Notes under the pieces: model-generated
The model's database searches: none
What the model saw: only the letters and a program-made list of their open reading frames with translations
What the model was told of the DNA's origin: nothing
NCBI GenBank assembly: GCA_019058315.1
Contig: JAHPZH010000002.1
Location: forward strand, 1,311,910-1,375,909
Origin: Candidatus Helarchaeota archaeon
Lineage (GTDB): Archaea > Asgardarchaeota > Lokiarchaeia > Helarchaeales > RDOG01
Reading direction: 5' to 3'
Length of the DNA stretch: 64,000 nt
Shown here: piece by piece, positions 1 through 64,000 of the stretch
Layout of the letters: the number at the start of each line of letters is the position of its first letter
How positions within the stretch are numbered: position 1 is the stretch's first letter
Position numbers and translations under genes: made by a program

Positions 1-393
1 GCCTGCACCATCGCTACAAATCTGGGCTAACTGTTGATCATCGCTTTCTGTACAAATTGCCACTCCATCTGCCGTCCATTGAACATTTCCTGTTGAATTG
101 ATTTTCTGAGCGTAAATATCCCAATCACCATTCCTATAATCACGCCATGTGATAATCGCACCGCCTGCACCATCACTGCAAATCTGAGCTACTTGTTGGT
201 TGGCACTTGCATTGCTAATTATCGTTCCTTCAACATCCCACATTATATATTCGTCATTAATAGAAAGTGTTGAGGATTTGTGATCAGCCAAAGGTGGAAG
301 ATAATTTATTGTAGATAGAGATCCGACGAGAAAAATAGTTGAAATTACGAATATTTGTAATACAACGAGAAATATCAATTTTTTTTGGTACAT
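1..393 (-). CDS. Secreted repeat protein, N-terminal part (runs off window start)
   Basis: ATG on minus strand at 393; open to base 1. Hydrophobic leader MYQKKLIFLVVLQIFVISTIFLVGSL, then QICSDGAGGAIITWRDYRNGDWDIYAQKINSTGNVQW repeats matching the protein at 5158..6750. Not in the ORF track. Confidence 0.8.
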   Translation of the reverse strand, partial: MYQKKLIFLVVLQIFVISTIFLVGSLSTINYLPPLADHKSSTLSINDEYIMWDVEGTIISNASANQQVAQICSDGAGGAIITWRDYRNGDWDIYAQKINSTGNVQWTADGVAICTESDDQQLAQICSDGAG

Positions 394-499
394 TTTGATC
401 ATTTCATTTAACTTAATTAATATTCAAAAAAATAATACTATCCCAATTATTAGTTTTTATATATGAAAGAATTTTAAAATCATTTATTTATCTTTAACT

Positions 500-662
500 A
501 TAAGGGAAATAACATAGTTATTTGAGATGAAATAAGGGATGTAATAGAGTTATTTGAGACGAAATAAGGGATATAATATAGTTATTTGAGACATAATAAT
601 TTTAATAAAATTTTTACTATTTTCATAAAATAAGGGAAAGAATATAGTATTTGAGAAGAAAT
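500..662. repeat. ~32-bp tandem repeat, consensus ATAAGGGAtataAtaTAGTTATTTGAGAcgAA
   Basis: Copies begin at 500, 532, 564 (exact 32-bp spacing) and a fourth at 630 after a degenerate stretch. Confidence 0.85.
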
Positions 663-710
663 AAAATATCTAACATTAAATCTAACATTAAATAGTTAAG
701 GTAGGAAAAA

Positions 711-1775
711 GTGAGATCAAAAATTAAGGTTGCGTTCGATAGCAGCCACAAAGAAATTTTAAAAATAGGAAAAAAGGGAGAACATGAGTGGGAAACTTGG
801 ACTATGGCTGAAAATTTAATTCGTAATAAAGGATTTGAGATTATAATATTAGAAAAATCCCCTTTAAATTTTTCAGAACTCTCACAATATGATATTTTAG
901 TTATTGGAGCACCTCAAACTAAATTTTCAGAAGATGAAATTTTAAGCATTGTGGAATTTGTTAAAAAGGGTGGTTGCTTATTAGCTATCAATGAACAAGG
1001 GGGGGATCTCCGTAATAATACAAATTTGTCTGAAATAACAAAAAATTTCGGAATAGAATTTAATAATGATATGATACATGATAAAGTTCATAATATTAAG
1101 GGTTATGCATATGGTCCAGTTATATCCGATTTCGAGTACTGCTCTTCTCTAACCTTTAATATACGTGAATTCAATATTTTACTGGGATGTTCCCTAACCG
1201 TTTCAAATGAAGCATTAGTAGTTGCAAGGAGTAGCAAAGATTCCTTTATCAAAATCAGAACTCCCACTGGAAAATGGAAAAAGAAAGACGAGTCTTCATT
1301 ACCTGTTTTAGCTATATATCAATCATTAGGAGAAGAGGGTAGAGTTGTTACCATTGGAGATCCTCATGTATTCTCAGACGATGACGTTGGAATGCCATTA
1401 TACAATAATAAAGTATTACTAAATAATATCATAGATTGGCTTAGTGAGCCGCTACTGACTGCAGAAGAGAAATTTTCCATTCTATCAAATAAAATTAATA
1501 AAATTTCTGATGATTTAGTGAGGTTGAAGAAAAAATTAGGGATTATTGAAATAGGTGATCCTGTTTATAGATCAGGAACATATCTACCTGATGAAATAGT
1601 AGCACGCGTCGATAAAATAGAGAGTTTAATTAGAAGAACAGATAAAAAAATTGAAGAGGATGACATTAAATATCATAAATATAGAATTAGATTGCAAATT
1701 TGGACAATAATTTTAAGTTCATTATCTATAATAGTTGTTATATTAATTGCATTATTCGTAAGACCAGGTCTATAA
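711..1775 (+). CDS. DUF4350/GATase1-like domain protein with C-terminal TM helix
   Basis: GTG start; YDILVIGAPQTKFSEDEILSIVEFVKKGGCLLAINE resembles the DUF4350/ThuA-like fold; C-terminal hydrophobic helix WTIILSSLSIIVVILIALFV. Confidence 0.6.
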   Translation: MRSKIKVAFDSSHKEILKIGKKGEHEWETWTMAENLIRNKGFEIIILEKSPLNFSELSQYDILVIGAPQTKFSEDEILSIVEFVKKGGCLLAINEQGGDLRNNTNLSEITKNFGIEFNNDMIHDKVHNIKGYAYGPVISDFEYCSSLTFNIREFNILLGCSLTVSNEALVVARSSKDSFIKIRTPTGKWKKKDESSLPVLAIYQSLGEEGRVVTIGDPHVFSDDDVGMPLYNNKVLLNNIIDWLSEPLLTAEEKFSILSNKINKISDDLVRLKKKLGIIEIGDPVYRSGTYLPDEIVARVDKIESLIRRTDKKIEEDDIKYHKYRIRLQIWTIILSSLSIIVVILIALFVRPGL

Positions 1776-1786
1776 CTATAATTTAT

Positions 1787-2611
1787 TTAATCAATACTAT
1801 ATTTCCAATTCATATGTTTCCCATTGTGACTTATTCCATACTCACCATTTTTTGTTAAAATAATTATTCCTGCAACACTTTGAGTTGTGTTTTTAAAATA
1901 ATCAATTGAACGATTAGCTGCTTCTTGAGCACTGTATCCTTGTTCAACTTGAAATATTGCATATCTTGCAAGAGTTGTTTTGATGATATCCTCGCCAATA
2001 CCAGTGCAAGAAGCTCCCCCAAACTGATTTGCGTATATACCTGCTCCAATCATCGGACAATCTCCAATACGGCCTGCTAAAGCTTTAAATAATCCTCCAG
2101 TAGATGTTCCAGTAGTAAGTTTTCCATTTTGATCTAAAACCACAGCTCCAACTGTATTTCCAATAAATTTATTAGTTGTTGATTGACCTTTAACATCTGA
2201 ATTTTTTTTTGAGATTTCAGGAATTTTATATTTTCTCCCAAACTCTCTGGCGTAATCTCCAATTAAACAAATACTATTTGTCGTATCTATTATTTTCCTC
2301 GCAATTGAAATTGGAAATTTAATATCAGAAACACCTGCCACCGCTCCACAGCGCAAATCCGAACTCATTATTCCAGCATCCATTCTTTGTCTACCATCAC
2401 TCTGTACGACAGATCCAATACCTGCATTAAAAAGACCAGAAGATTCCATGATGTTGATAATTTTCTCTACCACATCTAAAGCATCCTCCCCACCTCTTAA
2501 CATATTTAAACCAGTTTCTGAAATCTTTTCAATTAATTTTTGTCTAACTTTTTCTATATCTTTTTTAATTATTCGAGAACCGACTCCAGTATGAAGAATT
2601 AACGCTACCAT
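1787..2611 (-). CDS. Isoaspartyl peptidase / plant-type L-asparaginase (Ntn hydrolase)
   Basis: GNTVGAVVLDQNGKLTTGTSTGG nucleophile-Thr region and GDCPMIGAGIYA motif. Confidence 0.88.
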   Translation of the reverse strand: MVALILHTGVGSRIIKKDIEKVRQKLIEKISETGLNMLRGGEDALDVVEKIINIMESSGLFNAGIGSVVQSDGRQRMDAGIMSSDLRCGAVAGVSDIKFPISIARKIIDTTNSICLIGDYAREFGRKYKIPEISKKNSDVKGQSTTNKFIGNTVGAVVLDQNGKLTTGTSTGGLFKALAGRIGDCPMIGAGIYANQFGGASCTGIGEDIIKTTLARYAIFQVEQGYSAQEAANRSIDYFKNTTQSVAGIIILTKNGEYGISHNGKHMNWKYSID

Positions 2612-2704
2612 TTTAAATCACCATGCAAAATAAACAAATTAATAAAACTAATCACGTTTGTAAATTTTTAAATTGTAATTATTTTAAAAAGATGGTTATT
2701 TTTT

Positions 2705-4138
2705 ATGAAAAATATTAAAGAAGTCTTAAAACCATTCTTTTATCCAAAAAATGTAGCGGTAATCGGAGCTTCAACTAAACCATTTAAATTTGGTAACTGG
2801 TTCTTAAAGGCACTTATTGGCTTCGGATATAAAGGAAAAATTTACCCCATAAATCCTCATGGAATTGATATATATGGTCTAAAAAGTTTTAAAAAATTGA
2901 ATGATGTTCCTGAACCAGTTGATCTAGTTTATATTACTGTACCTGCTAGCAAGACTCTAGACAGCTTCATTGAATGTGTTGAGGAGAAAATTAAAGCTGT
3001 GATAATTTTAACTGCAGGTTTTAAAGAAACTGGAGATCCAAATTCCATTAAAGTAGAAAACGAACTTTCCCGATTGGCACAGGAATCAGATACACGAATT
3101 ATAGGACCCAATTGTTTTGGAGTTTATTGCCCTGAAGGAGGTTTAACTTTACTTCCCGGAGAAGAATTCTCCAAAGAGACGGGAAGTGTTGCTTTACTCT
3201 CACAATCTGGTGGAGTGGCAGTAGAATTTACCAGATTAGCACATACTTATGGAATAAATTTTAGTAAAGTCGTAAGTTATGGAAATGCTTGTGATATTTC
3301 TGCTGCAGATCTTATTAATTATTTAGCAGATGATCCTCAAACCAAAATAATTGCTGGTTATTTTGAGGGGATGAAAAATGGGGGTGAATTTTTACAAAGT
3401 GTTAAAAAACTAAAAAAGCCTTTAATATTATGGAAGGGTGGTTTAACTGAAGCAGGAAGTAGAGCTTCTTTCTCTCATACTGGTTATCTAGCTAGTAAAC
3501 CTGGAATTTGGAATGGTATTTACAAACAATTTCCTAATGTTATCAGGTCAGATTCTCTACAAGAAATGTTCGATACATTAATTGCTATGCTAAAACTACC
3601 TTCTCCATCTGGAAGAAATTTAGGGATTATTGGTGGTGGGGGTGCAATTGGTGTAGCATTATCTGATATGGCAAATAGAATGAAGCTGAATGTTCCAAAA
3701 TTACCTCCGGAAGTCAAAACTGAGGTGAAAAAAAATTTACCATTAGATGGGTCTGTTGCTGCTAACCCTGTTGATTTAGGAAACCCAGTTTATAGAACTA
3801 CAACTTCATTTAAGAATATTTTACATATTTTGATTAATGATCCGACAATTAACATTATTGTTAATGACCAAATTTCTTCACATATTGAGAAAAGCGATTT
3901 ACGCTCTTTAAAACGTATTTTAAAGAAATCTAGGCAAGAAAAGAATTTTCCAATAATTGTAGTTTTAAGACAAGTTTCGCAAAGGAAAGATGAATTAGAC
4001 GAGGAAGAAAAACATAGAGATGCGAGAGATTCTTATCTATCCTATGATATTCCAGTTTATGATTCTTTCTTTAGAGCTATGAGAGCTATTAGAAATTATG
4101 TTCAATATTATGAAAAAAATAAGAACATTTCAAAATAA
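2705..4138 (+). CDS. Acetate/acyl-CoA ligase (ADP-forming) alpha-subunit-like protein
   Basis: CoA-binding start FFYPKNVAVIGASTKPFKFGNWFLKAL, GPNCFGVYCP, SFSHTGYLAS. No ATP-grasp beta domain in the ORF. Confidence 0.85.
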   Translation: MKNIKEVLKPFFYPKNVAVIGASTKPFKFGNWFLKALIGFGYKGKIYPINPHGIDIYGLKSFKKLNDVPEPVDLVYITVPASKTLDSFIECVEEKIKAVIILTAGFKETGDPNSIKVENELSRLAQESDTRIIGPNCFGVYCPEGGLTLLPGEEFSKETGSVALLSQSGGVAVEFTRLAHTYGINFSKVVSYGNACDISAADLINYLADDPQTKIIAGYFEGMKNGGEFLQSVKKLKKPLILWKGGLTEAGSRASFSHTGYLASKPGIWNGIYKQFPNVIRSDSLQEMFDTLIAMLKLPSPSGRNLGIIGGGGAIGVALSDMANRMKLNVPKLPPEVKTEVKKNLPLDGSVAANPVDLGNPVYRTTTSFKNILHILINDPTINIIVNDQISSHIEKSDLRSLKRILKKSRQEKNFPIIVVLRQVSQRKDELDEEEKHRDARDSYLSYDIPVYDSFFRAMRAIRNYVQYYEKNKNISK

Positions 4139-4304
4139 TTTTAATTCATTTAATCAAAATATAAATATTATTTCCCTAATTGCGTTTTCTTCGTAAATTA
4201 TTTAATAGTTATATAATAAATATTCAAAAATCAACATAAATTTTATAAATATCTGAAAATTTAATTTGCTTATTATTGAATTAATAAAATATGGATCAAG
4301 AAAA

Positions 4305-5057
4305 ATGTCAGATGAGGAAACTAAATCCGATTCCGAGATTTCTAAAAAAGACATTCGTAATGTATTAATTTTTACTATAATTCTTGCGGGGTTAAATTTA
4401 TTATATTTCTTGTATATTGCGGTTGAGTTCACAGCTTTAGATTACGCAGTGATTTTAGGTATTGGAGTTCTTGCAGTTGCACCAGCTTACTTAGCCAATG
4501 CTGGTATGGCACTTGTAGGAGGTGGACGACCTATTGATGGAGGGCATTTATTTTTTGATGGCGAAAGAATATTTGGTAATGGAAAAACAATCAAAGGATT
4601 TCTTGGAGGATTTGCCATTGGAGCAATTGGAGGTTATTGGTTAGCTCTATTAAACCCAATAATAAGAGATTTTGCAGCTGCACAAATTCTACCACCTTTT
4701 CCTTGGGTTCAATCCCTAAAATTAGTCACTCCTGATGAGGTCTTTGCAGTTCTGGGCTACGACTTAATAACGAATTGGGATATTACTTATATTTTTAGAA
4801 TACAATTATTGGCAGTTGGAGCTCCATTAGGAGATCTTGCAGGATCATTTTTAAAAAGAAGATTCAAAGTCAAACGAGGAGGTCAATTCCCAATGTTAGA
4901 TCAAGTTGACTTTGTATTAGTCGCAATTGGCTTAGCATACCCACTATTTTGGCTCCGGCTGCACTATATACTTGTCTTAATTCTACTAACTCCACTAATT
5001 GCTTTGTTAGGAAACTGGGTTGCTTATAAAATAGGTAAAAAAACAGTACCGTGGTAA
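4305..5057 (+). CDS. carS: CDP-2,3-bis-(O-geranylgeranyl)-sn-glycerol synthase (CDP-archaeol synthase)
   Basis: PAYLANAGMALVGGG, DGERIFGNGKTIKGFLGG and GAPLGDLAGSFLKRRFKVKRGGQFPMLDQVDFVLVAI; multi-TM. ORF opens at 4266; ATG at 4305 is the more likely start. Confidence 0.9.
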   Translation: MSDEETKSDSEISKKDIRNVLIFTIILAGLNLLYFLYIAVEFTALDYAVILGIGVLAVAPAYLANAGMALVGGGRPIDGGHLFFDGERIFGNGKTIKGFLGGFAIGAIGGYWLALLNPIIRDFAAAQILPPFPWVQSLKLVTPDEVFAVLGYDLITNWDITYIFRIQLLAVGAPLGDLAGSFLKRRFKVKRGGQFPMLDQVDFVLVAIGLAYPLFWLRLHYILVLILLTPLIALLGNWVAYKIGKKTVPW

Positions 5058-5157
5058 CTTTTATATTTTATAATTAATTTTGAGAATAAAACTCCAACCT
5101 AGATTAACAATTAAATAAATTGAAAATAATAAATTTCAAAAAAAAGAATAATTGTTG

Positions 5158-6750
5158 TTATTTTACCTCTTGTTTTTTAAGGATAACTAAAAGTACAAAT
5201 CCCCCTATTATAAAAATTACCATTACTACAATAGGTAGAGTCATATTTGTTGGCTTATCTAATTCTAAAAGAAGTAAAAATGATAAATCTAGACCACCGC
5301 CTCCCGAGGGTCTGTAGGTACCATTCACTATACCTTGCACATATATATCATCATTTGCATTTCCAGTTCTCTCATCATGCCATGCAATATATGCACCTCC
5401 AGTTATATTACTGCATATCACAGGGGTTTTTTGATCACCTCCGGCTGTACATACAGGAGCTCCACTTCTGGTCCAATTTATAGAACCATCTGATTTGATC
5501 CATTGAGCAAAAATATTTTCAGTTTGCGTCCAAACAACAAATGCACCACCACCATTATCGCTACAAAGATCAAAATTTTCTTCATATTTAGATGAGTTGC
5601 AAATCGCTGTACCGTTAGATGTCCATAAAACAGTTCCCGCAGAATTTATTCTCTGTGCATAAACATCGTTGGATGTTCCAGACCTGAAATCTCTCCATGC
5701 AATTATTGCACCATTAAAACCATCATGAATTACTTTTGGATAATATTGATTTCCTAATCCTATACATACACCCATTCCATTTGAACCCCACAGTTCTGTC
5801 CCAGCTGAATTTAACCGTTGTACATAAATATCATAAGCACCCGTTCTAGTGTCTTGCCACGTGATTAAAGCACCACCAGCCCCATCGGAAGAAATTCGAG
5901 GGTTGCCTACATTCCCAACCACGGCACAGACAGCTGATCCATTCTGAGCCCATTGTATATCTCCTGTAGAATTAATCCTCTGAGCATAAATGTCAAAATC
6001 AGTTGCTTGGCGTCTCCAAGCTACAATTGCACTATTAACTCCATCAAAACAAATTTGTGGGGAATATTCACTATCATTATGTATGGAGGCAACGGTTTCC
6101 GTTGGCCAAACTAAACCTCCAGTGGAATTTATTCTTTGTACAAATACATCATAATTAGAATTTCGATTATCACGCCATGTAACATATACACCACCAGATC
6201 CATCAGTACAAATTGCATAGTCATAACGACTTATTGTTTCTGGTGCTGCTGCTGTACCATTTGCTTGCCATTGAGCGTGCCCAGTTGAATTAATCCGTTG
6301 CACATAAGGAGTCTGAAATCCACTTCTTGAATCACGCCACAATATGATTGCACCACCTGCTCCATCACTAATAATTTGCTCAATATTTGCATTGTAATCT
6401 AAATTAAAAATAGTTACTCCATCAGTCGTCCAATATATCTGCCCACTTCCATTTATACGTTGAGCATAAATGGCATAACTCGGCCCTCCTCTACCGTCTT
6501 GCCAAGCGATAATTGCTCCACCCACCATATCTGAACATATCTTCGGAAAAAGTTGTTGATTTGCTTCCCCGCAAATTTTCAGACCATTTTTATTCAATAT
6601 TATATACGCACTAACATTTAATGGCATCTTTGAATCTGTATTAGCTTGAATCTGTAATATATTGAAATTCGGAGTAGAATTTAAAGCAATAGAACCGATT
6701 AAGAGAAAAATAGATAAAATTGTAGAGATTAAAATATATTTTTGTTTCAT
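5158..6750 (-). CDS. Secreted/anchored repeat protein (about 8 x ~50-aa WxDxRxG...DIYVQRINSTG repeats) with C-terminal TM
   Basis: N-terminal signal-like helix; 8 W(Q/R/H)D-R-G repeat units; GGGG linker and C-terminal TM + KKQEVK. Paralog of 1..393. Confidence 0.8.
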   Translation of the reverse strand: MKQKYILISTILSIFLLIGSIALNSTPNFNILQIQANTDSKMPLNVSAYIILNKNGLKICGEANQQLFPKICSDMVGGAIIAWQDGRGGPSYAIYAQRINGSGQIYWTTDGVTIFNLDYNANIEQIISDGAGGAIILWRDSRSGFQTPYVQRINSTGHAQWQANGTAAAPETISRYDYAICTDGSGGVYVTWRDNRNSNYDVFVQRINSTGGLVWPTETVASIHNDSEYSPQICFDGVNSAIVAWRRQATDFDIYAQRINSTGDIQWAQNGSAVCAVVGNVGNPRISSDGAGGALITWQDTRTGAYDIYVQRLNSAGTELWGSNGMGVCIGLGNQYYPKVIHDGFNGAIIAWRDFRSGTSNDVYAQRINSAGTVLWTSNGTAICNSSKYEENFDLCSDNGGGAFVVWTQTENIFAQWIKSDGSINWTRSGAPVCTAGGDQKTPVICSNITGGAYIAWHDERTGNANDDIYVQGIVNGTYRPSGGGGLDLSFLLLLELDKPTNMTLPIVVMVIFIIGGFVLLVILKKQEVK

Positions 6751-6833
6751 ATGATCAATTCCATTAATAATTATACTCTCTAACTCTAATTTGGATTGAA
6801 ATATTTATTATTAACAATATAATATAAATATTA

Positions 6834-7919
6834 TCATTTTTCAACCTTATTAAAAAAGGATGCTGTTCCCTCCTCAAATTTTTTTAAATATGTTAAATAA
6901 TTTGGGTCGTTAATTTTCTTTGCGACTGATTTCATAGCTTCAAATGCATCTGAATAAAATCCTATTTCACTATCTGCAAGATATACTGCATTCTCATAAC
7001 AAATTTGAGCATTTATTAGTTGATTTTTTTTCTCAAATTGTTTTCCTTCAGTCAGAAAAGTTTCCCAAGAGCCCCAAAAATTTATAGATCCATCTGCAGT
7101 TCCTTTTATTAAATCCCAAAATGGTTTTCCCTTATATGAAGTATCTTTACTGACCACCATTGCGGACACTTTTATAAAATCAGTAATTTGCTTCATATCA
7201 TGGGTAAATCTTCTATGAAAGACTTCATAAGCAGTTTCAACATCTATTCTTTCCACAGCATCGTCCTCAAAAATGATATCATCATCTGGAAGTTTATACA
7301 TTTGATATAATCCCTTATTGAAAAAAGAATATTTAAAAACAAAATCTTTCCATATATTAAGCTTGGGATTTTTTTCTTTTAACTCTAAAAATTCAATTAT
7401 ATAAGAATTTGGTTCAACATACTTATAATATTTCCCTGCTTCTTCTTTCCCAGGGTAAGTATTTTTTATATCGTCCCAATCCAAATTAGATAGTGTCTTT
7501 TCCATCCAATCATAAATTTTTTTATTTTCAAATCTCTTTAGGATTTTTAAAAATTCATCTTTATGCTCTAAAGTGTCAAAGAAACTTCCTTGTCCAATGC
7601 CTTCAACTAAATCATGAACTAAGTAAACAGGTAACCATCTTTTTATTGATGATGCTATTACTTCTATTTCGCTTTGTTCCTCGTTATATATTGCTATTGG
7701 ATATTCTTCAACCTTCATGTTGGGCAGAGGACATAGCACCAGAAAATCATGTCCCGTACTTCCAATTTCGTACATCGCCATGACACCAAAATTAGTGGCA
7801 AAATGATCCTTATTACAACAAACAAACTCATGATCCCAGGTCAAATCTAAACCAAAACCATCTAAATCTGGAATTAATTTACCATAATTTTTATCAAAAT
7901 TATCGAGATTATTACTCAT
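6834..7919 (-). CDS. Hypothetical protein, possible SMI1/KNR4 (SUKH)-like N-terminal region
   Basis: Long ORF; FLVLCPLPNMKVEEYPIAIYNEEQSEIEVIASSIKRWL is weakly SUKH-like. Confidence 0.45.
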   Translation of the reverse strand: MSNNLDNFDKNYGKLIPDLDGFGLDLTWDHEFVCCNKDHFATNFGVMAMYEIGSTGHDFLVLCPLPNMKVEEYPIAIYNEEQSEIEVIASSIKRWLPVYLVHDLVEGIGQGSFFDTLEHKDEFLKILKRFENKKIYDWMEKTLSNLDWDDIKNTYPGKEEAGKYYKYVEPNSYIIEFLELKEKNPKLNIWKDFVFKYSFFNKGLYQMYKLPDDDIIFEDDAVERIDVETAYEVFHRRFTHDMKQITDFIKVSAMVVSKDTSYKGKPFWDLIKGTADGSINFWGSWETFLTEGKQFEKKNQLINAQICYENAVYLADSEIGFYSDAFEAMKSVAKKINDPNYLTYLKKFEEGTASFFNKVEK

Positions 7920-8029
7920 CTTAATTCTTCCAATAAACTAATTGATTTTAATAAATAATTACTTTTAATCTGATTACAATTAGAGAGTGTTAGATAATTA
8001 TTTCTATGAGTAATTTTATTCTTAATATC

Positions 8030-8800
8030 TTATTGGGTTTGAATTAATTGATGTAATTCTGGTAAAAATATGTCACTTTTTTGAGGTTCTGAAAGTTTTT
8101 CAGTTATAGAAGAAATCTTTCTTCCAGGAATGCTTATTTCCAGTGGAAAATCTTCTTTTCTTATTTCCCCTGAACAAATATATCCAAATTTAAATGTATT
8201 TTTAGCCAATTCTGGTATAATTTTCCAAATTTGATAAATATTTTTATCTTTAGTTTCCAAAGTTGTTTGTATTGATTTTGGCATCTTTTTAATAATTTTC
8301 AAATCTTTAGGAATTAATTCTTTAATAAAAAGTTCTGAAACCGATTTATAAAATTTTAAGTAAAAACTAACGATTTTTTCGTTTTTTTCTATATTAGGTT
8401 CAACAATCTTTACTATATCCACTATAGGTTTATTTTTATTCTTAGCTTTAACTGAAACTTTATTAAGTATGTAATAATTAGGTTCAATTTCGATTTTTGG
8501 CACTACAACCGGTTTGGGTATTGGTTTTATTTTGTTCTCTTTTCTTTTAACCTTTTTTACTTTTACAGGTTTAATTTTTTCGGGTTTTACCTTTTTTACT
8601 TTGATTTTAGTAGGTTTTATTTTAAATGTTTTTTTTAATCTCAAAGCTTTCCAAATTCGTTTATATGCAGCAAATGTAGATTTGGTAATGTAATGCTTAT
8701 TTGATTCGTTGAATTCTTTAGCATTCTTATAATCAAATGGATCTATCTTATCTATAACAAACCATCTTTTTTCATAATTTGATCTAGTCTTCCTATTCAT
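8030..8800 (-). CDS. Lys/Pro-rich linker protein with shared C-terminal domain (EFGYICSGE family)
   Basis: Basic low-complexity KIKPTKIKVKKVKPEKIKPVKVKKVK followed by a C-terminal domain shared with 8820..10385 and 18888..24599. Confidence 0.75.
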   Translation of the reverse strand: MNRKTRSNYEKRWFVIDKIDPFDYKNAKEFNESNKHYITKSTFAAYKRIWKALRLKKTFKIKPTKIKVKKVKPEKIKPVKVKKVKRKENKIKPIPKPVVVPKIEIEPNYYILNKVSVKAKNKNKPIVDIVKIVEPNIEKNEKIVSFYLKFYKSVSELFIKELIPKDLKIIKKMPKSIQTTLETKDKNIYQIWKIIPELAKNTFKFGYICSGEIRKEDFPLEISIPGRKISSITEKLSEPQKSDIFLPELHQLIQTQ

Positions 8801-8819
8801 GTCTTATATCCTGCAATAT

Positions 8820-10385
8820 TCATTTAAATCTTCTATTTTTTTGTAAAAAGTAATGAAGTTCGGGAAGAAAAAAGGTTCGTTTTTCCATTTGCGGAGAACT
8901 TTCATTTTTTAAATCAATTTTCAATTCTGGAATGTGTAATTCAATAGGAAATTCATTAATCACGGTCTCCCCAGAACAAATATAACCAAATTCAAATTGA
9001 TTTTTATGAATTTTAGGAACGATTTTCCAAACTTGTATGATATTATCATCTATAATTTCTAAAGATTTTTCGATTGAATCGGGATATTGCATGGTTACAT
9101 TAACATTATTTGGAATTTTCTCCTTAATATAAATTTCTTTAATTTTATCGTTAAGTTTTATGTAGAAACTTATTAGAAACTCGTAAAATTGAATATTAGG
9201 TTCTGTTATTCTAACTATTTCCAATATTGGAACGTCTTGTGATTCTGCCTTTAATATGAATTTATTTAAAACATAAAATTCGTGCTCTGACAGCAAATAG
9301 GTGTGTTTTAGGCTTTTTCCAATTTCTAGTGGAGAATATGTCCATTTAATTAGTTGATCTAACTCCATTTTTTGTAAATTTAGACCATAAGGATCTGTTG
9401 GTCTCGCTTCGAGTAAATTAAATGTTTTAGGAATTTGATCTTCTATAATTAAATTATCAATTATTTCTTGAATGTTTGAAAAACTGTCAGATGCTGTATA
9501 GTTTTTTTCAAAAGGAATAATATTAAAATAAGTATTCAAGATATTAACAGCATCTCCGATATTCATCAATATTGTTCTAGATATTCTTCTTTCTAAATTT
9601 AGTTTAATTTTTGCTTCTTGCTTAATTTGGATTTCTGGAATTACCCAACTTAATTGTAGACCGTCATCAAGAAGTTTTTTTGCAGGATCGATGGTTTTAA
9701 ATCCTATAGTTTCATAATTTTTTACTTTATATCCATAAGGAACTATGTTATTAACCATCACATCTTTTAATGGAACATCTAATGGGTTTTCAAATGAAAC
9801 TGTACAAGAATATTTTTTTACATCTTTTTCTTGCCTTTCAATCTCATTTTCAGTTTCAAACGTGTGCATTTTATTATCTTGATCAAAATAAAATATCGAA
9901 CTTTTAATTTTAGTAGGGATTTCTTCTATTAAATTGTCGATTTCCTCCGAAAGAAACTCAGTTCTATTTGTAGCAGGAAGGTCTAAATCGATTTTTCGTA
10001 TTTTTGCTTTAACATCAGGATCTTTAATATCTAAAGTTTTTGCAAGAAATGCCTCTTCCTCTGCCTTATCTATTTTATTATATATAGCATTAAGTATCGT
10101 TTGATAGTCGAAATCAGGGTATCCAAGCCATTCTAAATAATCTGATAACCATGTAGCCATTTTGCGTGGATAAATATCCAATTTCGCTTCATTTTGCCAA
10201 AAATCAGCAATATGATCTATTAACGCCTCAAAACTATTTACAATTATTTCATTGGTTTTTCTTTTTGAAATATAGTACTCAATTCTAACAAAAATAACTT
10301 CTAACTTTTCTATGGTTTCTAGTAATTCAAGTCGAATTCCATAAGTAATAGACCCTAATAGGTTCTTAATTTGCCATTTAGACAT
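8820..10385 (-). CDS. Cytosolic protein with DUF11-like beta-sandwich and shared C-terminal domain
   Basis: YSCTVSFENPLDVPLKDVMVNNIVPYGYKV resembles a DUF11-like strand pattern; C-terminal QVWKIVPKIHKNQFEFGYICSGE shared domain. Confidence 0.75.
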   Translation of the reverse strand: MSKWQIKNLLGSITYGIRLELLETIEKLEVIFVRIEYYISKRKTNEIIVNSFEALIDHIADFWQNEAKLDIYPRKMATWLSDYLEWLGYPDFDYQTILNAIYNKIDKAEEEAFLAKTLDIKDPDVKAKIRKIDLDLPATNRTEFLSEEIDNLIEEIPTKIKSSIFYFDQDNKMHTFETENEIERQEKDVKKYSCTVSFENPLDVPLKDVMVNNIVPYGYKVKNYETIGFKTIDPAKKLLDDGLQLSWVIPEIQIKQEAKIKLNLERRISRTILMNIGDAVNILNTYFNIIPFEKNYTASDSFSNIQEIIDNLIIEDQIPKTFNLLEARPTDPYGLNLQKMELDQLIKWTYSPLEIGKSLKHTYLLSEHEFYVLNKFILKAESQDVPILEIVRITEPNIQFYEFLISFYIKLNDKIKEIYIKEKIPNNVNVTMQYPDSIEKSLEIIDDNIIQVWKIVPKIHKNQFEFGYICSGETVINEFPIELHIPELKIDLKNESSPQMEKRTFFLPELHYFLQKNRRFK

Positions 10386-10428
10386 TTTCTACTCCGAGTA
10401 ATTTTAAAAAAATTGAGAATGATTGTTT

Positions 10429-12798
10429 CTATCTTGCTACTAATTCGTTAGTTTTAATGATGAGATGCGCATCGGTTTTCTTTGATGCTGAAACAATTAT
10501 TTCAGATTTATTGCCCGCCGAATTTACGATTGATACTTTAAAATTAGCGCCTTTACCGTTTAACCATACCCATTTGGCCAAATCTTCAATTTCCGTAAAT
10601 CTATTGAGTAAGGATTTCTCAGTAACAGTTTCTTCATCCCAATCAATCAATGTCATAGGTTTATATTTCGAGATTGAAAATGGTCCATCTTTAGGATAAA
10701 ATTCATCAGATGACTCAATCGGGTTATAATTAATATCCAATATGTTTAATTTTGGCATGTCCATTAAATTTTCCAGTATTGCTGATTTCTTTGATTCCCA
10801 TGGGTCATAAGTTAGAGCATTTTCAATTAATCTCAGATAGAAAGATTCATTTTTTAAATCCTTATATAGTGGACGGATTTTATTGAAAAGTTCAAAGTTT
10901 TTAGATTTATAGATATATAGGTATAGTAGGGAGAGTAAAAATCCTGCCTCTTGTTTGTTTACTTTTTTATGTTCACTGATTTTTTCTATACACCTGTCAA
11001 AATATTCATTTATTGTAGATATATCTGTTAGTTTTTTAAGTTCAAGATACATTTTACTTTCAAAAATATCTTCTAATTCTAAAAAGCTTAATGGATTTAG
11101 TTTCTGCTCAATTTTTAGAATGAAGTCATCCTGTTTTTCTTTAACACTAATATATCCTTTCTTGCTAAGATCATCAAGTAATGTTTTAGTTACTACTTCA
11201 TCAATTTTATAAAGATCTTGAACTTTACTTAAGCTAGTTTCCCCTTCATTATTTATTAAAAAAAGCAGCTGATACTTAGGACTCTTCTCTAAGAATTGAA
11301 TTACATCATCTAATTCCATCCTCAGTTTTTCACTAATTTCTTCAAATTCTTTTTTCATGTCATTTTTTATTGCATCAATATCTACTTCTTCCTTCGCTGC
11401 TATTTGAGTTTGCAAATTTTTTACATCTTGATCCTTTTTGTTAAGTTGTTCTTTAAGAGTTTCTATTTCTGATGTCTTTCCTTCTAATTCTTTAGAGGAT
11501 TCTTTCTTCGCATTTTCTAAATTTTTTTGATTTTCTTCAATTTGTTTTTTAAGCGTTTCTAATTCAGAAGTTTTTTCTTCTAACTGTTTTACTAATTCTG
11601 TGTCTTTTCCCTCTACTTGTTTTTTAAGTGCTTCTAATTCAGAAGTTTTTTCTTCCAACTGTTTTCCCAGTTCATCTTCTGTTTTATTTAATTTATCTCG
11701 CAAGGTTTCTAATTCAGTAGTTTTATCTTTTAATAGTGTTTCCAATTCAGCTTGAAATTCATCTTTAACTTTTTCGGATTCAGAAGCTTTAGCTTCCAAT
11801 TCTTGTCTAGTTTCATCAATTACTCCAGTTAATTCTTTTTCACGTTCAGCAAGTTTTTGTTTAATTTCATCAGATTCTGATGATTTCTTGTCCAATTCTT
11901 CCTTTGTTTTTAGGATCTGAGCTTCTAAATCTTTTTGCCTTTTTTCCAGTTCTTTTTTACTTAAACCGGTCTCTTTTTTTAAAGCTTCAAGCTCTTCTTC
12001 GCGGTCTTTAAGACTATCCTTAATTTTCTGCGATTCTGCCTCTCTATCTGCTAACTCCTTTTGTAATTCTTGTTTTACGGACTCAAGCTCCTCTTCTCGT
12101 TTATCAAGTTGAGCTTTTATTTTTGCAGCTTCTTCGGATTTATCTGCTAACTCTTGTTCTCTCAGTTCAAGTTGTTCTTTAATCCATTTAGATGTGGAAG
12201 CAAGCTTTTCTACTTCCTCCTCAGCTGCTTTGATTTGTCCTTTTAATTTATTAAGAGAATCTAACAGCATTTTGTAGTTACTTGATAACTCAGTTTTAAT
12301 TTCTTCAGACATACCTGAAACATTTTGATTTAATTTTTCAGAACCCTCTTCCAATTGTGGAACGAGTTTTTCTCTCATGAATACAAGTGATTCCATTTGT
12401 TCAAGTTTAAATGGAGTTTGACCTATTGTATCATCAAAAACACTTTGAGCTTCACTTATTCTTTTCCTCAATTGGACACGTAAATCCTCAAGTTCGTTTT
12501 TGAATTCTTCCTTTTTTGACTTTTTTACTAGTCCATCCAAAAATTTCATTGCTGGGGTGAATTTATCGTAAAATTCATCTGCTAGATAATCCATACTCGA
12601 TTCGACAATCTGGCTGAGGTCTAAATTGTTTATAAAATCTTGAGTTTCTTTACTCTTTAATTGAATCTGTTCAAATAAGTTCTTTAGAGAGTCTAAATTT
12701 TTATCGAATAAAGCAATCGATTTTAATTCAATTTCTGATTTGGAAAGTGTCTCAATTTTTCTAATTAGTTCATTTACTTCTTCCATTTCTTCAATCAC
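10429..12798 (-). CDS. Long coiled-coil protein with C-terminal winged-helix-like and helical regions
   Basis: Hundreds of residues of heptad-rich K/E/L sequence; KVQDLYKIDEVVTKTLLDDLSKKGYISVKEKQDDFILKI is wHTH-like. Confidence 0.8.
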   Translation of the reverse strand: MIEEMEEVNELIRKIETLSKSEIELKSIALFDKNLDSLKNLFEQIQLKSKETQDFINNLDLSQIVESSMDYLADEFYDKFTPAMKFLDGLVKKSKKEEFKNELEDLRVQLRKRISEAQSVFDDTIGQTPFKLEQMESLVFMREKLVPQLEEGSEKLNQNVSGMSEEIKTELSSNYKMLLDSLNKLKGQIKAAEEEVEKLASTSKWIKEQLELREQELADKSEEAAKIKAQLDKREEELESVKQELQKELADREAESQKIKDSLKDREEELEALKKETGLSKKELEKRQKDLEAQILKTKEELDKKSSESDEIKQKLAEREKELTGVIDETRQELEAKASESEKVKDEFQAELETLLKDKTTELETLRDKLNKTEDELGKQLEEKTSELEALKKQVEGKDTELVKQLEEKTSELETLKKQIEENQKNLENAKKESSKELEGKTSEIETLKEQLNKKDQDVKNLQTQIAAKEEVDIDAIKNDMKKEFEEISEKLRMELDDVIQFLEKSPKYQLLFLINNEGETSLSKVQDLYKIDEVVTKTLLDDLSKKGYISVKEKQDDFILKIEQKLNPLSFLELEDIFESKMYLELKKLTDISTINEYFDRCIEKISEHKKVNKQEAGFLLSLLYLYIYKSKNFELFNKIRPLYKDLKNESFYLRLIENALTYDPWESKKSAILENLMDMPKLNILDINYNPIESSDEFYPKDGPFSISKYKPMTLIDWDEETVTEKSLLNRFTEIEDLAKWVWLNGKGANFKVSIVNSAGNKSEIIVSASKKTDAHLIIKTNELVAR

Positions 12799-12921
12799 TT
12801 TAATATTTTCTTATTTTGATAAGTTACTTAAATTTCCATGAGTTTATAAGATATTACCTTAAATTTGATAACTGTTTTAATCCATAATTATTTAATTTTC
12901 ATAATTTTTAAATTTTTGAGA

Positions 12922-15195
12922 TTATAAAAAAAATCCTCCAGAAATCTCATAGATTTTTTGTGAAAGTTGGGGAATATTTTTAGGGATTAGGTTTTCAGTT
13001 TGAGGTCTTTTAGAATAAATTAATAGATAATAAACTTTTTCTTTAAATGAGAATTTATAAAAATATATTTTTCCCTTTCCTAATTTTAAATCACCTTCAA
13101 TATCAATAACCGTCTTCTCTGGGACAGTATCAGTTTCTTCTCTAGCCCAACTATTAATAAAATAGTGAAGTGCTTCATTTGCAATGCTTAAGTTTGCCAC
13201 ATTTCCATACTGTTCGAGAATAAAGAAATTTTCTTCCAATAAAATGACTGCAGAAGATAATGTTTTTTTCATAAATCCCTTCAATAGGTTTCTAAATAAA
13301 TTTTCAACTTTTACTATTCTCTTAAGACCTTCTGAAAAACATACTAATATTGACCAATAATCATAAATGGAGGTTTCAAAAAATGTAACATTCTTTATCT
13401 CTTTAAAACGTTCTTTTATTTCATTAACTTTAGATTGTATTTCATTCTGGGTTAATTGGTCAGGATCTAATTTATGAATTTGAACGAGAATTTTAGATGG
13501 ATCGATACAATTAATTTCTTGTAACTCTAATAACTGTTTAAAATATTCTATAGATTCATCGATCGTGTCTTCTTGCACATCGACAAAGTAAAAAATTAAA
13601 TCTATGTCAGAAAAACACTGATCAGATTGCAAAATATAATCTTTTCTATAGATATCTTGTCCGCCATAATCCCAAATACTAAATTCATATCCTAAAATAT
13701 TCAAAACTTTTCTAGATATCCCTTTTGTAGGTTTGAGTTGATGAATTGTACTAAAATTTTTTTGAAGCACTTCTAAAAAGGATGTTTTTCCGGCTGCTCC
13801 TAACCCCAATAAACAAATCTTTTTTATTAATTCTTCTTCTTCAGGTATTGTTTCAGGTTCTGTAATTATTTCTTCTTCTATCTCTAATCTTTTTATCAGT
13901 TCCCTTATAGTTGGACTTTTAACTTCTAATATTTCTAAAATTTTTCCTAAATCAGAACTCATATCTTGTAATTCTGTTAAATATTTATTCGAGACTATAA
14001 GAGCAAGATTTTGAAGATATTTTAAGATGTTTTTAACTTCTTTAGGAATATGACCTGATTTAATCGTAATCTTTTTTAATGCCGCTCTTAATTGAGAAAA
14101 AAGCGAGATTACACTTTCATTATCAAATTCTATTCGTTTGAGGGGCTCCACAGAGTGTTGAATTACTTCATTTAACTTCTTTTGAGTTTTAATAATGTTT
14201 TGTTTAAAATTTTCTCTAAAATTTTCTGTTATTTCAGTATTTTGCGCATTTACTTTATTTGATATTTCTTGAAAAGATTTCAATAAAGGATCAAAATAGT
14301 CATAAAAAATGTCACTTAATAAATTAAGATCTTCTTGAAAAATAACACCAAAGTTTAATTCTTCAAAAAAAACATCAATCTCTTTAATTGCTTTAAAAGC
14401 TTCTGAGGTAAAACGTTTTAAATTTTCTAGAGTCTCTGAAAATACTTCAATTGAATTTAAAATTACTTTAATTTCTTCACGATTATTAAGAGCAACCAGT
14501 TCATTTATTTTATCTATAATTTCGGAATATTCTACTTTTTTTGAGTTGAGTTTATTATAAATTGTTTCCAATTGTTCTTTATTTTCGATAATTTTTTCTT
14601 TGTCAGATTCGAATGACTCTAGAAAACTTTCTAATTCTTTTTTAATGGTTTTAAATTCGGTTTTTTTTCCTCTTCTATTGTCATTAATATAATATAGAGG
14701 ACCAATTAGAAGAAGGTAAATATCATCTGATTTTTTAATGATTTCAGGAGGTACTTTTTCAAAAATCTCCCCTAATTTACCAAGTGAGTTATAAATTTTT
14801 GATATGCGATTTTGACTTATATCTTTAAATTTATCAAATGGCCCAACAATTTCTGGCGTTTTTTCGATTATTTTATTTAGGAAATCTTGAAATTTATCAA
14901 TATTTTGTTTTAGATGTAAGGAGAAATCTTTAATTTCACCAGAAACCTCCTCAATATCTTTTGACAGTTCGAATGAAGAGTTAATAAATGGTACAAAATT
15001 TGTTAAAATTTCCTTTTTTAATATCAATAAATCCTCTTTAAAAATTGCCCCCAAACTTAATTCTTTGATTTTTTCTTCAGCTCGTTCAATAATATAATAA
15101 ATTTTATTCACTATCTTCTCGGAATTAATCAGATTATCTTTAACTGGTTTGAGCGAGCTTAATTCAAATTCATATTTAGTAAACTCTAATTTCAA
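12922..15195 (-). CDS. Coiled-coil protein fused to C-terminal Rag/Gtr/Arf-like GTPase domain
   Basis: KKICLLGLGAAGKTSFLEVL (G1), FSIWDYGGQDIYRK (G3), ILVQIHKLDPD (G4, HKxD as in Rag/Gtr), FFETSIYD (G5-like), preceded by ~450 aa of coiled coil. Confidence 0.85.
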   Translation of the reverse strand: MKLEFTKYEFELSSLKPVKDNLINSEKIVNKIYYIIERAEEKIKELSLGAIFKEDLLILKKEILTNFVPFINSSFELSKDIEEVSGEIKDFSLHLKQNIDKFQDFLNKIIEKTPEIVGPFDKFKDISQNRISKIYNSLGKLGEIFEKVPPEIIKKSDDIYLLLIGPLYYINDNRRGKKTEFKTIKKELESFLESFESDKEKIIENKEQLETIYNKLNSKKVEYSEIIDKINELVALNNREEIKVILNSIEVFSETLENLKRFTSEAFKAIKEIDVFFEELNFGVIFQEDLNLLSDIFYDYFDPLLKSFQEISNKVNAQNTEITENFRENFKQNIIKTQKKLNEVIQHSVEPLKRIEFDNESVISLFSQLRAALKKITIKSGHIPKEVKNILKYLQNLALIVSNKYLTELQDMSSDLGKILEILEVKSPTIRELIKRLEIEEEIITEPETIPEEEELIKKICLLGLGAAGKTSFLEVLQKNFSTIHQLKPTKGISRKVLNILGYEFSIWDYGGQDIYRKDYILQSDQCFSDIDLIFYFVDVQEDTIDESIEYFKQLLELQEINCIDPSKILVQIHKLDPDQLTQNEIQSKVNEIKERFKEIKNVTFFETSIYDYWSILVCFSEGLKRIVKVENLFRNLLKGFMKKTLSSAVILLEENFFILEQYGNVANLSIANEALHYFINSWAREETDTVPEKTVIDIEGDLKLGKGKIYFYKFSFKEKVYYLLIYSKRPQTENLIPKNIPQLSQKIYEISGGFFL

Positions 15196-15257
15196 ATAAT
15201 GCCCATTCCATTATAGGAATTTTATTGCAAAAATAAAAAAAAAAAATAAAAAATAGT

Positions 15258-17420
15258 TTACTTAAAGGCTCTTGCTTCTATATGCTTTAAACTATAGTCT
15301 CCACCTTCACCATGGATATCATAAGTGATCTCTACTTCCTGACCTGGTTGTATTTCCTCAATTGTCCAAGTTAATAAGTTACCATCATCTTTACCTGTTG
15401 ATTCATATTCCATGCTTGACTCTAAGATATTGAAATTTATTGGAACAAAATCTGAAATTTTGATATTTGTTTTAACTGAATCGCCTTTATTCTTGTAAAG
15501 TAAAAGAATGCTGTAATCGTCTTTTTCGGCACCAGGACGAACGGATTTACCAATTCTGGTTCTTCTTCTCTCATGAACTACAGTTATTGGTTCAGGTTCT
15601 ATATATGCCTCAAGCACACCACCTGGTGGTTTTGTATAACCTTGGAATAGCACTGGGGCATCATATCTAGCGTCCTTTGCAGGTCTTACGGCATTTAATG
15701 GATATTTTACATTAATAGTAGAATTATCTATCATTGCTCCAGTATTTTCAAGTACATCTACAACCTCTATTATCATTTTCCTTTCTCTTGAAATATCATC
15801 TGGTCCGAGATCTGGTTCGAAGGAAACAGAAAAATCTTCTACTGGGACTGGTTTCTTCTGTCCTTTAATGTCAAAAGAAATTTCTAATTCACTTTTTTCT
15901 GGATTTCTAAAATCAGTTGGGATGGTATCTTCCAATTTGATAATATCAATTGGAGCATCACCTTTAATAGTTGCTATTATTGTGGCATCAAGGGCTTCAG
16001 GACGATAGCTTCTTAGAACATTCTTGCTGAAATCTTTGATTCCTTCAACAGCTAATATTTGTAATTCTAATGATTGCATAGTTGAGCTCATGGAAAGTCT
16101 TTCTTCAGTTCTTGGTATAACCGTGTATTCAACTAATTCACTGAATGTGGGTTCATCTTCAGACTCAAGATCCCAAGGTTCTGAAACCCATTCAGCTTTT
16201 GGATTTACAACTGCATTAGGTTCTACAGCTACAACTTCGAATTCTGTGTTTTCATCACCAGAAATAAACTGGAATTTTTGAAGTGTCATTGGGAATTCAG
16301 ATCTATTTTCAAAGATGAATTGACAATCCCACATATCAGGTTGATCATCTCTTTCATCTCTGTCAACAAAAAAGATTTCTTCGCTAAGTCCATCAACAAA
16401 TTCAGGTTTTAAACCACTATAAGTTCCAGCTTCTAAAGTGTATTTAACTTTTAGCTCTCCACTAGTTAAAGTTTTAATTTCTTTAGGTTCAACTTTGGCC
16501 TTCAGTTTCAATTCGGCAGTTTCACCAGCTTCAAGTTCTTCAACTTTCCAAACTATGGCTTCCACACCTTCTATGTCTTCCTTTGAAGCTTTACCTTTGC
16601 TTGTATCAGAAGCTTTAAAATCCCTAAAGTCTTCTGGAATTATCTTTGCCAACTCTACTAAGGTAACTGTGGAGTCACTTGTGTTTTCCATGGTTATTAC
16701 AAAATTTACCTCTTGCGCTTTTCCCTCTTCACTTAAAACAAATGTACTACTTTCATCTTCAGTTTCGGGAAAAGTATCTACTTTTTCTGAAATTACAACT
16801 GGTGGTTTATCTTCAGCGCTTACTGAAATTTTGTAATCTTTAGTCCACTCTTCTTTTGGCTCAAGATCTGGGATGTGGAATTTTTTCTCTTTTAGATCTG
16901 TACTTTCTCCACCACCCAACTCTATGTCTATATCCCAAATCCTACTTTTATCAGCGTCATTTATAACTGCAATTTGACCAATAACAGTTGAATCAATAAT
17001 TTCTCCATCATGTTTTTGTTTAAAATCTACAGTTTCTTCGACCTTTACTATATATTTGCTCTCAATTGCTTCTTGCTCTTTAGTTGTTGGAGTAGCCATC
17101 TCAGAGGGTACCCCTACTGTTGCTGCAGCAGATACTGGTGCTCCAACTTCAATTCCTTCGCGAACTGCAATTCTATTGAAAAACTCGACTAATTCGTCTT
17201 TATTTAGGAAACTTATCTTTTCCTCTCTGATTCTCTTTTTTGCAAATGTATCCTTAAGCGTATCTTGATTCTCATTATTTAAATCTTTAATTAGATCTTT
17301 ATATTTCTTCTCAAGATCTTTATAATTAATTAATGAATTTACAACGAGTGTGTCTCCACTTAACTCAACATCTGCAAAATCGAAATTCCATCTTTTATCG
17401 GGAATTTTCTTCCACCTCAT
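15258..17420 (-). CDS. Multi-domain DUF11-like beta-sandwich protein without signal peptide
   Basis: Repeated FVITMENTSDSTVTLVELAKIIPEDFRDF... and LLLYKNKGDSVKTNIKISDFVPINFNI... modules; N-terminus MRWKKIPDKRWNF is not signal-like. Confidence 0.75.
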   Translation of the reverse strand: MRWKKIPDKRWNFDFADVELSGDTLVVNSLINYKDLEKKYKDLIKDLNNENQDTLKDTFAKKRIREEKISFLNKDELVEFFNRIAVREGIEVGAPVSAAATVGVPSEMATPTTKEQEAIESKYIVKVEETVDFKQKHDGEIIDSTVIGQIAVINDADKSRIWDIDIELGGGESTDLKEKKFHIPDLEPKEEWTKDYKISVSAEDKPPVVISEKVDTFPETEDESSTFVLSEEGKAQEVNFVITMENTSDSTVTLVELAKIIPEDFRDFKASDTSKGKASKEDIEGVEAIVWKVEELEAGETAELKLKAKVEPKEIKTLTSGELKVKYTLEAGTYSGLKPEFVDGLSEEIFFVDRDERDDQPDMWDCQFIFENRSEFPMTLQKFQFISGDENTEFEVVAVEPNAVVNPKAEWVSEPWDLESEDEPTFSELVEYTVIPRTEERLSMSSTMQSLELQILAVEGIKDFSKNVLRSYRPEALDATIIATIKGDAPIDIIKLEDTIPTDFRNPEKSELEISFDIKGQKKPVPVEDFSVSFEPDLGPDDISRERKMIIEVVDVLENTGAMIDNSTINVKYPLNAVRPAKDARYDAPVLFQGYTKPPGGVLEAYIEPEPITVVHERRRTRIGKSVRPGAEKDDYSILLLYKNKGDSVKTNIKISDFVPINFNILESSMEYESTGKDDGNLLTWTIEEIQPGQEVEITYDIHGEGGDYSLKHIEARAFK

Positions 17421-17818
17421 TTATTTAAATTTATTTTATTATCCAAATTTTTCTTTTTTTTATTTTTTCGGATTATTATGAATCTTAATTTCTTTTAATT
17501 TAGGTTTTATGTCGATTTGGATATTCTAATATTATAATATTCCGATATATAAATTATACTATAATTTATAAATTCATGTTAAAAAAGAAAATGAATTATA
17601 TTATTAAAATACATAAAAAATTTTTTTATTTTCTCTTATTTAACAAGTAAATGGAAAGTTAGTAATAATTTCCGAGATTTCTCTATTCAATTCTAATTTA
17701 AATTAACTATATAAAAAGAACTTTCTTATTCTTTTTATAATAATAAATAAATATAAAAAAATGTAATTAACTTTTTTATAAGACTAATTTAAATAATAAA
17801 AAATAATTAAGAAAAAAA

Positions 17819-18625
17819 ATGGCTATTAAAAAGGAAGATACCCAATCTTATTCTGAGATAATTAACCAGATTTCACAATTAAAATCATTAATTCACGAAG
17901 TTCAAGAATTAAACTTGAAAAATTTAAATGAACAATTCAATCTATTTGAAAATCAATCCCTGAAAAAGAAAATATTTGGAGAATATCAAACTTATTATCA
18001 GAATCTAAGAGAAGATCTTTCCAATCAAATTAAAAAGGAATTAGAAACATTAGAATCAGGTCTTGAACCATTTAAAAATTATGAAAATTTTATTTCATCA
18101 ATAAAAGAAATAAAAAGCCATATATTAAAAGATTTAAATGCTGAATTTAACCGTTTTAAGCAGATGTTTGAAAATATTGAGGCAAAAATCTCCCATATAT
18201 TTAATGAACAATTAAAAACTAGCGCCCTTAAAACATTTGTTGAAACCATCGTTTCTAATATTATATCAGAAGAATTTAATCAAGTTAGGCAATTTGAAAG
18301 AAGATTTGCAATAAAAATCGATGATACTATAAATAAAAGATTGGAAAAATTATCTGATATTTCTAATATTCCAGATATAACTAACTTATCTGTAAAGGAT
18401 ACTGCTCAAAATATTTCTAAAGGTCTAATAAATGCTTTAAATAAATCAGAATCTAAATTTTCAGAAGTTCAGAATGTAATAATGAATTCTTATGAGGTAT
18501 TAAAGGAAACTTTTATAGAAGATACTTATAAAACTGAACAAAATAAACTTTATGATAAAATTTTTAAGCACCTAGATTCTTTAGAGAAAAATTTGAATGA
18601 ATTTTTAAGAAATGTTGAAAAATAA
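17819..18625 (+). CDS. Coiled-coil protein
   Basis: Heptad-rich ORF (IKSHILKDLNAEFNRFKQMFENIEAKISHIF); diverges from the 15258..17420 gene. Confidence 0.7.
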   Translation: MAIKKEDTQSYSEIINQISQLKSLIHEVQELNLKNLNEQFNLFENQSLKKKIFGEYQTYYQNLREDLSNQIKKELETLESGLEPFKNYENFISSIKEIKSHILKDLNAEFNRFKQMFENIEAKISHIFNEQLKTSALKTFVETIVSNIISEEFNQVRQFERRFAIKIDDTINKRLEKLSDISNIPDITNLSVKDTAQNISKGLINALNKSESKFSEVQNVIMNSYEVLKETFIEDTYKTEQNKLYDKIFKHLDSLEKNLNEFLRNVEK

Positions 18626-18887
18626 TCTCATCTTACCTCAAATAGATAAAATTATAACACTGTTTAGTTTTTATTGATAATTAATATAAAAAGAAAATTA
18701 CTGAAATAAATTTAAACTACCACCTAAAAAATAATTATAATAAAATAAACAATATGAAATTTAAAATAAAGTTTATAACCATTTAATGCAAGTAGAAAAT
18801 AATTTGCTTAGACTTTTCCATCAAAATTAAGCAAAATTTTCTTCTAAATTCATAAAATGATTGTAAGTAAAAAAATAAACTTAAAAC

Positions 18888-21800
18888 TTGCTAAAAAATA
18901 AGCAAGGAAAAGGTATTTGCATGAAAACTAATAAAAAAATCCTATTTTCTATTTTAATGGCATTTAATACCTTTTGTTCCCTAATTTCATTTTTCAATAT
19001 GAATTCATTATTTTTACTAAACAATCTTAGTGGGATTAATGGAATTAATTCAAATTCTGAAATTTTTAACCTTCACAGTGACAATTATCAAATAACAGAA
19101 CAATGGCTAAAAAATCCTACATTCGATTCTCCAATAAGCCCAAATTGGACACCCACGACATCTGGTGAATTAACTGACTTTGAGCTTTTAGGAGGTTCAG
19201 GACTTGCTAATTATACAGTAATCGGAGAGCAAGGAACTGAAATATTTGAGCGTAATTTTTCGGAAAGTGGTTGGATTAAGATGCATAACCCGGATTTTCC
19301 CTCTTATCCGAGTGAAGTAAAAGCAACTTCCTTTGAGGGAATCGATTCAGATGGGATTTTAGCCAATCATTCGTGGGATGAAACAGTAGGAGATCAAGTA
19401 GGACAAGATCCAAGTGTCCTCTGGAAACGTAATGAATCTTTTACAAAAGATATGAGTGATTATGAAATCAGTTCTGCATCTATAACAGCAGTTTTCAATG
19501 TAAGTGCTGATTCTAATATTGATAGGGAAAACGATCCGGAAGGAAATTCTGGTTATACTTGGGATCATGTTCTATTTTTTATTAAATTATCAGATATTAA
19601 CGCAAGTCGCAATTATCTTGTAGCTTATTATCAGTTTGAAAACGATACAACTCTTAACGATACTTATATGAAAACATTTCATGAGGAAAATCTAATTTTT
19701 TATTTGTCCTCTATATTTGAACAAGGGACCGATTTTACAATAACAGTAGGTATCAATTTCTTCTGCGAAGACAACATGGATCCACAAGACACCGATACTT
19801 GGTATTATGCGAGAATAAAATCACTTAATTTAACATTTTCTTACAAAAAAATAATAAATCAAGACACACGTGGATATTGGATCCAAACAAGTGATAAATT
19901 AAATGTAACTGGTAAAAATTTTGAAATTGATGAAGCTAAATTGTATTTTCAATACCGGGTTGATCCATCATGGCCTATCGAATCTCCGAATTCAGAATTT
20001 ATAATAAAAGTAAATAATAATACTTATTCTGAAACCATCAAACTTTCAAATTTACCTAATACATTAGAAGAAGCAAGAATTAATGGTTTTGATGTAAAAC
20101 ATCTTTTGGTAAAATATGATAATGTATCCGTATCATTGGAAGTAAGTCTTGCTGATACTTTTAATTTATCAACTAATAAGACTATATCTATCGATAATGT
20201 TAGATTAAATATAACCTTAACAGTTTTAGAAGAGAAAAGCAAGCGTAAACCACCATCTTTGATCCTACCGACAAGCGGCGAGGATTGGACATGGTTAATT
20301 ATTTTACTTAGCATTTTATTAACTGCTATAATGCTCGCTCAGGGTATTTATACATTTCGTGTTAAACGTCCTCCTATGATTCGTAAAATTAGAAAACTTA
20401 AAAAGAGAATCAAGAAAAACAATTTAAAAAATCCAGTTCAAGTACAAAAGAGATCAACAATCATTCAGAGAGTTTTAAGTTATAAATTAAAATCATCCCA
20501 CTTTGCATATGCCTCTAAACCATTAAAGCCGAAAGTTGAAAAGAAATTAAAACAAAAAAGACCTAAAAAAGAAGGTAATCTTAAATTATTATTATTCTTT
20601 GCATTATTTGCATTTCTATTATTTATAATCTCCTCGTCAGCGATTACCAATGGATCATTAGATCCCAATATATTGCCTGCTATCCGAAATTTTATTTTAC
20701 CTAAAAATTCCAATTTTGATCTTCAAAGTAAAGACACTCATGAAACTAAACAATGGATAAAGAATCCATTATTCAATTCACCAATAAATCAATATTGGTC
20801 AACTTCTAAAGGAGGAGATTTAACCGATATGGAGTTAACTGAAGATACTGGCTATGTCAATTATGTTGTTATGGGGGATAATAGGACTGAAAATTATATT
20901 AACAATCCTCCAGAAATTAATAATTGGACTATGGTGCATGATCCTGATCATCCAACTTTTCCAAATGAAACATTATCTGGAACCGAAAATGCTTGGAGTG
21001 GAATTGTAGGAGATGGGGCATTTTCAAATCATAGTTGGAGAGAAGGAGGGCCAAATCAATTAGGACAAGATCCGAGTGTTTTGTGGAAACGAAATATTAC
21101 ATTACCAGTTAATTTTACTGATTATGAAATAACTTCAGCTTCACTTTCTACTAACATAAACGCTAGTCCACTTTCAAATGTTGAGAATGCCGGTGATGGA
21201 TCATATCAGGGAAGAGGAGATTACGTACGCTTTTTCATCAGAGTATCTGATTTAAGTGGAAATATTACATATGAAATTGCCAATTATCTCCATGAAGGTG
21301 ATAGTGACCTTTCTGATACGCCAATGAATAATGTGACTGACACTGATCTTATGTTTTTTTTAAGTTCAGTATTACAAGAGGATGGTTATAATTTTACATT
21401 AACTATGGGTATCAATTTTTGGTGTGAAGATAATGAAGGGACTGATAATGATGAGTGGGAATATACATACATAAAAGAATTCAACCTACATTTTACATAT
21501 CATAAAAAAATAAATCAATTTACATATGCTCGTTGGGATCAAGTAGGAGATAGATTAAATGGTCGAGATTTCAGAATAAATGAAGCAAAATTATATTTTC
21601 AATATAAAACTGATACAAATTGGACCCATTATTCCAATAATTCAGAATTCAGAATCGTCATTAATAGTAGTACACATTCGGAAACAATAAAATTAACATT
21701 GGCAAATTCAACATTTCAAGATGCGAAATTTATTGGTTTTGATGTTACGAATCTAATGATAAAAAATGATAATATAAGAGTCTCATTGGAAGTTTATATA

Positions 21801-24599
21801 GCAGACAATTTTCCTTTAGAAGAAAACTTAACTATATCTATCGATAATGTCTCCTTATATATTAGTCGAACCATTATAATACCTCCTGATCTAAGTTCAT
21901 TATTGCTATTATGGCCAGTAACTAATCCTAATTGGATGATTTTCTTTTTAATTATAATGATTATTGTCTTTTCTATCCTTTTTTCAGCATATCAGACATA
22001 TTATAGATATCCACCTACGGTTAGAACACTTAGAAAGCTTAGAAAAGATATAAAGGGAAATAAATTTGATAAACCAGCATCAGTTAAAACTAGAGAAAAT
22101 TTAATACAAAATCATTTAGATAAGAAATTAAAAGGATTTGCTCTAAAAAAAGCCCCTGAAATAGATACATCCAAATTGATAACCAACGCAATGATAAATC
22201 AAATTGCTTCTGATATATTATCCCAAGTACCTCATGAAAAACTTGCTAATATAGATGCTTCTAAGTTATCTTCTGAAGAAATGAAGCCTATTACTACCAA
22301 TTCTTTAACAAATGCTTTGAAATCTATGTTACCAAAAAGTAAAATGCTTGAAATTGATCCTTCTACATTATTGACATTAGCAGTTTTGAATGGCATTGCC
22401 AATGCTATAAAATCCCAGTTGCGAAAAAAAGAACCTGAAGTGGAAAAACCTGAAATAACTGATGAGATGATAAATAAAATTGCAGCCGATTTAATAGCTC
22501 AAGTATCTCAAGAAAAACTTGTTGATCTAGATGCATCTAAACTATCTTCTGGAGAAATGAATAATATAATTACAAATTCTTTGAAATCATTGCTACCAAA
22601 AAGAAAAAGATTGGAAATTACCACTGCTCAATTGTTAACCGTCGATGTTTTGAATAAAATTGCCAGTGCTACACAATCCCAATTAAAAGAAAAGCCTGAG
22701 GAAGAACTTGAACCGTTAACAGATCAAATGATAAATAAAATTGCAGCCGATTTAATAGCTCAAGTACCTCAAGAAAAGCTTCTTGATCTGGATGCGTCTA
22801 AACTATCTTCTGGAGAAATGAATAATATAATTACAAATTCTTTGAAGTCATTGTATCCAAAAAGAAAAAGGCTGGAAATTAATACTGCTCAATTATTAAC
22901 TGTCGATGTTTTAAATAAAATTGCGAGTGCTACACAATCCCAACTAAAAGAGAAACCTGAAGAAGAACTTGAACCGTTAACCGAAGAAATGATAAATAAA
23001 ATCGCTGCTGATGTAATCTCTCAAGTTCCTCGCGAGAAACTTCTTGATATTGATGCTCTTAAATTATCTTCTGAAGACATGGATTATATAATTACAAATT
23101 CTTTAAAATCATTATATCCTCAAAGAAAATTGCTTGATATAGATATTGCGAAATTATTATCTGTAGATGTTTTGAATAAAATTGCCAGTGCCATAAAATC
23201 CCAACTAAAAGAAATACCTGAAGAAGAAGTTGAACTGATTACAGATGAAATGATAGATGAAATAGCTGCTGATTTAATGAATAAGTTTCCTCAGCAAAAA
23301 CTATCCCGTCTAGAACCCTCCGATTTGAAAACTAAAAAAATTAATAAAATAATTGTAAAAAATTTGAAATCTATGTTACCAAAGGAAAAATTTGCTAAAA
23401 TCTCTGATGCAATGAACGATGATTTTTATGATAACCTTATTAATTCTATAAAATCTCAACTTCCAAGAGATAGATTACTTGATTCATTTATTGCTGAAAT
23501 GATAACTGAAGAAAATGTTAATAGAGTTGCCAACGACTTATTATCTCAGGTACCCAAGGAAAAATTAAACGATCAAAATAAAGAGGCATTATTATCCGAG
23601 GTAACGGAGGAAAAAATAGAAAGTATTATAGAATCCATTTTACCAAGAGAAAAAATTCTTGAATTGGATACCTCTAAAATAATGTCTGATGAATTTATTC
23701 ATAAAATTGCTAATACTATAAAAACTCAGCTTCCAAAAGAAAAACTTCTGATATTTGATACATCTGAAATGTTAACTGAAGAAGTTTTTAATAAAATTAT
23801 CGATCGAATAAAAGCCCAACTTCCAAAAGAAAAATTACTTGAATTAGATACATCCGAATTATTGACTGACGAAATGAAAAATGTGATCTCAAATGCAATA
23901 AAAGCTCAACTGCCAAAAGAAAAACTACTTCAAATAGATCCAACTGAACTTCTAACCGACGAAATGATAAATGGGATTGCAACCGCCGTTATAACGCAAC
24001 TTCCAATAGAAAAGCTACTCGAGCTTGACACATCCGAGTTATTGACCCAGGAAACGATAAATAATATAAATAATGCTGTTAAAGATGAGCTAATAAAAGT
24101 AAAACCACCATTACCAGAGCTCACTTCATATATTCTTACTAAAGTCAATATTAGACTTAAAAAGAAAAAGAGACCTTTAGTAGATATTTTAAGATTTGTT
24201 GAACCAAACCTTCAATTTAATGAGAAATTAATTACTTTTTATCTTAAATTCCGTGCTTTTGTACCTGAAATTCATATTAAGGAAATTATTCCTGAGAATT
24301 TAAAAATCAAAAAACAAATACCATTCCTAGTACCTAGAGAAGTTCAAAAAACTGAAGATGGAAAAACTATTCAAATCTGGAAGATTGTTCCAGAACTTGC
24401 TCGAGATACTTTTGAATTTGGATATATATGTTCAGGAGAAGGAATTGAAAACGAATTTCCATTTGAGATGGAAATACATGGTATGGAGATATCATCTGCC
24501 AAAGAAAAGCAAAAAGAGTTGAAGAAAACAGAAGTTTTTACCCCCAATTTTCATGAATTAATTCAAAAATATAAAGAAACAGAATATAAGGAGATCTAA
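18888..24599 (+). CDS. Giant (1903 aa) membrane protein: duplicated ectodomain, TM helices, 87-aa and 30-aa cytosolic repeats, shared C-terminal domain
   Basis: Two ectodomain copies (QWLKNPTFDSPISPNWT / QWIKNPLFNSPINQYWS), each followed by TM + basic segment (FRVKRPPMIRKIRKLKKRIKK / YRYPPTVRTLRKLRKDIKG); C-terminus IQIWKIVPELARDTFEFGYICSGE. The true start may be the ATG at 18921. Confidence 0.88.
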   Translation: MLKNKQGKGICMKTNKKILFSILMAFNTFCSLISFFNMNSLFLLNNLSGINGINSNSEIFNLHSDNYQITEQWLKNPTFDSPISPNWTPTTSGELTDFELLGGSGLANYTVIGEQGTEIFERNFSESGWIKMHNPDFPSYPSEVKATSFEGIDSDGILANHSWDETVGDQVGQDPSVLWKRNESFTKDMSDYEISSASITAVFNVSADSNIDRENDPEGNSGYTWDHVLFFIKLSDINASRNYLVAYYQFENDTTLNDTYMKTFHEENLIFYLSSIFEQGTDFTITVGINFFCEDNMDPQDTDTWYYARIKSLNLTFSYKKIINQDTRGYWIQTSDKLNVTGKNFEIDEAKLYFQYRVDPSWPIESPNSEFIIKVNNNTYSETIKLSNLPNTLEEARINGFDVKHLLVKYDNVSVSLEVSLADTFNLSTNKTISIDNVRLNITLTVLEEKSKRKPPSLILPTSGEDWTWLIILLSILLTAIMLAQGIYTFRVKRPPMIRKIRKLKKRIKKNNLKNPVQVQKRSTIIQRVLSYKLKSSHFAYASKPLKPKVEKKLKQKRPKKEGNLKLLLFFALFAFLLFIISSSAITNGSLDPNILPAIRNFILPKNSNFDLQSKDTHETKQWIKNPLFNSPINQYWSTSKGGDLTDMELTEDTGYVNYVVMGDNRTENYINNPPEINNWTMVHDPDHPTFPNETLSGTENAWSGIVGDGAFSNHSWREGGPNQLGQDPSVLWKRNITLPVNFTDYEITSASLSTNINASPLSNVENAGDGSYQGRGDYVRFFIRVSDLSGNITYEIANYLHEGDSDLSDTPMNNVTDTDLMFFLSSVLQEDGYNFTLTMGINFWCEDNEGTDNDEWEYTYIKEFNLHFTYHKKINQFTYARWDQVGDRLNGRDFRINEAKLYFQYKTDTNWTHYSNNSEFRIVINSSTHSETIKLTLANSTFQDAKFIGFDVTNLMIKNDNIRVSLEVYIADNFPLEENLTISIDNVSLYISRTIIIPPDLSSLLLLWPVTNPNWMIFFLIIMIIVFSILFSAYQTYYRYPPTVRTLRKLRKDIKGNKFDKPASVKTRENLIQNHLDKKLKGFALKKAPEIDTSKLITNAMINQIASDILSQVPHEKLANIDASKLSSEEMKPITTNSLTNALKSMLPKSKMLEIDPSTLLTLAVLNGIANAIKSQLRKKEPEVEKPEITDEMINKIAADLIAQVSQEKLVDLDASKLSSGEMNNIITNSLKSLLPKRKRLEITTAQLLTVDVLNKIASATQSQLKEKPEEELEPLTDQMINKIAADLIAQVPQEKLLDLDASKLSSGEMNNIITNSLKSLYPKRKRLEINTAQLLTVDVLNKIASATQSQLKEKPEEELEPLTEEMINKIAADVISQVPREKLLDIDALKLSSEDMDYIITNSLKSLYPQRKLLDIDIAKLLSVDVLNKIASAIKSQLKEIPEEEVELITDEMIDEIAADLMNKFPQQKLSRLEPSDLKTKKINKIIVKNLKSMLPKEKFAKISDAMNDDFYDNLINSIKSQLPRDRLLDSFIAEMITEENVNRVANDLLSQVPKEKLNDQNKEALLSEVTEEKIESIIESILPREKILELDTSKIMSDEFIHKIANTIKTQLPKEKLLIFDTSEMLTEEVFNKIIDRIKAQLPKEKLLELDTSELLTDEMKNVISNAIKAQLPKEKLLQIDPTELLTDEMINGIATAVITQLPIEKLLELDTSELLTQETINNINNAVKDELIKVKPPLPELTSYILTKVNIRLKKKKRPLVDILRFVEPNLQFNEKLITFYLKFRAFVPEIHIKEIIPENLKIKKQIPFLVPREVQKTEDGKTIQIWKIVPELARDTFEFGYICSGEGIENEFPFEMEIHGMEISSAKEKQKELKKTEVFTPNFHELIQKYKETEYKEI
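22191..23320 (+). repeat. 261-bp (87-aa) intragenic tandem repeat, about 5 units
   Basis: ATGATAAATAAAAT-type anchors at 22191, 22467, 22728, 22989 and 23250 (ATGATAGATGAAAT); the last three intervals are exactly 261 bp, the first is 276 bp. Confidence 0.9.
23641..24090 (+). repeat. 90-bp (30-aa) intragenic tandem repeat PKEKLLELDTSELLTDEMxNxIxNAIKAQL
   Basis: CCAAAAGAAAAA-type anchors at 23643, 23733, 23823, 23913 and 24003; exact 90-bp spacing. Confidence 0.9.
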
Positions 24600-24604
24600 A
24601 TACC

Positions 24605-25516
24605 TTGCAAAATAATCTTCTGGAAAAAGCAAGAAAATTAAATAATACCGGAGCATGGTACGAAGCTGAAGATGATCTAAATAATGCTCTTGCGAGTTAT
24701 AAGGAAGCTTTAGAACTCTATGGTGAGTTAAATGATCCCGAAGGAAAAGCCATCGCTTTAAATAATATTGGGGGAATCTATAAAAAAACTGGGAAATTAG
24801 ATGAAGCTCTTAAAGTTTTTAATGAATCTTTGAAAATTGCTGAAGAATTAGAAGATATGCAAGGAAAAGCCACAAGATTAAATAACATTGGTGTGATATA
24901 CCAAACCAAAGGGGAGTTAAATAAAGCTCTTGATGTTTTTCAAAAATCATTAACAATAGCTGAAAAGCTAAAAGATCCAAGATTAAATTCTATATGTTTA
25001 AACAACAACGGTATGATATACCAATCTAAAGGGGAATTAGATAAAGCTCTTGATTATTATAAAAAAGCCTTGAAAATTGATGAAAAATTAAAGAATGAAC
25101 TTGGAAAGACTTTAAGATTGAATAATATAGGTAGGATCTATCAAGCTAAAGAAGAACATAATAAAGCACTTGAATTCTATAAAAAATCCTTGAAAATTGC
25201 TAAAGATTTAAATGAAAAGCACTTAATAGCAACAAGATTAAATAATATTGGAACAACTTTAAGGGTTAAAGGAGATTTAGATAAAGCTTTTGAGAATTTT
25301 GAAGCTGCTTTAAAAATTGATGAAGAATTAAAGGATGAATACGGAAAAGCTACAAGATTGAACAATATTGGAGGAATTTTAAAAGATAAAGGTGACTTTA
25401 AAACGGCTTTAAATTATTGGGAAAAAGCTGAGAAAATTTTTAAAAAATTAGGGCAAAAAAAAGAATACGATACAGTAAGTAAGAATATTTCAATTATTAA
25501 AGAAAAAATTTCATGA
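24605..25516 (+). CDS. TPR-repeat protein
   Basis: Regular ~40-aa repeats ATRLNNIGxIYxxKGELDKALxxYxKSLKIxEKLKD; TTG start. Confidence 0.92.
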   Translation: MQNNLLEKARKLNNTGAWYEAEDDLNNALASYKEALELYGELNDPEGKAIALNNIGGIYKKTGKLDEALKVFNESLKIAEELEDMQGKATRLNNIGVIYQTKGELNKALDVFQKSLTIAEKLKDPRLNSICLNNNGMIYQSKGELDKALDYYKKALKIDEKLKNELGKTLRLNNIGRIYQAKEEHNKALEFYKKSLKIAKDLNEKHLIATRLNNIGTTLRVKGDLDKAFENFEAALKIDEELKDEYGKATRLNNIGGILKDKGDFKTALNYWEKAEKIFKKLGQKKEYDTVSKNISIIKEKIS

Positions 25517-25533
25517 TATAGGAGATATAAAAT

Positions 25534-26655
25534 ATGGTAAAAGGATTTTCAGTTTGGAAATGGTCAATTCAAGAAGGTTTATTATTAATTAGAAAATTTC
25601 CACCAGAACTAGAAATTGGAACTCAAGATATGATGCGAGTTTTTTATAATCACATTACAGGTGCAGAAAAGCAGATAGACGTAGTTCTTCGTTTACCAAG
25701 TATGGAATCAAGCATTGCTAGTCATTTTACTGGAGTAGAATCAAAATTACCTTACATGATTAATGTAATATTGGAGTTGGGCGAAGATCCAGAAATGTTT
25801 GGGAATGTTATTACTCGAATCAATTCGGAAGTAATGGACATTCTTAAAAAATTAGATGAAAAAGGGGCTCAGCCTTTAGAGATATATGATGAATTAGATG
25901 AATATTTCAAAAGAATGTTAGATCTGTTTCAAAGGCTAGGAAATCTTTCTAAGGAGCAAAAAGTTGCCCAAATTTATAGTAATCCTAAAGGTCACCAAAT
26001 CATGGGCCTTTTACAAGATGGACCAATTTCTAAAAAGGAATTAAGATATAGTCTTGAGAAAAATCTTAATCAAGTAATCACAAATCTTGAACTTACGCTT
26101 GACCCATATACAGAAACAGAGATTATCAAAGAGGATTGGATTGAAGGAGATAGAGACCAATATTTATTTTTAATGAAAGATTTCACAATAATGAGAGCCC
26201 CTGCTACTAAAATTGTTGAAAAAGCAAGGAAAAATAAACCAACTCCAGGTGTGGCAAAGGAATATTTAAAACAAGTAAAGGAATTTTTCTCAACATATAA
26301 ACCAACTTATGAAGATGGCATGAAAATTTCTGTTATACTTATGCATCCAGACATGTACGACGTTCTTAGATTGTTTTCTTTTGACTCTCATAATTATAAG
26401 AAAATTCCTCCAGGTTATGGTGGTCCTGAAATGAAGAAAATCATAGACTTACTAATTCAAGAGAAAATTCTTACAATGATAACTGAAGGTAAAAGTGAAT
26501 GGGTAATGTTACTTTCAGATGTTGATGTAGCCTTATTTTTTCCTGAATATCTATTAGAAAAAATTAGAATAGCTTTAAAGGCAGGTAAAATTAAAAAACA
26601 AGCCGCAATCAAACATTTAAATTTACTTGAGAAATCTTATTCAAAAGGAACATAA
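25534..26655 (+). CDS. Possible longin-like N-terminus plus winged-helix-like domains
   Basis: N-terminus VKGFSVWKWSIQEGLLLIRKFPPE is longin-like (weak); HQIMGLLQDGPISKKELRYSL and ...IIDLLIQEKILTMITEGKSEWVMLL look wHTH-like. Confidence 0.5.
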   Translation: MVKGFSVWKWSIQEGLLLIRKFPPELEIGTQDMMRVFYNHITGAEKQIDVVLRLPSMESSIASHFTGVESKLPYMINVILELGEDPEMFGNVITRINSEVMDILKKLDEKGAQPLEIYDELDEYFKRMLDLFQRLGNLSKEQKVAQIYSNPKGHQIMGLLQDGPISKKELRYSLEKNLNQVITNLELTLDPYTETEIIKEDWIEGDRDQYLFLMKDFTIMRAPATKIVEKARKNKPTPGVAKEYLKQVKEFFSTYKPTYEDGMKISVILMHPDMYDVLRLFSFDSHNYKKIPPGYGGPEMKKIIDLLIQEKILTMITEGKSEWVMLLSDVDVALFFPEYLLEKIRIALKAGKIKKQAAIKHLNLLEKSYSKGT

Positions 26656-26669
26656 AAATAATAAAAAAA

Positions 26670-27737
26670 TTAGAAGTTTGGGGCAAAAACTGCATATCCT
26701 CTTTCTGTACCTATAGAATATATGTTAAAAGACTTTCCACTCTCTGGATTTATTACTAATTTTAAAACTGGAAACAGATAAATAGGAAATTTAGGAGATT
26801 CCGGTCCTTTAGATTTTTGTAAATTTTGAAATAGTTTTTTTGCATTATTCATTCTATCTTTGATATCTCCATCAAAATAGCCTAACTGTGCTTTTACAGC
26901 ATCTTCGTCTAAATCTTTCAAAGATTTTATGTAAATTCCGTCAACAGTAGTGATTATTTCGCTTAATTCTTCTCCCATTTTTTTCTCAAATTCTGGCTTA
27001 AAAAACAAATGTGGTATATATTCTCCTTTAGCTGTTTTAAAGGGGACTGATTCTACTTTATATTTGTAGTTCTTTCCAGTTCCTTTACAATCCTTACAAG
27101 GTAATTTACCAAAATCTTGTTTACATTTATTGCATAAATCATTCCCTAAACCTCTACAGGATTGACAAAAGACCAGTCCAGACCCGTAACATTCGCCACA
27201 ATTATAAATTAACATTTTCTTTTCTTTTTTATTATTTGTAATCATTTCAATATTGAATGATAATTTGCCTGAGCCTTTGCATTTCTTACACTTAACTTGT
27301 CCACTTCCATTACATTTCTCACACTGAATGAGCCCAGTCCCTTTGCATTTTTTACAAGAACTATATCCCTTTCCATTACAGCTCTCACAATTAATTTCCT
27401 CTATCGAATTATACATTGGAACATATTCTTTTCCTTTCCAATCCAACTGATTTACACTTTTAGGAAAATCATAGAATTTGACTTTACTCAGTTTATCCTG
27501 ATTAACCTCAAATTCTTCATAAGTTCTACTCGCTTTTTCAGCAGAAAGTTCAGACCTGAAAAAAAATACAGCGCTTTTTACCACATTTTCAACAGTTTCG
27601 GCAGCAGAGATGTTACCTTTTTCAAACTTAACTCCCTTTACGCCAAAACTTTTTTCTAATTGTTTTGCAGCTGTCTTATTTATAAATTTTTCAAAAACAT
27701 CATCAGATACTGGAGATTTAACACTCAATTTAATCAC
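26670..27737 (-). CDS. DnaJ-type zinc-cluster protein without J domain (paralog A)
   Basis: Eight CxxC modules, mostly CxxCxGxG (CESCNGKG, CKKCKGTG, CEKCNGSG, CKKCKGSG, CGECYGSG, CQSCRGLG, CNKC, CKDCKGTG); no HPD J domain. Confidence 0.85.
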   Translation of the reverse strand: MIKLSVKSPVSDDVFEKFINKTAAKQLEKSFGVKGVKFEKGNISAAETVENVVKSAVFFFRSELSAEKASRTYEEFEVNQDKLSKVKFYDFPKSVNQLDWKGKEYVPMYNSIEEINCESCNGKGYSSCKKCKGTGLIQCEKCNGSGQVKCKKCKGSGKLSFNIEMITNNKKEKKMLIYNCGECYGSGLVFCQSCRGLGNDLCNKCKQDFGKLPCKDCKGTGKNYKYKVESVPFKTAKGEYIPHLFFKPEFEKKMGEELSEIITTVDGIYIKSLKDLDEDAVKAQLGYFDGDIKDRMNNAKKLFQNLQKSKGPESPKFPIYLFPVLKLVINPESGKSFNIYSIGTERGYAVFAPNF

Positions 27738-27806
27738 AAATTAATTTTAGTATGAAATATTATTTGATAATTTCATTTTAACTATGTTGAATCAAAAAAA
27801 AAAGAA

Positions 27807-28871
27807 TTAAAAATTAGGAACGAATACATCATATCCTTTTTCAGTACCTATGGAGAGGATATCAAACTTTTTTCCTTTAACAGTCTTAGATTCCAACCTT
27901 AATAACGGAAACAGATATATTGGGAATATAGGTGATTCAGGACCTTTCCTTTTCTCTAATTCCTTGAATAGATTCTTCGCACTACTCATTCTACTCTTAA
28001 TATCGCCATCCCAATATCCTAGTTGTGCTTTTATAAATTTCTCATCCATATTATCAAGATTTTTGATGTAAATCCCATCTACATTATTAATAACTAATCC
28101 TAGTTCTTCACCTATCTGTTTTTCAAATTCTGGCTTAAAAAACAAATGTGGTATATATTCTCCTTTAGGAATTGTGAAAGGTACCGACTCTATTCTATAT
28201 TTATAATGTTTTCCTGTGCCATTACATTCTTTACAAAATATCTTACCAAGATTTGGCTTACAATCACCACAAACCGACTTTGCACTCCCACCACAGTCAC
28301 TGCATGCTATTTTTCCTGATCCTAAGCATTCTCCACACTGATAATTCATGGATTTTTTGTCTTTTTTATCTGTATTTCCATCAACAACTTCTATTTCAAT
28401 TTTTAATTGCCCAGTTCCATCGCATTTTTTACATTTTACTGATCCCTTTCCCTCACATTTTTTACACTTAATTTCTCCTGTACCACCACATTTTTCACAA
28501 TTTTTGTAACCCTTTCCAACACATTTTTTGCAATTTACACTTGAAATTGAATCATACATTGGAAGTGCCTGTTCACCTTCCCAGTCTAAGGAATTCACAT
28601 TTTTTTTAAATTGGTAAAATTTTGTCTTTTCCAATTTTTTTAGGTCTGCATCTACTTCTTCAGAAGTTTTAGCTGCTTTTTCGGGAGAAAATTTGGATCT
28701 AAAGAAGAAAACAGCGCTCTTAACAACATTCTTCACAGACTCAGCAGCTGAAATGTTGCCTTTTTCAAATTTAACTCCTTTTACTCCAAACTTTTTCTCT
28801 AATTTGTCGGCAGATGTCTTTTCTACAAATTTAGCAAACACATCGTCACTTAATGGACTTTTAACACTCAT
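27807..28871 (-). CDS. DnaJ-type zinc-cluster protein without J domain (paralog B)
   Basis: Close tandem paralog of 26670..27737, collinear over full length; eight CxxC modules. Confidence 0.85.
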   Translation of the reverse strand: MSVKSPLSDDVFAKFVEKTSADKLEKKFGVKGVKFEKGNISAAESVKNVVKSAVFFFRSKFSPEKAAKTSEEVDADLKKLEKTKFYQFKKNVNSLDWEGEQALPMYDSISSVNCKKCVGKGYKNCEKCGGTGEIKCKKCEGKGSVKCKKCDGTGQLKIEIEVVDGNTDKKDKKSMNYQCGECLGSGKIACSDCGGSAKSVCGDCKPNLGKIFCKECNGTGKHYKYRIESVPFTIPKGEYIPHLFFKPEFEKQIGEELGLVINNVDGIYIKNLDNMDEKFIKAQLGYWDGDIKSRMSSAKNLFKELEKRKGPESPIFPIYLFPLLRLESKTVKGKKFDILSIGTEKGYDVFVPNF

Positions 28872-28926
28872 TGTACCACCATTTAAAGTTTTTATTTTTA
28901 ATTGTGTTATATAAAAGGAGTAGTAT

Positions 28927-29577
28927 TTAAAGTTCAGTCTTCATATCTTCGTCCGCTTTTAATATTTCAAATTCATATGGCATCTTTAGGTAGTTATATG
29001 TTATAAGAGTTATGAACGAAATGGCTAACCAGATACAATAAGAAAATGCAAGAGACCAATATGGGGCAAGTTGTAACGCACCAAATTGTGTTGAAAAGAA
29101 ATCCAATAATGTCCCATATGCAGAAATGCAGAAAATAAGAAAGGGACCAAATAATTTTTCAATATGCTCAATCTTATCAAAAAATTTCCTAAAAAGAGAA
29201 CTGGTTTTACGCAGGATTTTTGGAGCTTCAGAAATAACCGAACTTGCAGCACCTATGAAAAAAACCCAAATAATCATCTCCAAAGGAACACCTAATATCT
29301 GAATTCTTCCGCCTAGAAAAAGATACCATCCTACAAAAGATCCATATGCTCCTAATATAAAAGTAGAAATGGCTGTTGCACAGCCAGCTAAAAAAGCATA
29401 TTTTACTCTTTTAGTAGAAGGATTAAAGCTGATTAATATTAAAATAGTCCCCGCAATAGCTTCAATAAGCAAAAAATTTCTATATGTATCTTGATTATAA
29501 ACATTATAAACTATTAGGAATAAAATCATAAATAGAATTGTTCCAATGATACCCGAAACTCGTTTTAAAGTTGGCAT
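28927..29577 (-). CDS. Multi-pass membrane protein of unknown function
   Basis: Several hydrophobic helices (IIGTILFMILFLIVYNVY, MIIWVFFIGAASSVI, LAFSYCIWLAISFITLITY). Confidence 0.65.
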   Translation of the reverse strand: MPTLKRVSGIIGTILFMILFLIVYNVYNQDTYRNFLLIEAIAGTILILISFNPSTKRVKYAFLAGCATAISTFILGAYGSFVGWYLFLGGRIQILGVPLEMIIWVFFIGAASSVISEAPKILRKTSSLFRKFFDKIEHIEKLFGPFLIFCISAYGTLLDFFSTQFGALQLAPYWSLAFSYCIWLAISFITLITYNYLKMPYEFEILKADEDMKTEL

Positions 29578-29622
29578 TGTTCCAATCCAATCTATTTTTT
29601 AATATAATCTTTTAAATCTTAT

Positions 29623-31203
29623 TTATTTTTTTTGATTATTGCGTGCGCGAATCCTTATCAATGTATCAGATGGTTCATTCGATTTTTCGGGATAATCTAA
29701 AGTATAATGGAGTCCTCTACTTTCTTTTCTTAAAAGCGCAGAATTAATAATAATCTCAGCAACATCTGCAATGTTTCTCAGTTCAATTAAATCTGAGTTA
29801 ATTTTAAAATCTCGGTAAAACTGAGCTATTTCCTCCTGCAAATTCTTTATTCGTCTTTTAGCTCTTAATAATCTTTTATCTGTTCTTACTATTCCTACAT
29901 AATTCCACATAAGACGTCTAACTTCTTCCCAATTAAATGAAACTACTACCATTTCATCGCTGTCTACTGTTGAATTAGGGATCCATGAAATTACTTCACA
30001 AAAACCTATTCCTTTCTTTATTTGCTCTATACATTTATTAGCTGCATTATGTGCACAAACCAAAGCTTCAAGAAGCGAGTTTGAAGCTAATCTATTTGCA
30101 CCATGAAGACCTGTACAAGCCACTTCTCCTATTGCATATAAATTTTTAATATCTGTCTCCCCTGAAGTAGTAGTTTTAACACCTCCACATGCATAATGTG
30201 CTGCTGGAATTACCGGAATTGGTTGTTTAGTCATATCAATTCCAAAGGATAAACAAGTTTTATAAATATTGGGAAATCTTTTTCGAATAAAATCAGAATC
30301 TTTAAAGGAAAGATCCAAAAAAACACAATCATCACCGCTTTTTTTCAACTCATTATCAATTGCACGGGCAACAATATCTCGTGGAGCTAATTCTTTTAAT
30401 TCATGATATTTTTCCATGAACCGATTACCACTATTATCTAATAAAATTGCTCCCTCTCCTCTCAAAGCTTCGGAGATTAAAAAAGACTTTGCATAAGGAT
30501 GATATAGGCAAGTAGGATGAAATTGAACAAATTCCATATTAGCAATAGACGCCCCAGCTCGATAAGCCATAGCTACCCCATCACCACTTGCAATATCCGG
30601 ATTAGATGTAAATAGATAGACTTTTCCGATTCCTCCAGTTGCTAAAACAGTAATTTTAGCACAAATTTCTACTACTTCGCTGTCCTCTTTATTTAACACA
30701 TAACACCCAATACATTGTCCATTTTCAGTAGCTAAATCAATAGCGATAAAATTTTCATGAATTTCAATATTCTTATTGTTAGATACTGCTGTTAATAAGG
30801 CTTGCTCAATTTCCCGTCCTGTAAAATCAGTGGCATGTAAGACTCTTCTATGAGTATGCCCTCCCTCTTTTCCAAGATCATAATCTTTTCCATCTTCACT
30901 TTTTGAGAATTGAACTCCTAATTCAATTAATTCTTTTACTCTTATAGGAGCTGTTTTAATAATTTCTTCAACGACTTCTCGTTTACACAGTCCATCTCCT
31001 GATATTAAAGTGTCTTGTATATGCGAATCAAAAGAATCAAGGGGTGACATAACAGCAGCTATCCCTCCTTGTGCATAATTTGTGTTTGACTCGGCCTTTT
31101 CCTTTTTTGTAATTATCATCACTTTACCATGATTACTGACTTTCAATGAAAAAGTCAATCCAGCAATACCAGATCCGATAACTAGGAAATCGGTTTCTAT
31201 CAA
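29623..31203 (-). CDS. nadB: L-aspartate oxidase
   Basis: FLVIGSGIAGLTFSLKV, YAQGGIAAV, GGHTHRRVLHATDFTGREIEQAL, MEFVQFHPTCLY, GEVACTGLHGANRLASNSLLEALV. Confidence 0.93.
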   Translation of the reverse strand: MIETDFLVIGSGIAGLTFSLKVSNHGKVMIITKKEKAESNTNYAQGGIAAVMSPLDSFDSHIQDTLISGDGLCKREVVEEIIKTAPIRVKELIELGVQFSKSEDGKDYDLGKEGGHTHRRVLHATDFTGREIEQALLTAVSNNKNIEIHENFIAIDLATENGQCIGCYVLNKEDSEVVEICAKITVLATGGIGKVYLFTSNPDIASGDGVAMAYRAGASIANMEFVQFHPTCLYHPYAKSFLISEALRGEGAILLDNSGNRFMEKYHELKELAPRDIVARAIDNELKKSGDDCVFLDLSFKDSDFIRKRFPNIYKTCLSFGIDMTKQPIPVIPAAHYACGGVKTTTSGETDIKNLYAIGEVACTGLHGANRLASNSLLEALVCAHNAANKCIEQIKKGIGFCEVISWIPNSTVDSDEMVVVSFNWEEVRRLMWNYVGIVRTDKRLLRAKRRIKNLQEEIAQFYRDFKINSDLIELRNIADVAEIIINSALLRKESRGLHYTLDYPEKSNEPSDTLIRIRARNNQKK

Positions 31204-31228
31204 CTGAACACCTTAAATTCATGAATCA

Positions 31229-32029
31229 TTATTTACCTTTAAACTTAGGTTTTCTTTTTTCAAAAAATGACATAACTCCTTCTCGATAATCATTTGTTTT
31301 CGCCATTTTTATTTGTGTCTGCCTTTCTTCCTCGGCTTGTGCTTCTTCAGATTGCTTAAAATAATTATAAAGCATCTTTTTCGTAGCTTGTACCGCTAAT
31401 GGTGGTCCAGCAGCTATTTTTTTTGCATATTCCATTGTCGCGGTTTCTAATTCTGCTTGAGGAACAATTTTATTTATTAAACCAAGATCTAAAGCCTCCT
31501 TTGCAGAGATGCTATCACCAATTAGGCAAAGTTCAGCTGCTTTCTTAAGACTAACTAATTTTGGTAAAATTAATGTTGAATGTCCTGCGGCTATTAAACC
31601 TACTTTGACAAAACTCACACTAAAATTTGAATTATCTGCAGCAATCACAATATCACATGCTAGGGCAAGAGTCATCCCTGCACCAATTGCAAATCCATGA
31701 ACTGAAGCAATAACTGGCTTAGAAATCTTTTGAACTTTGGGAATTGCAGTATAAATGGCTTTTAACAAATTATTCATATAAATATCAGGATTATCATCTA
31801 AAGTATTCCTCATCTCTTTTAAATTTCCACCTGAACTAAACCCTTTTCCAGCACCTTTCAGTACTATAACTCTTACATCAGAATCTTTATCACATTCGTC
31901 TAAAGCTTTATGCAATTCAGTTGAAATCACAACACCTAAAGCATTGCGATTTTTAGGTGCATTTAATGTGATAATTGCTATATGTCCCTCTTTCTCAACA
32001 ATTAATTCTTCATAATTCAATTTAATCAT
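31229..32029 (-). CDS. Enoyl-CoA hydratase/isomerase family protein
   Basis: ITLNAPKNRNALG, GKGFSSGGNLKEM, KPVIASVHGFAIGAGMTLALACDIVIA. Confidence 0.92.
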   Translation of the reverse strand: MIKLNYEELIVEKEGHIAIITLNAPKNRNALGVVISTELHKALDECDKDSDVRVIVLKGAGKGFSSGGNLKEMRNTLDDNPDIYMNNLLKAIYTAIPKVQKISKPVIASVHGFAIGAGMTLALACDIVIAADNSNFSVSFVKVGLIAAGHSTLILPKLVSLKKAAELCLIGDSISAKEALDLGLINKIVPQAELETATMEYAKKIAAGPPLAVQATKKMLYNYFKQSEEAQAEEERQTQIKMAKTNDYREGVMSFFEKRKPKFKGK

Positions 32030-32158
32030 CTAACCTTATTGATTTGAGTTTTTTAAATATCTAATTATTTCTGTAATTATACATATTATTAATTTTAGAA
32101 TTTAATAAAAAAACTTGAAATAATAAGCTTAAAATGTAAAATATTAATTTATTATTAA

Positions 32159-32440
32159 TTATTCTTCTTCTTTTCGACGATAATAAGCAACTATAGCGAT
32201 TAAAACAACAACTATGCCTATTAGAACGCCTATATAAATGTACCTAGGATCTATATAAAATTCAGGTAACCAATCCTCCCAAGTACGTGGATCCCTCGGA
32301 TTTGGAAGTTCAGGTATAACCGGGGGAACATATTCAATTTTGGGATAAGGTTCTATTAAAGGGTAAAAAAAGAACCACAATATAAAGGAAAAAAATATGA
32401 TTCCGAGAAAAAATAATCTAAAAAATATAACATCTTTCAT
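32159..32440 (-). CDS. Small two-TM protein with Pro-rich loop
   Basis: N- and C-terminal hydrophobic helices flanking a YVPPVIPELPNPRDPRTWEDW loop. Confidence 0.5.
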   Translation of the reverse strand: MKDVIFFRLFFLGIIFFSFILWFFFYPLIEPYPKIEYVPPVIPELPNPRDPRTWEDWLPEFYIDPRYIYIGVLIGIVVVLIAIVAYYRRKEEE

Positions 32441-32494
32441 AATCTTCAGATCTCTAAAAACCTTTAAGAATTATTTTTTAATTTTATTAAAAGT

Positions 32495-33760
32495 ATGAAG
32501 ACTGATAAAAGTTATCAAAATTATATGCTCGAATTTATTGAACGAATATGCAGAGACATTGGACCTAGATTGGCAACCACAGAGAAAGAATACCAAGCCA
32601 TTGATGAGATTGAGAAGGAATTAAAAGATTTTTCAGACGAAACCATTCGAGACGAATTTTATTGCACGAATAAAGCCTATCCTGGTGGATTTACTCATGT
32701 GGCAGGTGTCTTATGCATTATAGGCTTTTGTTTCTTTCCAACCCCATTATCCATTTTAACAACAATTTTATGTGCATTAGGTATTTTAGTGCTTATATTA
32801 GAACTAATGGTTCTGGTAGAATTCATTGATTTCTTATATCCCAAGAGGAAATCATTCAATATATTTGGAAAAATTAAGCCCATATCTTCTCCTAAAAAGC
32901 TAATAATCTTTGGAGGACACTCAGATTCGGCATATAATTTTCCATTTACAAAATATGGAACAAAAATGAATACGATGATGTATTTAGGAATTGGATTGGC
33001 AGTATATGCGATTTTATTGTCTCCAATTAAATTTATTCTTCAATTTATTATCCAAGATTTTGTAATTTGGGAGTTAATGTTTACTGGAATACCAATTTTT
33101 ACATTTACAATAATAGATGTTATATTTTTTATTCCTTTCATAGCTTGGTTTCCATTTTTTTTATATATTATTATAAGATTTGTAGGAAAAACATTAGTTC
33201 CTGGTGCAAATGATAACCTTTCTGGGGTTGCAGTTGCTTTAGCTATTGGAAAATATTTAGCAGCAGACCATCGCCCTCAAAACGTCGAAGTATGGATTGG
33301 GTCTTTCGGAGCAGAAGAAGTAGGACAACGAGGATCTAAAGCATTTGTAAGAAAATATGGAAAAAAGGGAATTTTAGATAATAGTTTAAGTGTAGCTCTT
33401 GAATCTGTTGGGGGTGGTGAAGGTATTGGTATTCTAACAACAGAGAAGATGTATTTTACCACTCATTATAAGGAAGTTTACGAACCAATGTATGAAGCAT
33501 TTCAAAAATATGAAAGCGAAAATAAAGGAGTTGTCCCTGGTCAACTACATGAGGCGGTATTTGCAGGAACTGATGCAGTCCGATTTTCAAAAAAAGGATA
33601 TCCCGCTTGTGCTGTTGTCGGCGGGGCTATTGAGACGTTATTTCTGAAAAACTGGCACTCACCAGCCGATATTCCTGAGAATTTAAATAAGAGATTAATG
33701 AGAGATGTTCTAGAAACATGCTTACATTTCATTGAATTAATAGATCAGAGGATATCATAA
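32495..33760 (+). CDS. M28-family-like metallopeptidase with internal TM helices
   Basis: GGHSDSAYNFPF, PGANDNLSGVAVALAIGKYL, GSFGAEEVGQRGSKAFVRKYG; hydrophobic helices inside the fold. Confidence 0.82.
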   Translation: MKTDKSYQNYMLEFIERICRDIGPRLATTEKEYQAIDEIEKELKDFSDETIRDEFYCTNKAYPGGFTHVAGVLCIIGFCFFPTPLSILTTILCALGILVLILELMVLVEFIDFLYPKRKSFNIFGKIKPISSPKKLIIFGGHSDSAYNFPFTKYGTKMNTMMYLGIGLAVYAILLSPIKFILQFIIQDFVIWELMFTGIPIFTFTIIDVIFFIPFIAWFPFFLYIIIRFVGKTLVPGANDNLSGVAVALAIGKYLAADHRPQNVEVWIGSFGAEEVGQRGSKAFVRKYGKKGILDNSLSVALESVGGGEGIGILTTEKMYFTTHYKEVYEPMYEAFQKYESENKGVVPGQLHEAVFAGTDAVRFSKKGYPACAVVGGAIETLFLKNWHSPADIPENLNKRLMRDVLETCLHFIELIDQRIS

Positions 33761-33962
33761 TTACTTTTTATTAAAAGAAGACTGATAAATTTATCAAAAG
33801 AATATTGAGATATTTCTGACCACTTATTTTAAATTTAAATTAGTATAATACAAAAGCAAAAAAGTAAGGGATTTTAATTCTTAGATATAGATTTTGGATA
33901 TCATATATGAAGAGATGAGATTCAAGTTTTTTTTTAGAAAAAAATAAAAGGAGAAGATTAAG

Positions 33963-35417
33963 TTGGATGAGTGTATTCATAAAGTCGCAAAATCGATTAT
34001 GGACACGATGGGGAAAATTACAGGTGTTAGAGTTTATGTTTCAATTGCAGATCATAAAGGAGACATAATTTATTCCGATTCTGCATTTGATAATTATAAA
34101 GATTTTATTAAAACATTTGTCCAAGTAAACTTTAAATATCTTCAAAAAGGGGACCATTCCATCCCTCTTAGCTCAGAAAATATAATCTTTTTCAAAAGTT
34201 CCGACAATTCTATGATAATATTATATAACCCAAAGGGAAAAATAGGGCAATTATTAACATTCAAAGGTATAATGGACAATTATACCAATTCTCTTGAAGA
34301 GTGTACCTTACAAATTGAGAGTGTTCCAATAAAAGAAATTGAACAACCTCTAGGTATACCTCTTATAGAAATAAAAGTTCCAATTTTCTCTCTCAAAGAG
34401 AAATTATATAAAAATTTAATACCTGTTCTCGAGAAAAAAGTTAAGGAACAAAAGAAATTCAGTTTAACTGAAGGTATTGTTCTTAATAAGTGTGATGGCA
34501 ACCAAAATCTATTTAATATTATAAAAAGTGTGGAACTTAAAGAAGATGAAGTTCTAAATATTCTAGATACTTTTTCAGAAAAAAACCAATTGTGTTTTAA
34601 AGAATTCGAAATTTTAAAAGTAAATTGTCCTCTTTGCAAAAATCATACAACTTTATTTTTACCTGAATTTATTTTGGATAAAGTTGAAAATAAATTACGA
34701 GTTCAACTTGATCCAGAAGACTGTGATCATACTTTTGTGGCATTGATTGATAAAAAATTAAGAATTAAAACCAAAGCAATTGAGAGCTTGTCTAACTCTA
34801 GCGATGAATTGGATACTTCAAAATTATCCATAAAAAATTTAATTTCTTTCTTAGGTGAAGATCTATTCTTCAACATTTTTCATGCAATTTTTATCCAGTT
34901 GAAAATAGTGTTTATAGGAGAAGAACCAGTTATTAGAGATATTACTCAATTTTTTAAAAAAATTTTTCCGCAAATAAAATATGAAGAAGATATCATCTGT
35001 ATTAATCAGACCGAATTTAAAAAGAATTTCAAAAAATATAAAAAAAATCTCATTATTGACTTTAATTCTCATATAATTGTTAACCCATTTCAAGAAGATT
35101 TGTTTGATTTCGAATCAAAATTATTAAAAAACGTATTAAAAATCGAAGATGAAAATTTACAAATTTTAACAACTAATTCAGAATTTGAACACTTAATTTT
35201 ATTGACTGAAAAAATTTTAAAAGATATTGAATTTTTTCAAACTATATCAGAGGATGTTTTAATAAAAAATGTAGAAACATTGCATGGAATTAAACTCAAT
35301 CGTTATGAAATTCCTTTAATCAAACAAATTTCTAATATTTATTATGGTACTGATATTTCTAAAAAAATTACCAGCACAATCTCTAGTCAAGTAAGTAGCT
35401 GGTTCGATAAATGGTAA
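33963..35417 (+). CDS. Unknown protein; possible roadblock/longin-like N-terminus and CPLC Zn-binding segment
   Basis: TTG start; GVRVYVSIADHKGDIIYSD...SENIIFFKSSDNSMIILYNPKGKIGQLL resembles a roadblock/LC7 strand pattern. Confidence 0.5.
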   Translation: MDECIHKVAKSIMDTMGKITGVRVYVSIADHKGDIIYSDSAFDNYKDFIKTFVQVNFKYLQKGDHSIPLSSENIIFFKSSDNSMIILYNPKGKIGQLLTFKGIMDNYTNSLEECTLQIESVPIKEIEQPLGIPLIEIKVPIFSLKEKLYKNLIPVLEKKVKEQKKFSLTEGIVLNKCDGNQNLFNIIKSVELKEDEVLNILDTFSEKNQLCFKEFEILKVNCPLCKNHTTLFLPEFILDKVENKLRVQLDPEDCDHTFVALIDKKLRIKTKAIESLSNSSDELDTSKLSIKNLISFLGEDLFFNIFHAIFIQLKIVFIGEEPVIRDITQFFKKIFPQIKYEEDIICINQTEFKKNFKKYKKNLIIDFNSHIIVNPFQEDLFDFESKLLKNVLKIEDENLQILTTNSEFEHLILLTEKILKDIEFFQTISEDVLIKNVETLHGIKLNRYEIPLIKQISNIYYGTDISKKITSTISSQVSSWFDKW

Positions 35418-35504
35418 ATAGTATGATAAAAAAATTATTATAATAAAATGAAAAGAGGGGATATATTAAATTCGAATATATAAGTTTTAGAAAAAATGGA
35501 ATAA

Positions 35505-35903
35505 ATGAGAAAAATGGGATTTATAAAATTTCTAAATGGTATAATGAGAAGACTTTTACTTACAAATACGCAATTGGATTCCATTTCTCAAGAAAAATCT
35601 GATGGAAATGTTATACAAGATAAAATGACTTTAAATATTCAGACTTTTACAAATATGATGTTTAATGATTTCTTTCAAATACAAGGCTATTCTGATGAAA
35701 CATATCGACAGCTTTTTCAAGAAATTAACAATATTTTAAAGGAAAATCCAGTTCTTGCACCAACACTATTTGCACATTTAAAGAGATTTAGCGATTATTC
35801 AAGAGCAATGCATAAAAATTTGCGAAAATACCTAAAAGAACAATTAGGAGATCTCTTGGAAGAAAAAACAGATTTAGAGACTTCTGAAGGTTCTCTGGAT
35901 TAA
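35505..35903 (+). CDS. Hypothetical protein
   Basis: 132-aa ORF in the same orientation as the upstream gene; no recognised family. Confidence 0.5.
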   Translation: MRKMGFIKFLNGIMRRLLLTNTQLDSISQEKSDGNVIQDKMTLNIQTFTNMMFNDFFQIQGYSDETYRQLFQEINNILKENPVLAPTLFAHLKRFSDYSRAMHKNLRKYLKEQLGDLLEEKTDLETSEGSLD

Positions 35904-36014
35904 CTAAATAATTTAAATAATTCGTTCTTTATGCCATCAAAACCCATTTTTAGATAAATTTTTATTATAATACATAATTTTTTATTTAATTTCTAATACT
36001 TGGGATGATATAAT

Positions 36015-37139
36015 ATGAAAGTGAAATTTGGAATTGAATTATTTTTTAGTCATAGTTATGATTTTGTAAGGAAAAAATTAAAGTCGGCGGTAAAAGAGGG
36101 TTGGGACTCGGTCTGGCTTCCTGATCATTTACGTGGAATGCCCCCTGGGTCTATCGATGATTTTCTTTGCGTATGGCCAATGTTAGGGTCATTTGCGGAG
36201 TTAGCTCCAGATATGACATTTGGAGTCGGTGTAACTGAACCACATCGTCTTCATCCAGCGAGCCTTGCCCAAACTACAACTACACTGGATCATATAACGA
36301 ATGGTAAATTTATTTTAGGAATTGGTGCGGGTGAAGCGATGAACTTAAAATGTTATGGAATTGATCATAGCTACGCAGTTTCAAAAATGAGGGAACATAT
36401 GGAGATAATGCATGAATTCTGGCATTCAGAAGGAAAAGAAATAAATTTTGATGGTCGGTTTTATCACCTAAAAAAGGCAGTCTTACTTCCTCCTCCCATA
36501 CAACGATCCAAAGATGGAAAACCTCACGTACCTATTTGGGTGGCTGGTAATGGCCCTAAAACCAAACAGATGACCGGTGAATTAGCAGATGGGTGGATAC
36601 CATTGCTCTCTTCTCCTAAACTTTATAAAGAAGATCTTGAAGATATTAAAAAAGCAATGGTTAAATCAAATCGAGATCCTAAAGATTTTACTGCAGGTGC
36701 CTATAGCCGAATATACATAAACAACGATGAAAAAAAGATTAAACAACATATAAATGGTCAAAAAATGGGTCTAATGATGGCTCCCCGCGTATTAAAATGC
36801 CATGGTTATTGGAAGGAAGAATATTGCGAGCTTTACGATGAAATTGGATTAAATCCAAATAGATTATCCATATTAGAATATGATTCGAATGATTTAAAGA
36901 AAATAAGGATAGATAAACTATTTCCAATAATCAAAGATATTCCAGATGAAATGGTTAGAGAACAAGGATTAATAGGCAATGAGGAAGAAATAATAAAAAA
37001 ATTTGAAAAATATATCCAATCTGGAGCAGAATATATTGTCTTAGAAATTTTAAACGGAGCTTCAAGAAAAAACGCACCTTTTACATACTTCGACGTCTCA
37101 AAAATATTAGCAGAAAAAATAATACCACAATTTCAGTAA
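36015..37139 (+). CDS. LLM-class (luciferase-like, probably F420-dependent) oxidoreductase
   Basis: GWDSVWLPDHLRGMPPGS, TFGVGVTEPHRLHPASLAQTTTTLDHITNGKFILGIGAGEAMN, VPIWVAGNGPKTKQMTGELADGWIP. Confidence 0.9.
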   Translation: MKVKFGIELFFSHSYDFVRKKLKSAVKEGWDSVWLPDHLRGMPPGSIDDFLCVWPMLGSFAELAPDMTFGVGVTEPHRLHPASLAQTTTTLDHITNGKFILGIGAGEAMNLKCYGIDHSYAVSKMREHMEIMHEFWHSEGKEINFDGRFYHLKKAVLLPPPIQRSKDGKPHVPIWVAGNGPKTKQMTGELADGWIPLLSSPKLYKEDLEDIKKAMVKSNRDPKDFTAGAYSRIYINNDEKKIKQHINGQKMGLMMAPRVLKCHGYWKEEYCELYDEIGLNPNRLSILEYDSNDLKKIRIDKLFPIIKDIPDEMVREQGLIGNEEEIIKKFEKYIQSGAEYIVLEILNGASRKNAPFTYFDVSKILAEKIIPQFQ

Positions 37140-37217
37140 TAACTCATTTTCAATCTTTAAAATTTAAAAATCTCTTTTGGATTGTAACTATACATAATTA
37201 AATTTGAGTTAAGTAAA

Positions 37218-38006
37218 ATGACAAACACATTAGATTTATTCAAATTAGAAGATAAAGTTGCAATAGTTACTGGTGGCGCAGCGGGGATTGGTATTGATAT
37301 ATGCCAAGCATTAGCAGATTTCGGTGCTAAAATAGTAGTTGTAGGGCGTGGAAAGCATGGTTCCGTGGATGATATTGCGAAAAAAATTTTAAAAAATCAT
37401 AATACAGAAGCTATTGGTGTAAAATGTGATGTCGGAGACAAATCATCAGTTGAAAGTATGGTTAAGCAAGCTATAGATAAATTTGGAAAGGTGGATATAT
37501 TAATAAATAATGCTGGAATAACCTGGGGCACACCTTCCGAAAAAATGGCATTAGATGATTGGGAAAAAGTAATTAGAACTAATCTAACTGGTTCATTCCT
37601 TTGTTCTCAAGCAGTTGCACAAGACATGATAGCCCGAAAACAAGGTGGGGTTATATTGAATACCTCAAGTATTTGGAGTATTAGAGGTGCAAATTGGGGT
37701 GCAGTAGGCTATGCTAGTTCAAAAGCGGGTTTAAATGGGATGACTCGCCAACTTGCTGTCGAATGGGCAAAACATAAAATCCGTGTTAATGCAATTTTAT
37801 TGTCGTTTTTTCCTTCAGCTATGTCAAATTTCTTTATTGATAATTTCAAACGAATAATAAAAAGATCGACTCCATTAGGCCGAATTGGCTGTCCAGATGA
37901 TTTTAAAGGGTTAGTAATAGCATTGGTATCAGATGCGGGTGCTTTTGTAACGGGTCAAACTCTAGTAATAGATGGCGGAACAAGTATCGCAATGAGTGTA
38001 GGCTAA
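37218..38006 (+). CDS. SDR-family oxidoreductase
   Basis: VAIVTGGAAGIGIDIC, DILINNAGITWG, YASSKAGLNGMTRQLAVEWAKHKIRVNAI. Confidence 0.93.
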   Translation: MTNTLDLFKLEDKVAIVTGGAAGIGIDICQALADFGAKIVVVGRGKHGSVDDIAKKILKNHNTEAIGVKCDVGDKSSVESMVKQAIDKFGKVDILINNAGITWGTPSEKMALDDWEKVIRTNLTGSFLCSQAVAQDMIARKQGGVILNTSSIWSIRGANWGAVGYASSKAGLNGMTRQLAVEWAKHKIRVNAILLSFFPSAMSNFFIDNFKRIIKRSTPLGRIGCPDDFKGLVIALVSDAGAFVTGQTLVIDGGTSIAMSVG

Positions 38007-38064
38007 TTTAACAAATCTAAAAATTTATTTTTTATTCTAATTTGCACTTAGAACTTATTCTAAC

Positions 38065-38937
38065 TCACAAAATTTCAGTCAGATCATATTTTTCTAAACC
38101 TAACTTACCCTCAAAAGTAGCTGCAGTAATTTTTAGAACTCCTTTCATATCTTTAATTTCCTCTATACCACGATTTAGAGCTTGAAAGAGAGTCATAACA
38201 TCAATACTATCAACAACAATTTGATAACCTGCCGTTTCTGGTAACATTTCAGTATCTTTAACTTTTTTCTGCAAGTCGGGACAGAATCTATGGTCAAATG
38301 TTCCCTTTTTTTTCATAAAATCATAATTAAGAGAGTCTAATTTAATTATAAATTTAGTCATTCCACCCGAAAAAGGACAAATTACGCCCTCTGTATCTTG
38401 AATCACCTCAGTGAATTCCATTCCTGCCTTTAATGCAACATCCTTCTTTCCAATTATAATTATATTAGTGCTTACTCCTTCAATAATGCCAAATGTTGAT
38501 TCTAAAAGCATATTTCCTTCCATTGTCGGGAGACTCCAGACTTCACGATCCTTAAAATTGCCTTTTTTTTGGAATCCATCACCAAATAAACTAATTGCTT
38601 TTCCAATTTCTAATTTTTTCACATTTGGATCTTCAATCATCGCATCATAAACAGATATAGTAGGACAAGGAAGGAGGTTTTGGAAGATTCTTCTAGCTAG
38701 TTCTTGTTCTAATAATTTTTTATTAGGTGCACAAATCATCATTATTACTCCTGGTCGATTGTCAATTGTGTTTTCTGATCGAATATCTACTCCCGCTTCA
38801 ACTCCTTTCTTATTTCCAAATCCAGAGGCTGCCCGAGCCCCTGTCAAAGCCCATTCTTGAGATATTGCAGTAATAAGTATTCTGGATATCCAAAGAGGGT
38901 ACAATTCCCCTTTTCCTTCAATTTTTATTTCACTCAT
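38065..38937 (-). CDS. Ftr-like formyltransferase, divergent paralog
   Basis: Collinear with 38974..39969: RILITAISQEWALTGARAASGFG, DNRPGVIMMICAP, LFGDGFQKKGNFKDREVWSLPTMEGNMLLE, C-terminal FEGKLGLEKYDL. Confidence 0.8.
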   Translation of the reverse strand: MSEIKIEGKGELYPLWISRILITAISQEWALTGARAASGFGNKKGVEAGVDIRSENTIDNRPGVIMMICAPNKKLLEQELARRIFQNLLPCPTISVYDAMIEDPNVKKLEIGKAISLFGDGFQKKGNFKDREVWSLPTMEGNMLLESTFGIIEGVSTNIIIIGKKDVALKAGMEFTEVIQDTEGVICPFSGGMTKFIIKLDSLNYDFMKKKGTFDHRFCPDLQKKVKDTEMLPETAGYQIVVDSIDVMTLFQALNRGIEEIKDMKGVLKITAATFEGKLGLEKYDLTEIL

Positions 38938-38973
38938 TAAATAACTCCAAAAAATTTTTAAAAAATGAAAAAA

Positions 38974-39969
38974 TTAAAGCCCTAAGACTTCTTTTAGATG
39001 GATATTATGCTTACCAAGTTTTCCCCCATAGTTACCTGCTGAGATCTTTTTAATTCCAGGAACTTTAACAGCCGCTTTGATACCTGCTGCCGTAGCCTCC
39101 TTTAATAAATCTAAACTCAGACCATTAAATACTAGCTCTAGAACGCAGTTAACATCAGAAGGTACACTTGAGCCCTCTACTTCGCCTTTTAGTGTAGGAC
39201 AGAACAAGTGATTAGTGGAGGCGTGCAAGAATTTTGAATATTTTAAAGAACCAGTTTTTGATCCTGAACGACAAACTCCTCCTGGAAAGCTTGCTATTAC
39301 TCCTTTTATTTTAATCATTTCATCTGCTGCAGCTTTAGCCGCTTTAAGCGTATTTCCGGCATTATCACCCATTATAAAGAAATTTCCGCCTGCAATTCCC
39401 TTTTTGGCTTTGAACTTTTCTTCAATAATAAACTCACCCTCCATGACTGGGATTTTCCAGATTGTCCTTCCAGCTAATGTGTCTTTCTTTTCAAAACCAT
39501 CTCCAAAGTAACGCAACATTCCACCCGTATTAAAAACAGCAGGTGCTGGCACCTTAGTTCCATCTTTTTGTTTCTTTTGATATATGTCAGCTTCCATTCC
39601 GAGCCAATCAAAAGCAGCTGAAGTTGGTGCGGTGAGTACACATTGACCCATCCTATTCATTAAGGCTTTTCCTAAATTAGCTCTTTTAGAACAAAGCATC
39701 ACAGCAATACCGGGTCTACCATCTGGTGTGTCAGACTTTGGAACAATAGAGTCAAATCCTGCTTCACAATCGCAAGCAATTGTACTAACTGCGAAACCAC
39801 TAAAAGTTGATGCAATTATTACAGCCCAATCTTCATCAATGGCAGTTATTAATGGTCTTACACACCATATATCAAAAGCCTCTGCATAAGTATCATCTAT
39901 ATCTACTCCATTTAATTGTAATACCAAAATATCAACTCCAAAGTAAGTAAATCGATTACTATTTCTCAA
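38974..39969 (-). CDS. ftr: Formylmethanofuran--tetrahydromethanopterin N-formyltransferase
   Basis: LNGVDIDDTYAEAFDIWCVRPLITA, TPDGRPGIAVMLC, RMGQCVLTAPTSAAFD, YFGDGFEKKDTLAGRTIWKIPVMEGEFI, ISAGNYGGKLGKHNIHL. Confidence 0.93.
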   Translation of the reverse strand: MRNSNRFTYFGVDILVLQLNGVDIDDTYAEAFDIWCVRPLITAIDEDWAVIIASTFSGFAVSTIACDCEAGFDSIVPKSDTPDGRPGIAVMLCSKRANLGKALMNRMGQCVLTAPTSAAFDWLGMEADIYQKKQKDGTKVPAPAVFNTGGMLRYFGDGFEKKDTLAGRTIWKIPVMEGEFIIEEKFKAKKGIAGGNFFIMGDNAGNTLKAAKAAADEMIKIKGVIASFPGGVCRSGSKTGSLKYSKFLHASTNHLFCPTLKGEVEGSSVPSDVNCVLELVFNGLSLDLLKEATAAGIKAAVKVPGIKKISAGNYGGKLGKHNIHLKEVLGL

Positions 39970-40045
39970 TTATTTTTTAATATCTATTTTTTTAATTACA
40001 AATATAAATTATTAGTAAAATTGATTATTATAAAAAGGTGTATTA

Positions 40046-40579
40046 ATGAGAAATAGAACTCGTGTTCTTTGCTTTATTCCATTAATTCTTTTAATTAGTT
40101 TTGGAGTTTGGAATTATTATTATGGTTGGCGTCCTCCAGAATTTTCTCCTGACTTATTTCATACTGTAAGTCCAGACTTAATAACTATAAAAAAGCCTGG
40201 ATCGTATGAAATTTTTCACAATCTAATTATCAATGGTCGTATTATTTTTATGGAGTTTATAGAAGGGAAGGTACAATTATATCTTCAAGGAATAATTCCT
40301 TTAAGAGTAAATTGCTGTTTTCCACAAGCTCTTGAATATAGAATTGGAGATGACGTTTATCTCAAAGGTTGGTCATATTTTTATTTCAATACTAGTTTGG
40401 GTTTAAATTCAGACATATTGGATGGCTATTTCTTAGCGATTGAAGGACATAGGCTTATTTCTTATAAAGTTCCAATTTCATTTATCGGTTTAGCTTTAGT
40501 TTTGTTAGTCTTATTCACATTATTCAAAATGAAACGAGATCTTAGCTTTGAAAGGAGAGGAGGTGGAAACATTGCCTGA
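40046..40579 (+). CDS. Membrane protein of unknown function
   Basis: N- and C-terminal TM helices around a ~120-aa beta-rich extracytoplasmic region; overlaps the next ORF. Confidence 0.6.
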   Translation: MRNRTRVLCFIPLILLISFGVWNYYYGWRPPEFSPDLFHTVSPDLITIKKPGSYEIFHNLIINGRIIFMEFIEGKVQLYLQGIIPLRVNCCFPQALEYRIGDDVYLKGWSYFYFNTSLGLNSDILDGYFLAIEGHRLISYKVPISFIGLALVLLVLFTLFKMKRDLSFERRGGGNIA

Positions 40580-41150
40580 TTGGTTGACTCATATTGGTGT
40601 TGCATATTTAATCATTTGGTTAATAAGTAAAATTGATAAATACGATTCAAAATGCAGAGCATATTATATTTTCTTTTTTATCGGAAGTGTAATGCCAGAT
40701 CTCGAACGGATTTTAGCCTTAACAGCGGAATTATTTCAGAATTACCAACTGAAAGAGTTTTTTATAGTCGTGTTTACTACGAGTTTTCATACAATTTTAG
40801 GAGTTATTTGTGTTTCACTAGCTATGACCTCTTTTTTCCCCAATGAAAACCATAAATTGGTTTATTTATCATTTTTATTAGGTGGATTATTACATTTATT
40901 ACTAGATGGTATGATGTGGCCTTGGTCTGGTATGGGTTTGTTCTTATTCTTTCCCTTTTTAACAGGTCCAAGAGGTGCTTTTTCGTTTCATTTAGCCTGG
41001 CCTGAAAGTCTGGTTCCCTTAATTATTACATCTATTGCGGTGGGGCTGACATTAATTATTGATTTAATTCAAAAAAAATCATTAATTTCTTTAACTCCTA
41101 TTAAAAATCTATTTCAAAATAATAAAATGCTTAAAAAATCAGCGGAATGA
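40548..41150 (+). CDS. YdjM/DUF457-like membrane-bound predicted metal-dependent hydrolase
   Basis: LPDWLTHIGVAYL, IGSVMPDLERI, TSFHTILGVI, LGGLLHLLLDGMMWPW (His/Asp pattern in TM helices). Confidence 0.7.
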   Translation: MKGEEVETLPDWLTHIGVAYLIIWLISKIDKYDSKCRAYYIFFFIGSVMPDLERILALTAELFQNYQLKEFFIVVFTTSFHTILGVICVSLAMTSFFPNENHKLVYLSFLLGGLLHLLLDGMMWPWSGMGLFLFFPFLTGPRGAFSFHLAWPESLVPLIITSIAVGLTLIIDLIQKKSLISLTPIKNLFQNNKMLKKSAE

Positions 41151-41154
41151 CAAA

Positions 41155-41781
41155 ATGAAAAAATCTCCTTCAAAGTTAGCGGAAGAATTCTATGATAAAA
41201 TTGTAAATCTTCATCATGAAGAATTTAATTATGATTTAATTCAGTATAAAAAATGGTTAGATTTGCTAATATCTATGATGAATAAGGGAAGTAAAATCCT
41301 TGATCTAGGTTGCGGAAATGGTAGGGCAGTAAAATATTTTATTGATAGAGGATATAAGGGAGTGGGTATTGATCTATCTGATGAAATGTTGAAACTAGCT
41401 AGAGCAAATGTGAAAAATGGAGAATTTTATAAGAAAGATTTTACAAAACTCGATTTTGGAAATGAATCCTTTGATTCAATTATCTCATTTTTCGCATTAA
41501 ATCATATCGAGAAAGCAACATTTAAACAAATAATGGCAGAATGCAAAAGAATATTAAAAAAAGATGGTTTTCTACTGCTTGGCATGGTTAGAGGTTCATC
41601 TGAAGGATATTGGGTCGGATTTTATGGACAGAATATGCAACTTTATGGTGCGGGTTATACAAAAAAAGAGCTCTCTGACATATTAAACTCAGAGGGTTAT
41701 AAAATTCTCAAATCTGAGATAGAACATTTTAAGGGGAAATATTTTGAAGAGGATCAAATCTTTCTTTTAGGAAAAAAATAA
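41155..41781 (+). CDS. Class I SAM-dependent methyltransferase
   Basis: KILDLGCGNGRAVKYFIDRGYKGVGIDLSDEMLKLA. Confidence 0.92.
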   Translation: MKKSPSKLAEEFYDKIVNLHHEEFNYDLIQYKKWLDLLISMMNKGSKILDLGCGNGRAVKYFIDRGYKGVGIDLSDEMLKLARANVKNGEFYKKDFTKLDFGNESFDSIISFFALNHIEKATFKQIMAECKRILKKDGFLLLGMVRGSSEGYWVGFYGQNMQLYGAGYTKKELSDILNSEGYKILKSEIEHFKGKYFEEDQIFLLGKK

Positions 41782-41802
41782 AAAGAATCTAAAAAATTAG
41801 AG

Positions 41803-42873
41803 CTATGGTAGGCTCATATCCGAATTATCTTCATCATCTTTTACTATTTCTAATTCAATATCTTCAGGAACATCTTCCTTTTTTTCAGGTTCCTTCTTTT
41901 CAATTGATTCAGTGATCTTTTTAGGTTCTGGCTTTTTTAATTTCTCTTTTGCTATTAATTCCATCACTTCTTTCTTTGCATTTTCTTCTGCATCAATATA
42001 TTTTTGTAGAGCCTCCATTTTTTGTGTATACTCAATTTTTCTGATGGAATATAATTTATTTATAGTTGGAAATTTTTGTAATTTATCTGTTGTTTCAATA
42101 GATTTCTCACAATTTTTAATGGCTTGTTTAAAATCATTTTTCCTGATAGCTTTTTCAATTCTATCAACATAATTACGTAAATCGTTTTCTAACTTCGGCA
42201 CAGTCTTTAATTCTGCAGCTTTACCTTTAAATTGACTCGATAGATCTGTTTCCCCTATTTCATCAAGCAATGCTGCAGCTTTTTCATAATTTTCTGCAGC
42301 CACTACATGGTTTTTCTCATCTAATAATTTTTCAGCAGCAATTAATATTGATGATAATTTACCTGGTATTTCCCCTGCTTTAGCTAATAATTTCTGTGCT
42401 GCTGCAAATTCACCCTTATCTAATAAAATTTTTGCTTTATTACTAATCTTTTCTTTAATTTTTTCTTCTGAGTAAACAAATTTCCTAGCGGATATCATTT
42501 CATCATAAGTAGTTTTTACGAGATCCCCAAGATAAGGATTGTTTAATTCACCTCTGATATCCTTTTCTACTTTTCTTAAAAAAGGGAAGAATTCTTTGCT
42601 TGATTCCTCAGGGTTCAAAATTAACAATATCATTACTCTTCGGAGGACATCCTTCTCTTTAAATTGAAAAAAATGAGATGCGATATTAGTTCCCTCTAAT
42701 TGAAATGAAATATCTGTTTCTGGAGGAACCTTTCCTGAATGAATCATAAAAGTTTGCATAGATAGGTCAGATAGTGAAGATTTAAAATCGAAATCTGGAT
42801 ATTTTGTTTTAACAATTGGTCCTTTTAGTTGATCCCAATCAACTATAAAAATTCCTAAAGGCATTTTACCCAC
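41803..42873 (-). CDS. Longin-like N-terminal domain + helical-repeat (TPR/SNAP-like) protein with acidic tail
   Basis: LGIFIVDWDQLKGPIVKTKYPDFDFKSS... resembles longin/DENN-longin openings; then paired helices (AAAQKLLAKAGEIPGKLSS, AAENYEKAAALLDEIGE). Overlaps the GTPase gene by 8 bp. Confidence 0.6.
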   Translation of the reverse strand: MGKMPLGIFIVDWDQLKGPIVKTKYPDFDFKSSLSDLSMQTFMIHSGKVPPETDISFQLEGTNIASHFFQFKEKDVLRRVMILLILNPEESSKEFFPFLRKVEKDIRGELNNPYLGDLVKTTYDEMISARKFVYSEEKIKEKISNKAKILLDKGEFAAAQKLLAKAGEIPGKLSSILIAAEKLLDEKNHVVAAENYEKAAALLDEIGETDLSSQFKGKAAELKTVPKLENDLRNYVDRIEKAIRKNDFKQAIKNCEKSIETTDKLQKFPTINKLYSIRKIEYTQKMEALQKYIDAEENAKKEVMELIAKEKLKKPEPKKITESIEKKEPEKKEDVPEDIELEIVKDDEDNSDMSLP

Positions 42874-43417
42874 CCACCTTATTTAATATTTTTCGTGCCA
42901 TTTTTTCAAAAATCTTATTAATATTTTCTCCAGTTTTTGCTGAAGTTTCTTCAAAATCTATGTTCATGTCTTTTGCAAGTTTTTCTCCATCTTTTCTTGA
43001 GATTTCTCTTTGATCTTGTAAATCTATTTTATTTCCGATTAAAAATCCTGTAAATTCTTTTTCTTTTTTAAATGAATTAGACTTTTTCAAATCTTTAAAC
43101 CATTTTGCAGTCTTGTTAAATGAATCTTCGCTTGTTATATCATAAACTAAAAAAAATCCAATAGCTCCTTCAAAGAATATCTTTCTTACTTTCATGAACT
43201 TCGACTGTCCAGCTATATCCCATATGTAAAGATCAACAGTCTTCCCAATATCACCAGAGTCATCGGCAAAAGCCAGCTCCTTCTTACTAACCTGACAACC
43301 AACTGTAGGAATATATAATTCTCGGAATTTCTTTTCCGTATAATTCAACATAAGGGTAGTTTTGCCTACAGCTGGTTCTCCAACCACGACTATCTTCCAC
43401 TTGTAATCAACAGACAT
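42866..43417 (-). CDS. Ras/Rab-superfamily small GTPase
   Basis: KIVVVGEPAVGKTTLML (G1), IPTVG (G2), LYIWDIAGQSKF (G3), IGNKIDL (G4), ETSAKTG (G5). No C-terminal Cys prenylation motif. Confidence 0.95.
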   Translation of the reverse strand: MSVDYKWKIVVVGEPAVGKTTLMLNYTEKKFRELYIPTVGCQVSKKELAFADDSGDIGKTVDLYIWDIAGQSKFMKVRKIFFEGAIGFFLVYDITSEDSFNKTAKWFKDLKKSNSFKKEKEFTGFLIGNKIDLQDQREISRKDGEKLAKDMNIDFEETSAKTGENINKIFEKMARKILNKVGG

Positions 43418-43515
43418 AGATTTTCGCTTTTTTGAAAACTTACATTTCTGTTAAAGTATTATAAAATAGAATATATAATGAGACATAAATTTATCTTTTT
43501 CTTAATTTTTTCATT

Positions 43516-43785
43516 CTATTTGATCTTTTTTTTATCTATCGGATTAAGATTGATTTTTATTGTTTTATTTCTAGATTTTAAGCCTTGGATAATCTTTATT
43601 TGGTTTTGCTGTACCTTAAAATGATCAGCAATTAACTTGATTAATTCTTTATTAGCTTTTCCCCTTTCAGGTCTTGATTTTACCCATATTTCGAACAATT
43701 TATCAGAAATTTCTTGAATTTTTTGTTGTTTTGAATTGGGTTTTACTTTTACCTCTATTATTTTTTCCATTTTTAATGTCTCCAT
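43516..43785 (-). CDS. DUF167 (YggU) family protein
   Basis: EVKVKPNSKQQKI, RPERGKANKELIKLIADHF, IIQGLKSRNKTIKI. Confidence 0.88.
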   Translation of the reverse strand: METLKMEKIIEVKVKPNSKQQKIQEISDKLFEIWVKSRPERGKANKELIKLIADHFKVQQNQIKIIQGLKSRNKTIKINLNPIDKKKIK

Positions 43786-43807
43786 CGAAATTGAATTATA
43801 ATATTAC

Positions 43808-45157
43808 TTATTCTTTCTCAACTCTTCTTTTTAATTCCTCTTGAATTCTTTCAATATTTGGAATAATTGATTTCCTCATAGAGAGTAAGAAGAGAAAAGC
43901 GGATGGAAAACAGATTAACATAAAAAGAAAATAAGTTCCAGAATAATTTAATGGTGTGTAAAGAGCAAGTATTGTAAATATCGGTATAAATATGGCAGTT
44001 GCAGCGGTATTAGCTAATAACATTATGGAGTTTGTTGTTGCCCTTACTTCTGGAAAATTAACATCTGCCACAATAACACCGGTATTGGGGTGTGTGCCAA
44101 TGATAAAAAAGGAGCCAGTTGCTAATACAATTGCAAAAATATAAAATAATATAACACCTGCTGGATAATTAAATGTAAATGGTATTAAAAATGCAGGAAT
44201 TATAAAACACATACCTATTCCTAATATTTTTATCATCACTTTCAATCGCCCATCTTTTGTTTCACGAAATTTTCTATCTGCCACATTTCCCCAATATATT
44301 TGACCCACTAATTGGATTCCAAATATTGAAAACATCATTAATGTTGCTAGTCCTGTTTGAACTCCATGTTGAACATTTAGAAATAAAATAAAGAGTTTTC
44401 CAAGAGTAGAATTAACAATAATTAGTAGAAAGTAAAAAGAAAATAATTTTAGATTTATTGGCCTTCTAAAAAAATCTAATGTACCATCTAGAGTAAGGGT
44501 ATAATCATAAGTTTCTCCTCGCTTACGCAATTCTTCTAATCCTTCATCTTGTGCACCTCTTTCTGGTTCCTTTAACGTTAATGTTAATCCACAATAAAAA
44601 AGACCTGCGAAAAAGTCAAATAAATATGGAAATTCTAATGGGAAATTACTTCCATATATTAAAGAGGGAATTATTCCTGATACGGTCATTCCTAATCCTA
44701 TAGCAGCAGTACCAGCAATACCCATCCATCCCATGACACCTCCTCTATCTTTAGAAGGAACAAAATCTACTAATAGAGTAAAAACTGCTGGACCCAAAGC
44801 AGTATTTATAACGACTGCTAGAAATCTCATTAGTCCAAATAGCCAAAATTCAGTCCGTAAAGAAATTGTGAAGACTGTAAGGAGACTAACTATCGATCCA
44901 GATAATATCATTAAAAAAATTAAACGGACTCTATTAACTTTATCTGCAATAGCTCCCCATAAAGGTAAAAAAACAGCTCCCGCAATCGCCATTATAGAAA
45001 TTAAAAACGCTATTGAGAGTTGATTGACCCCAAAAACTTCTCCCATTTTTAATAATAATGGAGCATCGAATCCTGCATCTGTAGTCATTATTACGCTTAG
45101 AAAAATGAAATATAATAAATGATGCAAGGTAAAGATAGGTTTTTTTGAGTTTTCCAT
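43808..45157 (-). CDS. MFS transporter
   Basis: 12-TM-like hydrophobicity; PLWGAIADKVNRVRLIF, GGVMGWMGIAGTAAIGLG, GNVADRKFRETKDGRLK. Confidence 0.87.
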   Translation of the reverse strand: MENSKKPIFTLHHLLYFIFLSVIMTTDAGFDAPLLLKMGEVFGVNQLSIAFLISIMAIAGAVFLPLWGAIADKVNRVRLIFLMILSGSIVSLLTVFTISLRTEFWLFGLMRFLAVVINTALGPAVFTLLVDFVPSKDRGGVMGWMGIAGTAAIGLGMTVSGIIPSLIYGSNFPLEFPYLFDFFAGLFYCGLTLTLKEPERGAQDEGLEELRKRGETYDYTLTLDGTLDFFRRPINLKLFSFYFLLIIVNSTLGKLFILFLNVQHGVQTGLATLMMFSIFGIQLVGQIYWGNVADRKFRETKDGRLKVMIKILGIGMCFIIPAFLIPFTFNYPAGVILFYIFAIVLATGSFFIIGTHPNTGVIVADVNFPEVRATTNSIMLLANTAATAIFIPIFTILALYTPLNYSGTYFLFMLICFPSAFLFLLSMRKSIIPNIERIQEELKRRVEKE

Positions 45158-45289
45158 CTAAATCAGAATTTATTTTAAATCTATAATAATTTGTAATGCA
45201 AAATTGATATAATTAATATTAATCGTATATTTAATAACAACTTAAAATTGAAATTATTCAAATAACCAGATTTCTGTAGGTTATCTTTT

Positions 45290-45832
45290 ATGACGAAAGA
45301 TAAAAAAGACTATAAGAAATTACTTAAAGCAGCCTTTGATGATAAAGTAAATCATGTAGTTTATTTATTAAAATTTCTGGATTCAAAAGGGGGTCCAGAT
45401 TTAATTAGAGAATATTATGCTGAAGCCATTCCAAATTTTGTTAAAAAATATTCTGCACCTGGAGAGACAATTAAAAAACTCTATAAATTTTGGCTTAGAA
45501 GAAATCCTGTTGATAATTTAAAAAAAGTAATTGACTCAATTCGGGAGGGCAGCGAATTTTATCTACCTCTTGAAAATTTTAGAATTTCGCAGGAAGATGA
45601 GGGAAATGAACTAGTCTCAGATATCAAATGCAAATATCTAAAAAATATCACAAAACAAGCAAAAAAATTTCAGTGTAATTTCGATACACGAGAATATTAC
45701 TGTAAAAACGCTTGTATTCCATTACTTAACATATTATATTCCGAACTTTTTTTAGATTTGAGAGTAGAATTAACTAAAAAAGGATGTATACAAAAAGTTA
45801 GAATAAATTTGGAATTACTAAATAAAGAATAG
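45290..45832 (+). CDS. Hypothetical protein with conserved-looking Cys residues
   Basis: ORF with its own upstream intergenic region; CKYLKNITKQAKKFQC...YYCKNACIPLL. Confidence 0.5.
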   Translation: MTKDKKDYKKLLKAAFDDKVNHVVYLLKFLDSKGGPDLIREYYAEAIPNFVKKYSAPGETIKKLYKFWLRRNPVDNLKKVIDSIREGSEFYLPLENFRISQEDEGNELVSDIKCKYLKNITKQAKKFQCNFDTREYYCKNACIPLLNILYSELFLDLRVELTKKGCIQKVRINLELLNKE

Positions 45833-45904
45833 AATAATATAAGATATAAAAATTTGTCAATAATAAGGTTAAATTAATTTAAAAAAGAAAAAAGAGATTT
45901 AAAA

Positions 45905-47029
45905 TTAATCTACGTATTGGTTGACTTTTCTAATCTGATTTTCAGCTTCATCCATTATCTTTTTAATAACTTCTGCAACGGTAGGTAAACTATAGACTCC
46001 ACAGACGGTCTGTCCACAAAGAACTGCTCCGTCCTCAACATTTCCTTCGTATACTAAGTCATATGCTCTCAAATCTTTCTCAAAATCTTCTGATCTCTGT
46101 GCTATACTGCCGCCCATCTGCTTCTCCATAGCGATTCGTTCTTCTTTGGACATTGTAAGTTTGTGACCCATAGCGTATTTATTTCTTAATAACCTAATAG
46201 GTCCAAATGCTCCATCACACATCATTGTGTCGGCATCTTTAGCTTTTACCAAAGCATCCTTAAAATTCTGATGAAAGTCGCCATCGCTAGTTGAAATGAA
46301 TCTCGTACCCATTTGAACGGCGTCTGCCCCTAAGGCTAACGCACTTGCCAATGTCTTCCCATCCATCATTCCACCACCGGCTACAATTGGTAAATCCGGA
46401 AATTCGTCTCTTGTTTCCGGGATCAGAACTGAAGTGCACACACCCTCATACGATTGATGTCCACCACCTTCATATCCAACCGCAACTACGCCATCACATC
46501 CTGCTTTGACCGTATGTTGAACTAGGCCAAGAGAAGGACTGACATGAAAATGTAATAGGTCAGGCTTACCATCTTTATAATATTTCTCTCTATTAATTAT
46601 TTTATTAGGAGGAGCTGGGTTTCCTGCAGAAGTTACAATTAATCTTAAGCTTTCCTTCAATTTTTTACTTTTTTCACGTGCTTTAATGACAGTTCTTATT
46701 ATTTGAGGTGCATCTACCTGAATCCTTGCAACACGAATATTACAACCGATTATAGCTCCATCGTTAAGGTTTTCCTCAATATAATTTAAGTCGTGTTCCA
46801 TTTTAGCTTTAGGGGATACAACTTCTCCATGTTCTCTATCAATAAGGTGAGTCTTTGGGTTCACGGGAGTAAGGATACCCCAATGACTCGTGAGACCTAC
46901 TCCACCGTTATTTGAAACTAAAACAGCAGTTCTATAAGTAGAAAATGGTCCCATACCTGCTAATACTATTGGATGTCGACAACCTAATAGTTCAGTAAAT
47001 TTTGTTTTGATAACCAATTTATTCACCAT
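45905..47029 (-). CDS. Nitronate monooxygenase family protein (paralog A)
   Basis: ELLGCRHPIVLAGMGPFS, GCDGVVAVGYEGGGHQSYE, PIVAGGGMMDGKTLASALALGADAVQMGTRF. Confidence 0.9.
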   Translation of the reverse strand: MVNKLVIKTKFTELLGCRHPIVLAGMGPFSTYRTAVLVSNNGGVGLTSHWGILTPVNPKTHLIDREHGEVVSPKAKMEHDLNYIEENLNDGAIIGCNIRVARIQVDAPQIIRTVIKAREKSKKLKESLRLIVTSAGNPAPPNKIINREKYYKDGKPDLLHFHVSPSLGLVQHTVKAGCDGVVAVGYEGGGHQSYEGVCTSVLIPETRDEFPDLPIVAGGGMMDGKTLASALALGADAVQMGTRFISTSDGDFHQNFKDALVKAKDADTMMCDGAFGPIRLLRNKYAMGHKLTMSKEERIAMEKQMGGSIAQRSEDFEKDLRAYDLVYEGNVEDGAVLCGQTVCGVYSLPTVAEVIKKIMDEAENQIRKVNQYVD

Positions 47030-47179
47030 TTTGCTTATATCTAAAAACTTCTTCTTTTAACTTTAATAGAAAAAGAAATTTGTTTATGTTCCGTTACGTA
47101 GTAAATTATAAAAATTTAATCATCCATTTCGCAAGATTGAAAAAAAGTAGTAAAAAAATAGATGCGAGGGGTTAAATGG

Positions 47180-48289
47180 TTAATCTACATATGTATTTAT
47201 GAGTTTAATCCTTGCTTCAGCTTGTTTCATCATTTTATCCATCAATTCTTTTACGGTAGGTAGGTCACGAATGCCGCAAATAGTCTGTCCACACAAAACA
47301 GCACCATACTCCATATCTCCCTCATATGTTAGTTCATATGCCCTTCCATCTTTTAATAACTGTTGCGATAAATCTTGATCTATGCCATAAGCTTTTTCCT
47401 GTTTAACCTTTTCTTCTTTTGACATAATTGATCTGTGTGATAAAGCATATTTGTTCCTTAATATGCGAATTGGACCAAATCCACCTTGGCAAATCATAGT
47501 ATCAGCATCTTGTCCTTTAACAAGTGCATTTTTAAAATTAATGTGAAAGTCGCCATCAATTGTAGCTATAAATCGAGATCCCATTTGAATACCGTCAGCT
47601 CCCAAAGCCAATGCGCTAGCTAAGGTGTTTCCATCAAAGAAACCGCCTCCAGCGACAATAGGTTTATCAGGAAAGGCATCTCGCGTCTCAGGAATTAATA
47701 CTGATGTACAAATTTCTTCATAAGATTGATGTCCACCACCTTCAATACCCACAGCAACAACTCCATCACACCCTGCTTTTATCGTGTTTTTAACCAATGC
47801 AAGAGAGGGGCTGACATGAAAATGGTAAAGGTCAGGTTTTCCATCTTTGTAGTATTTTGGGTTTTTAATTATTTTATTAGGTGGTACAGGGTTTCCTGCA
47901 GATGTAACTACAATCTTAACACATTCTTTAAGCTTTTTACTTCTCTCACGCTCTTTAACAATTGTTCTTACTACTCTCGGAGCATCTACTGACATCCTAG
48001 CAACACGCACATTACAACCAGCAATAGCACCATCATTTAAGTTTTCCTCAAAGTATTTAAGATCGTATTTCATTTTTTTAACACTTGAGATTGTGACGCC
48101 GTTTTCTCTATCGATTAAAAATCCTTTGTCCGGATTAACCGGTGAAATTACACCCCAATGAGAGGTCAGACCGACTCCTCCGGCATTCGAAACTAATGTA
48201 GCAGTTTTATAGGTTGTAAAAGGTCCCATACCTGCCAGCATTATAGGTCTTTCACATCCCAATAGTTCAGTAAATCTAGTTTTAATCAT
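47180..48289 (-). CDS. Nitronate monooxygenase family protein (paralog B)
   Basis: Tandem paralog of 45905..47029 with the same motifs. Confidence 0.9.
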   Translation of the reverse strand: MIKTRFTELLGCERPIMLAGMGPFTTYKTATLVSNAGGVGLTSHWGVISPVNPDKGFLIDRENGVTISSVKKMKYDLKYFEENLNDGAIAGCNVRVARMSVDAPRVVRTIVKERERSKKLKECVKIVVTSAGNPVPPNKIIKNPKYYKDGKPDLYHFHVSPSLALVKNTIKAGCDGVVAVGIEGGGHQSYEEICTSVLIPETRDAFPDKPIVAGGGFFDGNTLASALALGADGIQMGSRFIATIDGDFHINFKNALVKGQDADTMICQGGFGPIRILRNKYALSHRSIMSKEEKVKQEKAYGIDQDLSQQLLKDGRAYELTYEGDMEYGAVLCGQTICGIRDLPTVKELMDKMMKQAEARIKLINTYVD

Positions 48290-48540
48290 ATATATCCCAT
48301 TTCCTATTTTTCATCTTTAAATTATCGTTTTTTAAATATTAAAGCTCCCTTTTTTTCCGTTTAAGGAAAAAAAATTGATTATTTCTCGTTACATTAGACA
48401 ATTATAAAAATTTAATTAGTAATATTTGTTAGATTTTTAAGTTAAGAAATACATATGAAGTTGTTAAATTTAGCAAATTTTTTAACTTTTTTTAGTATAA
48501 TTAGGTTTAATAGGGCAAATTTAAAAATTGAGGTATTAAA

Positions 48541-49827
48541 ATGGACTATAGCCAAATCCAAGAAATTTTAGAAGGTAAATGTACAGATAAAGAAGTTAAT
48601 ATTCGAGGATGGGTCTGGAGAGCCAGATCTTCTAAAAAAATCTGTTTTATCATTATAAGGGACTCAACTGGTAGGATCCAAGTTACATTTGAGAAGGAAA
48701 TTAACCCTGAATTATTTGAATTGGCAAAAAGTGTTACAATCGAATCATCTATTGAAATTAAAGGAGTTGTAAGAGAGGATAAAAGAAGCCCAGGTGGCTA
48801 TGAAATTCATGGAAACGATTTAAAACTAATATCTCTCGCCCAAGTTTTCCCGATAACTAAAGATCAAAGTGTAACTTTTTTAATGGATAAAAGACATTTA
48901 TGGGTTCGTAGTAGGAATATTGCTGCAATTTTAAAAATAAGAGCAGAAGTATATAAGGCATTTAGGGACTGGTTTGATAATAATAATTATATTGAAGTCC
49001 ACGGACCAATGTTTACAGGGTCCGCTGTAGAAGGTGGCAGCACTCTTTTTGATCTAAAATATTTTGATAAAAAAGCCTATTTAACTCAATCATCTCAATT
49101 TTATTTAGAAGCAATGATTTTTACGTTTGAAAAGGTTTGGACTGTAGCACCATCTTTTAGAGCAGAAAAGTCCCGTACAACTAGACATTTAACGGAATTT
49201 TGGATGTTAGAAGCCGAAAAAGCCTATTCGGATCTGGAAGATATTATGAAAGTTGAGGAAGAATTAGTAGGGTATGTATGCAAAAGAGTTGCTGAAAGAA
49301 AAGAAGAATTAAAGGATTTAAATGTTAAGCCCAATACTATTGCTAAAATTGTTCCTCCGTTTGAAAGAATTAGCTATGATAAAGCAATTGAAATTCTACA
49401 AGGAGATGGTGTTAAAGCTGAATGGGGAGAGGATCTTGGCACAGAAGAAGAAAGAATTCTAACATTAAAATATGATAAACCAATTTTTGTTTATGATTAT
49501 CCCAAAAAAGCTAAAGCGTTTTATCATTATCCTGATCCTCAAAATCCAGAAAAAGTAAAATGTGCAGATTTATTAGCACCAGGTGGATATGGCGAAATCA
49601 TAGGTGGGGGTCAAAGAATTGATGATGAAGAAATTTTACTTCAAAGAATAGAAGAAGAGCAATTGCCAGGAGATTATGAATGGTATATCGATTTGCGAAG
49701 ATATGGCTCAGTTCCACATTCTGGGTTTGGACTTGGTGTAGAACGAGTTATTAGATGGCTATTAAAATTAGACAATATTAGAGATACAATTCCCTTTCCA
49801 AGAACTATTAATAGAATTTATCCTTAA
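48541..49827 (+). CDS. asnS: Asparaginyl-tRNA synthetase (class IIb, archaeal type)
   Basis: VNIRGWVWRARSSKKICFIIIRDSTGRIQ OB-fold; GSAVEGGSTLFDLKYFDKKAYLTQSSQFYLEAMI; motif 3 GSVPHSGFGLGVERVIRWL. Confidence 0.9.
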   Translation: MDYSQIQEILEGKCTDKEVNIRGWVWRARSSKKICFIIIRDSTGRIQVTFEKEINPELFELAKSVTIESSIEIKGVVREDKRSPGGYEIHGNDLKLISLAQVFPITKDQSVTFLMDKRHLWVRSRNIAAILKIRAEVYKAFRDWFDNNNYIEVHGPMFTGSAVEGGSTLFDLKYFDKKAYLTQSSQFYLEAMIFTFEKVWTVAPSFRAEKSRTTRHLTEFWMLEAEKAYSDLEDIMKVEEELVGYVCKRVAERKEELKDLNVKPNTIAKIVPPFERISYDKAIEILQGDGVKAEWGEDLGTEEERILTLKYDKPIFVYDYPKKAKAFYHYPDPQNPEKVKCADLLAPGGYGEIIGGGQRIDDEEILLQRIEEEQLPGDYEWYIDLRRYGSVPHSGFGLGVERVIRWLLKLDNIRDTIPFPRTINRIYP

Positions 49828-49874
49828 TATAAAAATAAGGAAAAAATGAAAGGTTAAAAAAATTATTCATCTAT

Positions 49875-50543
49875 TTATTTTTCAACTTCGAATTCAGCTT
49901 TTTTTGTTGTTTCTTCGCCGTCTTTTCCTAATGATACAACTTCAAACTCGACTATTTTCTTCTTAGGTTCTTCAGGTTCGGGTTCTTTAACTTCTATTTC
50001 TGGTTCTTTAACCTCAGGTTCTGGTTCTTTAATTTCAGGTTTAGGTTCTTTAACCTCAGGTTCTTGTACTTCTATTGTCTTTGCTAAACCGGAAATCCCG
50101 GTCACATCTGGAAAATCACTTGGCTCTTCTCCCTCATCAACCATTATGGTTTGTGCGCCATACATTTTCTCGCTGGTTTTCAAACGTGTTGCAGCCGTTC
50201 CTGCTCTATAAACTTCTCCAGGAGAAGTATATTTTCCTTTCCATATATAGATTTTAGTTTGGATCTTATCAGCGACGAGACAAACACGATCACTATCAAG
50301 ACAATCTGTTGAGACCATATTATCTTGTACCATATAGAAAATTTTCAATTTCGCTTCTTGGTCTTCTTTTACAGGTTTAAATATGACTTCTTGAGAAATT
50401 TTTATTTCAGTTTTGGGTTTTTCACCAGATCTTTCAGTATAATGACATGCTGGACAACTTTTAATGCCCTCTGACTCTATCATCGGAGAAGCACATCGAG
50501 GGCATAGTTTCTTAGGTGGGGGAACTCTTCTTCTAAGCACCAT
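49875..50543 (-). CDS. Zinc-ribbon + single gelsolin-like domain + acidic EPEVKEP repeat protein
   Basis: CPRCASPMIESEGIKSCPAC ribbon; LKIFYMVQDNMVSTDCLDSDRVCLVADKIQTKIYIWKGKYTSPGEVYRAGTAATRL...QTIMVDEGEEPSDF matches the gelsolin DCxxLD..KIxVWKGK..S..E...A...A......Ixxx.EGxEP..F pattern. Confidence 0.7.
   Translation of the reverse strand: MVLRRRVPPPKKLCPRCASPMIESEGIKSCPACHYTERSGEKPKTEIKISQEVIFKPVKEDQEAKLKIFYMVQDNMVSTDCLDSDRVCLVADKIQTKIYIWKGKYTSPGEVYRAGTAATRLKTSEKMYGAQTIMVDEGEEPSDFPDVTGISGLAKTIEVQEPEVKEPKPEIKEPEPEVKEPEIEVKEPEPEEPKKKIVEFEVVSLGKDGEETTKKAEFEVEK
49975..50070. repeat. Short imperfect intragenic repeat (GGTTCTTTAAYYTC...) encoding EPEVKEPxPEIKEP
   Basis: Repeated ggttctttaacctcagg-type units. 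Confidence 0.8.
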
Positions 50544-50674
50544 CTTAAATACCTCAAATTGAGTTTTTTGCCTTAAAAATTTGGTTTTTAATAATTATAA
50601 AATAATCATCCATTTTATTTTAATATTAACTAATTCAAAATATGCATTTTAGATGTTGAAAAACTAGAAAAAAT

Positions 50675-51154
50675 TTAATCTAACTCTTGTTCCATTACAA
50701 TAAAACTTTCTGAAAAGCCAAATTTTTCATATAATTTAATGGCTTCTTTTACATCTCTTCTTGCATTAACTCTAACAATGGATACCTTTTTCTTCTTACA
50801 AAAACTCAGTGCGCTTTCAATTAATTTTGAACCAATTCCTTTTGTTCTGTAATCTGATTCAATGATAAAATTATAAATTTGACCAAGAATTTGCCCAGAA
50901 TACGGATCTCGTCCAATATCTACCAAAACCATACCGATAATGTCCCCACCATCATCTGCTATAATAACACTATCTGGGGAAGATTCTAACTTATATTTGA
51001 GATCTAATTTCCAAGGTTTTTCGTAAAATACTACTTTAAATCTCTCACACAAACCTTTCATGAGTTTAGTTAAATGATCCATGTCATCCAATTTGGCTTT
51101 TCTTATTGTAATCAAAAAGAACACCCAATCCTTTTTTTTAAGATTCCAAATCAC
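50675..51154 (-). CDS. GNAT-family N-acetyltransferase
   Basis: ITIRKAKLDDMDHL, IYNFIIESDYRTKGIGSKLIESALSFCKKKKVSIVRVNARRDVKEAIKLYEKFGF. Confidence 0.93.
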   Translation of the reverse strand: MIWNLKKKDWVFFLITIRKAKLDDMDHLTKLMKGLCERFKVVFYEKPWKLDLKYKLESSPDSVIIADDGGDIIGMVLVDIGRDPYSGQILGQIYNFIIESDYRTKGIGSKLIESALSFCKKKKVSIVRVNARRDVKEAIKLYEKFGFSESFIVMEQELD

Positions 51155-51394
51155 AAATTTTACCAGTGTATGAATATATTATCATTGCTATTTAAAATAA
51201 TACTCTAAAATTGAGAATTTAATCTCATAAGGAGGATTTTAGTTGGATTTACTTTAGGAAAAGAAAATTATTATTTTCCCTTTAAATTGACAAAAAATCC
51301 AAAGATTTTAAGGATTTAATATATTAAATTGAAATAGAAAAAATCAAATTAAAATTTAATCTTTGGCAACATAATTAAAAGAGCGATCTTTTAA

Positions 51395-52597
51395 ATGCAA
51401 GATAAAAGTAATGACCTAAATAAAGAATATTTGTCAATAAATATTGATATTAAAAGAACCTTACATAATAAAGAATTAGAAATTATAGCTGCTTTGGAGA
51501 AAAAATTTTCTAATAAAGATTTCTTTTTTAAATTAGAGGATTCTAAGGTCAATTTTTTCCTAAAATCAATTAATTTACAAGATTTCAAAGAATTTGTAAA
51601 TCATCTATTAAAAAAATATGACACCGAAAGTAAACATTCCAAATTATTTCATGATATTATATCAAAAATCGAAAATATAAAGAGTTATGGGATTAAATCC
51701 GGAAAAAGAATTTATGTTACATATAATCAAGAGAGAAAAGTTCAAAATAGAAAGAAAAAAATTTTACAAAGAGGCTCATTCTTTTATGCTCAAGATAATG
51801 AATTTACTAAAGAGGTAAATGTCCTCCCAGATAAATTTTTGAATAAAATTATATGTGCGGATAGTCTTGAAATTCTAAAACAATTACCAAATAATTGCAT
51901 CGATTTAGTTTTTACCTCACCACCTTATAATTTCGGATTAGGTTATGATACAACCGAAGATGGAATTGATTGGGAGAAATATTTTGAAAAATTATTCGAT
52001 ATTTTTAAGGAATGTATAAGAGTTGTTAAATTTGGTGGCAGAATAATAGTAAACATCCAACCTTTATATTCAGATTATATTCCTAGCCACCATATTATCT
52101 CAAACTTTTTTATAAAGAATAAATTAATCTGGAAAGCGGAAATTTTATGGGAAAAGCATAATTATAACTGTAAATACACTGCCTGGGGAAGTTGGAAGAG
52201 CCCTTCAAATCCTTATATGAAATATACTTGGGAATATTTGGAAGTTTTTTGTAAAGGAGAGATGAAAAAGGAGGGTAAAAAAGAAAATATCGATATAACA
52301 GGCGATGAATTTAAAAAATGGGTAGTAGCTCAATGGTCTATAGCACCAGAACGAAATATGAAAAAATATGGTCATCCTGCGATGTTTCCAGAGGAATTAG
52401 TTAGAAGAACACTTAAGCTTTTTAGTTATAAAAATGATATTATATTGGATCCTTTTAATGGGGCTGGAACTACTACATTAGTTGCAAAAAAATTAGGCAG
52501 GAACTTTTTAGGAATTGACATTTCTAAAAAATATTGCGAAATTGCAAAAAAAAGATTAAAACTACCCAAAACGCTTGAAAAATTTTACAGCAATTAG
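51395..52597 (+). CDS. Site-specific DNA methyltransferase (SPPY-type amino-MTase)
   Basis: ICADSLEILKQLPNNCIDLVFTSPPYNFGLGYD (motif IV) then DPFNGAGTTTLVAKKLGRNFLGIDISKKYCEIAKKRL (motif I): beta-class order. Confidence 0.9.
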   Translation: MQDKSNDLNKEYLSINIDIKRTLHNKELEIIAALEKKFSNKDFFFKLEDSKVNFFLKSINLQDFKEFVNHLLKKYDTESKHSKLFHDIISKIENIKSYGIKSGKRIYVTYNQERKVQNRKKKILQRGSFFYAQDNEFTKEVNVLPDKFLNKIICADSLEILKQLPNNCIDLVFTSPPYNFGLGYDTTEDGIDWEKYFEKLFDIFKECIRVVKFGGRIIVNIQPLYSDYIPSHHIISNFFIKNKLIWKAEILWEKHNYNCKYTAWGSWKSPSNPYMKYTWEYLEVFCKGEMKKEGKKENIDITGDEFKKWVVAQWSIAPERNMKKYGHPAMFPEELVRRTLKLFSYKNDIILDPFNGAGTTTLVAKKLGRNFLGIDISKKYCEIAKKRLKLPKTLEKFYSN

Positions 52598-52695
52598 ATT
52601 AATTATGAAAACTTTTTTTTACATAATAAGTATATTTACTAAAAGTATAATTTCAATTATAAAGAATTAACATATTAGAATATAAGGCGATCTAA

Positions 52696-53874
52696 TTGGC
52701 ACAACCATATCTAAGCCCAAGAATATTTTATGGCTATGGAAAATTAAAACAATTAAAGTATATTAGAGGAAATAAAATTCTTATTGTTACTGATAAAGTA
52801 ATAGTTGATTTAGGTTTTATTGATAAAGTGACAAAACAGTTAAAAAAATCAAAGACCCCTATGGAATACAAAATATTTGATGAAGTAGAACCCGATCCCA
52901 GTGATACTACTGTATTAAAAGGAGCTGAAATAGCACAAGAGTTTAAACCTGATTGGATTATCGCGATAGGTGGTGGAAGTTCAATGGATGTTGCAAAGAT
53001 GATCTGGGTTTTATATGAGAATCCGGAAATCCAAATAATCGAAATTAATCCATTACAAAGAATAAAATTGGGAAAAAAATCAAAATTAGTTACAATTCCT
53101 ACAACTAGCGGAACGGGGGCAGAAATTACATTTGGTTGCGTTATAACAAATGCCAAAACTCATAATAAAATGACTTTAGCAAATTTTGCCATTACACCAA
53201 ATTGGGCTATAATAGATCCCAATTTAGCCTTAACTATGCCACCAAAACTAACTTTAGCCACGGGTATTGATGCATTAACTCATGCAGTCGAGGCATATGT
53301 AAGCCCTTTAAAAAATGATTTTTCAGATGGACATTGCTTAAAAGCAATTCAATTGGTTTTTAAGTGGCTTCAAAGGTCTTATGAAAGTGGTAAATCAGGG
53401 ACACCTGATAAAGAAGCAAGAGAAAAAATGCATTATGCAGGTACAATAGCCGGTCTTGGTTTTGGTAATTCATCTGGTGGAATAGCACATGGAATAGGTC
53501 ATAGTATTGGAGCTGTTCTTGATCTGCAGCATGGATTTTGTGTGGGTATTTTACTTCCTTATACTATAGAATATTTAGACTCTACATCTAGAATGAATTT
53601 TGAAGAAATTGTAAATTTATTACAATTACAAAATGGTAAAAATGCCACTGAAATATTAGCAAATAACATAAGGAAATTATTAACGAGTTTAAATGTCCCC
53701 CTAAATTTCAAGGATTTCGGAGTCAAAGAAGAAGATTTTAAAAGTAAATTTGAAAAAATTCTACAATTTTCAAAAATTGATTTATCAACTAAAACTTGTC
53801 CACGAAAAGCCACAGATGATGAATTAAAAAAATTAATTGAATATTCTTATTATGGAAAATCAATAGATTTTTAA
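52696..53874 (+). CDS. Iron-containing alcohol dehydrogenase
   Basis: IIAIGGGSSMDVAKM, TIPTTSGTGAEIT, GIDALTHAVEAYVSP, GIAHGIGHSIGAVLDLQHGFCVGILLP. Confidence 0.92.
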   Translation: MAQPYLSPRIFYGYGKLKQLKYIRGNKILIVTDKVIVDLGFIDKVTKQLKKSKTPMEYKIFDEVEPDPSDTTVLKGAEIAQEFKPDWIIAIGGGSSMDVAKMIWVLYENPEIQIIEINPLQRIKLGKKSKLVTIPTTSGTGAEITFGCVITNAKTHNKMTLANFAITPNWAIIDPNLALTMPPKLTLATGIDALTHAVEAYVSPLKNDFSDGHCLKAIQLVFKWLQRSYESGKSGTPDKEAREKMHYAGTIAGLGFGNSSGGIAHGIGHSIGAVLDLQHGFCVGILLPYTIEYLDSTSRMNFEEIVNLLQLQNGKNATEILANNIRKLLTSLNVPLNFKDFGVKEEDFKSKFEKILQFSKIDLSTKTCPRKATDDELKKLIEYSYYGKSIDF

Positions 53875-53971
53875 AAATCTTAAAAGGAAATCCTCTTTTT
53901 TATCATTTTTTTAAATAACAATTTTTAATAATATAAATGAGGATTTTTTATCATTAACGAAGGTGAATAAA

Positions 53972-54808
53972 ATGGTAAAAATTGGCATAATTAAATGCGG
54001 AAATATAGGTATATCACCAGTTCTCGATCTATTATTTGATGAGATAGCAGAAAGAGAAGATATAACTTTTAGAGTGGTCGGATCAGGACCAAAACTGACC
54101 CCAGAACACTGTGAAGAGGTCACAAAGCTAATGTTAGACATCAAACCAGACTTGATAATGTTTACAAGTCCAAATACATCCTTACCTGGACCAAAAAAAT
54201 CGAGAGATATGATTCAAACTACTGGAATTCCTGCAATTTACTTTTCAGATCAGCCTGGAAGAAAAGCAAAAGAGGTTAAAGAGGAAATAGCTGGAAGAGG
54301 TATGGGATATTTCATTATAAAACCCGATGCAATGATAGGTGCTAAGAGACCATTCCTAGATCCTGTTGAAATGTGCCTCTATAATACCGACGTGTTGAAG
54401 GTATTAGCAATTTGTGGTGTAGTTAATTTAATTATAGCTGAAGTAGAAAAAGTGATTGACCAATTGAAAGCTGGTTCTAAACCCGAACTACCACAGATAG
54501 TAATTAATCGGAATAAGGCGTTGGAAGCTGCACGATTTTCAAATCAATATGCAAAATGTAAAGCTTCTGCTGCTTTAGACGCGGCTGAAACAGTGTCAGG
54601 CATCAATGTTGAAGGCTGTTTTATGGTAAAAGGAAGAGAAAATTACTTGCCAGTTGTAGGATCAGCTCATGAATTGATGCGTGCTGCTGCAAAATTAGCA
54701 GATGAAGCAAGAGAGATTGAAAAAGCAAACGACTCGGTTCTTAGAAGACCACACGCGAAAGATGGTAAAATTTTAGAAAAAAGAGAATTTCTGGCAAAGC
54801 CAATCTAA
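53972..54808 (+). CDS. mtd: F420-dependent methylenetetrahydromethanopterin dehydrogenase
   Basis: MVKIGIIKCGNIGISPVLDLLFDEIAER, VGSGPKLTPE, IKPDAMIGAKRPFLDPVEMCLYNTDVLKVLAICG. ORF opens at 53963; ATG at 53972 is likely. Confidence 0.93.
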   Translation: MVKIGIIKCGNIGISPVLDLLFDEIAEREDITFRVVGSGPKLTPEHCEEVTKLMLDIKPDLIMFTSPNTSLPGPKKSRDMIQTTGIPAIYFSDQPGRKAKEVKEEIAGRGMGYFIIKPDAMIGAKRPFLDPVEMCLYNTDVLKVLAICGVVNLIIAEVEKVIDQLKAGSKPELPQIVINRNKALEAARFSNQYAKCKASAALDAAETVSGINVEGCFMVKGRENYLPVVGSAHELMRAAAKLADEAREIEKANDSVLRRPHAKDGKILEKREFLAKPI

Positions 54809-54827
54809 TTATTTATTTTTTTATTTT

Positions 54828-55514
54828 TTATTTTATTGGGGATTTTAAGGGTTTTTTCAATTTTTCAACGATTTCTGGCCAGAAGGGTTCGGTAAATTCA
54901 CCCTTATATTTAATTTTAGTACGTTTCAATTCAATTGCACCTTCACCTGGACAAGCATGTACACATGCTCCACAATAAATGCACTTATCTTTATCCACCT
55001 CAACCTTTTGAGCTTTCTCCCAACCTTTTTCAGCTTTTGGAATTGTTATAGCTCCCGTGGGACAAACCACATAACAAGTGCTGCAGCCACCAGGACAATA
55101 CTCAGTGTGAAATTCAATTTCCCCCTCAAAATAAGATTTTGCTTTTCTACCCTCCTCTTTAAGATCAACCAATTCCATATCTAGCTTAGGAAGTGCCTTT
55201 TGATCAACTAATTGAAGCTTTTTTTCACCATCGATCTTAAGCGATAATGCTCCAAATGGACATAGATGATCGCAGGTACCACAAAGTGAACATTTTTCTT
55301 TATCAATTATCACTGAGGGTACTATTGTTTGGTGCCTTGAATGAGCACCGACTGGTCCACGGAAAATTGCCTCCTTTGGACAAACAATTCTGCAAGTATT
55401 GCATCCTGTACACTGATTTAAATCGTGAATAAGTTCAATATTCATTGTTAATAATCTAAGTTTTACTTTTTGTTCATTTTCGTCGATTATTCGGGTTAAT
55501 TTAGGAACACTCAT
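54828..55514 (-). CDS. Polyferredoxin (4 x [4Fe-4S]), FwdF-like
   Basis: CTGCNTCRIVCP, CSLCGTCDHLCP, CPGGCSTCYVVCP, CIYCGACVHACP. Confidence 0.85.
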   Translation of the reverse strand: MSVPKLTRIIDENEQKVKLRLLTMNIELIHDLNQCTGCNTCRIVCPKEAIFRGPVGAHSRHQTIVPSVIIDKEKCSLCGTCDHLCPFGALSLKIDGEKKLQLVDQKALPKLDMELVDLKEEGRKAKSYFEGEIEFHTEYCPGGCSTCYVVCPTGAITIPKAEKGWEKAQKVEVDKDKCIYCGACVHACPGEGAIELKRTKIKYKGEFTEPFWPEIVEKLKKPLKSPIK

Positions 55515-55774
55515 TCTTTCTCCTCCTTTATTTCAATGTGGATTGCGTCTTGTGAACACGCCTCTAAACACACACCGCAACCATCGCAAAGGTCGGGATT
55601 TTCGATAACTGCATGCCCATTTTTAATTACAATAATAAGATCTTTCTCACCCTTTTCGATAGCTTGCGCATTAATAGGACATGCGGTGTGACAGTCCCCA
55701 CATCCGGTGCATTTCCGAAGTAAGATAATTGGTTTATAAATTCGGATTATTTCTGTCTCCGACATAGTAATCAC
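55511..55774 (-). CDS. 2[4Fe-4S] ferredoxin, FwdG-like
   Basis: CTGCGDCHTACP, CDGCGVCLEACSQDAI; ATGA overlap with the downstream polyferredoxin. Confidence 0.85.
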   Translation of the reverse strand: MITMSETEIIRIYKPIILLRKCTGCGDCHTACPINAQAIEKGEKDLIIVIKNGHAVIENPDLCDGCGVCLEACSQDAIHIEIKEEKE

Positions 55775-55985
55775 CTAAAATTTGACTCAATTAAACAATT
55801 TCAAATAATTATATAATTATTTTTATTAGCTGTATTTTTCATTCATTTTAAAATAATAAAGATTTCTCTCTTTCCAATCTTAAAATAAGGAAAACGAATA
55901 GGACGTAGTCTTACTTCTAACCAGACCTCTTTTTTGATTTTTTCGCGTTATTTTAGTCTATTAAAAAAATAGAGAAATATTGATA

Positions 55986-56132
55986 TTAACCCGTATTCCA
56001 AGCTTCACTTTTTAATAAATCTCTTACTGCTACCCTAATTGCTTCACTACGATTCGGATATCTTTTTTGCTGGACTAATTTCTCGAGGTCTTGAATATAT
56101 GTATCTGGCAAATGTAGAGTTACTAATTTCAT
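55986..56132 (-). CDS. Ribbon-helix-helix (CopG-like) DNA-binding protein, 48 aa
   Basis: Below the ORF-track cutoff. Minus-strand translation MKLVTLHLPDTYIQDLEKLVQQKRYPNRSEAIRVAVRDLLKSEAWNTG*: RHH pattern with NRSEAIRxAVRDLL. Confidence 0.85.
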   Translation of the reverse strand: MKLVTLHLPDTYIQDLEKLVQQKRYPNRSEAIRVAVRDLLKSEAWNTG

Positions 56133-56369
56133 TCATATCGCCTTTTTCTAATTGCATTATTATCTTAATTCTGTATTACTGACAGACTTTTTCTTATATT
56201 TTTGTAAGGAATATCCGGATATCATCGAAATAATTTATGCCTTTTCTATATACATTAGAATTTTAAGAAATGAAAACATTAAAATAAAAAATTTTCATGT
56301 TTATTTAGAATCTAACTATAAAATGGTTATTGCAAAGAGGAAATTTTTGTAATATCAAGAGGTTATGAC

Positions 56370-56624
56370 TTGTCGACATTTGAGATTAAAGTAGATAATA
56401 GTAAATGCACTGGCTGCTCTCTTTGCATAAATACATGTCCAATTAACCTCGAAATTGAACCTCAGTTAAAATATGGTGAATCACCTAAAACAGACAAAGT
56501 AATCTTCAGATTAATCAACGGGAAATGTAGAGTCCTAAATCCCCAATTATGTGAAAATAAACAGTTTAAGTGTAACCTTTGTGAAGTGATTTGTACAGGT
56601 AAAGCTATAACTCTTATTACATAA
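56370..56624 (+). CDS. Ferredoxin-like protein, FwdG-like
   Basis: TTG start; CTGCSLCINTCPINLEIEP and CENKQFKCNLCEVICTGKAI; collinear with 55511..55774. Confidence 0.82.
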   Translation: MSTFEIKVDNSKCTGCSLCINTCPINLEIEPQLKYGESPKTDKVIFRLINGKCRVLNPQLCENKQFKCNLCEVICTGKAITLIT

Positions 56625-56802
56625 TTAAAAATTTTATATAAACCTAAAAATAGTAATTGTGGTTTTAAACTGCTATTAAGTTAATTAAAATTAATTGTTT
56701 TTTTTTTAAATTTAATTAAAAATTAATCTGATATTTTAGATAGTTTTATTAAGCGAAGTTTTTAATATAAAGTTACAACTCAGAAAAATATTTGATAATT
56801 GA

Positions 56803-57093
56803 ATGGAGGTATGGTTTATGGCTTCTAAAGCAGCAGTTGTTGCTCTTTCATGGGTAGCTTTCGGATGCATCGCACTAGGTATGGCTCTAACAGCAGTTGG
56901 AAATATGATGAACAGAAACCGAATTGACGATGTTATATTTTTCCAGTTTTGGATAAGCTATTTTATTGGATTTATTTTGCTATTATCAATGCCAGGTGCT
57001 CCTTTGGTTTCATTGGGATTATTTGTTTTAGGTGCTGGGCTTGTAATCTTACTAGTTGGGGCAATATTAGCTAGTACATCAGAGTCGATTTAA
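56803..57093 (+). CDS. Small membrane protein
   Basis: Three hydrophobic helices; GGAGG-like sequence upstream of the start (gaatggaggtatggtttatg). Confidence 0.65.
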   Translation: MEVWFMASKAAVVALSWVAFGCIALGMALTAVGNMMNRNRIDDVIFFQFWISYFIGFILLLSMPGAPLVSLGLFVLGAGLVILLVGAILASTSESI

Positions 57094-57363
57094 AAAAAGC
57101 AATATTCTTTTTTTTTTATTTCTTAAAAAAATAGTTAAATTTTATATTTAATTAGTATATTTATCTATTTTTTATTCGATTTCATTTGTATCTTTATAAT
57201 CTTATTTTTTATTATTGGGATTAATTTTTAAAATATACAATCGTATAAAAAAATTGACAAAAAATTAAAAAGAAAATTCGTAAATTGGATATTAATTTAT
57301 AGTTTTAACCCAATGACCAAAAAATTTGAGTTTGGGTTTAAAAATCATTTTGGAGTTTATAAT

Positions 57364-57753
57364 ATGCTTGATGTAATCTTAATGTCGGGCAGAACAATAA
57401 ATCAAGGCAGATCTCTAGAAGGTGGTAAACTTGGTGATGAAGCAATCATTGCCACCGGTTCAGTTTTCATGGATCAAGAAGATATGAAAGCTATGAAAAT
57501 TTTAACGGGAACTTTAGTAAAAGTAAAGACCGAATTTGGGGAAATAGTTGTTCGTGCTCGAACTAGTCCTGAACAACCTCACAAAGGTATTATTTTTATC
57601 CCTATGGGGATTTATGCTAATGCTGTAATAGATCCAGAAACAAATTCTACAGGAATGCCGACATTTAAAGGAATAAAAGCAACTGTAGAGCGAGTTGTTG
57701 GGGAAAAAGTTTTAACCCCTGCTGAGATTATTGCAAATTATAAAGCGGAGTGA
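57364..57753 (+). CDS. fwdD: Formylmethanofuran dehydrogenase subunit D
   Basis: VILMSGRTINQGRSLEGGKLGDEAIIATG, KVKTEFGEIVVRARTSPEQPHKGIIFIPMGIYANAVI. ORF opens at 57313; ATG at 57364 is an alternative start. Confidence 0.87.
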   Translation: MLDVILMSGRTINQGRSLEGGKLGDEAIIATGSVFMDQEDMKAMKILTGTLVKVKTEFGEIVVRARTSPEQPHKGIIFIPMGIYANAVIDPETNSTGMPTFKGIKATVERVVGEKVLTPAEIIANYKAE

Positions 57754-59069
57754 GTAAAATGGCTGAAAAAATCATATCCGATGTGACTTGTGCCTTTTGT
57801 GGTGCATTGTGTGATGATTTAGAAGTAGTAATTAAGGATAATAAGATTATAGAAACTCGAAATGCTTGCACGATAAGTACAGCAAAATTATTTGCATGTA
57901 ATAATTGGGAACACCGTATTACCAAACCATCTGAAAGGGTAAATGGAGAAATCAAAGAAATTAAGCTTGAAGAAGCCATAAATAAAACAGCTAAAATTTT
58001 AGTCGATGCAGAAAGACCGCTCCTGTATGGGTGGGCCAACACTGACAATGTTGCCATTGGTCTAGGTGTTGAGCTTGCGGAATTAGTTGGTGGAGTTTTT
58101 GACAATACTGCTACGGTATGTCATGGACCAAGTATTTTAGCAGAACAAGATGTAGGTGTTTCGACTACAACTCTTGGAGATGTAAAAAGTAGAGCCGATA
58201 TGATTCTATTCTGGGGTTGCAACCCTATGGCAGCTCATCCAAGACATTTAGCACGTTATTCCATTTTTCCCCGTGGATTTTTTAGAGATAAAGGAGTCAA
58301 AGAAAGAGAAATGATTGTCATTGATCCACGATATACCGATACAGCTAAAATTGCAGATAAATTTATAAAAGTCGAGCCCAACAAAGATTATGAATTAATG
58401 AGTGCAATTAGAGCTGTCTTAAACGGATTAGAACTAAAAGAGGAAGTAATCGCTGGGGTAACTAAAGAAGATATTATTGAACTTGCTGAAAAACTTAAAA
58501 AATGTAGTTTTGGAATAATTTTCTTCGGATTAGGACTTACTATGAGTAGTGCAAAGCATAGAAATATAGATATTGCTATTTCTCTTACTAGACAATTAAA
58601 TAAATATACCAAATGGCTTATTATGCCAATGCGGGGACATTGGAATGTAACAGGCTCCAATACTGTTCCAACATGGCATATTGGGTATCCATTTTGTATT
58701 GATTTTTCATTAGGTTATCCACGATATGGTCCTGGAGAATATTCTTCAAATGATCTATTATATAAAGGGGAATGCGATGCAGCATTAGTTGTAGCCTCAG
58801 ATCCTGCTGGAAATTTCCCAAAAAAGTCCGTTAAGAACCTTGCAAAAATCCCTGTAGTAACTATTGACCCTCATCATACTCCAACAACTGAATTAGCACA
58901 AATTCTAATTCCCGCAGCAGTAGTTGGAATAGAAACAAGTGGTACTGGGTATCGTATGGATCATGTTCCACTTCATTTGAAAAAGTTGATTGAACCCCCT
59001 GAAGGAAATCTACCAGATGCTGAAATTCTGCGAAAAATCATAGATGCAGTTAAAAAACTGCAAAAATAA
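57750..59069 (+). CDS. fwdB: Formylmethanofuran dehydrogenase subunit B
   Basis: VTCAFCGALCDDLEV, TATVCHGPSILAEQDVGVSTTTLGDVKSRADMILFWGCNPMAAHPRH; overlaps the fwdD stop. Start may be the internal ATG at 57759. Confidence 0.92.
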   Translation: MSKMAEKIISDVTCAFCGALCDDLEVVIKDNKIIETRNACTISTAKLFACNNWEHRITKPSERVNGEIKEIKLEEAINKTAKILVDAERPLLYGWANTDNVAIGLGVELAELVGGVFDNTATVCHGPSILAEQDVGVSTTTLGDVKSRADMILFWGCNPMAAHPRHLARYSIFPRGFFRDKGVKEREMIVIDPRYTDTAKIADKFIKVEPNKDYELMSAIRAVLNGLELKEEVIAGVTKEDIIELAEKLKKCSFGIIFFGLGLTMSSAKHRNIDIAISLTRQLNKYTKWLIMPMRGHWNVTGSNTVPTWHIGYPFCIDFSLGYPRYGPGEYSSNDLLYKGECDAALVVASDPAGNFPKKSVKNLAKIPVVTIDPHHTPTTELAQILIPAAVVGIETSGTGYRMDHVPLHLKKLIEPPEGNLPDAEILRKIIDAVKKLQK

Positions 59070-59131
59070 ATCTTATAAACTCAAATTTCTCTATCTTTTT
59101 ATTGAATTATAAATAAATAGTGTTAGAATTA

Positions 59132-59917
59132 TTATGATTGATATTTCTCTATAAATTTCTTTGTTCCTATTTTTTTCTCCGTAGTTCCTGCTGCATTAAT
59201 TTCTGATGCTTCGTTTTCTATAATCATTCCATCTTTTAATGTGGAATCTTGACATTTTTTAAAACAAGCTTTAATCATTGACATTGTAGGAGGGTTTTTT
59301 TTCGATAAAGTCGTAGCAAAGTCTAGTCCTTCTTTATACATTTCCTCTTTTGTCTCAAATGTTTTAGTAACCAAACCAAATTTATCAGCTAACTCCCATT
59401 TAATATGTTCACCGGTCATTAAAATATATCTTGCATCAGAATCACGACAAATTTTTGTAGTAATTGTCATACCTCCATGTGTTGGAAACATAAAATTATA
59501 GTTAATTTCTGGAAGACAAAAGGCAACATCTTTTAGAACAAATCTAAAATCACATGCAAAGGGTACGAGACAACCAATCCCTATGGCATATTTTTGAACC
59601 AAACAAATTGTTGGTATGGTCATATAATATATGAGTCTAATGAACTCTTGTCCAACACTTCTATAAATATTCAAAACTTCCATGCCTGAACTCATTTCTT
59701 TTAAATGAAATCCTGCGGAAAATGTGTCTCCATTTGCTTGAATAAGTAGCGCACGAATATTCGAGTCATTTTTGACTTTAAGTAGAGCATCTCGAAGCGC
59801 TACGACTTGTTCTTTATCGAATAAATTCATTTTTCCGTTATTGAGCGTAATTCGAGCAACTTTACGAATTTTTTCATAAATTACTTTTTCAGAACTTTTT
59901 TCACTCATAATTTTCAC
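59132..59917 (-). CDS. Enoyl-CoA hydratase/isomerase family protein
   Basis: ARITLNNGKMNLFDKEQVVALRDAL, NGDTFSAGFHLKEM, PTICLVQKYAIGIGCLVPFACDFRFV. Confidence 0.87.
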   Translation of the reverse strand: MKIMSEKSSEKVIYEKIRKVARITLNNGKMNLFDKEQVVALRDALLKVKNDSNIRALLIQANGDTFSAGFHLKEMSSGMEVLNIYRSVGQEFIRLIYYMTIPTICLVQKYAIGIGCLVPFACDFRFVLKDVAFCLPEINYNFMFPTHGGMTITTKICRDSDARYILMTGEHIKWELADKFGLVTKTFETKEEMYKEGLDFATTLSKKNPPTMSMIKACFKKCQDSTLKDGMIIENEASEINAAGTTEKKIGTKKFIEKYQS

Positions 59918-60004
59918 TTCAATAGGTAAAATAATATTAATTATAAATAAAGAAACAGTAATTTAATTCTAATTTTAAATTTTTTTAATAACTAGAAATG
60001 AGGT

Positions 60005-60568
60005 TTGTTTTTGGCAAGAGAATACTACATGATGATTGAATTACGAGAACACGCAGAACCAATAACACAAGACGAACTTGATAGTATTCTTGAAAAACAT
60101 TATGAATTTATAAATTCGGGTGGAGCTGGGGGTAGATGGGAAACATTTGTAACTGAACCCGATCTAAAAAAGGGATTAATTCTTGGAGTCTATGTTGGGG
60201 CTAAAGGTTCTAATGGTGAACAATTAAAATTAAGCCACAAAAATCTCGAAAAAGTAAATTTAGAAAACATATTCTTACAATATGGGGATTTAGTCGGTGT
60301 TCTTTGCAGAAAACAAAGTTTAAAAGATAGTAGTCTTGAAGGAAGCTTACTTACGGATTCAGACTTTTCAGGATCTAATTTTGAAAATGCAAATTTAACT
60401 AATGCAGATTTCTCAAGATCTAGAATGGTTCATTGTAACTTTAAAAATGCCAATCTCACTGGAACAGACCTTGAAGATGTAGATTTAACAGGTTCTGACC
60501 TTCGTGGCGCAATGATTGATGGTACTAGTTTTAAGAATACAATAATGAAAGATATTTTAAAGGATTAA
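60005..60568 (+). CDS. Pentapeptide-repeat protein
   Basis: SNFENANLTNADFSRSRMVHCNFKNANLTGTDLEDVDLTGSDLRGAMI (A(D/N)LxX repeats). Confidence 0.9.
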   Translation: MFLAREYYMMIELREHAEPITQDELDSILEKHYEFINSGGAGGRWETFVTEPDLKKGLILGVYVGAKGSNGEQLKLSHKNLEKVNLENIFLQYGDLVGVLCRKQSLKDSSLEGSLLTDSDFSGSNFENANLTNADFSRSRMVHCNFKNANLTGTDLEDVDLTGSDLRGAMIDGTSFKNTIMKDILKD

Positions 60569-60602
60569 ATAGAGAAATTTTATTTTTAATTGGACAAATT
60601 GA

Positions 60603-61619
60603 TTAAACATTTGCTCGTTCAAAAAATTTTATTAATTCTTCTTGTAACTGAGCAAATTTTGGATATTTAACCTTAATTTTGTAAATATTCATCCCGACTA
60701 AATTTTTAATATCTTTATCATGATTTGAAATCTTAATTTTATTAATAATTTCATCTACTATTAGAAAATCAGCTTGAAATTGCGTATAATGAATTATACA
60801 AGTTCCTTTTTTAATTTTTATAAAATTACGAAATACATTATTTGCATCCCTTTTTCTAAAATTCCATGTTTTTTGGCGATACTCATTTTCAATCTCTTTC
60901 AAAGCCTCTATTTCCGAATCTTTAAGGTCATCTTCAACTAATTTAGTTTTCAAAGTGGTTTCATAAGCGTTTTTCAATCCTGATATTGCTTCATCAACAG
61001 CTATTTGACGATTTAACTCTTTATTGAGTGTTGTAATATTTTTTTCTAATTGGTTTTCCACTAAATCTTTAAATTTATTGCTAGGAACGTTTAAAATTTT
61101 GGAAAATTTTTCATAATCAAAATCTAGAAGTATATTACCAACCATTACGCCTGCATTTTCAATCGAAACTGCGCCATTTCCTGAAATTTTTTTGTTATTT
61201 ATTTGAATTTCATTAAAAACTATTTTGGAATTCAGATTTAAATCCTTTAAGAATTGGTTTGGCCCTTTTAGAGCAATTGAGTATAAATTTTTAATAGGCG
61301 ATGGGAATCCAAATCCGTTAAGAATTACATTATAAAATACTTGATCTTTTTCTAAAAGGACTAGTCCTCCCCCTGCCAATCGTCTTACTAATGCAATTTT
61401 ATTTTTTCCACAAAAATCTAAATTTACTTCTTGATAAAAATTCTGATGATATCCACAACTTATTGAACTTTTATTTGTTGTAGTTAAAAGAATAATATTA
61501 GTTTGTGGAGTCTTGGAAATTTCCAAAGCTAACGCATGATATATAGCTTGAACTCGAATAGGTTCTAAATTCTTTAATATAACTAAACGCCACTTTGCTT
61601 TTTCAGAAAGCATTTTCAA
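60603..61619 (-). CDS. Lipoate--protein ligase family protein
   Basis: IALVRRLAGGGLVLLEKDQVFYNVIL, EIQINNKKISGNGAVSIENAGVMVGNILLDFDYEKFSKIL. Confidence 0.9.
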   Translation of the reverse strand: MKMLSEKAKWRLVILKNLEPIRVQAIYHALALEISKTPQTNIILLTTTNKSSISCGYHQNFYQEVNLDFCGKNKIALVRRLAGGGLVLLEKDQVFYNVILNGFGFPSPIKNLYSIALKGPNQFLKDLNLNSKIVFNEIQINNKKISGNGAVSIENAGVMVGNILLDFDYEKFSKILNVPSNKFKDLVENQLEKNITTLNKELNRQIAVDEAISGLKNAYETTLKTKLVEDDLKDSEIEALKEIENEYRQKTWNFRKRDANNVFRNFIKIKKGTCIIHYTQFQADFLIVDEIINKIKISNHDKDIKNLVGMNIYKIKVKYPKFAQLQEELIKFFERANV

Positions 61620-61684
61620 GTCAGATTATTTTTTTTAAATTAGTACAAAATTTTAAAAAATAAAAAAAAAGCGATAGTTTTTAG

Positions 61685-62134
61685 TTATTCTTTTTTGACA
61701 TTTTTGGCAATTTCTTCTTTTACCCAAGCTTGAAAATCCGGATTGTTCACTCGAAATAAATCATTTAACTCATCTTTATTATCTGGTTTTATTTTACAAA
61801 TCCAACCTTCACCATAGGGTGAACTATTCATAATAGTTGCATCATCATCAAGTTCTTCATTTGCTTCTGTAACTATGCCATTGACTGGGCCATAAATTCT
61901 ACCTACCCATTTTCCAGATTCAAGACTTGCGAATGGTTTTCCTTTTTTAACTTTTGTATCCTCATCCGGGAGTTCTACATAAATAAACTCCCCTGCAAGC
62001 TGTTGGGCATAATCGGTTACACCTAAAGTTAAAACATCTCCATCATCTCTTACCCAAAAATGATGCTCTGTATAATAAAGATCGTCTGGAAAATCAAATT
62101 CATCAATTTTCATTACTTCTCCTCCTACATACAT
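61685..62134 (-). CDS. GcvH-like lipoyl-carrier protein
   Basis: LYYTEHHFWVRDDGDVLTLGVTDYAQQLAGEFIYVELPDEDTKVKKGKPFASLESGKWVGRIYGPVNGIV; lipoyl-Lys context ESGK. Confidence 0.9.
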   Translation of the reverse strand: MYVGGEVMKIDEFDFPDDLYYTEHHFWVRDDGDVLTLGVTDYAQQLAGEFIYVELPDEDTKVKKGKPFASLESGKWVGRIYGPVNGIVTEANEELDDDATIMNSSPYGEGWICKIKPDNKDELNDLFRVNNPDFQAWVKEEIAKNVKKE

Positions 62135-62424
62135 GATACAATTTTATTTTCAACTACTAAATCTACAAATCCATCATAATCTATGAGCTTAACATAATCA
62201 TTGAGATCTTTTATAGCTCGTGCTTCTAAGTCTGCTTTTAAAGCATAGACCGCAATTCCATTTTTTTTAAATTTATCTATAATGTCTTCTGTAACTATTC
62301 CTTTTTTCGCTGCAATTACTGCATCTTCGATTAATATAACTTTTGAATCACTTGCTTTTTTTAAATTTGAGCACTGTTCCAAATCTCTCGTATTTAAGGG
62401 GGATTTACCCATTACATATAACAT
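62125..62424 (-). CDS. DsrH/TusB-like protein
   Basis: SKVILIEDAVIAAKKG, IAVYALKADLEARAI; third of three consecutive small DsrE-fold genes. Confidence 0.8.
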   Translation of the reverse strand: MLYVMGKSPLNTRDLEQCSNLKKASDSKVILIEDAVIAAKKGIVTEDIIDKFKKNGIAVYALKADLEARAIKDLNDYVKLIDYDGFVDLVVENKIVSCM

Positions 62425-62433
62425 TTTATCACC

Positions 62434-62793
62434 TCAAAACGGAATTATATGATCGAATTGGCTTAAAACTTTTTCAAAATTATCTGGTGTGCACACTTGA
62501 GCATCGATTGTTAATTGATCCACTGTAATATTACGCTCTTTGAGAGATTGTCCGCATACATAGAACTTTTCGATATCCATCTCTTTCAAATCGGGTAATA
62601 CTTGTCCCAATGCTTTCATTTCTATTGCATCAGGTTTCTGATCCTTTAATGCAACAAAAACTCCATCATGTATAAATAAGACTTCAACATCTACTTCAAA
62701 TGAAGCAAGCCCCATAATAGCCCTAATTGCTTCTGCTGCATATACCGTTCCATAAGGGGATTTTCTTATCATAATCAGTACTTTTTTTGGCAT
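62434..62793 (-). CDS. DsrF/TusC-like protein
   Basis: KVLIMIRKSPYGTVYAAEAIRAIMGLASFEVDVEVLFIHDGVFVALKDQ. Confidence 0.87.
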   Translation of the reverse strand: MPKKVLIMIRKSPYGTVYAAEAIRAIMGLASFEVDVEVLFIHDGVFVALKDQKPDAIEMKALGQVLPDLKEMDIEKFYVCGQSLKERNITVDQLTIDAQVCTPDNFEKVLSQFDHIIPF

Positions 62794-62796
62794 ACT

Positions 62797-63165
62797 TTAA
62801 CCTCCAAATGTAATAAATCTGTCAGACTCCTCTACAAAATCAGCTAATTTTCCTAAACCAACAATTTTCGTATTTTCTATTGCTGCATCTTTTGTTAAAC
62901 CTCTGAATTTAGAGCACGCCACACAAGCATAGACTTTAACACCTTGAGCTCCAATTTCCGAAAACATTTTTGCAATATTTCTTTCCCCAGGTGGAACAAT
63001 CTTCTTATTAATATTATTTACTCCATCTGTGTAAAAGAAGACCCCTGTTATTTCATGACCTTTTTTAAGAGCTGCTTTAATGAAATGATATGCAGTATCA
63101 CTTGCTTGATGCTGATAAGGACCCGTTAATACCATTATTCCTATTTTCATTTTTTTCATTTCCAT
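62797..63165 (-). CDS. DsrE/TusD-like protein
   Basis: IGIMVLTGPYQHQASDTAYHFIKAALKKGHEITGVFFYTDGVNN, VYACVACSKFRGL. Confidence 0.88.
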   Translation of the reverse strand: MEMKKMKIGIMVLTGPYQHQASDTAYHFIKAALKKGHEITGVFFYTDGVNNINKKIVPPGERNIAKMFSEIGAQGVKVYACVACSKFRGLTKDAAIENTKIVGLGKLADFVEESDRFITFGG

Positions 63166-63192
63166 AAGTTTGTTATTTTTTCAATTTTTAAT

Positions 63193-63702
63193 CTATAATG
63201 ATAAACAAGTAGGCGATTCAGCAAGATTAAAACGAATATCTTCTTTAAAAGTTCTCAAGATAGCGTGAGAAACTATCTTTTGAATTCCCTCAATTTGTGC
63301 AATTCTTCTTGATAATTTAGCTGCACTTTCTGCATCTACACATCTAGCCAAGCAAGCAAGTTGAAAATCGCCTGCAACCTGGTGAATATAGAGTAATTCG
63401 GGTACACAAGTTATAAGTTCTTTAGCAATTTTATTAATATCTGTTTTAGGATTTGTTTCTATAAAAAAACAAATCGGATAATTAAGGTTCAAAAAAGATG
63501 GATCAACAATTGTTGTATACCCTATGATAATATTTTTACTCTCTAACTCCTTGATCCTTCTTCTGACTGTTGAAAAAGAAATATCTATATTCATTCTCTT
63601 TTTTAACAATCTAGCTATTTCCCTTGGAGAATATCGCGAATCTTCTTGTAATAATTGAATAATTGCTGTATTCGTTTCATCCATCATTGAAAAATCTCTC
63701 AC
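63193..63702 (-). CDS. Lrp/AsnC-family transcriptional regulator
   Basis: DETNTAIIQLLQEDSRYSPREIARLLKKRMNIDISFSTVRRRIKELESKNIIIGYTTIVDP + RAM-like domain. Confidence 0.93.
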   Translation of the reverse strand: MRDFSMMDETNTAIIQLLQEDSRYSPREIARLLKKRMNIDISFSTVRRRIKELESKNIIIGYTTIVDPSFLNLNYPICFFIETNPKTDINKIAKELITCVPELLYIHQVAGDFQLACLARCVDAESAAKLSRRIAQIEGIQKIVSHAILRTFKEDIRFNLAESPTCLSL

Positions 63703-63795
63703 TTTTTTTTATAGATAAAGTTAACTTGATTTATCATTATTTTTTGATAAATAGTTTTTCTTGGTACAAACAATGTTTTTTAACTATAAAAAGTA

Positions 63796-63842
63796 TTTCA
63801 TTTGAAACAAAACCTTATAAATAAAAAATCGATTGATTCGAT
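63796..63842. promoter_or_regulatory. Candidate archaeal promoter: TATA-like CCTTATAAATA (63813-63823) flanked by inverted repeats TTTCA-TT-TGAAA (63796-63807) and ATCGA-TTGAT-TCGAT (63828-63842)
   Basis: Lies in the divergent intergenic region between the Lrp gene and the DsrE-like gene. Confidence 0.55.
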
Positions 63843-63882
63843 AGTAACATAATTTTGGATCAAAAAATTTAGTGGTGATAAA

Positions 63883-64000
63883 ATGTTAAAAAAAATGGCT
63901 TTCATTGTTGGTAGCAAATCTTTTGAAAAAATGATGATGCCCTTAATAATTTCACAAACAGCTGATGCAATGGATGTAGAGGTTGATATATTTTTTACAT
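63883..64000 (+). CDS. DsrE/DsrF/DrsH-like (DsrE2-type) protein, truncated by window end
   Basis: MLKKMAFIVGSKSFEKMMMPLIISQTADAMDVEVDIFFT..., typical DsrE2-like N-terminus. Confidence 0.7.
   Translation, partial: MLKKMAFIVGSKSFEKMMMPLIISQTADAMDVEVDIFFT

What the first reader, a model, noticed from the sequence alone, without database searches (positions are those of the whole stretch)
8030..28871. Candidate undescribed GTPase/scaffold system: a 21-kb cluster with a membrane sensor-like protein, Rag-like GTPase, coiled coils, beta-sandwich proteins, TPR and zinc proteins
Seen: five minus-strand genes (8030..17420) diverge from four plus-strand genes (17819..26655), followed by two tandem zinc proteins. 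Three members share one C-terminal domain, and one of those carries ectodomains. Rag/Gtr GTPases in eukaryotes act on membrane-anchored scaffolds. Inference: the giant membrane protein presents its shared domain in the cytosol as a platform for the soluble shared-domain proteins, the coiled-coil GTPase and the adaptors. I know of no described system with this composition, but I could not search.
Basis: partly seen in the sequence, partly recalled or inferred. Interest (0 to 1): 0.88.

Follow-up and report, generated by a model that had tools for sequence, protein, structure and literature searches.

The report
Asgard surface-receptor, longin-adaptor and GTPase cluster
In a relative of the archaea closest to eukaryotes, this gene cluster joins a cell-surface protein to an internal adaptor of the longin family, a Rag-like GTPase and clathrin-adaptor-like proteins; part of it recurs across the Asgard phylum and looks like an undescribed way for such cells to couple their surface to GTPase switches.

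Summary
In detail: eleven genes at the stated coordinates in a 5.8-Mb Asgard (Lokiarchaeia-type) genome, with three proteins (A, B, G) sharing a C-terminal domain (40-51% identity). The cluster is not conserved as a unit; it is two modules placed back to back. Module 2 (F-G-H-I): G is a surface protein whose cytosolic juxtamembrane tail is conserved while ectodomains vary. I, previously unannotated, models confidently as longin + two winged helices. Receptor-I-coiled-coil order recurs in 12 of 13 loci fetched; distant relatives fuse signal peptide-ectodomain-TM-tail-I in one chain. Tail hits lie within 10 kb of an I gene in 46 of 57 cases. I occurs in 158 of 226 Asgard genomes; outside Lokiarchaeia a small-GTPase gene lies within 3 kb of 16 of 23 copies (background 11-12%). 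Module 1 (A-E): E resembles the clathrin-adaptor mu-homology domain; D is a Rag-type GTPase whose N-terminus is two copies of C's N-terminal domain; E-C-B plus a GTPase recurs in Sigynarchaeum. Binding and output are inferred.

The parts
8030..8800 (-). A: basic linker plus shared C-terminal domain (domain about 8039-8473)
8820..10385 (-). B: N-terminal helical region, DUF11-like beta-sandwich, shared C-terminal domain (about 8841-9278); family found across the phylum (81/228 genomes)
10429..12798 (-). C: N-terminal helical domain, long coiled coil, MarR-like winged helix (weak) and conserved C-terminal part; homologues only in Sigynarchaeum among loci fetched
12922..15195 (-). D: two copies of C's N-terminal domain (about 14791-15102 and 14143-14523) plus Rag-type GTPase domain (13216-13821) and Rag-like C-terminal domain; motifs GLGAAGKTS, WDYGGQ, HKLD, ETSIYD
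15258..17420 (-). E: tandem beta-sandwich protein with mu-homology-domain-like region at 16398-17051 (aa 124-341) and DUF11 repeats; no signal peptide
17421..17818 (.). 398-bp divergent intergenic region between the two operons
17819..18625 (+). F: coiled-coil protein, the middle part of a larger TrmB-HTH/coiled-coil/C-domain family (HTH and C-terminal domain lost here)
18888..24599 (+). G: surface protein with two ectodomain-TM-tail units, helical repeats (about 22155-24107), shared C-terminal domain (24111-24572)
20331..20486 (+). conserved cytosolic juxtamembrane tail 1 of G
21993..22148 (+). conserved cytosolic juxtamembrane tail 2 of G (YRYPPTVRTLRKLRKDIK...)
24605..25516 (+). H: tetratricopeptide-repeat protein, between G and I; not found in the paralogous locus on C11
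25534..26655 (+). I: longin domain (25534-25857) plus two winged helices (25951-26202, 26308-26538); Asgard-wide family
26670..28871 (-). J and K: tandem DnaJ-type zinc-repeat proteins without J domain; judged neighbours, not members

Best explanation
The locus is a lineage-specific joining of two units. Unit 2 is an Asgard surface-receptor module: single-pass surface proteins with variable ectodomains and a constant basic juxtamembrane tail, read on the cytosolic side by protein I (longin + two winged helices). In most Asgard classes sampled, I is paired with a longin-like/Arf-like GTPase; in Lokiarchaeia that slot holds a TrmB-HTH/coiled-coil protein. Unit 1 is a cytosolic GTPase-adaptor set: E (mu-homology-like beta-sandwich array), B and A (beta-sandwich), C (helical/coiled coil) and D (Rag GTPase carrying C-type domains). 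In this genome G gained B's C-terminal domain, so the receptor tail carries an address for the adaptor set. Proposed working: engagement of G outside the cell changes tail/I occupancy; I's longin surface controls a small GTPase (D here), whose GTP state gathers the C/B/E adaptors at the receptor to cluster or sort it or to link it to the cytoskeleton. Shown here: the anatomy, the domain sharing, and the tail-I, fused receptor-I and I-GTPase associations. Inferred: tail-I binding, I acting on a GTPase, D being its client, and the final output.
For: I model pLDDT 90, pTM 0.83, with longin order of strands and helices plus two winged helices. PDB fold matches include NPRL2/NPRL3 of GATOR1, Lst4 longin, a Lokiarchaeota roadblock-longin, AP2 mu and FLCN. 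Receptor-I-Ffull order in 12 of 13 Lokiarchaeia loci chosen only because they hold an I orthologue. One-chain fusions signal-ectodomain-TM-tail-I in G022 and G044. Tail profile: 46/57 hits within 10 kb of I, 25/36 outside the loci used to build it. I in 158/226 Asgard genomes. Outside Lokiarchaeia 16/23 I copies have a GTPase within 3 kb, 15 on the same strand and nine within 30 bp, against 17/156 and 38/322 background ORFs; eight of eight such proteins tested by Pfam have an Arf-like domain preceded by 115-125 aa that read like a longin. L191 holds receptor-I-GTPase as overlapping genes. D is Rag-type, with similarity into the C-terminal domain, and carries two copies of C's N-terminal domain, seen in no other ORF of the set outside the C family. 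B's domain is fused to G. E-C-B plus a GTPase recurs in Sigynarchaeum. E: Adap_comp_sub above cut-off, AP-3 mu1 E 1.2e-4, AP2 mu2 fold match 1.2e-9.
Against: No other genome searched has both modules together, and no second species of this genus was available. In Lokiarchaeia I is rarely near a GTPase (3/30), so D as I's client rests on this one locus. Foldseek matches for I are weak for the whole chain (best E 1.3e-3, and that is CodY); only the longin part matches eukaryotic regulators well. E matches integrin Ig legs as well as mu subunits. B relatives in other classes are not near receptors, C or E. F here has lost its winged helix and C-terminal domain.
Confidence: 0.5

Rival explanations
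1. Receptor-coupled gene regulation: I is a CodY-like sensor/winged-helix DNA-binding protein and F-type proteins are TrmB-like transcription regulators, so the surface protein signals to transcription; the GTPase is incidental.
For: CodY is the top structural match of I; I has two winged helices; full-length F has a TrmB winged helix.
Against: I is fused behind TM segments at the membrane in several relatives, outside Lokiarchaeia I pairs with GTPases, and F in this window has lost its winged helix.
Confidence: 0.22
2. Proto-adaptor coat: E, B, C and D form a mu-adaptin-like cargo adaptor controlled by a Rag/Arf-type GTPase that gathers receptors such as G into buds or protrusions. This is a more specific version of the best explanation.
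For: E resembles mu-homology domains by sequence and fold; Asgard archaea have dispersed AP-complex domains (PMC10307638); the B domain is on the receptor tail.
Against: No adaptin HEAT subunit, sigma subunit or clathrin-like protein in the cluster; E has no N-terminal longin; only 13 of 33 E-family members match the mu family while all 33 match DUF11; six E-family loci sit beside CheA instead.
Confidence: 0.2
3. Chance neighbourhood: two unrelated operons share a divergent promoter region; the shared domain on G is an incidental duplication and the parts do not work together.
For: Each module occurs without the other elsewhere.
Against: Two separate domain-sharing events inside the cluster (B to A and G; C to D) and a GTPase with E-C-B in Sigynarchaeum are unlikely for unrelated neighbours.
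Confidence: 0.2

Closest known systems
Ragulator-Rag / GATOR1 (NPRL2, NPRL3) in eukaryotes
   Same: Rag-type GTPase with similarity into the Rag C-terminal domain (D); a longin + winged-helix protein (I) whose longin matches NPRL2/3; action at a membrane platform (inferred).
   Different: No Ragulator roadblock subunits, no DEPDC5, no Rag heterodimer partner in the cluster; the anchor is a surface receptor rather than LAMTOR1; I's partners elsewhere are receptors and longin-Arf-like GTPases.
AP-complex mu subunit (Adap_comp_sub, PF00928)
   Same: E aa 124-341 matches most of the family (positions 16-232 of 259) above its curated cut-off; predicted fold matches AP2 mu2 and AP1 mu1.
   Different: E has further DUF11-like sandwiches, no N-terminal longin, and no adaptin large or small subunits beside it. 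Mu C-terminal domains in Asgard archaea were already reported (PMC10307638).
TRAPP and other longin/roadblock-GTPase platforms, including Asgard longin-GTPase fusions (PMC10933270)
   Same: Longin proteins encoded next to or fused with small GTPases.
   Different: Here the longin protein also carries two winged helices and is genetically or physically attached to surface receptors with a constant tail. That paper states that MK-D1 GTPase genes are generally not in operons with longin genes.
NPRL2-like longin asCOG family (named in PMC9834061)
   Same: Probably the orthologous group that contains I (inference from the name; the asCOG itself could not be searched).
   Different: No receptor association, conserved tail or GTPase pairing is mentioned in the passages read.
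TrmB-family regulators (PF01978)
   Same: Winged helix at the N-terminus of full-length F homologues (E 3e-5, just under the curated cut-off).
   Different: A coiled coil of about 300 aa in the middle; encoded downstream of receptor and I; the window's F keeps only the coiled coil.

Membership tests
Rag/Gtr GTPase (D) | Gtr1_RagA G domain as the best family, with G motifs | tested here: met
   PF04670 2.2e-24 against Arf 4.4e-15; GLGAAGKTS, WDYGGQ, HKLD, ETSIYD
Rag/Gtr GTPase (D) | C-terminal roadblock-like dimerisation domain | tested here: inconclusive
   Alignment to the solved protein 8yl2 extends through most of the C-terminal part, E 1.4e-30; no structure predicted for D
Ragulator-Rag complex | Roadblock scaffold subunits and Rag heterodimer in the locus | tested here: not met
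   No roadblock family hit among cluster proteins; single GTPase gene
GATOR1 NPRL2/NPRL3 (I) | Longin followed by winged-helix domains | tested here: met
   Model me1a6949b1dbd secondary structure; matches 9o5d_D, 7t3b_B/C, 8fw5_C
GATOR1 NPRL2/NPRL3 (I) | Sequence or full-length fold homology to NPRL2/3 | tested here: not met
   Profile search of PDB sequences returned no NPRL2/3; TM-score over the query at most 0.29 against GATOR1 chains
GATOR1 NPRL2/NPRL3 (I) | Rag GAP activity | not testable with these tools
   needs biochemistry
AP-complex mu subunit (E) | Mu-homology domain | tested here: inconclusive
   PF00928 4.8e-8 above cut-off; AP-3 mu1 1.2e-4; AP2 mu2 fold match TMt 0.68 but rmsd 7 A and integrin equally good; 0 of 14 control genomes ring although 4 hold DUF11
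AP-complex mu subunit (E) | N-terminal longin domain before the MHD | tested here: not met
   Predicted N-terminal order is beta-beta-beta-alpha-alpha-alpha-beta-alpha, not the longin order
AP complex | Adaptin large subunits and sigma subunit present | tested here: not met
   Not found among the cluster proteins; whole genome not searched for them
TrmB regulator (F) | N-terminal TrmB winged helix | tested here: not met
   Window F lacks it and no remnant lies nearby; full-length relative has it

The most novel reading that the evidence does not exclude
Asgard archaea have a phylum-wide class of surface receptors signalling through a constant juxtamembrane tail, a longin/winged-helix adaptor and a small GTPase, a kind of transmembrane GTPase signalling not described in prokaryotes; in this lineage it has recruited a Rag GTPase and mu-adaptin-like proteins, a possible forerunner of GTPase-controlled adaptor recruitment to receptor tails in eukaryotes.
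Probability: 0.35. Interest if true: 0.93.

Novelty: new variant of a known kind. Interest (0 to 1): 0.74.

Why it matters
Asgard archaea encode scores of small GTPases, but published work notes that matching GTPases to their regulators from genome layout is difficult (PMC10933270). The conserved tail, the fused receptor-I chains and the I-GTPase gene pairs give concrete partners to test, and tie cell-surface proteins, prominent on Lokiarchaeal cells (PMC9834061), to eukaryote-like GTPase machinery. If the adaptor reading holds, it bears on how receptor-tail recognition by GTPase-controlled adaptors arose.

Tried and rejected
Whole-cluster conservation: rejected. Zinc proteins as members: no relatives in the loci searched. 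GTPase as regular neighbour of the E family: only 5 of 39 E-centred genes have one within 6 kb. Sequence matches of I to PDB chains: mostly Protein A and tag helices, spurious. Promoter and terminator scans: no excess over shuffles, and sigma-70 models do not apply to archaea. PHROGs: weak hits only, no viral origin indicated. One genome-contig scan found only Sigynarchaeum. Several region requests failed for length and were repeated.

Full report
What is there. The window lies in a 5.79-Mb genome (12 contigs) with 54 Gtr1/RagA matches, an Asgard genome of the class that contains Ca. Sigynarchaeum springense (G043), i.e. Lokiarchaeia (class name from my own knowledge). I name them A-E (minus strand), F-I (plus) and J, K (zinc proteins). 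The shared C-terminal domain of A, B and G is confirmed at 40-51% identity.

Two modules, not one system. E-family proteins occur in 57 of 60 relatives, I-family proteins in 60 of 60 and B-family proteins in 81 of 228 Asgard genomes, but not together. Synteny over about 80 fetched stretches shows two separate units. Module 1 (E-C-B with a GTPase) recurs in Sigynarchaeum, whose 32-kb contig holds E, C, B, a Ras GTPase with an N-terminal extension and a second B-C pair. Module 2 is receptor-I-F: in 12 of 13 Lokiarchaeia loci fetched because of a close I orthologue, one to three G-type surface genes precede I, and a 487-667-aa F homologue (514 in L084) follows. The own genome has a second copy in the order F-G-I; its G (1104 aa) lacks the helical repeats and the shared domain.

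The receptor tail. G consists of two ectodomain-TM-tail units. The tail after the membrane segment (consensus KYPPxVRKIRKLKKKIxKGKxxKPI...RExII) is conserved while ectodomains differ in length and sequence. A tail profile finds 57 hits in 26 genomes; 46 lie within 10 kb of an I gene, and 25 of 36 when loci used for the profile are set aside; the misses are on contigs where no I copy was listed. In the own genome all five hits are beside I. By my estimate about five I copies in 3.6 Mb would put roughly 3% of random sites within 10 kb.

Protein I. AlphaFold2 with 43 family members gives pLDDT 90: a longin domain (aa 1-108) and two winged helices (domain names are my reading of the order of helices and strands). 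Foldseek finds NPRL2/NPRL3, Lst4, FLCN, AP2 mu, Sec22b and a Lokiarchaeota roadblock-longin among weak matches, with CodY first. No full-length homology to NPRL2/3 is shown. In G022 and G044 one chain holds signal peptide, ectodomain, TM, tail and then I, so I works on the cytosolic side, attached to receptors.

The GTPase link. I occurs in 158 of 226 Asgard genomes. I fetched 20 stretches from other classes chosen only for I. Of 23 I copies (one counted twice in overlapping stretches), 16 have a small GTPase within 3 kb, 15 on the same strand and nine within 30 bp, against 17 of 156 and 38 of 322 background ORFs. Eight of eight such proteins tested by Pfam have an Arf-like G domain after a 115-125-aa N-terminal part that reads like a longin (MIR-V-I---G---F-K-Y; the longin reading is by eye). 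In L191 receptor, I and GTPase genes overlap. The remaining copies outside Lokiarchaeia neighbour a receptor-like gene instead. In Lokiarchaeia only 3 of 30 I copies have a nearby GTPase; the F family takes that place. The GTPase profile was trained partly on these proteins, but the background used the same profile and Pfam agrees independently.

Module 1. D is a Rag-type GTPase, closest in sequence to the solved 'GTP-binding proteins' 8yl2 and 8zla and then to RagA/Gtr1. Its N-terminus holds two copies of C's N-terminal domain (iE 4.7e-7 and 4.1e-10), found in no other ORF of the set outside the C family. E is a tandem beta-sandwich protein. Aa 124-341 match Adap_comp_sub above its cut-off; 13 of 33 family members match it, best 7.4e-13, while all 33 match DUF11. 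The family profile hits AP-3 mu1 at 1.2e-4 among PDB sequences. The model (pLDDT 87) matches AP2 mu2 (E 1.2e-9, TMt 0.68), but integrin Ig legs score alike. PF00928 rings in 42 of 226 Asgard genomes and 0 of 14 controls, four of which have DUF11. Mu C-terminal domains in Asgard archaea were reported before (PMC10307638). The shared domain is weakly related to E's last sandwich (hhalign E 5.6e-4). B is the phylum-wide holder of this domain; A and G probably received copies of it in this lineage (inference).

Mechanism, with shown and inferred steps. Shown: anatomy, constant tail, receptor-I fusion, I-GTPase gene pairing, domain sharing within the cluster. Inferred: the tail binds I; I's longin acts on a GTPase, as longin platforms do in eukaryotes; in this genome the client is D; the B domain on G recruits the A-E set; the output is receptor clustering, sorting or attachment. 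The main rival is receptor-coupled transcription through winged helices and TrmB proteins; loss of the winged helix from the window's F argues against that here.

Verdict. The conserved core is receptor tail + I (+ GTPase), and the 21-kb cluster is a local elaboration. I found no description of this receptor-I-GTPase association in ten searches of open-access papers; subscription papers and preprints were largely out of reach, so novelty is provisional.

Noticed in passing
L057:7330-11428, L059, L067, L068, L071, L074: E-family paralogues sit directly beside CheA-like genes in six Lokiarchaeia loci (gaps of 14-63 bp), one of them in the window's own genome (C5:938536), suggesting a link between these beta-sandwich proteins and chemotaxis arrays.
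   Followed up: partly
L096, L097 (G022:C9:432001-466000): Tandem giant proteins of about 2650 aa made of signal peptide, huge ectodomain, TM, tail and I domain.
   Followed up: partly
L046:8545-13086 (Ca. Sigynarchaeum springense contig): The Sigynarchaeum module 1 also holds a Ras GTPase with an N-terminal extension that reads like a longin, a 640-aa protein without Pfam match, and a leucine-rich-repeat-like protein.
   Followed up: no
window 26670-28871: Tandem 63%-identical proteins with DnaJ-type CxxCxGxG repeats but no J domain and about 100 conserved residues on each side; no relatives in the loci searched.
   Followed up: partly
window 5158-6750 and 1-402: Surface protein with repeated AWxDxRxG...YAQRINxxG units, N-terminal signal-like and C-terminal TM segments; a related fragment at the window edge.
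   Followed up: no
L064:7855-16360 (own genome C5:537001-557000): A third receptor-I-F locus in the own genome, with an 1813-aa receptor of repeated Ig-like units, I downstream of it, and an F homologue convergent with I.
   Followed up: partly
L137, L139-L143, L154: In one other Asgard family B is a protein of about 520 aa directly beside a 200-208-aa gene; the one tested had only a very weak CTLH-like match.
   Followed up: no
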